From a virus: 32,835 nt of DNA. Under the pieces are notes generated by a model. The model was not told the origin of the DNA. It was given only the letters and a program-made list of their open reading frames with translations, and did not search any database. Below are positions 1 through 32,835 of the stretch, one piece after another; position 1 is the stretch's first letter; each line of letters opens with the position of its first letter. Position numbers and translations under genes: made by a program. The stretch spans positions 1 to 32,835 of IMG/VR virus record IMGVR_UViG_3300047392_000060. One strand, given 5' to 3'.

Positions 1-33
1 AGTGCAACGCTGATACATTTCGACAATTCTCAA

Positions 34-62
34 CCTGATGCCCCTTAACTGGGGCTTTCAGG
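34..62 (+). terminator. hairpin at left edge, possible terminator of an upstream gene
   Basis: CCTGA (34-38) pairs with TCAGG (58-62), and GCCCC (40-44) pairs with GGGGC (51-55) around a 6-base loop. It is followed by only a short T-run, so it is a weak intrinsic terminator or a structured leader element. TCAGG 58-62 can alternatively pair with a second CCTGA at 72-76. Confidence 0.4.
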
Positions 63-63
63 T

Positions 64-140
64 GTAAAAATCCTGAGAAAGTTTTTACCGCCTCTTAAAT
101 GAGTGGTCCTGCGTCGAAATGGGAAAAACAGACTTTTCCC
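64..140 (+). promoter_or_regulatory. structured leader before the replication operon
   Basis: Two further hairpins precede the first gene: GTAAAAA (64-70) with TTTTTAC (82-88), and GGGAAAA (121-127) with TTTTCCC (134-140). The 8-mer AGTGGTCC occurs at 102-109 and again at 145-152, on either side of the last hairpin. The block could be an early promoter region, a 5' untranslated structure or protein-binding sites. The sequence does not decide which, and I see no convincing -35/-10 pair. Confidence 0.35.
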
Positions 141-172
141 TATAAGTGGTCCGTATAGAATAGGAAAAGATT

Positions 173-541
173 ATGAATAAATCATATACTATAGTTGCTA
201 CTTTGGGCAACGATTTAGAACAAATAATTGCGGCTGATTTTTTAGACCAAAACGAGTTGGCAATAATTCACAATAAATTATCAAAAATATTTGATGCTGT
301 TGATTTGTATCAAGAGTTTTGCGGTTCAATGTCTGAGTTGGAACTTGACAGATGGCAAGAACAAAATGGATTACCAGATGTGATTGTTCCATATCCTTTT
401 TTCATATTCTGTAATAAAAAACACAGGGATTTGATTGCATACCTTACTGTTTGTGGCGTGGGCATACAATTAAGTGAGTCAGAAGTACCTGGTGCATTTG
501 AACGATTTGATACTATTAATTTGCTAACAACTGAATTATGA
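173..541 (+). CDS. small hypothetical protein, first gene of replication operon
   Basis: I do not recognise this 122-residue protein. It is acidic, mixed alpha/beta in appearance, has no signal peptide or membrane segment, and shows no catalytic motif I can name. The start at 173 is supported by a purine-rich AGGAAAAG element a few bases upstream. The stop codon overlaps the ATG of the next gene (ATGA at 538-541), so it is translationally coupled to the primase-like gene and is probably made early with the replication proteins. A role in replication is inferred only from this position. Confidence 0.75.
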   Translation: MNKSYTIVATLGNDLEQIIAADFLDQNELAIIHNKLSKIFDAVDLYQEFCGSMSELELDRWQEQNGLPDVIVPYPFFIFCNKKHRDLIAYLTVCGVGIQLSESEVPGAFERFDTINLLTTEL

Positions 542-1452
542 AAATAAGCATCAACCCCAAAATCATTAGCAAGATTGATAAGCACTTGCTTAAAGAAATT
601 GAAAGCAGCCCATGCTGGCAAACGGTTGATGTTAATGCACAAGAAGCATTTGAGTTAATTGCTACGCATGGTATTGCTACCACTTGCGAATTAAAAAACA
701 ATGTGCGGCGAGAAGCAAACTTTGCCAGCAGACAGTTGTTTATGATTGACATGGACGATGGTATGACAATTCCAGAATTGTTGGCTGATCCATTTTATAA
801 TGCGTATGGTGCTGGGTTTTATGCCACCAGCAGTTTTACCCCAGAGCACCATAAGTTTCGCATCTTGTTTGTAACTGAAAGTGTTATCGACAGTGCAAAA
901 TTATCAAGATTGTTGATACAGGGTCTGCGTTTAATATATCCTCAAAGTGATGCGGCATGTATTGATCCAGCACGATTGTTTTATGGTAACGCTAACACTG
1001 TATTAAAAGAATACACAGCACGCATATTACCTGATGAGGTGGTTGCCGCTGTGATTGATGAACTATGGCAACAACAAGAACAACGCGACTTGGCAGCAAT
1101 TAGCATGCCGTTGGAAGATTTTAAAGAAAAAAGCGCACAAGATATTGTGGAGTTGCTACAAGAACTCAAACGTTGGTATCCAGACTTAACCAATGGGCCA
1201 CGAGGACGAGTCACTTGGGCTGTTGCAGGAAATCTTGACCCAAATGAAACGGTAAGTATCATGCGAAGTTTATGGCCTGATAATAATAAAACAGAAAAGT
1301 ATGAAGATTTTTTAAAAAGTTTTAAACGCAAGGCTATTTCCATAGGCTCTGTGTATCATATGATTCGAGAACACAATCCAGTTTATGGCAAGAAGTTAAA
1401 AAACTGGAGTATAGATGAATTGGAACAAGCAATTGAAAGGAAAACAAAATGA
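538..1452 (+). CDS. archaeo-eukaryotic primase (AEP)-like DNA primase
   Basis: A 304-residue protein with the motif order of AEP/PrimPol-type primases: a hydrophobic strand ending in an acidic pair (MIDMDD, D71 and D73) that would bind metal; a serine/histidine motif about 30 residues later (SSF...HH, residues 99-105) followed by the strand KFRILF; and a third acidic element IDPARLFYG (D143) where an Arg after the Asp is usual. Family knowledge says such proteins make primers, and some also polymerise DNA, using these acidic residues. The protein overlaps the helicase gene by four bases (ATGA), giving a split primase-helicase pair in place of the single fused polypeptide seen in many phages. 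No family A or B DNA polymerase lies in this window. The call rests on motif reading, not on an alignment. Confidence 0.68.
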   Translation: MKISINPKIISKIDKHLLKEIESSPCWQTVDVNAQEAFELIATHGIATTCELKNNVRREANFASRQLFMIDMDDGMTIPELLADPFYNAYGAGFYATSSFTPEHHKFRILFVTESVIDSAKLSRLLIQGLRLIYPQSDAACIDPARLFYGNANTVLKEYTARILPDEVVAAVIDELWQQQEQRDLAAISMPLEDFKEKSAQDIVELLQELKRWYPDLTNGPRGRVTWAVAGNLDPNETVSIMRSLWPDNNKTEKYEDFLKSFKRKAISIGSVYHMIREHNPVYGKKLKNWSIDELEQAIERKTK

Positions 1453-3128
1453 TTGAGAATAGCATGGATAGTGAATTGGATAATGAAGCAACTCAGGCTG
1501 TTGATGGGCTGGCAAAAGAATTGGACTTCCGTAAAGAGGTTATCGCCATATTAACAGTTCGCAAACAAAGCGCAAACGATAACCAACGTGGCAAATTAGA
1601 TAGACTCATCGACTCAGTTACTAATGGTGATACTGGGTGGCAAGATCAACCTGTTGTCAAAGGAATTGTGCGAGATATCAAGCGTGCCCAAAACAAAATA
1701 CAAAAAGCACAGCAAACAGCAGATGCTGAAATGAATATCAAAAGCATGATCAGTGCTTACAACTTTCATGTCAAGGCAGGTGGCAGTGCAATTTGGTATT
1801 ACCAACCAACTATTTCAAACATTTATGGTGTGCGTGAATGGATTGGTATCAAGCGAGATGCACTGATGGCTTCGTTTCCGCAGTTGGATGTAACCATCCG
1901 TGCAGGAGAAGGGCAAGAGGATTACCGCAGTATCAAAGACTTTAACACACAATTGGTTGAGCAGGGTCGCCGTTTTACCAAGGTAATACAAAGTTACACT
2001 GATCAGCCTGGAGCACTCAACATCATGCACAAGGGCTTTTGTGTTCCAGCAGAAGATGGTGCCACAGATTACCATTGGATGTTTGATGCAGTATTTGAAA
2101 GCATCAGTGGTGGATTACCTGGTAGTGATGAGTTTGAAGCACTGCAACGAACTATTTGGGCAAAGTTTTTGCATCCTGAAAACACTTATATCCCGCATGT
2201 GGTTGTTTGTGATGTGGTTGGACGAGGTGGTAAAGGATTGTTTAGTAATCGTTTCTTGCGCAGACTGTTCAACGGCAACATTGCTGACAACTGTAACATT
2301 GACCATGTGATTGGTAAATTCAACAGTGTTGTGGCTGGCAAAGCAGTTATTGTTGTAAATGAAACAAATCGTAGCAAAGTAGATGCTGAACGCACCAAAG
2401 CGTTCTTGGGTTCGCCTGTAATCCCAGTGGAACCCAAGGGCATGGACATATATTTTGCAGATAATACTGCCCTGGCAATTTTTGTAACAAACGATGTAAA
2501 TGGTGGTGTTAATGTGGGCGGCACCAAAAGTGATAACCGCTTTAGTTTCTTTAATGTAAAAGAAAGCATTTATGCGGCATGTGCTCGACACTTTGCACGG
2601 CATGAAGGTCAAGTACTTGACGAATTGGAAATCAAGCAGTGGATTGAAGGTCATGCGTTTGACAGCGGGCAGAACATCTTACACGATGAGTATGAAATGG
2701 GCAAGTGGATTTGTGCTATGTTGGCCAAGCATGGAGATGTAACGCATGTAGAGCCACACCACGCAGAGGAGTATAAGCGTATTGTGGATACTCAACGAGG
2801 AGCATGGACGCAAACCGTAGAAGCAGTGTTTAGTGACCCAAATTTTGAATATATTAGAGTGCAATTGCTGGTGGATTTGGTGCGGCATTTTAACCGTGGT
2901 GAAATGTTACCTGGTAAAAACCGTATGAAACAGGAAATTGAACGCCTGATCCAGGATCGAGGTTGGAACATTGAATACAAAGACAGAGCCAGAGTCAAAG
3001 CAGGTTTAGGCAGTGATGCTCAACGCACAGTATGGAGAAAAACTGATATTAGTGTGTGCTCTGGTGATGAAACAGGCTATGGACAGTTTAATGACAAAGA
3101 CATTTGGGTATGGAATTGGGAGTGCTAA
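1449..3128 (+). CDS. superfamily-3/D5-like replicative helicase (DUF5906-type)
   Basis: A 559-residue protein with a C-terminal P-loop ATPase. The Walker A-like loop is VGRGGKG (residues 257-263, K262), preceded by a hydrophobic strand and followed by LFSNRFL. A Walker B-like strand AVIVVNE ends at E305. A motif C/sensor strand ALAIFVTND (341-349) ends in Asn, and a conserved-looking Arg follows in DNRFSFF (R364). This order is that of SF3/D5-type helicases that work with AEP primases. The N-terminal 240 residues probably include the D5-N-like accessory region, and the last 100 or so residues look like a winged-helix tail. It starts with an AAAGGA ribosome binding site about 8 bases upstream and overlaps the primase stop codon. 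It is the last gene before the repeat-rich noncoding block. Confidence 0.78.
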   Translation: MIENSMDSELDNEATQAVDGLAKELDFRKEVIAILTVRKQSANDNQRGKLDRLIDSVTNGDTGWQDQPVVKGIVRDIKRAQNKIQKAQQTADAEMNIKSMISAYNFHVKAGGSAIWYYQPTISNIYGVREWIGIKRDALMASFPQLDVTIRAGEGQEDYRSIKDFNTQLVEQGRRFTKVIQSYTDQPGALNIMHKGFCVPAEDGATDYHWMFDAVFESISGGLPGSDEFEALQRTIWAKFLHPENTYIPHVVVCDVVGRGGKGLFSNRFLRRLFNGNIADNCNIDHVIGKFNSVVAGKAVIVVNETNRSKVDAERTKAFLGSPVIPVEPKGMDIYFADNTALAIFVTNDVNGGVNVGGTKSDNRFSFFNVKESIYAACARHFARHEGQVLDELEIKQWIEGHAFDSGQNILHDEYEMGKWICAMLAKHGDVTHVEPHHAEEYKRIVDTQRGAWTQTVEAVFSDPNFEYIRVQLLVDLVRHFNRGEMLPGKNRMKQEIERLIQDRGWNIEYKDRARVKAGLGSDAQRTVWRKTDISVCSGDETGYGQFNDKDIWVWNWEC

Positions 3129-3141
3129 ACTCTTGATTTGC

Positions 3142-3370
3142 ATCAAAACCGTAACATGTTACGGTTCTTGTTACGGTTTTAAAACCAAAACCGTAACAAG
3201 AAAACTGCATTTAAACCACCTGCAATGCTGTTTTTACCATTCTTGTTACGGTTTTACTGTTTTAAAGTAATATTTAGATATAAAATAAGAAAAAGTGTTT
3301 TTTAACAGTTTTTTTTGTATTTTACAAATAATACAAAACACAAACCGTAAATCGTAAATCGTAACAAGAA
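3142..3370. repeat. inverted/direct repeat array with AT-rich core, candidate replication origin or operator
   Basis: The gene-free stretch 3129-3425 carries five exact copies of a 10-mer: AACCGTAACA at 3147-3156 and 3189-3198, and its complement TGTTACGGTT at 3157-3166, 3169-3178 and 3244-3253. The first two form a perfect 20-base palindrome centred at 3156/3157. A 16-base version (TTCTTGTTACGGTTTT) at 3165-3180 pairs with its complement at 3187-3202 across a 6-base gap, and is repeated at 3240-3255. Degenerate copies lie at 3343-3352 and 3358-3370. Between the two groups, 3256-3340 is about 15% G+C by hand count and contains a 9-base inverted repeat (3313-3321 with 3330-3338). Iteron-like sites next to an AT-rich segment directly after the primase/helicase genes fit an origin, but a repressor operator array or RNA hairpins remain possible. 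Confidence 0.6.
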
Positions 3371-3389
3371 CGCACAAAAACGAATAATC

Positions 3390-3398
3390 TGTTAAAAT
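3390..3398 (+). promoter_or_regulatory. possible extended -10 promoter for the small-gene cluster
   Basis: TGTTAAAAT fits an extended -10 box (TGn followed by TAAAAT, one mismatch to TATAAT) about 28 bases before the ATG at 3426. No convincing -35 box is visible. It is the best bacterial-type promoter candidate in the gap and would serve three genes that have no CTAAATA box. Confidence 0.3.
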
Positions 3399-3425
3399 AG
3401 ATCAGGTAAGTAAAGACAACAACAT

Positions 3426-3677
3426 ATGATTACAATACAAATTACACATGGAGATGCTATCAAATCACTTATGAGAAAGTTAGGGCATCCAATTGAATTC
3501 ACAGAACCCCTGCTCACACAGTTTTATGAGGATGAAACACGGGGTCTTTGCACAGTCAAAATCGAACACAGTAGCATAAACGCAAGACACATGGACCGTG
3601 TTATTGATTTGGCACATGTAGAGTATTTTGAACCAGAAAATGAAATGTTACGAAAGTTGGGTGCATGTTTAGTTTAA
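3426..3677 (+). CDS. small hypothetical protein
   Basis: An 83-residue soluble protein with no family I recognise. It has an alternating beta/alpha appearance and several His residues but no arranged metal or catalytic motif. It is the first gene after the repeat-rich gap and has no clear Shine-Dalgarno sequence. Its end overlaps the next start by 13 bases, so the two are likely co-translated. Its location between the replication and structural modules suggests early or middle expression. Confidence 0.65.
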   Translation: MITIQITHGDAIKSLMRKLGHPIEFTEPLLTQFYEDETRGLCTVKIEHSSINARHMDRVIDLAHVEYFEPENEMLRKLGACLV

Positions 3678-3928
3678 CCGTGAATAAGCATGATTACCGT
3701 TTATGGAGACGAGTCTTAGACAAACAATGGCCTGGAGATGTTCCAGTGCCGTTTCACTTGCGAGCACTGGAAGATATCATAGACAACTACTGTCGTGACC
3801 AGTTATACTACAAGTGGAGTGCCAGTGATACCAAAGACTGTTTAGATTTATTGGTATATTACCATGATCCAGAAGAAGAACTAATGGCAAGACTGCTATT
3901 TGATTACACAACCAAGGAAAAGAAATGA
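3665..3928 (+). CDS. small hypothetical protein
   Basis: An 87-residue protein that I do not recognise. It is rich in Trp, Tyr and charged residues (KHDYRLWRRVLDKQW near the N terminus), suggesting a compact helical fold. The start at 3665 lies inside the preceding gene; a GTG at 3680 is an alternative that would leave only a short gap. The stop overlaps the next ATG (ATGA at 3925-3928), so it belongs to a coupled three-gene run. Confidence 0.6.
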   Translation: MFSLTVNKHDYRLWRRVLDKQWPGDVPVPFHLRALEDIIDNYCRDQLYYKWSASDTKDCLDLLVYYHDPEEELMARLLFDYTTKEKK

Positions 3929-4335
3929 GCATTGCAGAAATTAACACAACCCGTGATCCAGAGATTTATCACATTGAAGATGACAACACCAAGTTGGATT
4001 GCATCCTACACCCAGATTTTAAAGAATACACCAAGCAATTACACTTGGCATTCGACTACATTACGGCAGCATATCCCTGCGTTAAGGAAGGTGGCACTGT
4101 TGTAGTAGGTTATAGTCATCGTGGTTTTATTGACATGGACAAGGATACCAATGTGGTTTATATTGGTTTTAGTTCGTTAAAGAAGCCCAGTGCCTTAGAA
4201 TACAATACACGAGCATACAATGCTGTGTTTGGAGCACTAGTTGATCCTGAAGTGCTGTATAATGAACAAACTCAGGCTGATACTATGGCAGAAGAAATTT
4301 GGCAGCAAGCACTGCCAGAAGGCTATCGCCACTGA
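3925..4335 (+). CDS. hypothetical protein
   Basis: A 136-residue soluble protein of unknown function. It has an acidic N-terminal region, a central beta-rich part (GGTVVVGYSHRGFIDMD) and a helical C terminus rich in Gln and Glu. An AAGGAA ribosome binding site sits just upstream of the ATG, which overlaps the preceding stop. It is the last gene before the first CTAAATA box, so it closes the presumed early/middle region. Confidence 0.68.
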   Translation: MSIAEINTTRDPEIYHIEDDNTKLDCILHPDFKEYTKQLHLAFDYITAAYPCVKEGGTVVVGYSHRGFIDMDKDTNVVYIGFSSLKKPSALEYNTRAYNAVFGALVDPEVLYNEQTQADTMAEEIWQQALPEGYRH

Positions 4336-4351
4336 GCAGGGTCTGGTCTGC

Positions 4352-4358
4352 CTAAATA
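4352..4358 (+). promoter_or_regulatory. CTAAATA box, late-promoter-like
   Basis: CTAAATA lies 74 bases before the tail hub gene in the 4336-4425 gap, upstream of a second copy at 4398. The long distance leaves it uncertain whether this copy is used. Confidence 0.4.
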
Positions 4359-4366
4359 AGTGTAGC

Positions 4367-4398
4367 GTCTGGCTTTGAAATTAAATCATTTTCCAGAC
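4367..4398 (+). terminator. hairpin between the two CTAAATA boxes
   Basis: GTCTGG (4367-4372) pairs with CCAGAC (4393-4398), with an inner AAAT/ATTT pairing. The last base of the 3' arm is the first base of the second CTAAATA box. It may end the early transcript or fold the leader of a transcript begun at 4352. Confidence 0.35.
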
Positions 4399-4404
4399 TA
4401 AATA
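4398..4404 (+). promoter_or_regulatory. CTAAATA box, late-promoter-like, before tail hub gene
   Basis: CTAAATA lies 21 bases before the ATG at 4426. The leader carries a purine-rich AAGGA ribosome binding site, so this is a leader-bearing site. Confidence 0.6.
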
Positions 4405-4425
4405 TAGCACAAGGATTTAATAACA

Positions 4426-6837
4426 ATGGCGCAGACCAAACCAGCATTTGACGAGGCAAGAATCCCACTTGCCAACATGAGTTTCACACCTGATGTTCCC
4501 AGCACCAGCCTGGCACCAGACGAATACAACAAGGGTTTTAACATTGAAACTGATGTTAGAGGCGTGCGTGGTGTCTCAGGCGAGCAAGAAATATTAGACG
4601 ATGTTCCAGGAACAGCAACATTTATCACAGGTGGCTATCGTAATGATGGCTACTTTTGGTTCATTGTGGCTACCACAGAAGGCGATTGGTGGGCTAACCG
4701 TGGTGACAATCCCCATTATACCAGTAGCGGTAATGGCGGCACTTGGATCAACATCAATCCAGTAGGTCTTAACGAAACTTATACTCAAGCACAAAATATC
4801 ACAGGCGATTGGAACGGCACGGTTCCGTTCTTTAATGACGCACAAACTCCGCCTATGTTTTGGCCTGATACACAGCCACATACAGAAACCACAACTGGTG
4901 CAAGTGGTAACGGCACAACAGCAACACTAACTTATTCTACTTTGACTGCGGCACCTTATGTGGTTGGTGATCGTATCATTGTGGAAGGTGTGGTTCCTGC
5001 GGCTTACAACGGTGTTCATACAGTTACAGCCTGCACTACTACCTCAGTTAGTTTTTTAAGCACCGCAACAGGTTCGCAAACTGTAGCAGGTGAGATCAGC
5101 GGTCCTATCCCTATTATGACACAGTATAGTAATACAGTGCCAGTAGGTATCAGCACAATTACATTTGTAAGTTTGACAGAACAGCAGATCACATTTGATA
5201 CCGCTTACACCACAGTGCCTTATGTGGCTGGTGAATACATTACCATTTCTGGTGTCAATCAATTCTTTGACGGTAACTTTACAGTAGTCAGTTGCACAAC
5301 CACAACTGTAAATTACACAGCAAGTCCAGCCGCAACTTATCCAGGTGGTAGTGTAGGTAGTGTTGCGCCTGGTTACAGTTGGAACTACGATCCAACATGG
5401 AAACGAGTTCATGCTGGATTCTTGCGCCTATACACAACACCCAACGTTGGTTGTATCTTGGTTGCAGGTAACTTGACTGCTACCTTGCTAGATGGCACAA
5501 CAGTAAATTATCCAGTTACAGTTAATTGGAGTCAGAAGTTTGGATTGAACCCTGCTCCAGAAACTTGGGAACCAACCAACCTTAACGTTGCCAACAGTTT
5601 GGAAGTGCCACTGCGCGGTCCAGTGTTGGATGCGTTTCCTTGTAACGGTAACTTGTATTTGATGAGTTATTGGGACACAGTTGTTTTAACGCCAATCAAC
5701 TTTACCACAACCACAACTCCTATTCTGGGTGTTCGTTTGTTCAATCTGGGTCGTGGATTGTTAAGTGCCAACTGCTGGTGCAATGCTGACAACACAGTGT
5801 ATGGCATTGATGCTCGTGACATTTGGGTATTTGATGGCAACAACTTCCGTGGTCTTGGTAATCAACGAGTAAAAAATTGGTTCTTTGACCAAGTTGATCC
5901 ACGCTACACTGATCGTGTGTTTATGATTATGAACACGCAAAAGAATCAGGTTGAGATTTACTATCCAACTCGTGATGCATTAGGTGGTTTGCCAGATCGT
6001 ATGTTAAGTTACAGAACTGACCTTGACCGTTGGAACGCACCTCGTCAAGTTTATAACGCAACCTTTGCCACAGAAAGTCCAGTATGGAGTGGCACTGAAG
6101 CCACATATACAAACCTAGCCGCAGCCAATATTACAGGCTCAGGAACTGGTGCCAGATTCACCGTGTTTGTTCAAGGCACTCAATATGCAGTAGTAGTTAC
6201 CACAGCAGGTTCTGGCTATGCTGTAGGCGACACCATGCGGATACTGGGCACAGCAGTAGGCGGTGCCACACCTGCAAACGATATCCTTGTCACAGTAGAA
6301 GATAGTGTCTCCTCAAGTGGTGGCATCACTTACATCACTGGTCGAGGCAACAGTGCTGGTTATAACACATTCAACCCAGGTTCGCGTTGTGTGGTATATG
6401 CTCGTGGTATCGCAACTACAAAGCCTGTGCAAAAAGATATTGGCTATTGCAATGTGGATTCAAACAGTATTGAAACAGAATTTGCTCGTGACAACATTAA
6501 AATGATTAAGGACTACAGTGGCAAACTAATGGTTCATCGTATCTTACCTGAAATCATCAACGTTGATGACCGTGGCTTACCACTAAATGCAGACACCAGT
6601 GGCCCAACACGTATTGGTAGTGTAACGGTAGGTGTAAGTGCGGCTAACTCAGTTGGTGCAAGTCCTGCGTTTGTCAGCAGTCAAGCAGTCGCAACAGATA
6701 CTGACGCACCTTGGGCACAGATTAATCAGAACGCATTTAGGGTCAATACATTGAGCCTGACCAATAAAAGTTCAACCAACATTTGGTTATGCAGTGCTAC
6801 AACTTGGCAATTCACACAAGTGGAAGATGATCGTTAA
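4426..6837 (+). CDS. podovirus tail hub/stopper-like structural protein with inserted beta domains
   Basis: An 803-residue virion protein. The N terminus (SLAPDEYNKGFNIETDVRG) and the segment around residues 400-545, with repeats such as GNLYLMS, VYGIDARDIWVFDG and MLSYRTDLDRWNAP, have the look of propeller-like hub or DNA-stabilisation proteins at podovirus tails (P22 gp10 or T7 gp12-like role). Two beta-sandwich-type insertions sit at about residues 153-228 and 240-318, and a third Gly-rich one at about 565-630. Related insertions appear in three other virion proteins here. The function is inferred from this pattern and from the location at the head of the tail/internal protein operon, not from an alignment. 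The protein would join the adaptor ring and close the portal channel. Confidence 0.6.
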   Translation: MAQTKPAFDEARIPLANMSFTPDVPSTSLAPDEYNKGFNIETDVRGVRGVSGEQEILDDVPGTATFITGGYRNDGYFWFIVATTEGDWWANRGDNPHYTSSGNGGTWININPVGLNETYTQAQNITGDWNGTVPFFNDAQTPPMFWPDTQPHTETTTGASGNGTTATLTYSTLTAAPYVVGDRIIVEGVVPAAYNGVHTVTACTTTSVSFLSTATGSQTVAGEISGPIPIMTQYSNTVPVGISTITFVSLTEQQITFDTAYTTVPYVAGEYITISGVNQFFDGNFTVVSCTTTTVNYTASPAATYPGGSVGSVAPGYSWNYDPTWKRVHAGFLRLYTTPNVGCILVAGNLTATLLDGTTVNYPVTVNWSQKFGLNPAPETWEPTNLNVANSLEVPLRGPVLDAFPCNGNLYLMSYWDTVVLTPINFTTTTTPILGVRLFNLGRGLLSANCWCNADNTVYGIDARDIWVFDGNNFRGLGNQRVKNWFFDQVDPRYTDRVFMIMNTQKNQVEIYYPTRDALGGLPDRMLSYRTDLDRWNAPRQVYNATFATESPVWSGTEATYTNLAAANITGSGTGARFTVFVQGTQYAVVVTTAGSGYAVGDTMRILGTAVGGATPANDILVTVEDSVSSSGGITYITGRGNSAGYNTFNPGSRCVVYARGIATTKPVQKDIGYCNVDSNSIETEFARDNIKMIKDYSGKLMVHRILPEIINVDDRGLPLNADTSGPTRIGSVTVGVSAANSVGASPAFVSSQAVATDTDAPWAQINQNAFRVNTLSLTNKSSTNIWLCSATTWQFTQVEDDR

Positions 6838-7964
6838 TGTCACAATTCCCAATTAATTATAACGAGCAGGATTCAGATTCTGTAGTTGATGCTGTCAATT
6901 ATGTGCTAAGTGGTCCTAGTGGTTTAGGGCAAAACTTTAGTGGTTTAAGTGGATACAACAACACTTACCTGACTGGTAACGGGCGTGCGCCTTTTACCAT
7001 TGCCAGTGTCAGCGTAAATGCTTTGGGAGGCAGTGGTGCCACAACCGTCACTGTTGATAGCATTGAAGGCATCCGTGAAGGCTACTGGGTTAATAACGCC
7101 AGTGGCACTATTGGCACTGGTGCCCAAGTTGCAGTAGGCGGCATTGATGCCAATACCAAAACCATTACACTTACTGTAGCCAACTCAGGTCCCGTAAGTG
7201 GCTTGGTTACATTTTATGAAAAGCAATATGCTGATTTGTATGTTGCTCCCGTTGTTATTACCACGATTACTTGGTTAAGTCCATACAACATTCGTATCAA
7301 CTTTGCGGCTCAACCTAGCCCACCTTTTGAACTTGGCAACAATGTTCGAGTAAGTGGCAGCAGTGTAGGCATTTACGATTATTATTATACAGGTGCTGGT
7401 GTCATTGAGTGCACCACAACTTATGCCATTGTCAAAAGCACACGAAGCATTAGTAATCCAGGTGTAGGCTTAGGCGGCACTGTGTTTTTTACCAGCACGA
7501 TTCAGCCACCTGTAGGCACAGCCGTTCCAGCCCCCAACGATTGGGTTCAAACTGATTGCGTTGCCAATGCCACTGTGACTGGTGCAACTGATCGTGTGTT
7601 TATTAGTGGTCAGGTCAATCAACGAATCAGTTATGCGGCTGTTACTCCCAGTAACTTGCGACTGACCGTGGCGATCAACCGTTACACCAATATTAATATT
7701 GGTAGTCCGCAAACACCAGAACTCAGACGCATATTTGATACCACCATTGCTCAACGCAGTTACTTGTTCAGTGGTTTAACTGGGACAGGCACTCTGGCAA
7801 CCCAAGAAAGTGTGTTCAACACATTCATTGACGAACCATCACCTGGCTTTTATACCTATCGTTTGGAATTGCTGTTCCGTGTGGTTAATTCAACTGGTAA
7901 TATGGAAGTGACTCGTGATGCCATTGATGTGCGAACACTAAGCACTCAAGTGGTCAAGGCATAA
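6837..7964 (+). CDS. beta-rich virion structural protein
   Basis: A 375-residue protein, rich in Thr, Val, Gly and Asn, with almost no predicted helix. The stop codon of the hub gene overlaps its ATG by one base. Residues about 50-130 and 135-225 resemble the beta-sandwich modules inserted in the neighbouring hub protein, with a strand pattern ending in phrases such as NSGPVSGLVTFYE. The C-terminal third (FIDEPSPGFYTYRLELLFRV) looks like a trimeric or surface-exposed domain. Its position next to the hub gene suggests a tail accessory, knob or receptor-binding component; no enzymatic motif is seen. Confidence 0.6.
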   Translation: MSQFPINYNEQDSDSVVDAVNYVLSGPSGLGQNFSGLSGYNNTYLTGNGRAPFTIASVSVNALGGSGATTVTVDSIEGIREGYWVNNASGTIGTGAQVAVGGIDANTKTITLTVANSGPVSGLVTFYEKQYADLYVAPVVITTITWLSPYNIRINFAAQPSPPFELGNNVRVSGSSVGIYDYYYTGAGVIECTTTYAIVKSTRSISNPGVGLGGTVFFTSTIQPPVGTAVPAPNDWVQTDCVANATVTGATDRVFISGQVNQRISYAAVTPSNLRLTVAINRYTNINIGSPQTPELRRIFDTTIAQRSYLFSGLTGTGTLATQESVFNTFIDEPSPGFYTYRLELLFRVVNSTGNMEVTRDAIDVRTLSTQVVKA

Positions 7965-7965
7965 A

Positions 7966-7972
7966 CTAAATA
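7966..7972 (+). promoter_or_regulatory. CTAAATA box, late-promoter-like, leaderless type
   Basis: The box ends 6 bases before the A of the GNAT start codon at 7978. No Shine-Dalgarno sequence lies between; the nearest AAGG is about 18 bases away. With T4 late-promoter geometry, +1 would be the A of ATG. Confidence 0.6.
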
Positions 7973-7977
7973 GAACT

Positions 7978-8412
7978 ATGATCCAGTATAGAATAGCCGT
8001 AGAAACTGATGTAGAAAAGATAGTAACACTGACCAACCAAATGCTGGCACATACCACACTTGGTTGTGCAACTGAGCCTAAGGTTCGTGCCTTGGTTTGT
8101 AGTCCCAAGACCTTAGTTGAACTGGCATATGATGCAGACCGTTTGGTGGCTTTTGTATGTGGCGTTGCTCACGAAAGTGTGTTCAACGATGTTAAACGAG
8201 TAACGGATATTGGTGTGTTTGTATTACCAGAATACCGCAACACTACCATAGCCACAGAATTGATAAGCCATTTAGAAAAGTGGGCACGAGATCAAAAAGC
8301 CAGCCAATTATGGTTGGGACAAACAACAGGGGACAATCCTCGTGTTGTTGAAAGATTTTACAACCGTTTGGGATTTAAGACTCAGGGGTTTAATTGTTTA
8401 AAGGAATTATAA
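7978..8412 (+). CDS. GNAT-family N-acetyltransferase-like protein
   Basis: A 144-residue protein with the GNAT layout: the beta4 strand and start of helix 3 in IGVFVLPEYRNTTIATELI (residues 78-96), and the typical late motif ERFYNRLGF (125-133). The family transfers acetyl groups from acetyl-CoA to amines. The acetyl-CoA loop, normally Arg/Gln-x-x-Gly-x-Gly/Ala, reads RNTTIA (87-92) and lacks the central glycine, so catalysis is uncertain. It lies between virion genes and has its own CTAAATA box with the ATG immediately behind it. It may modify a host or virion protein. The substrate is unknown. Confidence 0.75.
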   Translation: MIQYRIAVETDVEKIVTLTNQMLAHTTLGCATEPKVRALVCSPKTLVELAYDADRLVAFVCGVAHESVFNDVKRVTDIGVFVLPEYRNTTIATELISHLEKWARDQKASQLWLGQTTGDNPRVVERFYNRLGFKTQGFNCLKEL

Positions 8413-8413
8413 T

Positions 8414-10303
8414 ATGTGCGGTGGATTCGTTGGAGATGTTCTTGATGGCATTGGCGACATTGTAGAAGATGTTGGCGATTTTATTGGCGACACAGTAGAA
8501 GCAATTGTTGATGATCCGTTACAAGCCATTGTCACTGTTGGTGCAATGGCTGTTGGCGTTCCGCCAGTTTGGGCTGGTGCTCTGGGCGGTGCGGCAGGTG
8601 CGGCTGAACACGGTGGCAACATTCTTGAAGGTGCGCTACTAGGTGGTGCCGCAGGTTATGCTGGCGGTGTTGCAGGCAGTGCGGCAAGCGGTGCAGGCGC
8701 AGGAACTATCCTAAGTGGTGCCGCAGGTGGAGCCGCCGCAGGTGCTACTGTAGGTGCTTTAACTGGTGGCGACATTATCAAGAGTGCCTTAACAGGTGCG
8801 GCTGGTGGTGCCCTTGCAGGAACAGCACAAAGTTTCTTCACAAGTCCAAACGGTTCTACAACATACACATACGATGACGGTTCAACTGTAACATACAACG
8901 CAGACGGTGGTGCTGTAAGTTCTACTCCTGCAACTGACGGTTCGTTGGCTCCAGTGTATGAATACAATCCAACGAGTGGTCGTGTTGAATTGGTTGCTCA
9001 AGGCAGTGGTAACAACGTTGGTGTTGAAACCTTACCAGTTGGTTTTGATAACTCAACAGGTCAGGTCAAAGTGCCACACGATTTAGTATCAACTGGTATC
9101 AGTGACTCAGCACCTGGCACAGTTTATAACGGTCCAAATGGCATGGAAGTTGTGTTGGATTCAGGCAAGACAGTGATGTTAAGTGATTACCAAGCCGCAA
9201 TTGACAGTGGTATGCCAATCTCAATTGATGGCAACATGACTACTGATTTCCGTGTGGAAAGTTCAGGCTTGCCTCGCAGTGCAGAAAACCCAGGAACTGG
9301 CACATTGCCAGATGGTTTTGAACTTGCCAGTATCGAAAACTCAAACGGTGCTCGTTGGGATGACACATTAGAAACTTATGTTAATCCAACAACAGGTGCT
9401 TACTATGACCAAGCCAGCAATGCTTGGGTTCAGGCTGTTGGCGCAGTTGCTCCTACTGATGGTGGCTTTGGTATTCCAGACAGTTATGTTGCTCCTGTCA
9501 CAGTCAATCCAGACGGTTCTACAACTACACAAAACTACAACGGAAGTGTAACTACTACTTTCAGCAACGGGAGCACTATCACAACTAATCCTGATGGAAC
9601 TTATATCTCTCGTGATGCAACAGGTTCTACTCAAACTGGCAGCAGTGGCAGTGAAACCAGTGGCGGTATCAACACAGGTGCTGGCACAACTTATGTGTAT
9701 GACGATGGTAGCACGATTACAATTCACCCTGATGGCACAAGCACTTCAACACCAGCCCCAGGTGATATGACTCCAGTAGGTGATGCAGGTGAAATCACTA
9801 TCACAGCAGATCGTCCAACAAGCACTGTTGCCAATACTGATTTGGGTCCAGTAACAGAATTACCACCAGTAGTTGATTTAACTGGAACACCAGTAACTCC
9901 TACTACACCTACAACTCCACCAGTAATATTCCCTATCACTGGCACAACACCTAAAACACCTACTGGTGGTGTTGATTCAGGTTATACACCTCCGCAGTTT
10001 GCTAACTTGACCAAACCCGTCACAGACATTGGCTTGAGTCCTGGCTTTATTAAACCAGAGCCGTTTTATAACACAACAAACGATGTGCAAAACCAATACT
10101 ATTGGGGTTCGCATGGTTTCCAAACTGGCGATACATTTAATGCACCTGCTTACAACACAGTGCCAGTTGCACCACAAAATCCATTTGGCATTGACCAGAT
10201 GTATGAACAATTAACACCAGAGCAGTTGGCGGCACTAGTCCAGAACCCTGCTTATCAAGCACAAGTAGGCACCATAACTGGTCCAGTTGCGCCGCAAGTT
10301 TAA
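8414..10303 (+). CDS. glycine-rich internal virion/ejection-type protein
   Basis: A 629-residue protein beginning MCGGFVGD, a start often seen in podovirus internal proteins. Residues about 1-55 are acidic and amphipathic, and about 56-145 are a long run of Gly/Ala-rich small-residue segments that could form membrane-inserting helices. The remainder is Thr/Ser/Gly-rich with repeated YDDGST units (at about residues 153-160 and 431-438) followed by similar NADGG or HPDGT phrases, then a Pro/Thr-rich linker at about 495-535. The start has an AAGGA ribosome binding site 8 bases upstream. I infer a role in DNA delivery through the cell envelope. This is based on composition and neighbours, not on recognised homology. 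Confidence 0.55.
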   Translation: MCGGFVGDVLDGIGDIVEDVGDFIGDTVEAIVDDPLQAIVTVGAMAVGVPPVWAGALGGAAGAAEHGGNILEGALLGGAAGYAGGVAGSAASGAGAGTILSGAAGGAAAGATVGALTGGDIIKSALTGAAGGALAGTAQSFFTSPNGSTTYTYDDGSTVTYNADGGAVSSTPATDGSLAPVYEYNPTSGRVELVAQGSGNNVGVETLPVGFDNSTGQVKVPHDLVSTGISDSAPGTVYNGPNGMEVVLDSGKTVMLSDYQAAIDSGMPISIDGNMTTDFRVESSGLPRSAENPGTGTLPDGFELASIENSNGARWDDTLETYVNPTTGAYYDQASNAWVQAVGAVAPTDGGFGIPDSYVAPVTVNPDGSTTTQNYNGSVTTTFSNGSTITTNPDGTYISRDATGSTQTGSSGSETSGGINTGAGTTYVYDDGSTITIHPDGTSTSTPAPGDMTPVGDAGEITITADRPTSTVANTDLGPVTELPPVVDLTGTPVTPTTPTTPPVIFPITGTTPKTPTGGVDSGYTPPQFANLTKPVTDIGLSPGFIKPEPFYNTTNDVQNQYYWGSHGFQTGDTFNAPAYNTVPVAPQNPFGIDQMYEQLTPEQLAALVQNPAYQAQVGTITGPVAPQV

Positions 10304-10309
10304 CTTGCA

Positions 10310-10316
10310 CTAAATA
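10310..10316 (+). promoter_or_regulatory. CTAAATA box, late-promoter-like
   Basis: The box lies 18 bases before the ATG at 10335. The leader has an AAGGA ribosome binding site. Directly upstream, GCAAGTT (10294-10300) and AACTTGC (10302-10308) form an inverted repeat that includes the preceding stop codon. Confidence 0.6.
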
Positions 10317-10334
10317 CAGACAAGGAAAAATATT

Positions 10335-11060
10335 ATGAGTTTTGGAAAAAGTAGCGGCAGTTCAGCCCCAATCACAACACCAGAGCAACGTGCGGCTATT
10401 GCGGCACAAACACAATTGCTGACTGGCACAATCATTCCAGCATATCAAAACGCCACAACAGGTGCAACTGATATTTGGAATCGTTATGCTCCAGGTGTCA
10501 ATAGTGCCGCACAGAACCAAGCAGGTGTTGCTCGACAAGTGCAAGATGTTGTAGGTTCAACTGGCGAAAGTGCATTACGCACTGGTATTAGTGGATTAGA
10601 AAACTTGTTCAATCCAGATTATGAGCGTATTCAGATTCAAAATGCACTAGCACCTGCTCAAGCACAATACGCACAGAACTTGGAAATGCAAGGTCGCGGG
10701 TTTGGTGCTAGTGGTAATTTACGCAGTGCTCGTCAAGCCTTGGCTGATCGTCAATTGGCTGGTGCTACTCAAGGTGCTCAGATGAAAGCCGCTGGCGATA
10801 TCATGCAACAAATTGCTGGTCAAAGATTAAGTGCGGCGTCACAGTTGGCACAACTTGGTCAAGGTGGTCTTGGTCAAGCACTTGGTGCGGCTGGTGCAGG
10901 TGTCAGTGCGGCAAAGACTCCGCAAGATTTGTATTCACAATACGCCAGTATCTTATACGGCACACCACAGAATACATACACGCCAGATTTCCGTGGCACT
11001 CAAGGAACAACCAAAACTGGTTATGAGGCTGGTTTAAATTTTAAAGGCATCATGCCTTAA
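10335..11060 (+). CDS. internal virion/DNA ejection-like protein
   Basis: A 241-residue protein, rich in Ala, Gln and Gly, with long predicted helices. The central phrase RGFGASGNLRSARQALADRQLAGA (quoted in part: SARQALADRQ) is the type of arrangement seen in podovirus internal core proteins that leave the head before the DNA. There is no signal peptide or enzymatic motif. It lies between the Gly-rich protein and the lytic transglycosylase, and such triplets of internal proteins are usual in podoviruses. The function is inferred from composition and order. Confidence 0.55.
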   Translation: MSFGKSSGSSAPITTPEQRAAIAAQTQLLTGTIIPAYQNATTGATDIWNRYAPGVNSAAQNQAGVARQVQDVVGSTGESALRTGISGLENLFNPDYERIQIQNALAPAQAQYAQNLEMQGRGFGASGNLRSARQALADRQLAGATQGAQMKAAGDIMQQIAGQRLSAASQLAQLGQGGLGQALGAAGAGVSAAKTPQDLYSQYASILYGTPQNTYTPDFRGTQGTTKTGYEAGLNFKGIMP

Positions 11061-11085
11061 TAACGGGATACTAAGGAATAATAAT

Positions 11086-13425
11086 ATGGCATATGATGCA
11101 TTTGGTAATTATGTGGGTCCTGATATTGAAGCAGTTGATCCATACTCATACGAAACTGAAGAAGAACGCCGTAAGCGTTTGGCTTCAGAAGTAAAAACAA
11201 AACGCGAAGTCACCACTTACGGTGATGGTAGTCAAACTCACACTGTCAAGGAAGAAATCCCTGCGGCTGTAAATCCAGAAACTTTTGCTCGCATGCAACA
11301 GGTGGAAAGTGGCGGTCGTGATTTTGATGCACAAGGTCGTCCATTAACAAGCCCTGCTGGTGCCATGTTCCGCAATCAGGTTATGCCTGCAACTGCGGCT
11401 AATCCAGGCTTTGGCGTTCGTCCAGCCGCAGATCAAACTCCAGAAGAATACAATCGTGTTGGTCAAGAATATTACCAAGCATTATTGAAAAAGTATAACG
11501 GTGATGAACGAGCAGCCGCCGCAGCCTACAATGCAGGTCCAGGTCGTGTTGATTTGAACATTGCCGCCAATGCTGGTCAAATGAATCCTGCACAGTTGCC
11601 TCGTGAAACTCAAGGTTATTTGGGCAAGGTATTCAATGCAATGATTCCAAGTGCTCAAGCAGGAACATTACCACAAGGTCAAGCACAGCGTCCTGCAACA
11701 ATTACTCCACCTGCGGCACCAATTTCACCGCAAGCAATGGCGGCTCAAGGTGCGGCACAACCACGCATGCAAATTGATGATGAAGGCAATCGTTTAATCA
11801 CCAATGCAGATGGCACAACCACCATATTGGGTGCAAACAATCGCCCCTTAATGGCTGGTGGTATGGAACCTCGTGATACACCAGAGTTTCGTAATCGTTT
11901 GTTTGAAGAAGCAGGCAAAGACCCGTTCAAGTGGATGGAGATCAGCAAGCAACCTGAGTTCGCACAGTTTCCAGCAATGCAAACTGTTGCCAAAGAACAG
12001 GCTCGTGCTTTACTAGAACAAGATTTTAAAATGAGTGCGGCTAAAGAGCAAGCCACTCAAGCAATCCAAGCCGCCGCAAGTGGTGATCCCAAGGCTGGTC
12101 GTGCTATTGCTGATGAATTAAAGAATCAAGATGGTTCATGGGTTAAAATGATTTTGCTTGGTTTCCTAAGCCCACAACTTGCTGGTGAAGAAGCAGTTAA
12201 ACTAGGCTTTGGCAACAAGTGGCAAAGTGTGTCCAATGAAAAAGGCGAAACAGCCTTAATTCAAGTCAATGCCAAAGGCATGCCCCTAAAAGGTATCTCC
12301 GCAGACAACAAACCTCTAACGCAAGAACAACTTGCAAGTTTTGCAACTGGTGGCAAGCGTGAATTAGATTTAGTTGGTGGCACATACATCAATGACAAAA
12401 CTGGTGAAGTTGGTCGTGTTGTAACAGACAAGAAAACTGGTCAATCGTATATCCAAACTGATACAGGTCGTCGTGGTATGACAGGTTTCCGTCCGCAGTC
12501 GAGCACTGGCGGATTGGCAGACATGCGTGCTCGTCAAGTTCAAGAAATCAACCTTAAATTGCAAGGCAAAGGCGTTGAAGAACAGATGGCTATCCTGCGT
12601 GACTATAACAAAGCATTGGTTGGTCAAGGTTTTGTTCCTGTTCAACCTGCTGAAGTTAATATTGCTGTGCCACAAATTGCTGGCGGTGCTCCTGCACCTG
12701 CGGCTCCTGTTGCGCCACAACCTGCTGGCACAATTGCTCCATTATCAGCACCTGCTGGTAGTGGTGCGCCTGTTGCTCCAGTTCCCCTAGCACAAGCCCC
12801 ACAAGGTCGCGTTGCTCCTGCTGGTGCTCGTCCATCAATTAGCCAACTTGAAGCAGGTAAAGCAGCCGCAAAAGAAATTGCAACTGAAGCAGGCAAAACT
12901 GTAGCAGCCAGTGCTGACACGCAAAATATGATTAACAGTATCGACAATAAAGTATTGCCTATCTTAGAAAGTGGCAAGCACAATGTTGGTAGTCTTGGTA
13001 GTGCTATCGTGGGTCGTGGTCCAATTGCACAAGGTATTGGCGCACAGTTTGAAACGCAAGATGCTAAAAATACCAAGTTGGTTTTAGACACTGTTAATAA
13101 GTTGGCAGTTGAAGGTATGAAAGCATTAGGTAGTAATCCAAGCACAGTTGATTTACAGTTCTGGACAGCAAACAAGCCAGGTGCCAACAGCGATCCTGAG
13201 TTTATGAAAGAATGGATTGAAAGTCGCAGTGCTGAATTAAAGCGCAAGTTAGGTTACGCACAAACTCAAGTTGGTGCTGGCGGTGCCGCAGGCAATGCCC
13301 CAGCAGTTGCCAAAGAAGAACCTGTTAAGAAGTTAAGTAGAGAAGATACACAGGCACTTGAGTGGGCACGCAATAACCCTGATGACCCAAGAGCCAAACA
13401 AATTAAACAACGATTAGGATTATAA
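11086..13425 (+). CDS. virion-associated lytic transglycosylase, internal protein
   Basis: A 779-residue protein with an SLT-type lysozyme-fold domain at about residues 62-160: catalytic glutamate in QQVESGG (E74), SPAGAM...QVMPATA (89-104) and AAYNAGPGRVD (146-156), the order expected for soluble lytic transglycosylases that cut the glycan strand between MurNAc and GlcNAc. The usual Gly after GAM is replaced by FRN. The rest is a long helical body, a Pro/Ala-rich linker at about 530-590 and a helical tail. In podoviruses such fusions (compare T7 gp16) are ejected and open a local hole in the peptidoglycan. It has a GGA-type ribosome binding site before the ATG and is followed after two bases by the next large internal protein. 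Confidence 0.8.
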   Translation: MAYDAFGNYVGPDIEAVDPYSYETEEERRKRLASEVKTKREVTTYGDGSQTHTVKEEIPAAVNPETFARMQQVESGGRDFDAQGRPLTSPAGAMFRNQVMPATAANPGFGVRPAADQTPEEYNRVGQEYYQALLKKYNGDERAAAAAYNAGPGRVDLNIAANAGQMNPAQLPRETQGYLGKVFNAMIPSAQAGTLPQGQAQRPATITPPAAPISPQAMAAQGAAQPRMQIDDEGNRLITNADGTTTILGANNRPLMAGGMEPRDTPEFRNRLFEEAGKDPFKWMEISKQPEFAQFPAMQTVAKEQARALLEQDFKMSAAKEQATQAIQAAASGDPKAGRAIADELKNQDGSWVKMILLGFLSPQLAGEEAVKLGFGNKWQSVSNEKGETALIQVNAKGMPLKGISADNKPLTQEQLASFATGGKRELDLVGGTYINDKTGEVGRVVTDKKTGQSYIQTDTGRRGMTGFRPQSSTGGLADMRARQVQEINLKLQGKGVEEQMAILRDYNKALVGQGFVPVQPAEVNIAVPQIAGGAPAPAAPVAPQPAGTIAPLSAPAGSGAPVAPVPLAQAPQGRVAPAGARPSISQLEAGKAAAKEIATEAGKTVAASADTQNMINSIDNKVLPILESGKHNVGSLGSAIVGRGPIAQGIGAQFETQDAKNTKLVLDTVNKLAVEGMKALGSNPSTVDLQFWTANKPGANSDPEFMKEWIESRSAELKRKLGYAQTQVGAGGAAGNAPAVAKEEPVKKLSREDTQALEWARNNPDDPRAKQIKQRLGL

Positions 13426-13427
13426 AC

Positions 13428-16058
13428 ATGGCAGAGTTCGATCCAGATGCATATCTGAATAAAGAAGATAAGAAAAAGAAGTCTGGTTTTGACCCTGATG
13501 CTTATCTTAAAAAGACAGAACCAGAATCAGCACTACAAACCTTTGGGCGTAGTAGTGCTAGTCTGGCTGACTCCGCATTAAATGCCTTAACAGGCACCTT
13601 AGATTATGGTGCTTATGCATTGGCTCGTGCGGCAGGGCGTAGCCCAGAACAAGCAACAGCAGAAACAACTAGTCCAAAGGATGTGTTTGGTCGTGCGTTT
13701 GGCGTTACTGGCACGCAAGGCTATGAACAAGCACCTTTGCGTCAAATTGGCACAGCCATTGGCGAAGGTTTGCAAAGCAGTGTGATTCAACCTGTTGCAC
13801 AAACAACTGGATTGCCAGAAGGCGATGTTGGCAACATGTTAAACAGTTTGATGATGGGTGCAGGCCCAGCAGTTCCTAAAGTAGCAGGCGCAGTTGGTCG
13901 TGGTGCTGTTAATACAGGTAAAGCAGTTGTTAAAGCCCCCGTAGATGTTATTAAAGGTGCGGCAGGCAGAGCCACAGGTTACATTGCCAAGCCTGGAGAA
14001 ACACCAACTGGTTATCAAGTTCCAAGTAGCCGTATTCCATTAGGCGATACTTTTATTCCACCCGCTGAAATGGCAAGATTAGAAGCAGGATTGCCAATGA
14101 GCGAAGGTGCTGTGCGCCCTATTAGTGAATTAGCACCTGCTCCTGTGCTTGCGTTAAGTGGCGGTGAAATTCCTGCGTCTGGTCAAGCAATGCGTGCGTT
14201 TGGTGAGCGAATTGGTGAAACATACAGCAATCCATATACTGCCGCCGCTGACATTGGCAGTATGTTTTTAACAGGTGGTATTCCTGTTTTAACTGGTATG
14301 CGTGGCGCATTAGGTATAGCACAAGGTGCCGCAGATGCATACTTAGCACGCAAAGGATTCAAATCATTATCACCTGAACAACAAACAATATTAAATCAGG
14401 GTGGTAATCCATTTATTGCACCTGGCGCAGTAAAGCCAAGTGATATTCCACAACCTATTCGTGAAGCCGCCGCCGCAAGAGTTACTCCTGTGCAACCACA
14501 GTTGGGTTATTCACCAACTCCAACACCTCAAACAATTCCTATGGGCGGTCCAGGTCGTCGTGTGAATATTGAAGGTGAAAGTTTCAACTTGCCTTACGAA
14601 ATTGATACAAGCCGTGTTCAACCAACTGGTCCTCGTCAAGTTGCGCCGCAACCTACTATTGGTCCAGTTGCGCCTGAAACTATTACTCCTGCTCCAGCAG
14701 TAGCACCTGTTGAAAGCATGTTGGGACAAAAACTTACACCTGAACAAATCCTTGCTCAAATTCAAGCACGCAGTGGTAAAAAAGGTGCAGGCATATTTGA
14801 AACGGCAGGCGAAGCACCGCCAGCACCTATTGACTTGGGTGCCAATCGTGCAAGTTTCCTTGACAAGATCAATCAGCATCGTGCTGGTTTGGAAGAAACT
14901 CGTGCTCAGAATCGTGAAACATTTAGTGGCACAGCAGAAAACTTGGGTCGTGGCACTGAAGCAGAACGCCTAGCCAGAATGACTCCTGCTGAACGATCAG
15001 ATTACTTGTTCCGTCAGGGTTTAAAATCAGATACCATGACTGATGCGGCAGTTGTCAAAGACATGATTGACACAACTACCAACACTGGTATCAGACGCAA
15101 CAACAAAACCAACATTGTTGATAACAGTGTGTTTGATGAATTTGCGGCTGATGCAGGTGTGTTGTTGGATTGGAGCACTGCACCAGACATTAGTAAAATG
15201 GGTTGGGCTGATGGCAGAAAAGCCATGAGTGATTGGATGTATAAGCAGGTCAAAACTCCAGCCAATGATTTGGGCTTAGATGCTCGCACTGGTGGTATCC
15301 GTGGTCAAATGCGCCAAATGGAAGAAGCCAACAAAAATATTCAGCCTGTCAATCCAGCAGAAGAAGCCGCCGCATTAAACGCCGCTCAAGAACGCATGAA
15401 ACGGTTGCGTGGTGGTTCAATGGAAATGATGAGCAATGAAGCCACATTAGGTTCCAGACAAAATCCATTTAGTGATATTAACATGGCATGGGATGAAGCA
15501 ATTTTAAACAAGATTACAAGTCCTGCCAGCCACGATATCACTTACAAGTTGCCTGACGGTGTAGTGTCACGCGAAATCAAACAGCCTGGTAGAATCGAAC
15601 ATATCAGTTATGATCCATCCACAGGCAGCGAAACTTCGTATATCACCAACATCATGGGCAAACACAAAGAATATGTGGTTCGCAAATCTCACAGAGATGG
15701 TCAAGTATTTGAAAGCAAAACATATGCAGAAAAACCAGAAGGATTCCCAAGAGAATTAGGTTCGCCTGCACCTGAACCAACCATGACCAAAAAAGAGTTT
15801 ATGGAAGAATTTGCAATGGCAAGATTAAGTGGTGATAAGTTGCCAACAGGCACATACATTGATGGTGATTACACTATTGTGAAAAAGCCATTTAGAATTT
15901 ATGAAAACTTAAACCCGCAACAGCGTAAAGATTTCTTAAAAGCAGGTGGTGTTGAACAACTTTCTCAACGATTTGAAACTGCCACTGGTAAAGTTGATGT
16001 AGAGTATGCAACCAAACTTGCAAAACAAATCAAAAAAGCCATGAATAAAATGGACTAA
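13428..16058 (+). CDS. large internal virion protein with FDPDAYL repeats
   Basis: An 876-residue protein. The N terminus carries two copies of a short motif, FDPDAYLNK (residues 4-12) and FDPDAYLKK (21-29), separated by a Lys-rich spacer; similar tandem motifs are known at the start of phage internal proteins and may be docking peptides. Residues 35-320 are Ala/Gly-rich helices, 340-450 is a Pro-rich linker, and 460-680 is charged and helical. The C-terminal part (from about 700) is a beta-rich domain around GRIEHISYDPSTGSETSY. No catalytic motif is recognised. It lies two bases after the transglycosylase gene and is probably ejected with it. The stop codon is part of the next CTAAATA box. 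Confidence 0.6.
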   Translation: MAEFDPDAYLNKEDKKKKSGFDPDAYLKKTEPESALQTFGRSSASLADSALNALTGTLDYGAYALARAAGRSPEQATAETTSPKDVFGRAFGVTGTQGYEQAPLRQIGTAIGEGLQSSVIQPVAQTTGLPEGDVGNMLNSLMMGAGPAVPKVAGAVGRGAVNTGKAVVKAPVDVIKGAAGRATGYIAKPGETPTGYQVPSSRIPLGDTFIPPAEMARLEAGLPMSEGAVRPISELAPAPVLALSGGEIPASGQAMRAFGERIGETYSNPYTAAADIGSMFLTGGIPVLTGMRGALGIAQGAADAYLARKGFKSLSPEQQTILNQGGNPFIAPGAVKPSDIPQPIREAAAARVTPVQPQLGYSPTPTPQTIPMGGPGRRVNIEGESFNLPYEIDTSRVQPTGPRQVAPQPTIGPVAPETITPAPAVAPVESMLGQKLTPEQILAQIQARSGKKGAGIFETAGEAPPAPIDLGANRASFLDKINQHRAGLEETRAQNRETFSGTAENLGRGTEAERLARMTPAERSDYLFRQGLKSDTMTDAAVVKDMIDTTTNTGIRRNNKTNIVDNSVFDEFAADAGVLLDWSTAPDISKMGWADGRKAMSDWMYKQVKTPANDLGLDARTGGIRGQMRQMEEANKNIQPVNPAEEAAALNAAQERMKRLRGGSMEMMSNEATLGSRQNPFSDINMAWDEAILNKITSPASHDITYKLPDGVVSREIKQPGRIEHISYDPSTGSETSYITNIMGKHKEYVVRKSHRDGQVFESKTYAEKPEGFPRELGSPAPEPTMTKKEFMEEFAMARLSGDKLPTGTYIDGDYTIVKKPFRIYENLNPQQRKDFLKAGGVEQLSQRFETATGKVDVEYATKLAKQIKKAMNKMD

Positions 16059-16061
16059 ATA
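16055..16061 (+). promoter_or_regulatory. CTAAATA box, late-promoter-like, leaderless type
   Basis: The box contains the stop codon of the previous gene and ends 6 bases before the A of the Dps-like start codon at 16067. No Shine-Dalgarno sequence lies in between. Confidence 0.6.
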
Positions 16062-16066
16062 AGCAC

Positions 16067-16498
16067 ATGAAAACAATTGAACAACTAACCCAAGTCTTTA
16101 ATGACAATTTCGTGGCTTATTTCCGTAGCCATGTTGCCCATGTTAATATCACAGGCAGAAACTTTACCAGTGACCATGAGTTATTAGGTGGCATTTACGA
16201 ATCACTACAATCACAAATTGATGTGATTGGTGAATTGCTACGCACATTGGATGCATTTATGCCTGCTGACATGTTTGACATTGTAGATGGTAGCCATATT
16301 AAACCCATGCCAGCAGAAGGCGATGCTGAAGAACTGTTGAGTATGGTGTTAGAAGATTTAGAACACCTAAAACAATGTTATATTGAATTAGATGAAGTTG
16401 CTGAAGAAGAAGATCACGAAGAAATAGCCAACTACGCACAAGAACGCATATTGGCTATTGCTAAACAAGTTTGGCAGTTGCGATCAACTTTAGGTTAA
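16067..16498 (+). CDS. Dps/ferritin-like protein
   Basis: A 143-residue four-helix-bundle protein. The segment from residue 15 to 60 follows the Dps signature: AHVN-x-TGRNF, DHELL, then QIDVIGELLRTL. The intersubunit ferroxidase ligands line up as H25, H37, D52 and E56, spaced as in bacterial Dps (two His, then Asp and Glu four residues apart). The Trp of the usual HWN motif is Val. Another Dps acidic ligand position, in the LLGG segment, is Gly. Dps proteins oxidise and store iron and shield DNA. The tail is very acidic (ELDEVAEEEDHEE) and has no Lys-rich DNA-binding tail, which argues for iron or peroxide chemistry over DNA binding. It has a CTAAATA box immediately before the ATG and overlaps the 3' end of the opposing gene by 9 bases. 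Confidence 0.72.
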   Translation: MKTIEQLTQVFNDNFVAYFRSHVAHVNITGRNFTSDHELLGGIYESLQSQIDVIGELLRTLDAFMPADMFDIVDGSHIKPMPAEGDAEELLSMVLEDLEHLKQCYIELDEVAEEEDHEEIANYAQERILAIAKQVWQLRSTLG

Positions 16499-16978
16499 TC
16501 GTTTATAAGCATAACTGCCTCGCACATCATAACCGTTGCGCGAGTGCAGTTTTAAAAATGCATCTTGGTCTTTACGCATAGTCGTTGAACAGATGATGGG
16601 ATTGTTAGTGGCACGAGCAAATTGCTCCCACTGGTTCATCATATCAGTGATTATTCGTAAGCGATCACGAGTGGCAAGTTGTAGATCAACATGCACCATG
16701 CGAATGACAACCATATTGTCGTCACTCCATGCCGCACGATCATTACTTTTTGCCCAATTGTATGCCAAGAGTTTGCCACTAGCATCTCTTGCAACTGTGA
16801 GTAAGTCGCTACCAGGAAGGTAGAATTGATTTACCACAGCAAAGGTGATATTGCGGCTATATGCCACAGGATCAGGAGTGAAAACAGTATCAATCTCGTT
16901 CTGAAAATGAGTTTGAGCCATTTTAACAATATCAGGAACGTCAAGTCCTGTGGCAAGTTGCCAAGTGTATTCTATCAT
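16490..16978 (-). CDS. GNAT-like acetyltransferase, only minus-strand gene
   Basis: A 162-residue protein read against all other genes. I place the start at the ATG at 16978, because AAAGGA lies 7 bases upstream; a TTG at 16984 in the same frame is less likely. The strand and helix order (LLAYNWAKS, then VVIRMVHVDLQLATRDRLRIITDMMNQWE, then LKLHSRNGYDVRG; quoted in parts) is that of a GNAT fold with a degenerate acetyl-CoA loop. Such genes occur singly in aquatic phages. It converges on the Dps-like gene with a 9-base overlap and has GTAAATA on its own strand at 17009-17003, one base off the plus-strand box. Expression as an independent accessory gene is inferred. Confidence 0.55.
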   Translation of the reverse strand: MIEYTWQLATGLDVPDIVKMAQTHFQNEIDTVFTPDPVAYSRNITFAVVNQFYLPGSDLLTVARDASGKLLAYNWAKSNDRAAWSDDNMVVIRMVHVDLQLATRDRLRIITDMMNQWEQFARATNNPIICSTTMRKDQDAFLKLHSRNGYDVRGSYAYKRLT

Positions 16979-17002
16979 ATGCAAGTCCTTTCAATGATAG
17001 TG

Positions 17003-17009
17003 TATTTAC
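17003..17009 (-). promoter_or_regulatory. GTAAATA box on minus strand, possible promoter
   Basis: GTAAATA read on the minus strand lies 24 bases before the minus-strand ATG at 16978, with an AAAGGA ribosome binding site between. It differs from the plus-strand CTAAATA boxes at the first base, so the assignment is tentative. Confidence 0.35.
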
Positions 17010-17028
17010 CGCAACTGCTACTGGCTTG

Positions 17029-17035
17029 CTAAATA
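17029..17035 (+). promoter_or_regulatory. CTAAATA box, late-promoter-like, leaderless type
   Basis: The box ends 7 bases before the A of the ATG at 17042. The interval contains only A and T and no Shine-Dalgarno sequence. Confidence 0.6.
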
Positions 17036-17041
17036 AAATAT

Positions 17042-17398
17042 ATGGAAAAGAACAAACAAAAAGCAAAGCCAAACGGAGGTCGTGGAGGCGCAAGACCAGG
17101 AGCAGGTCGTCCCAAAGGTGCCCGTGAAAATATCAGCATCAAGCAATTGCTTGAAGCACTGGAAGCCAAAAGTGGTGGTCGTGATTATGAGGATATTCTG
17201 GTCGAGGACTTTTTAGAAGCCCGTATGAACAACGATACTCAAACCACCTTGAAGTATCATAACCTAATCTTGAACAAAGTTATGACCAACATGGCAAAGA
17301 TCGAAATTACAGATAGCAAAGATGCTATTGAAGCAAAACAGGCGGCATTTGCAGAAGCACTAGCACGACTTGTAGGCGTTAATCCTGAGGCTAAATAA
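17042..17398 (+). CDS. terminase small subunit-like protein
   Basis: A 118-residue protein with a basic Gly/Arg-rich N terminus, GGARPGAGRPKGAR (residues 15-28), a phrase common at the start of phage small terminase and related DNA-binding proteins. A helical region follows (SIKQLLEALEAKSGG, then EDFLEARMNND and HNLILNKVMTNMAK). Small terminase recognises the packaging site and loads the large subunit. The assignment rests on this N-terminal motif, size and location in the packaging half of the genome. A general DNA-binding protein is possible. The stop codon lies within the CTAAATA box of the next gene. Confidence 0.55.
   Translation: MEKNKQKAKPNGGRGGARPGAGRPKGARENISIKQLLEALEAKSGGRDYEDILVEDFLEARMNNDTQTTLKYHNLILNKVMTNMAKIEITDSKDAIEAKQAAFAEALARLVGVNPEAK
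17391..17397 (+). promoter_or_regulatory. CTAAATA box, late-promoter-like, leaderless type
   Basis: The box contains the stop region of the preceding gene and ends 5 bases before the A of the ATG at 17402. A weak GAGG lies just upstream of the box. Confidence 0.5.
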
Positions 17399-17401
17399 AG
17401 C

Positions 17402-17569
17402 ATGACGGAAAAGAAGAAACCTGGCTTGTATGCCAATATTGCGGCAAAACGCGATAGAATTGCCGCAGGCTCAGGAGAGCGTATGCGTAAAGCAGGCGCA
17501 AAAGGTGCTCCAACCGCCAAGGCTTTTAAACAAGCAGCCAAAACTGCAAAAAAAGGAAAATCAAAATGA
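17402..17569 (+). CDS. small basic protein, DUF5872-like
   Basis: A 55-residue, very basic protein: Lys-rich N terminus, GLYANIAAKRDRIAAG (residues 8-23), SGERMRKAGAKGAPT and a Lys/Ala-rich tail. This pattern (GLY-x-NI-x-AKR, then GSGE, then KGAPT) recurs in small proteins of many aquatic phages and, as I recall, larger viruses (DUF5872); the function is unknown. The charge suggests nucleic acid binding or packaging with DNA. The ATG lies right behind a CTAAATA box. The stop overlaps the next ATG (ATGA at 17566-17569). Confidence 0.68.
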   Translation: MTEKKKPGLYANIAAKRDRIAAGSGERMRKAGAKGAPTAKAFKQAAKTAKKGKSK

Positions 17570-17850
17570 AAGAATCTAACGGCTACAAAGCCATTTACGG
17601 TAGCGAAGGCTTCAGTCGCAGTGCTGACAAGTTTGCCAAGAATCAACACACTGGTCACAGCAACGATGGTCGTGAAGTAAATTTTGGTCGTGGTCCCACA
17701 GGCGGCTCTACAAAAGTGCCAGCAGGTAAAGAAATTACAATGGGATGCCACCAACCACAAGTGCGTAACGCAGGTGGCACAAAGGAAATGCCTAAAACTG
17801 GCAAAGAAAGTTTTAACTACGGTCGCGGACCAACAAAAGGAAACGCATAA
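17566..17850 (+). CDS. small Gly-rich basic protein with RGPT motifs
   Basis: A 94-residue protein, low in hydrophobic residues and probably largely unstructured. It has two similar motifs: NFGRGPTGG (residues 39-47) and NYGRGPTKGNA (84-94). A third copy of RGPT-x-GNA opens the next gene's product. The ATG has an AAAGGAAAA-type ribosome binding site and overlaps the preceding stop. I do not recognise its function. Its place in a run of four small basic or Gly-rich genes between the small terminase-like gene and the large terminase suggests a virion or packaging accessory role. Confidence 0.65.
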   Translation: MKESNGYKAIYGSEGFSRSADKFAKNQHTGHSNDGREVNFGRGPTGGSTKVPAGKEITMGCHQPQVRNAGGTKEMPKTGKESFNYGRGPTKGNA

Positions 17851-18134
17851 TGAGCACTAATCCACAAGGCGGTAAAGCCGTTAATCAAAAACGCGGACCA
17901 ACAACTGGTAACGCAGGCAATGCTACAAAGCGTAGCACATTTATGAGTGAAAAAGCCGCCACTGGTAGTGAGCGTGCCACTATTGCCAACATGATTACAG
18001 ATGCGTTAAGCATGCGTGGTCGCGGCACCCAAGCCACAAACAATCCAGCCCTAGAAGGCTTGCACAGCAATACTGGTCCTAAGTCTAACCCAACTGCTAA
18101 CGGAAGCAAGTTGCCTAAGAAGTTTAAGAAGTAA
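17850..18134 (+). CDS. small Gly/Asn-rich basic protein with RGPT motif
   Basis: A 94-residue basic protein with KRGPTTGNAGN near the N terminus (residues 14-24) matching the motif of the preceding product, a central SER/ATI-MITDALSM helix and a Lys-rich tail (KLPKKFKK). The ATG overlaps the previous TAA by one base and has AAAGGA upstream. No family is recognised. The shared motif suggests that this gene and its left neighbour are partners or descend from a duplicated segment. Confidence 0.63.
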   Translation: MSTNPQGGKAVNQKRGPTTGNAGNATKRSTFMSEKAATGSERATIANMITDALSMRGRGTQATNNPALEGLHSNTGPKSNPTANGSKLPKKFKK

Positions 18135-18136
18135 TC

Positions 18137-18862
18137 ATGAGTGGCGGATGGAACCCAGGCGTGGGGAATAACGCAGGCATGGGCGGTGGCAAATCTACAG
18201 GATTTGGCATACCAATAACAGGCGATCAGACCACTGGCAATCCACAAGGTCCGCAAATGGGCTTTGGTTTCAATCCCAATACTGACATGCCTTTTACTGG
18301 CGGTCAAAATGCTGGCAATGTGCTTGGTCAAGGTATTGATTCTATTCTGGGCGCAACACCAATTGGCGGTGCGTTCAATCAAGCACTAGGCGGTCAAAGT
18401 ATTGGCAGTGTAGTTGGCAATGGCCTTGGTTCAATCCTTGGACAGCAACCTATGCTTGGCGGTATCGCCAGTTCATATGACCCTGCGGCTGATTTGAACA
18501 AAGGACCATATCCTGCACAACAACCTATGCCAACAAGCGGTATGGGCGGCGGTAAAACAGTTGGTTTTGGATTACCAATAACAGGCGATCAGACCACTGG
18601 CAATCCACAAGGTCCGCAAATTGGTTTTGGTCCAGCACCAATTGAACAAAATCCAATGGATATATTTGGTTTGCCAGGTGCCAAAAATTATAATAGACAA
18701 AGCCCAATTATTGGCAGCATGCCAGCACCGCAACCAGTAAATCGTTTTGCTCCACCTAATGCCCCTGGCGTTAGACAGCAACCACGAACAGCACCAAGAG
18801 CAGGTATTCCTGTTCAAAGTGCTAGAACTTTGCGCCCAACCACACGCACTAGACTTCGCTAA
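18137..18862 (+). CDS. Gly/Pro-rich repeat protein
   Basis: A 241-residue low-complexity protein, rich in Gly, Pro, Gln and Asn. It contains two copies of a roughly 30-residue unit: GMGGGKSTGFGIPITGDQ... (from residue 14) and GMGGGKTVGFGLPITGDQ... (from residue 135), each followed by TTGNPQGPQ. At DNA level a 49-base block is identical (18210-18258 and 18573-18621). GGGKS/T in the repeats resembles a P-loop but no other ATPase motif is present, so I do not call an ATPase. The C terminus is Pro/Arg-rich. Probably a virion or packaging accessory; the function is unknown. The stop region carries the next CTAAATA box. Confidence 0.6.
   Translation: MSGGWNPGVGNNAGMGGGKSTGFGIPITGDQTTGNPQGPQMGFGFNPNTDMPFTGGQNAGNVLGQGIDSILGATPIGGAFNQALGGQSIGSVVGNGLGSILGQQPMLGGIASSYDPAADLNKGPYPAQQPMPTSGMGGGKTVGFGLPITGDQTTGNPQGPQIGFGPAPIEQNPMDIFGLPGAKNYNRQSPIIGSMPAPQPVNRFAPPNAPGVRQQPRTAPRAGIPVQSARTLRPTTRTRLR
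18210..18621 (+). repeat. 49-base exact direct repeat inside the Gly/Pro-rich gene
   Basis: The blocks 18210-18258 and 18573-18621 are identical over 49 bases and lie 363 bases apart, in frame (121 codons). They encode the repeated PITGDQTTGNPQGPQ segment. The flanks are similar but diverged, which fits an internal duplication, or continued homogenisation. Confidence 0.85.
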
Positions 18863-18865
18863 ATA
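18859..18865 (+). promoter_or_regulatory. CTAAATA box with hairpin at predicted 5' end
   Basis: The box overlaps the preceding stop codon. With T4-like geometry, transcription would begin at about 18871, so the mRNA would open with the hairpin at 18873-18897. Confidence 0.6.
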
Positions 18866-18872
18866 GAACGAC

Positions 18873-18897
18873 AGCAAGGGGACAGACTCCCCTTGCT
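18873..18897 (+). ncRNA. 5' untranslated stem-loop, or terminator
   Basis: AGCAAGGGG (18873-18881) pairs perfectly with CCCCTTGCT (18889-18897) around a 7-base loop. There is no T-tract after it, so I favour a 5' end mRNA structure over a terminator. It could protect the downstream message from decay or attenuate read-through. Confidence 0.55.
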
Positions 18898-18924
18898 ACT
18901 GCATAGAAAATAAAGGAAATGAAC

Positions 18925-19743
18925 ATGCAAAAATCAAACACGCCCAACGAAAATCCTTGGGACGACTCCGCAACACCAGAACCAGTTGCAAAAACTCCAA
19001 CAAAACGCACACGATCAGATGCCGTAGCCAAAGAAGTGCTAGACATTCCTGCGCCTGTGCAACCTGCCGCAGTCAATGCAGGTGAATATGATTTAGAAGG
19101 TCTAATGACAGACTTTCCAACAGCAACTGACCTAGAACGATTTGTTTATGACGAAACTGGCATTGTGCTAAGTTTAAAAGGTCGTGCCAACAAATTAAAG
19201 TATCAAGTAGCAATGGATGCACTTAACGGTGTTGCAGTTGATGCTAAATTTATTGGCAACGATAATCCTTATATTGATCGCACAGAATTAGTGCCAGTTG
19301 ATCCAATCAAAGAACCACCTGCTCGTTCAAGTGCATTGCCAGCACCAAATACAGTGCAAAATGTATTCCTAAGCAACGTTATTCCTCATCCTGATGAAGA
19401 AGCACGAGCACAAGATAAACGAGTTAGTATGTTGTTTCGCAAATACAACAACGGCATGATTTCGTATGAAATTTTAGGACCACTTGAACAGCGTCCATAC
19501 GGCGAAAAGATTGACAAGTTTGGTCGCACCCGTCCAGAAGTTATCCGTTGGGTTGATCCACGCACTGGCGAACAAGTTATTATGCGTGAAGATGGAACAC
19601 TAACGCCACAAGGCAAACGACTTCGTGCCATGATGCAAACTTACAAAGTCAATAAAAGTAACCAATGGGAAGTTTGGATTGACCGTGAATTTGTATCGTT
19701 AAATGATGCAGTAGCACACAACCCTTGGGATATCTCTCAATAA
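18925..19743 (+). CDS. hypothetical protein upstream of packaging genes
   Basis: A 272-residue protein from the ATG at 18925, chosen because AAAGGAA (18912-18918) then has normal spacing; an ATG at 18919 is too close to that site. The N-terminal 60 residues are charged and probably disordered (NENPWDDSATPEPVAKTP). A small domain follows at about 55-115 (DLEGLMTDFPTATDLERF). The C-terminal part (PEVIRWVDPRTGEQVIMREDGTLTPQ; quoted in parts) looks like a compact beta domain. I do not recognise the family. It heads the operon that leads into large terminase and portal, so a head or packaging role is likely but unproved. Confidence 0.65.
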   Translation: MQKSNTPNENPWDDSATPEPVAKTPTKRTRSDAVAKEVLDIPAPVQPAAVNAGEYDLEGLMTDFPTATDLERFVYDETGIVLSLKGRANKLKYQVAMDALNGVAVDAKFIGNDNPYIDRTELVPVDPIKEPPARSSALPAPNTVQNVFLSNVIPHPDEEARAQDKRVSMLFRKYNNGMISYEILGPLEQRPYGEKIDKFGRTRPEVIRWVDPRTGEQVIMREDGTLTPQGKRLRAMMQTYKVNKSNQWEVWIDREFVSLNDAVAHNPWDISQ

Positions 19744-20045
19744 TGACTGATCCAATCATCCGTAACACGATGATTGACCAAGCACAGCAAGAGCGTATGA
19801 CTCGTGATACGCTCATTCTACAAAAGGTCAATCATGCACATCGTGAAGCATTTGTGCAAAAGTTTCCAGGTCAATGCGAGCATATCTTGCGGTTGATTGC
19901 TGAACGATTACAAGCAGTTATGACCAACAAACCTGCACAACTCAATGACCCAGAAACTTGGACAGCAACTGCGGCTGAGATCGAAAGTCTTGCCAACGCA
20001 CTACATGCAGTTTATGAAATTCACAAGGATATTGCTCATGATTAA
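19743..20045 (+). CDS. small helical hypothetical protein
   Basis: A 100-residue helical protein. I place the start at the ATG at 19743, which overlaps the preceding TAA by one base; a TTG start further upstream has no support. It is Gln- and Ala-rich with a helix pattern (HREAFVQKFPGQCEHILRLIAERLQAV; quoted in parts). Family not recognised. Its position directly before large terminase would also fit a small terminase or packaging cofactor, competing with the call at 17042. Confidence 0.6.
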   Translation: MTDPIIRNTMIDQAQQERMTRDTLILQKVNHAHREAFVQKFPGQCEHILRLIAERLQAVMTNKPAQLNDPETWTATAAEIESLANALHAVYEIHKDIAHD

Positions 20046-20220
20046 CTTGACCAAACATGCAACCAGTCGTGTTGATGCAGAAATTTCTCGTCATGCAGAT
20101 GTGATCTATCTGCGTTTGGTTCGCACTGATGAGGATACTGGTGCGAGCCACTTTACATTGGTGTTGGATGAAACAGACCTTGAGCATTTTATCTCAACCC
20201 TAATTGAACTTCAGGAATAA
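20038..20220 (+). CDS. small hypothetical protein
   Basis: A 60-residue protein. I chose the ATG at 20038 because AAGGA sits 8 bases upstream and the short overlap with the preceding gene is normal here; longer upstream extensions read through the neighbour. It shows an alternating strand pattern (DVIYLRLVRTDEDTG then HFTLVLDET) and an acidic C-terminal helix. Function unknown; it is co-transcribed with large terminase. Confidence 0.6.
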   Translation: MINLTKHATSRVDAEISRHADVIYLRLVRTDEDTGASHFTLVLDETDLEHFISTLIELQE

Positions 20221-20222
20221 AA

Positions 20223-21845
20223 GTGCTTGGCGTAGAAACACTAATGGCAAGGGCATTGCGATACAGTTTAGACATTAACTCAGTAGCACCAGAAACTTAT
20301 CGCAATTGGCCCAGTAACTTACAAAATCAATTACAAGACTTGGTTATCGAAACTGCTGATGACATGCAGTTTAACCAGTTAAAATACTTTCGTCCGTTTG
20401 AACACCAACTGACTTTCTTTAAAACAGGCAGTGCGGCAGGTGCAGAACGCCGTGGTATTCTTGCGGCAAACCGTATTGGCAAAACAGTAAGCACCTGTTA
20501 TGAAACTGCCATGCACCTGACTGGACTTTATCCAGATTGGTGGGAAGGTCATCGTTTCAACAAACCCATCACTTGCATGGTTGCTGGTGAAGGTTGGTCG
20601 CAGGTTGCTCTTGTGCTACAAAATGAATTGTTGGGCACACAAGATGTTAAAATTACAGAAAACTTGGGCACTGGTGCGATACCTCGTGATTGTATTGTTG
20701 TTGATACTATGCGCAATGATGGGGCTAACTGTATTGGTGTTGAAATCAAGCATGTCTCAGGTTCTAAGAGTTATTTGCTATTTGCTAACTACACGCAAGA
20801 GGTAAGACAATTGCAAGGTTTTAAACTTAACTTGGCAGTTTTCGACGAGCAACCACCAGATGATTTCTTCTCAGAAATTGTCACACGAACTGCCACCACA
20901 CAGGGTAAAGTGCTATGCTCATTTACACCACTCAAAGGACTTAACGGACTTGTAAGCAAATTCTGGAACAAACAAGAAGGCTATGAGTTTATTCGTGTAT
21001 CGTGGGATGATGTTCCTGAATACGATCCATGGGGTCAGCCGTTCCTGTTAAAAGAAACTCGTCGCCAGTTGGAACGAGATTATTTGCCGCATGAGCGAGA
21101 AGCCCGTATTGCTGGTAAGCCAGTTATGGGCAAAGGTGCTGTGTTCCAGTTGGCACATTGGCCTACTTACACCACTGGTGAAATTGATTTCACCCGCATA
21201 CCAAACATACAGCGTGTTATTGCACTGGACTTGGGTCTTGTCAATGACCAAACTGTTATTACCTTAATGTATTGGGAACCGTATGAACGAGTTGCGTATT
21301 TGCACAAACAAATTTGTGTGCAGGGCATTGAAGAAGCTGTGCCAAGTCAGTATATCAATCACTTACTTCGCCCTGAAGTGTTTGGCACTCCTATTGTGTT
21401 ACCTGCTGATGCTAGCACTCCTGGCAGATACACCATGAGTAGTAACAGTATTCGTGAGTTGTTTGAAAGTTATGAACTCAATGTGTATCACAAAGCCATT
21501 ATGAATCCACCAGACCAAGAAGGGCGTGTAACCAACCACAAAAGTTATGGTATCAACCAAATGCGTCAAATGTTAGAAGTTGGTAGCCTGCGAGTCAATG
21601 AAAACTGCACGCAGTTCCTAAGTGATGCACGCAACTACTTTGTGGATGAACGAGGCAGATTCAGTGACCCAGACGACACTATTGACAGTGCTCGTTATGC
21701 GTTATTGGCTTGTTTGCAAAACATTGCTGAACCCTGGGACAACAGAACTCCGCAACAACGCATGGCTGCGGCACGAGATAAGTATTATCGTCCCAGAGAT
21801 GAGAGCAACAAGCCTGCTTGGAAAAAGACATTTAGTGCAGATTAA
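20223..21845 (+). CDS. terL: terminase large subunit
   Basis: A 540-residue packaging motor. The ATPase domain has the Walker A-type loop AANRIGKT (residues 81-88, K87), a Walker B strand LAVFDEQ (204-210, D208 and E209) and a coupling motif SFTP (233-236). The C-terminal RNase H-like nuclease has its first acidic residue in VIALDLG (D336), a second candidate in LPADAS (D396) and a third in DDTIDSARYAL (D488). The enzyme pumps DNA into the prohead through the portal and cuts concatemers. The start is GTG at 20223, chosen for an AGGA site 7 bases upstream; the ATG at 20244 has none. The length is typical. The position before the portal gene is the usual order. Confidence 0.93.
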   Translation: MLGVETLMARALRYSLDINSVAPETYRNWPSNLQNQLQDLVIETADDMQFNQLKYFRPFEHQLTFFKTGSAAGAERRGILAANRIGKTVSTCYETAMHLTGLYPDWWEGHRFNKPITCMVAGEGWSQVALVLQNELLGTQDVKITENLGTGAIPRDCIVVDTMRNDGANCIGVEIKHVSGSKSYLLFANYTQEVRQLQGFKLNLAVFDEQPPDDFFSEIVTRTATTQGKVLCSFTPLKGLNGLVSKFWNKQEGYEFIRVSWDDVPEYDPWGQPFLLKETRRQLERDYLPHEREARIAGKPVMGKGAVFQLAHWPTYTTGEIDFTRIPNIQRVIALDLGLVNDQTVITLMYWEPYERVAYLHKQICVQGIEEAVPSQYINHLLRPEVFGTPIVLPADASTPGRYTMSSNSIRELFESYELNVYHKAIMNPPDQEGRVTNHKSYGINQMRQMLEVGSLRVNENCTQFLSDARNYFVDERGRFSDPDDTIDSARYALLACLQNIAEPWDNRTPQQRMAAARDKYYRPRDESNKPAWKKTFSAD

Positions 21846-21854
21846 GGAACAGCA

Positions 21855-22109
21855 ATGAAACAAGAAATGAACGGTAAGTTTTTGACAACAGTGGCAGATC
21901 AACCCCCTGCCATTTTGTGTGAAAATCATGCGCGAGTGTTTGAAATGGCCATGTTAGCCAATGCGATTCCTCACACAATTTATGAAATGGATGATGAGGA
22001 CGGTCCATATTACTGCCATGCGTGTGATTTACAAGTGGCAAAAGCCTATGCCAAGCAAGTTGAGGAGGCAAACACGCCCCGCATCATTATGCCAGGCGAA
22101 TACAACTGA
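21855..22109 (+). CDS. small Cys/His protein between terminase and portal
   Basis: An 84-residue protein with two metal-ligand-like pairs, CENH (residues 22-25) and CHAC (54-57), spaced about 30 residues apart; these could form a zinc-binding site. The rest is acidic and helical. AAGGAA lies upstream of the ATG. It follows the large terminase gene by 9 bases. I do not recognise a family, and the zinc site is inferred from spacing only. Confidence 0.62.
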   Translation: MKQEMNGKFLTTVADQPPAILCENHARVFEMAMLANAIPHTIYEMDDEDGPYYCHACDLQVAKAYAKQVEEANTPRIIMPGEYN

Positions 22110-22111
22110 TG

Positions 22112-22118
22112 CTAAATA
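22112..22118 (+). promoter_or_regulatory. CTAAATA box, late-promoter-like, before portal
   Basis: The box lies 27 bases before the portal ATG at 22146; the leader contains AAAGGA. Confidence 0.6.
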
Positions 22119-22145
22119 AGAAATCAGTAAAGGAAACTTAACCAG

Positions 22146-24425
22146 ATGTTAAACATCAAGAATATCCCTGTGCAGGACATTAATCAAAACAACAAGACTA
22201 ATGCCACTTTTGTCCGCATGAAGAACCAAATGGACGTTAAAATGGCGTCCTACTTGCGTTATCTAGGCACCAAAAACGCAGTAAATCGTGCGTCAGACTA
22301 TCACTACCTGTGCCTTGCAGTTACTGATTCTACTGCACCTGTCAATGGCATTGACTACATCCATCCCAGTGTAAAACCAGTTGTGGATTACGCAACAGCC
22401 GTTATTGCCAAGGGTCTTACTCCCAATGGCGAAATCAATTTTGACTTTGTTGCTGATGGCGAGGAAGATGAAGTCGCGGCAAGACAAGCCACAAACATGG
22501 TCAGCAAGGTTGTCAATCAAATGAATGACCCGCACTTTGTAATGGAACGTTGGGCAATGGACTCAGTTATGCACAAAAACGGCATGATGATGATTAAGCC
22601 AGTCCGTGAGCAAATTGTTCGTTATGTCGAAACCAGCGGAACCGCAGATCAATTACGAGCATTTGAATTACAAGCCGCTGAAGCAGGTTTAACTGCACTA
22701 CGCCAAAGCAAACGCCGCGAAACAGTGGATATGATGAAAGTCATGGAAGAAGCCACACAACTTCTAGGCACACAAAAAACAGAATATGCCAAAGGCGTTG
22801 CTCAAAAGTTCATGCTAGACATTACTGAAAGTGATGAAGCAGCCCAACAGTTTGGCGAGCAAGGCGATGCTATCGTTCAAGGCAACTTAGACGAACAAGA
22901 AAGCATTATCCAAGACAGTATTCGTCGCAACACCACATACAAAGCCAAATATAAATTAACTGGCTACAACATCAACATTCGTTTCCATCCTATTGCACAG
23001 CACTATTGGATTTGTGATCCAACTGTGCCTGAAATGAAAGATCAACCTTTCTGCGGTTACTACGACCCAATGACAATTCAAGAAGCCCTTGAGTTATATC
23101 CAGGCATCAACTTGGAAGAATTCCGTGAGTATGCAGAATACAACATGAACGGTGCTTACCAAGCAGGTTCAGTGTTGAACAACTTGGCTATTCACGCTCG
23201 TGACAGTGTGCCAGTTATGGGTATTCCTGTAAGTAGTGCGGCTAGTGCTGATCCAGATAGTCGCCAAGTTAGTATCGTTACTGTTTGGAACAAGTATGAC
23301 ATTGACGGTGATGGTGAATTGGAACTAGTGGAACTTATCTATAGTGGTAGTTACATCATTAGTGCTAGAGAAGTAGAGTTTATTCCTGTTGCCAACATGT
23401 GTCCAAAACCACTGCCAGGAAACTTCTATGGTATGAGTATTGCTGAAAGTGTTATTCCAATGCAGGAATACCAAACCAGTGCGGCTCGTGCTGAGATTCA
23501 ATTGGGCTTGCTAACTGCTACACCTCGTATTGGTGTTAAACCAGACCGTGTTGATTTTGAAATGATGCAAGACGGTGAAAGTGCAATCTTTATTTTAGAC
23601 AGTAAGTTTGACCCAAGCAAAGACATTTACCAAATGCCACCTCCAAGCGGTAATCTACAGTTCTTAGAAGTTGCAATGAACCGTATTCAACAAGATACTA
23701 TGGCAATGGTAGGTATGACTACACCACAAGATGTGTTCAACCCAGAAGTTATGGCACCTGGCAATTCAGGTATCAAGTTGCAGATGGCTCTGTCGCCTAA
23801 CCAAATTATCCAAGACAACACAGTTCGCAATGCGGCGGAAGGTTTGAAAGAAGCCTTATGGTTGGTATGGCGCACCTTAATTCAGTATGGTGATGACTAC
23901 GGTGTTAAGAAATTGGCACAAAGCAGTCACCCAGACAAAAAGCCAGAGTTCCTAGACTTCCTAGCATGGGATGACATGAACTTCTGTGACCGCAAACAAG
24001 TGCATTTGGAATTGGCGTTGGGCATGATGAGTGATGAAAACGCACTTGGTCGCCTACAAATTATCCAAAAGTGCCAAACAGACTTGTATCAAATGGTTCA
24101 AGCAATGGTTGGTGCTGGCAGTTTAACACCAGAAATGTTCAAGAAAGTCAAGAAGCCGTTTGAAGATACCTTATATGTGCTTGGCGTAAAAGACTGCAAC
24201 ACATACTTGCCAACTGATGAAGAAGTCATGGCAATGATCGAAGCAGGCAAAGCCGCAGGTGCAAACAAACAGCCAAGCCCAACAGATCAAAAGGATATCA
24301 GTGCGGCAAAGTTGAATGATACAAAAGCCAAACAAATTGAAGCAGAAATTGCTGGCACTGATGCCAACTCGCAATTGAACTTTATGGCAATGGCGGCTGG
24401 CAAACCAACTGACTACAACAACTGA
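22146..24425 (+). CDS. portal protein
   Basis: A 759-residue portal, within the range of podovirus portals of the P22-like type. Recognisable parts are the clip/stem-side segment HPIAQHYWICDPT, an acidic strand-turn DIDGDGELELVEL (about 380-395), FIPVANMCPKPLPGNFYGMSIAES (quoted in parts; about 410-435) and the following IPMQEYQTSAARAE helix. The C-terminal 100 residues are charged helices, possibly a barrel. A ring of twelve such subunits forms the DNA channel at one vertex and binds terminase and then the adaptor. It sits in the usual order terminase, portal, scaffold, capsid. Confidence 0.88.
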   Translation: MLNIKNIPVQDINQNNKTNATFVRMKNQMDVKMASYLRYLGTKNAVNRASDYHYLCLAVTDSTAPVNGIDYIHPSVKPVVDYATAVIAKGLTPNGEINFDFVADGEEDEVAARQATNMVSKVVNQMNDPHFVMERWAMDSVMHKNGMMMIKPVREQIVRYVETSGTADQLRAFELQAAEAGLTALRQSKRRETVDMMKVMEEATQLLGTQKTEYAKGVAQKFMLDITESDEAAQQFGEQGDAIVQGNLDEQESIIQDSIRRNTTYKAKYKLTGYNINIRFHPIAQHYWICDPTVPEMKDQPFCGYYDPMTIQEALELYPGINLEEFREYAEYNMNGAYQAGSVLNNLAIHARDSVPVMGIPVSSAASADPDSRQVSIVTVWNKYDIDGDGELELVELIYSGSYIISAREVEFIPVANMCPKPLPGNFYGMSIAESVIPMQEYQTSAARAEIQLGLLTATPRIGVKPDRVDFEMMQDGESAIFILDSKFDPSKDIYQMPPPSGNLQFLEVAMNRIQQDTMAMVGMTTPQDVFNPEVMAPGNSGIKLQMALSPNQIIQDNTVRNAAEGLKEALWLVWRTLIQYGDDYGVKKLAQSSHPDKKPEFLDFLAWDDMNFCDRKQVHLELALGMMSDENALGRLQIIQKCQTDLYQMVQAMVGAGSLTPEMFKKVKKPFEDTLYVLGVKDCNTYLPTDEEVMAMIEAGKAAGANKQPSPTDQKDISAAKLNDTKAKQIEAEIAGTDANSQLNFMAMAAGKPTDYNN

Positions 24426-24449
24426 TAACTACAATTTTAAGGAAACGCA

Positions 24450-24803
24450 ATGATTAGTGAAGAAGCAGTTGATGCCTACAATCGTAGGCTCACAATTGAT
24501 ACAAGTAATGTTAAGAAACTTACGCCAAGTCAGCGAGATGCTGTAAAAAGTTATGGCAGTTTGGCAGAAGCCCTGCTGAAAAATCGTGACTTGGCTATGT
24601 TCATACACCACTTTAAATTTGAAGTAAATGATAGTTTGGCAAACATTCGCACTCATACTCCAGACGCAAATGCAGAACGAGTAGCACTGGCAAACCAGTT
24701 AAGTGGCATTGATAGTTTTGTGAATACACTGAAAAGTGCTGTTTATAAACGAACAGTGTTGTTGAGAGCAGAAGCCACTGAAAATATTTCGACAGAACAA
24801 TAA
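24450..24803 (+). CDS. small hypothetical protein between portal and scaffold
   Basis: A 117-residue, mainly helical protein with no recognised family. The ATG is preceded by AAGGAAA. It lies 25 bases behind the portal stop in the same transcript and before a CTAAATA box at 24811. A head-assembly accessory role is suggested by position only. Confidence 0.6.
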   Translation: MISEEAVDAYNRRLTIDTSNVKKLTPSQRDAVKSYGSLAEALLKNRDLAMFIHHFKFEVNDSLANIRTHTPDANAERVALANQLSGIDSFVNTLKSAVYKRTVLLRAEATENISTEQ

Positions 24804-24810
24804 ACAAATA

Positions 24811-24817
24811 CTAAATA
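24811..24817 (+). promoter_or_regulatory. CTAAATA box, late-promoter-like, before scaffold and capsid genes
   Basis: The box lies 46 bases before the ATG at 24864; AAGGA precedes the start. This site would give a separate boost to scaffold and major capsid protein transcription. Confidence 0.6.
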
Positions 24818-24863
24818 AACATACAGGTAATCCATACGGACCCTATACAATTTAAGGATAGAT

Positions 24864-26033
24864 ATGACAGATACAACGACAAGTCCTAACACCCCAGGTG
24901 CGGATACTAGTCAAAGCGCAGTTCCAAGTTTGGACTCTATAGCACAGAAAATGACCGCAATGCGTGAAACCACCATGCGTAACCAAATTCGTGCTACTGA
25001 ACAAACTGCAACAGGTCAAGATGATGCGGCAGCAGACTCAAGCCCTGTAGCACCCAGCGATAATGCTGATGCTGAAGTTGCTGATACTAGCGACACAGAA
25101 TATGCCAGCGACAATCAAGAAGCAGATGCCCAGTATGATGATACTGTAAGCACTGGTAGTAATGATTCTAGTGCAGACGAATTGATTGACTTTATTGAGT
25201 TCGCAGAAACGAACCCAAACGCCAAATTCAAATTTATGAAGAATGGTAAAGAAGTTGTCATTGATGCCAAGAAAGCCGCCGCAATTCTAGGTCAAGGTAG
25301 CGCAATACACGAAGAAGCACGCCAACTAAAAGTTGATAAGGCAGAGTTTGAGGAATACTTAAACGATGTGCGATCAAGACAAGAAGGTTTGACTTTGGCA
25401 ATGGAATTTACTGTGCAACCTAAGTTGCAGAAAGCCTATGATGAGATTTTAAAAACGCAATCTTATCAAACAACTTTCCAACAGCAGTTAGCACAAACCC
25501 GTGATCCAGCGCAAATTGCGCGGATTCAGGCAGGTATGCAACAGAACGAACAATATATTCGCCAGCAACAACAAGTCATTGGACAGTTGAAGCCAGCAGT
25601 AGATCAGTTCCGTGCAGTGCGTGCCCAACAGGTAGTAGAGCGTTTAGATCATGCTCGTAAGAACTTTACAGACAAAGAACTGAAAAATGAATTTGTCTTT
25701 AATGAAGTGCGAGACAAGATTGCGAAACTATGGCCTGAAGCCCGTGGTGAGATTATTCCAGGCGTTGCCAATATCGACTTGCTATCAAGTGACGAAGGAT
25801 TGTTAAGCCTAGTCCGTGATGGTTTGCGATACAGAGACAAACCCGCCGCAAAAAGTGCTGGTAATAGCATGGCGGCATTGACAAGTCGTAAAGGATCATC
25901 AACACAGCGTGGCAGTGGAGATAGTGATATTTCAAAACTTCGTGAGCAAGCCAAAAGCGGCGACAAAAAAGCCGCAGACAACCTCTTAGTGGCTCAGTTG
26001 CAAAGATTGCGACAGTCAAGAGGTTCAAGGTAA
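24864..26033 (+). CDS. scaffold protein
   Basis: A 389-residue protein with the composition of a podovirus scaffold: an acidic, Ala/Asp/Thr-rich disordered first 110 residues, a small folded segment (FIEFAETNPNAKFKFMKNGKEV; quoted in parts) and a long Gln/Glu/Arg-rich coiled-coil region at about 145-265. The basic C-terminal tail (KPAAKSAGNSMAALTSRKGSS; quoted in parts) could contact the capsid shell. Scaffolds guide prohead assembly and then leave. Its place immediately before the major capsid gene supports this. Confidence 0.78.
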   Translation: MTDTTTSPNTPGADTSQSAVPSLDSIAQKMTAMRETTMRNQIRATEQTATGQDDAAADSSPVAPSDNADAEVADTSDTEYASDNQEADAQYDDTVSTGSNDSSADELIDFIEFAETNPNAKFKFMKNGKEVVIDAKKAAAILGQGSAIHEEARQLKVDKAEFEEYLNDVRSRQEGLTLAMEFTVQPKLQKAYDEILKTQSYQTTFQQQLAQTRDPAQIARIQAGMQQNEQYIRQQQQVIGQLKPAVDQFRAVRAQQVVERLDHARKNFTDKELKNEFVFNEVRDKIAKLWPEARGEIIPGVANIDLLSSDEGLLSLVRDGLRYRDKPAAKSAGNSMAALTSRKGSSTQRGSGDSDISKLREQAKSGDKKAADNLLVAQLQRLRQSRGSR

Positions 26034-26055
26034 TTTATTTTAAAGGAATAAAATC

Positions 26056-27225
26056 ATGGCAGAAATCACTACGAGTCAGATTGGTAACGGAACTACCGCT
26101 TACGGTTCAGACATTGTTGTTAAGGACTTAGACCTAGATGTGTCTAACCGTGTAAAAGACGATACACCAGTATTGAACATGGCTATGTCCAAAAAGCGTA
26201 AAGTTAATTCTACGCTACCATTATGGACTGACGATATCTATCGCGCTCCAGCAGTTCAGGCACAAATGGAAGGTGCCGCAGTTAATATTAACCAAGGTGA
26301 ATCTAACTCACGTTACAACTTGGGTAACTATACTCAAATCTTCTCTACAGTTATTGCTTCAACTGGAACTGCTCGTGCAGTTATGCAAGCGGGCGGCGAC
26401 CCCCAAGCATATATGGAAGTTAAGCAATTGATCGAATTGATGTTCGACGTTGAGATGCAATTGGTTCGTAACGACCAAATTGGCACAAAGTATGCAGGTC
26501 AATCTGGCACTGCTAGTGGCTTGCCAAGTGGTCAAACTGGTCGTCGTATGGGTTCATTGGCTTCTTTTGCAGGCACACAATCCTTCAACACAACTAGTGG
26601 CACATTGACAGGTTTAACAACCTTCACAAACAACGAATCAACAGACAGTTCTACAAGTGCGGCTGATACATTAAGCATCAGTGCTAACGGTAGCAACTAC
26701 TACGCTGGCACATTCACAAACCAGTTGTTCTCTCCTGCTCTATACAAGCAGTTGGTAACTGTTGCTGAACAGCGTTACAACGCCAAGATTCGCACTGTTG
26801 TTGCTCCTACAAGCCTACGCACAAGTCTTTCTGACAACATGCCTCAGTCTCGTGGTATCAACCGTGTTGATAGTGCTCGTGGCGACACAATTCAGACATA
26901 CGAAGGCGACTTCAACTACACATACGAAATCCACGATTCTTGGATCATGGACCAAGCAGGTGTAAGCAACAGCATTTACTTCTTGAACGAAGATGTTGTT
27001 CAGTGGGGTTCTTTACGTGATTTAGGTCCAAACAACGAAGTGTTCTCAAACGCTGACGCAAGTTTAGATCAATTTTTACTTGAAGGCACACTAATTGTGC
27101 GTAACCCAGCAGGTGTTGGTATGTTGAACAACATCACAGCAGGCACAAGCACAACACTACCAAGTGCCCGTCCAGCGGCTTTGGTATCTCGTGTAAATGC
27201 AGGCGCAGGCGATGTTACTCCCTAA
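26056..27225 (+). CDS. major capsid protein, possibly DUF5309/SU10-like
   Basis: A 389-residue shell protein following the scaffold gene, with a strong AAAGGA site. The N terminus DDTPVLNMAMSKKRKVNS, then PLWTDDIYRAP (about residues 35-65) resembles the DUF5309/SU10-type HK97-fold capsid proteins: a DTP motif and a W-x-D/DD strand near residue 57. A central surface-like insertion is rich in Thr, Ser and Asn (about residues 165-220). I recognise the family by these short patterns only. It is followed by a strong hairpin terminator, which is typical for the most abundant virion protein. Confidence 0.82.
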   Translation: MAEITTSQIGNGTTAYGSDIVVKDLDLDVSNRVKDDTPVLNMAMSKKRKVNSTLPLWTDDIYRAPAVQAQMEGAAVNINQGESNSRYNLGNYTQIFSTVIASTGTARAVMQAGGDPQAYMEVKQLIELMFDVEMQLVRNDQIGTKYAGQSGTASGLPSGQTGRRMGSLASFAGTQSFNTTSGTLTGLTTFTNNESTDSSTSAADTLSISANGSNYYAGTFTNQLFSPALYKQLVTVAEQRYNAKIRTVVAPTSLRTSLSDNMPQSRGINRVDSARGDTIQTYEGDFNYTYEIHDSWIMDQAGVSNSIYFLNEDVVQWGSLRDLGPNNEVFSNADASLDQFLLEGTLIVRNPAGVGMLNNITAGTSTTLPSARPAALVSRVNAGAGDVTP

Positions 27226-27250
27226 TCTGTAATAAGATTTTGGAAAACAC

Positions 27251-27277
27251 AGAAAAGGGGCTTCGTGCCCCTTTTCT
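27251..27277 (+). terminator. intrinsic terminator after major capsid gene
   Basis: AGAAAAGGGGC (27251-27261) pairs perfectly with GCCCCTTTTCT (27267-27277) around TTCGT. The 3' arm is T-rich and is followed by TTAT. It separates the capsid transcript from the next box. Confidence 0.85.
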
Positions 27278-27299
27278 TATGTCCGCCTAGTTTCAAACG

Positions 27300-27306
27300 C
27301 TAAATA
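27300..27306 (+). promoter_or_regulatory. CTAAATA box, late-promoter-like, leaderless type
   Basis: The box ends 6 bases before the A of the ATG at 27312 and follows the terminator. There is no Shine-Dalgarno sequence in between. Confidence 0.65.
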
Positions 27307-27311
27307 ACACT

Positions 27312-27896
27312 ATGAGCGACTACAATAACCCAGAATACCTAGACGATAAAGACCCAGAAAAAGATGTAAATTACTGGCGTCAAGATCATGGCGGCATGAT
27401 TACAAACCACAACGGTATGGCAGATCGACTGCTACAAAACGATGACCTATATCGTAGCATGAAAGGTGATTGGACACGAACCAGCACCAATAAAAGTGGT
27501 AATATCATTGTGACAACAGGGCGCGAAGATGGTAAGTTCTACATCAAACGCGAACAACAAAACACTGAAGCAATCAAAGCAGGTGTTAGAGAATACAGAA
27601 AAACTGCGGAAGCAGGTATGTTAGACCCGCTTGCTCCAATTGGAGAAGATGGCAAACTAACTTACAAGTGGATGGATTTACCAACAGTTATTGCCATTCG
27701 TATCAGTGACCAATACTTTGATGGTATTCCTTGGAACGCATTAAAGAACGATAGAACCTTAAAGGCACAATTTTATCGTGTGGTGGAAACAGAATATCCA
27801 GAGTATGTGACATATCCTGGCGGCAAATTGCCTATCCCAATCTCAGTGCCTTACCCAACTAAAAAGGGTGAGAAGAAATACTTTAAAGGAATTTAA
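27312..27896 (+). CDS. hypothetical protein after the capsid gene
   Basis: A 194-residue protein of unknown function. The N-terminal half is charged and polar (DDKDPEKDVNYWRQDHGG). The C-terminal half includes TVIAIRISDQYFDGIPW, LKAQFYRVVETEYPEY and a Pro-rich end. Its ATG lies directly behind a CTAAATA box. It is followed by the adaptor-like gene after two bases. A head-completion, decoration or virion role is suggested by position, but no motif supports it. Confidence 0.65.
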   Translation: MSDYNNPEYLDDKDPEKDVNYWRQDHGGMITNHNGMADRLLQNDDLYRSMKGDWTRTSTNKSGNIIVTTGREDGKFYIKREQQNTEAIKAGVREYRKTAEAGMLDPLAPIGEDGKLTYKWMDLPTVIAIRISDQYFDGIPWNALKNDRTLKAQFYRVVETEYPEYVTYPGGKLPIPISVPYPTKKGEKKYFKGI

Positions 27897-27898
27897 GA

Positions 27899-29107
27899 AT
27901 GTTTATTATCCCAACAGGCGATGATCTTGTAAGTTTTATCAAAGACTTTACTGGTAGCACAAACGATACAGAAATCAAGCAGTGCATTTTCATGGCAGAG
28001 ATGAGTATGCGTAACATCGAACTGCCAGCACTACGCAGTGATCCGTATGCTCCAGAAAACATTGGCGTTGCTGATGCCAATGGACGCATCCCAATTCCAG
28101 GTGATATGAACAAGCCAATTTTGTTCTTCAAACAAGGTCAGCAAGTTACAACAACTGCTACTGCCACTGGCACTAGTGGTCAATTCACAATTACCTTAAC
28201 AAGTATTCCTGCACAAGCCCTACAAAATAACATGGTTGTAAGTGGCACTGGTATTGCCGCAGGTGCAACTATCAGTAATATTGTTGGTGCAGGTGGCATT
28301 GGAACTGTTATTACATTAAATCTTGCTAACAGTGGCACAGTAAGTGGCACATTGGTGTTTTCCACAACTGGCAACCAAAGCAGTCAAACTGGTCCTTGGA
28401 TTGTGTATGACCGTGTTGGTGATCGTGACATTATTACACAAAGCATGATTGCTCAGTTATACTTGCAACCAGTTAATGTGCCAGCAGTTATTCGTGGTAA
28501 ATTTTCTGAAGTTTTTGACAAGTATCAATTCTTACCTTACATTGCTGAAGGCGACCTAATCAACATGTATTACTACAAGGCTTGGCCCTTGTTGTTTGCT
28601 CCTGTCACAGATGAAGTTATCAGTGCTACAGGCACAGTTGGCACTATTGCTGGCAGTGGTCCTTGGACTGGTCGTATTACTGGTATGACCACGGTTGGTG
28701 ACTTGGCAGTTGGTGACGAAATTTACGCCACTGATGGCACAGGCAAACTTGGTGTTGGTGGTGTATATCGTGTGGCAAGTATTCTTAGTGCTACAAGCAT
28801 TTCATTCACAGCCACAGGTGGAACAACTCCAGTAGCAGGAACTATCACAGGTATTACACAAACTGGTTTAACTGTTCAAAACAACGCAGTGCTACAAACT
28901 TGGCCTGAAGGTTATGTGTATGCTACACTACGCGAATATTACATCAAACGCCATAATGAAACTGATGCCGCAGTGTATCAAGCCAAGTTCCAAGATGCTT
29001 GGAATGTGGTTGAAGATCAAAACAACCTTGGCAAGTGGAGTGGTGGTCACACTCGTTTAACAAGTGTATGGCAACCACGACAGTATCGCCAATACAACAT
29101 CAAATAA
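27899..29107 (+). CDS. head-tail adaptor-like protein with inserted beta domains
   Basis: A 402-residue protein. The flanking segments (EMSMRNIELPALRSDPYAPEN early, IPIPGDMNKPILFF, GPWIVYDRVGDRDI, YYYKAWPLLFAPV and the helical C terminus from about residue 340; quoted in parts) match the layout of podovirus adaptors: helices, a proline-rich strand pair, then helices. This core is interrupted by two Thr/Gly-rich beta domains at about residues 83-159 and 239-324, which are similar in style to those in the hub and fibre. Such insertions would project from the ring without blocking it. Position after the capsid gene supports an adaptor role (compare T7 gp11 or P22 gp4). The call is by pattern. 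Confidence 0.62.
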   Translation: MFIIPTGDDLVSFIKDFTGSTNDTEIKQCIFMAEMSMRNIELPALRSDPYAPENIGVADANGRIPIPGDMNKPILFFKQGQQVTTTATATGTSGQFTITLTSIPAQALQNNMVVSGTGIAAGATISNIVGAGGIGTVITLNLANSGTVSGTLVFSTTGNQSSQTGPWIVYDRVGDRDIITQSMIAQLYLQPVNVPAVIRGKFSEVFDKYQFLPYIAEGDLINMYYYKAWPLLFAPVTDEVISATGTVGTIAGSGPWTGRITGMTTVGDLAVGDEIYATDGTGKLGVGGVYRVASILSATSISFTATGGTTPVAGTITGITQTGLTVQNNAVLQTWPEGYVYATLREYYIKRHNETDAAVYQAKFQDAWNVVEDQNNLGKWSGGHTRLTSVWQPRQYRQYNIK

Positions 29108-29117
29108 GGAACACAAG

Positions 29118-32100
29118 ATGACAAGCAGTTCAAGTTTATACGGCAGTGTTAATCAGCAAAATACCCAATCTACAAACTCAACCAGTTTGTATGGTGGTGC
29201 TGACACGCCTATCCCAACGCCAGAAGGTGATTTAGTTGTTCGTGGTGATTTAATCGTTTTAAGTGGCAACATTTTAACAACAGCCACAACTGGCAATATT
29301 TTCCCCGCAAACGCAACAACCGTCAATTTAGGTGGTGCGGCTACCGCAATCAATATTGGTGCCAACACAGGCACAACTACCATTAACAACAACTTAGTTG
29401 TAGATGGTGACATTACTGCCAACGGCGGCGACTTTGGCAACATCACTGTTGGTATCACAGACAACAACACAATCGCCAGCACAACTGGTGGATTGAAATT
29501 AACTCCCACAGACGGTAATGTTGGTTTGATTGGCACAACTACACTTTACACAGACAACATAGGCACATTTAACTTGTTAAATTCGCCTACAACAATCTAT
29601 GCATTTGATGAAGCAACAACCTTAGAAATTGGTGCCAGCAGTGGTGTTGGCACAACTGTGGTTCGCAACAGTTTTGCAGTAGATGGAACACAAATTGGTT
29701 TAGCACAAGGCACTATTATTGCCTACAGTGAAGCCAACGACCGTTTAAATCGTCCTGTAGTTCGTAGCACAACTGGTAATACAAGTGGTTTTCGTGTAGA
29801 AGCACCTAATGCAACTACCAGCGCAAGTGCTGTGTTATCTGCGTTTAACACAAACGACACTGATAACGGCTCATTTATCAATATCAACGCTCGTGGTAAT
29901 TTAACTACTCCATTGCGTATCCAAACAGGCAAATACACAAGTGGTGTTTTAGGTCCAAGTGGAACAAGTTTGACATTTGTTGATAACATCACTGCTTATG
30001 CTTCGTTGAATCCAAGTGGTCCAACAAATCCGTTAGACCTAACGACCAAGGCTTATGTTGATGCACTTCCTGCCAACATAACTTACACGATTGATTCTAG
30101 TGCTACAACTGGTGGTGCCAATTTAAACTTGGTAGGATCAGACGCGACTACTGATAGTGTTAAATTTGCAGGTGGCACCAATGTGACGGTTAGCAGAACA
30201 GATGCCAATACCATCACAATCAGTGCGCCAGACACTAATACAACTTACACTCAAAATGCCAGTGCTACAACTGGTGGTGCAAACCTAAACCTAGTTGGCT
30301 CAGACGCAACTACAGATACCATCAAATTTGCACAAGGCACTGGTATTAGTGTAAGCAGAACTGATGCCAACACCATTACCATTACAAACACTGCTCCTGA
30401 TGTTAATACAACATATACTCAAAACTTCAGTAGCACAACTGGCGGCACTAACCTAAACTTGGTTGGTAGTGATGCCACAACTGACACAGTTAAATTTGCT
30501 GATGGCACAGGTGTGACCGTAAGTTATACAGATGCCAACACAGCCACTGTTGCTATTGGTCAAGCAGTAGGCACAAGCGACAATGTGCAGTTTAATGGTG
30601 TTACAACCAACAGCATTACAACTGGCACTGTCAATGCCAACGGTGGTGTAAGTTTCGTTAATACAGCCCCAATGGGAGGCACTTACGCAACTATCAATCC
30701 GTTTGGTCCGTTCAACACAGACGACCTAACAACTGTTGGTTATGTGAATAGTGTGTTGCCAACTGTGGTAACTTACACCCAAGACGCAAGTGCTACAACA
30801 GGTGGTGCAAACTTGAACTTGGTAGGTAGTGATGCTACAACTGACACTGTTAAATTCAGTGGTAGTGGTGCCACAACCGTATCACAAACAAGTGCAAACG
30901 AAATCACAATTTCCAGCACAGATACAAACACAACATACACAATTGATGCGTCAAGCACAACTGGCGGTGCTAACTTGAACTTGGTTGGTAGTGATTCTAC
31001 AACTGACACAGTTAAGATTGCGTCAGGCACAGGTGTTACTGTTGCTCGAACAAGTGCAAACGAACTAAGTGTTGCTATTGGACAAAGTGTTGCTACCACT
31101 GCTGATGTTACATTCAACACAGTAAATGCCAATATTACAGATGACAACTATGTATTAGGTCAGTTGTATGCAACTCGCAATACTGCTTATGTTCCACCTG
31201 CAAGTCCTCTTACAACTATTGCGGGTCAGAACGGTATTGTTGTTGTGTCAGGTAATGGTGGTCTTGGTTATGCTCCAAACATTACTATTCGTCAGCACGT
31301 AGGTGATACTACAGCAGGCGCAAACGTTGCTGGTGGTATTTCAATGAGTAATGCAAGTGGCACAAATACCGCACCAACTGGTATTGCAACTAACGCAATA
31401 GCAGGCACATTTAACTATGATGGTTACACTGCTGGCACAAGCAACAACTACGCCAATATTATTGCTACCACTAACCAAGGTGGTGGCACTACAAGTATTA
31501 CCCCGTTACAAGCACAAGCCTATGCTCGCCAAGCCTTTACCAACTCAACCACAGTTACTACAGCAGTAACAGGTGCAAGTGGCACAGGCACAACAGCAAC
31601 TCTAACATTCACAACACAAAACACAGCACCTTATGCTGTTGGTCAAACTGTGACCGTTGCTGGCATGACACCAAGTGGCTATAATGGCACTTATGTTATC
31701 ACAGCCGCAACTACAAGCAGTATCAGTTATGCCAACGCAACAACTGGCTTTACTACTGGTGGCACAATTGGTGCGGCAAATACTGTAACTGCCGCAGGTA
31801 TGGGCTTCCGTATTCGTGGTTTTGCTAACTCAACACCTTTGACTACTGCCAACAGATTCAACTTTATGGACTTGACTGCAAGTGCGGCAACATTTAAGAG
31901 TGATGCTTATACATTTGCTAACTCTGTAATTACTGGTTCAACATTAACTGCAACCAACTACATGACCTTGGGTGCTACCACAGGTAGTATTAACCAAGAT
32001 ACATTTACGCTAAAGAACACCGCAGGCACTACAACTTATGCTACCTTAAACTCAACAAGTGCTACCTTAAACGGTGATACTGTTGCGCTTAGAAACTCTG

Positions 32101-32717
32101 CTGGCACTACAACTTACGGCAACTTTACTTCAACTGGCACTACAATTACTGGTGCTGGCTTACACACTTTAAGTAGAACAACGGTAGGCACGCCTGGCAC
32201 AACTGAAAGTCGTCCTACTTTCAACATTCAGTTGGTGCGTAGCGATCAAGCCACTCCTAATAATGGCGATGGAACAAGTTTCAGAACTCGTGTTGCGGGT
32301 TCAAACGGCACATTCTACACTATATCTGATTTAAACTCAACATACGTTACATCAGGTGATGTATCCTGGAACTTAAACCTAGCCAATGGTGACCAAACTG
32401 GTGCTACATTCTCAAGTCTGCCCATTATATCAGCCAGTATCTCACAAACTACTATCAAAGCAGGAACACCAAGTGCTACTCCTGGTGCATCAACAGCAAG
32501 TGATGTTGTTAAATTTGACCCTAATAAAATTACAGCGTTTGTTCCTATCAAGTTCCCCACATATACTAAAGCACAGGCTAACGCCATTACTGGTGCAGTT
32601 GGTTGGCAGATTAGCATTAGTGATAGTGCATCAGGTGGTAATCCCAATGGCATGATGGCGTTCTGGGATACAAGTAATGCTCGTTGGAGTTATATCCACG
32701 ATAACAGCGCAGTATAA
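29118..32717 (+). CDS. tail fibre or spike protein with tandem repeats
   Basis: A 1199-residue protein from the ATG at 29118, chosen because AAGGA lies 7 bases upstream and outside the neighbouring gene; an in-frame upstream start at 29064 would overlap the adaptor-like gene by 44 bases. The protein is Thr/Asn/Gly/Ser-rich throughout. Residues about 320-660 contain five copies of a roughly 50-60-residue unit with core SATTGGANLNLVGSDATTD followed by TVKFA and GTGVTVSRT. A beta-sandwich module like those in the hub and adaptor follows at about 812-890, and then further beta strands. The composition and repeats fit a trimeric fibre that binds the host. No peptidase or chaperone tail motif is seen. 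It ends with a hairpin terminator. Confidence 0.72.
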   Translation: MTSSSSLYGSVNQQNTQSTNSTSLYGGADTPIPTPEGDLVVRGDLIVLSGNILTTATTGNIFPANATTVNLGGAATAINIGANTGTTTINNNLVVDGDITANGGDFGNITVGITDNNTIASTTGGLKLTPTDGNVGLIGTTTLYTDNIGTFNLLNSPTTIYAFDEATTLEIGASSGVGTTVVRNSFAVDGTQIGLAQGTIIAYSEANDRLNRPVVRSTTGNTSGFRVEAPNATTSASAVLSAFNTNDTDNGSFININARGNLTTPLRIQTGKYTSGVLGPSGTSLTFVDNITAYASLNPSGPTNPLDLTTKAYVDALPANITYTIDSSATTGGANLNLVGSDATTDSVKFAGGTNVTVSRTDANTITISAPDTNTTYTQNASATTGGANLNLVGSDATTDTIKFAQGTGISVSRTDANTITITNTAPDVNTTYTQNFSSTTGGTNLNLVGSDATTDTVKFADGTGVTVSYTDANTATVAIGQAVGTSDNVQFNGVTTNSITTGTVNANGGVSFVNTAPMGGTYATINPFGPFNTDDLTTVGYVNSVLPTVVTYTQDASATTGGANLNLVGSDATTDTVKFSGSGATTVSQTSANEITISSTDTNTTYTIDASSTTGGANLNLVGSDSTTDTVKIASGTGVTVARTSANELSVAIGQSVATTADVTFNTVNANITDDNYVLGQLYATRNTAYVPPASPLTTIAGQNGIVVVSGNGGLGYAPNITIRQHVGDTTAGANVAGGISMSNASGTNTAPTGIATNAIAGTFNYDGYTAGTSNNYANIIATTNQGGGTTSITPLQAQAYARQAFTNSTTVTTAVTGASGTGTTATLTFTTQNTAPYAVGQTVTVAGMTPSGYNGTYVITAATTSSISYANATTGFTTGGTIGAANTVTAAGMGFRIRGFANSTPLTTANRFNFMDLTASAATFKSDAYTFANSVITGSTLTATNYMTLGATTGSINQDTFTLKNTAGTTTYATLNSTSATLNGDTVALRNSAGTTTYGNFTSTGTTITGAGLHTLSRTTVGTPGTTESRPTFNIQLVRSDQATPNNGDGTSFRTRVAGSNGTFYTISDLNSTYVTSGDVSWNLNLANGDQTGATFSSLPIISASISQTTIKAGTPSATPGASTASDVVKFDPNKITAFVPIKFPTYTKAQANAITGAVGWQISISDSASGGNPNGMMAFWDTSNARWSYIHDNSAV
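30081..31080 (+). repeat. five tandem repeats in the fibre gene
   Basis: Units start near 30081, 30241, 30411, 30768 and 30929. Each begins ACTTACAC or a close variant and encodes TYT plus the ATTGGANLNLVGSD core. Units 3 and 4 are separated by a longer unrelated insert, and spacing is otherwise about 160-170 bases. Confidence 0.8.
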
Positions 32718-32718
32718 A

Positions 32719-32740
32719 GAATAGCCCAGTAGGGCTATTC
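32719..32740 (+). terminator. intrinsic terminator after fibre gene
   Basis: GAATAGCCC (32719-32727) pairs with GGGCTATTC (32732-32740) around AGTA. T-rich sequence follows. It ends the adaptor-fibre transcript. Confidence 0.75.
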
Positions 32741-32762
32741 TGTTGGTTATTTGGAGACACAG

Positions 32763-32835
32763 ATGCTAACAGAATTTAAAATCAGTCAGATTGCAAGAGG
32801 CGATATTGTTAGTGATGCTAAATCATTGCGTATCA
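32763..32835 (+). CDS. partial gene at window edge
   Basis: An open frame of 24 codons plus one base runs off the end, beginning MLTEFKISQIARGDIVSD. GGAG at 32753-32756 with 6-base spacing supports the start, which lies 22 bases after the terminator. No function can be given from so few residues. There is no CTAAATA box before it, unlike most late genes. Confidence 0.6.
   Translation, partial: MLTEFKISQIARGDIVSDAKSLRI

Follow-up and report, generated by a model that had tools for sequence, protein, structure and literature searches.

Individual phage genes, lambda cI among them, are known to have leaderless mRNAs. Late promoters of the T4 type, which depend on gp55, gp33 and gp45, have the sequence TATAAATA. 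In T4-like phages the same core is located at −12 or −13 to −6, and the late promoter of phage Aeh1 is CTAAATA with its C at −12 (PMC1524935). Leaderless mRNAs also occur in bacteria, for example in mycobacteria (PMC4633059; reviewed in PMC9031893). A study of pelagimyophages reported that their late promoters could not be predicted (PMC7029224), and no paper in the literature that we searched described late mRNAs without leaders for T4-like or pelagic phages.

The stretch of DNA analyzed here (the window) is a linear IMG/VR record of 32,835 bases. It represents a podovirus-like phage contig rather than a T4-like one, with primase genes at its left end and genes for a portal protein (phrog_1216), a major head protein (phrog_1328) and a large terminase, TerL (phrog_2). 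The nearest annotated relative of its TerL is MW202484, at 48.5% identity. An ORF starting at ATG 32764 (32764–32835) is truncated by the contig end, and a near-identical relative, G009, contains a region that is missing past the end of the window and includes a gene for a protein with two HTH motifs. The uncultured group to which the window belongs matches 506 stretches in IMG/VR. We compared the window with 80 loci whose TerL is 82–99% identical to its own (982 kb including the window); near-complete relatives were fetched and their genes clustered into families for the comparison of spacing. Genomes of the clade are roughly 33–39 kb in size, and several contigs (e.g. that of G006) look near-complete judging by gene order. 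A scan of genomes for a host with TerL gave a single remote match, in a Woesearchaeota bin (26% identity), too distant to be informative.

Our main reading, to which we assign a probability of roughly 0.77, is that the late promoter of this clade consists of a purine followed by [C/A]TAAATA, and that its distance from the start codon sorts genes into leaderless and Shine-Dalgarno (SD)-led ones. The box would play the part of a T4 late promoter, or of a −10 box, with transcription starting about six bases downstream. A box 4–6 bases before ATG would thus yield a transcript that begins at the AUG or about one base away from it. A 70S ribosome, or a 30S subunit loaded with initiator tRNA, could then start on the 5′-terminal AUG, with no need for an SD site. 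A box at least 17 bases upstream would instead leave room for a leader carrying AAGGA and for ordinary initiation. If the Aeh1 position of −12 applies, transcription starts six bases past the box, which at a gap of 5 is the A of ATG; at gaps of 4 or 6, choice of the nearest purine as the start would again give a 5′-terminal or near-terminal AUG. The existence of late mRNAs that are leaderless, or have a leader of at most ~6 nt, is a well-supported prediction from sequence, and the originally predicted 5′ ends at or beside the AUG fit both the geometry and its conservation. The role of the box as a promoter, the exact +1, the route of leaderless initiation and the specificity factor are what we infer from these.

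The window holds 12 copies of CTAAATA, 11 of them on the plus strand and one on the minus strand, where 3.6 would be expected on both strands together; none of 100 shuffled windows had 12 or more. Five plus-strand boxes had been claimed to lie 5, 5, 6, 4 and 5 bases before ATG, and the recount gave the same gaps. The first (7966–7972) is 5 bases before ATG 7978 of a GNAT acetyltransferase gene, whose orthologue in G010 also has a spacing of 5. The second (16055–16061) overlaps the stop codon of gene 13428–16058 and is 5 bases before ATG 16067 of a Dps/ferritin-like gene (PF00210). The third (17029–17035) is 6 bases before ATG 17042 of a terminase-small-like gene (TerS). The fourth (17391–17397), which overlaps the end of TerS, is 4 bases before ATG 17402 of a gene for a 55-aa protein (phrog_16028), and its spacing class is kept in nine of nine orthologues. 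The fifth (27300–27306) is 5 bases before ATG 27312, which starts the gene for a 194-aa core protein. The remaining six plus-strand copies are 18–67 bases from the next ORF start. They comprise 4398–4404, 21 bases 5′ of gene 4426, and a second copy before the same gene at 4352–4358, 67 bases upstream; 10310–10316, 18 bases 5′ of gene 10335; 18859–18865, 53 bases 5′ of gene 18919 in the TerL operon; 22112–22118, 27 bases 5′ of portal gene 22146; and 24811–24817, 46 bases 5′ of gene 24864, in the operon with the major capsid gene. Additional boxes, beyond those listed in the original prediction, have the degenerate form NTAA[AGC]TA. One of them, GTAAATA at 17003–17009 on the minus strand, adjoins the TerS box back to back and has a spacing of 24, with AAAGGA in the leader, to minus-strand gene 16978–16490. 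That gene is conserved, and its orthologues have a box at 19–28; its protein looks acetyltransferase-like by eye and has no Pfam or PHROG match.

The same two classes are seen across the relatives and the window together. CTAAATA is found there 262 times on the plus strand and 25 times on the minus strand, a ratio of about 10:1. The gap was measured from the box to the nearest downstream ORF start, counting ORFs of at least 40 codons; after deduplication, it was 4 in five cases, 5 in 64 and 6 in 11; beyond 6, a single gap of 13 was followed by values of at least 17, with a mode of 27. The nearly empty range of 7–16 fits the model, because leaders of 1 to ~10 nt would be too short for an SD site. 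ATAAATA has a similar gap distribution, whereas TTAAATA has no strand bias and CTAAATA is strongly preferred over it. The strict pattern of a box, five bases and ATG had 40 matches spread over 26 relatives, compared to one for the reversed-pattern control. About a third of the boxes of the clade are 4–6 bases from ATG. The claimed division into two promoter classes holds as a bimodal distribution of 4–6 versus ~17 and more.

The spacing class is a property of individual gene families, although the relatives are non-independent samples and the independent close-spaced families number about seven or eight. Orthologues of TerS have a box at 4–6 in 41 of 41 cases, those of gene 27312 at 5–6 in 38/39, a family of 49-aa proteins at 5–6 in 24/25 and one of 53-aa proteins at 4–5 in 9/9. 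Among the leadered families, the box is at 20–28 in all 72 portal orthologues and at 18–25 in all 26 orthologues of gene 10335, and it is mostly at 41–49 before those of gene 24864. The family of gene 24450 is mixed, some members having the box at 4 and others at 13–21. Orthologous promoters that lack the exact box carry NTAA[AGC]TA; among Dps orthologues this form is at 4–6 in 14 of 36. Across the close-spaced families the distance to the start codon is 5, with deviations of ±1 only. A comparison with relatives had been proposed along with the original prediction; when it was run, the 4–6 spacing proved to be kept and the letters of the spacer to vary, with 22 distinct versions for TerS, 17 for gene 27312 and 15 for the 49-aa gene. 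The suggestion that the close-spaced class serves mostly accessory or small genes did not hold up, since the two best-conserved members, TerS and gene 27312 (the latter present in 11 of 11 near-complete genomes), are core genes with close spacing wherever they have an exact box in front; the close-spaced degenerate boxes of the Dps orthologues weaken it further. At three sites (G004 35621, G005 18221 and G006 24048) a box lying inside a 2OG-oxygenase-like gene, in its 3′ portion, is followed 4 bases on by ATG and only a short ORF; an overlooked leaderless small gene is possible at each.

How does this box compare with T4-type late promoters? It has the identical TAAATA core, which T4-type promoters have at about −11 to −6, and is exactly the CTAAATA of Aeh1. 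It likewise has no −35 element: we observed no conserved hexamer 16–18 bases upstream of the box in either class. It is also used for structural and packaging genes, namely the portal gene, TerS, the TerL operon and the capsid operon. Both classes share an extended motif, A-N-R-[C/A]TAAATA, and an AT-rich patch 8–12 bases further upstream. There are, however, clear differences. At position −13, where T4-type promoters carry T (or A) and T is typical of T4, the clade avoids T (4–6%) and has a purine in ~90% of cases. In Aeh1, CTAAATA is 5 bases before ATG in only one of 38 cases, and in T4 the pattern of a box 4–6 bases before ATG is at control level. Promoters of the host sigma-70 type (TTGACA, 17 bp, TATAAT) are absent at the boxes. 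Perfect or near-consensus examples are found elsewhere, in what is presumably the early region of relatives (G006 15339, G006 19256 and G008 29423), so the boxes form a separate promoter class. At G004 26779, G004 28651 and G008 29423 a near-consensus sigma-70-type promoter has its TATAAT 6 bases before ATG, which suggests that host-type promoters may also give leaderless starts in G004 and G008; some of the ORFs at these three sites are very short.

The other major difference is that no gp55 homologue was found in the clade. Searches of 81 contigs in six frames with phmmer and hmmsearch --max, using our own profiles, gave no gp55 but found the positive control; a very divergent factor could escape them. 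A search with phrog_234 also gave no match and did not recover its positive control either. Sigma region 2 (PF04542) was absent in the small phages, with the control recovered. For a T7-type RNA polymerase, PF00940 did not recover the control, and large genes were inspected instead: those of near-complete relatives include no RNA polymerase candidate, and no large unassigned gene fits. Two other proteins were considered as the late factor and rejected. The two-HTH protein (G004 24237–24926) is present in six near-complete contigs but absent from G001–G003, which have boxes, and its predicted model has no sigma-like match. The other, conserved in the early region of G006, G008 and G010 and 218 aa long, has a predicted alpha/beta fold with no PDB match at E ≤ 0.001 and does not look like a sigma factor. 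Given that the searches found none of the expected proteins, the box may be read by a factor of the phage itself that has diverged, by an alternative sigma of the host, or by a late sigma that a T4-like phage supplies in co-infection. The resemblance to T4-type late promoters therefore stands as regards the way of working but not as strict membership, as the searches found no gp55, no other sigma and no phage RNA polymerase, and the clade avoids T at −13.

The same layout is present in HTVC008M (NC_020484), a T4-like phage of Pelagibacter, where the box is exactly 5 bases before 12 annotated coding starts and 6 before another. Eleven plus-strand starts have a box at 4–6, whereas 1000 rotations used as the null gave 0.25 on average and 3 at most. 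The close-boxed genes include those for head closure, the tail-tube cap and a baseplate wedge subunit. As in our clade, [CA]TAAATA at exactly 5 bases before ATG coexists with leadered boxes. The genomes otherwise differ: that of HTVC008M is large and T4-like, with its own late sigma and unrelated genes, and its box is usually followed by G. HTVC008M encodes gp55 and a gp45-type clamp, as well as an annotated late-promoter factor. In total it has 59 copies of [CA]TAAATA on the plus strand and 5 on the minus strand, and boxes are also found 18–72 bases before other annotated genes. In a survey of T4-like phages for [CA]TAAATA 4–6 bases before ATG, HTVC008M stood out with 16 sites versus 5 in the control. 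Counts were moderately raised in Mosig (11 versus 4) and Melnitz (7 versus 2), and phiAS4 had 3 versus 0. They were at control level or slightly raised in T4, Aeh1, S-PM2, S-CAM1, MED4-213, S13, Apostate, PM2, P-SSM4, S-ShM2, phiM12 and KVP40. HTVC008M is an independent recurrence of the close-spaced layout of the small phages. In the sister clade (MW202484, ~50% TerL identity) the boxes are absent (25 on the plus versus 14 on the minus strand); an apparent TATAAT there, 4 and 10 bases from ATG, was rejected because it is inside the TerL gene.

These comparisons bear on where transcription starts. The box by itself does not set +1, and some of its degenerate forms, ATAAGTA for example, look like the promoters that single-subunit polymerases use, of which the yeast mitochondrial promoter ATATAAGTA is an example. 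If transcription began within or just after the box, for instance at its last base, the close-spaced genes would have leaders of ~5–6 nt. We regard this as unlikely: the near-complete relatives have no candidate single-subunit RNA polymerase among their large genes, T4-like phages place the same core upstream at −12 or −13 to −6, and HTVC008M, which encodes gp55, has the identical spacing.

We now turn to translation of the leaderless class predicted by the main reading. ATG is the start codon in 112 of 113 cases at gaps of 4–6, the other being TTG. An SD 5-mer precedes 6 of 115 close-spaced starts, which is the random level (4.4% for random ATGs), whereas it precedes 134 of 173 leadered starts; the claim that close-spaced genes have no SD site is thereby confirmed. 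The starts of close-spaced genes are rich in A and fold weakly, at −1.2 versus −3.2 kcal/mol for the first 40 nt. With known leaderless mRNAs the predicted messages share a 5′-terminal AUG, the absence of an SD site, the preference for AUG and weak structure. They differ in belonging to a late regulon, in which fixed gene families have one box at a fixed distance, and in including a packaging gene.

A/U-rich sequence before AUG can help SD-less initiation, and the composition of the close-spaced starts would also agree with the box being a translation enhancer, the genes being read without SD sites from upstream transcripts. However, the same box with the same flanks is also found 17–76 bases 5′ of SD-bearing genes, and an enhancer would not account for the strong preference for CTAAATA over the strand-unbiased TTAAATA. 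Moreover, two genes need promoters of their own. The upstream neighbor of TerS is transcribed divergently and has a separate box on the minus strand. Upstream of gene 27312, a hairpin resembling an intrinsic terminator (27251–27277, plus strand) follows the capsid gene and ends 22 bases before the box; its region folds at −19.8 kcal/mol (z −4.4). Such a hairpin was found in 35 of 36 distinct orthologous regions, 8–28 bases from the box among the examples listed, and its conservation argues that the message of gene 27312 starts at the box. Given this layout, the predicted messages of both genes must start within a few dozen bases, in which there is the box but no SD site. Together, these features make the enhancer explanation very improbable.

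A different hairpin, at 18871–18899 on the plus strand, is located just after box 18859, within the leader that precedes gene 18919. All 35 distinct orthologous leaders have a hairpin close to the box; its loop is often ACAGACT, and it is possibly a 5′ stabilizer or regulatory element. It was rejected as a marker of +1 because the distance from the box to its start ranges from 1 to 19 bases.

Finally, 31 of 115 close-spaced and 73 of 173 leadered boxes share bases with the preceding gene's stop codon, but the notion that they are merely stop-codon-containing words at tightly packed gene junctions is scarcely credible in view of the shuffles, the strand bias and the reversed-pattern control, the free intergenic space around the TerS and gene 27312 boxes, and the 60 of 115 close-spaced boxes with no plus-strand gene end within 60 bases, for which compaction fails to explain the short spacing.

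As a broader and more tentative proposal, which we hold at somewhat less than even odds, a clade with no gp55, recognizable sigma or RNA polymerase of its own may run a late regulon from a T4-late-like box through an unrecognized factor, or through a late sigma borrowed from a T4-like phage in the same cell. Promoter distance would sort its late genes into leaderless and SD-led ones, possibly altering their expression when SD-dependent initiation is limiting.

Phage leaderless mRNAs have so far been mostly single cases. Here, promoter geometry alone predicts a leaderless class gene by gene, with conservation, and this class includes a packaging gene. The predictions could be used for testing leaderless translation directly during infection and for better calling of start codons and promoters in pelagiphages. 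They also point to a putative factor for late transcription in this group of uncultured phages, of which IMG/VR contains hundreds of relatives.
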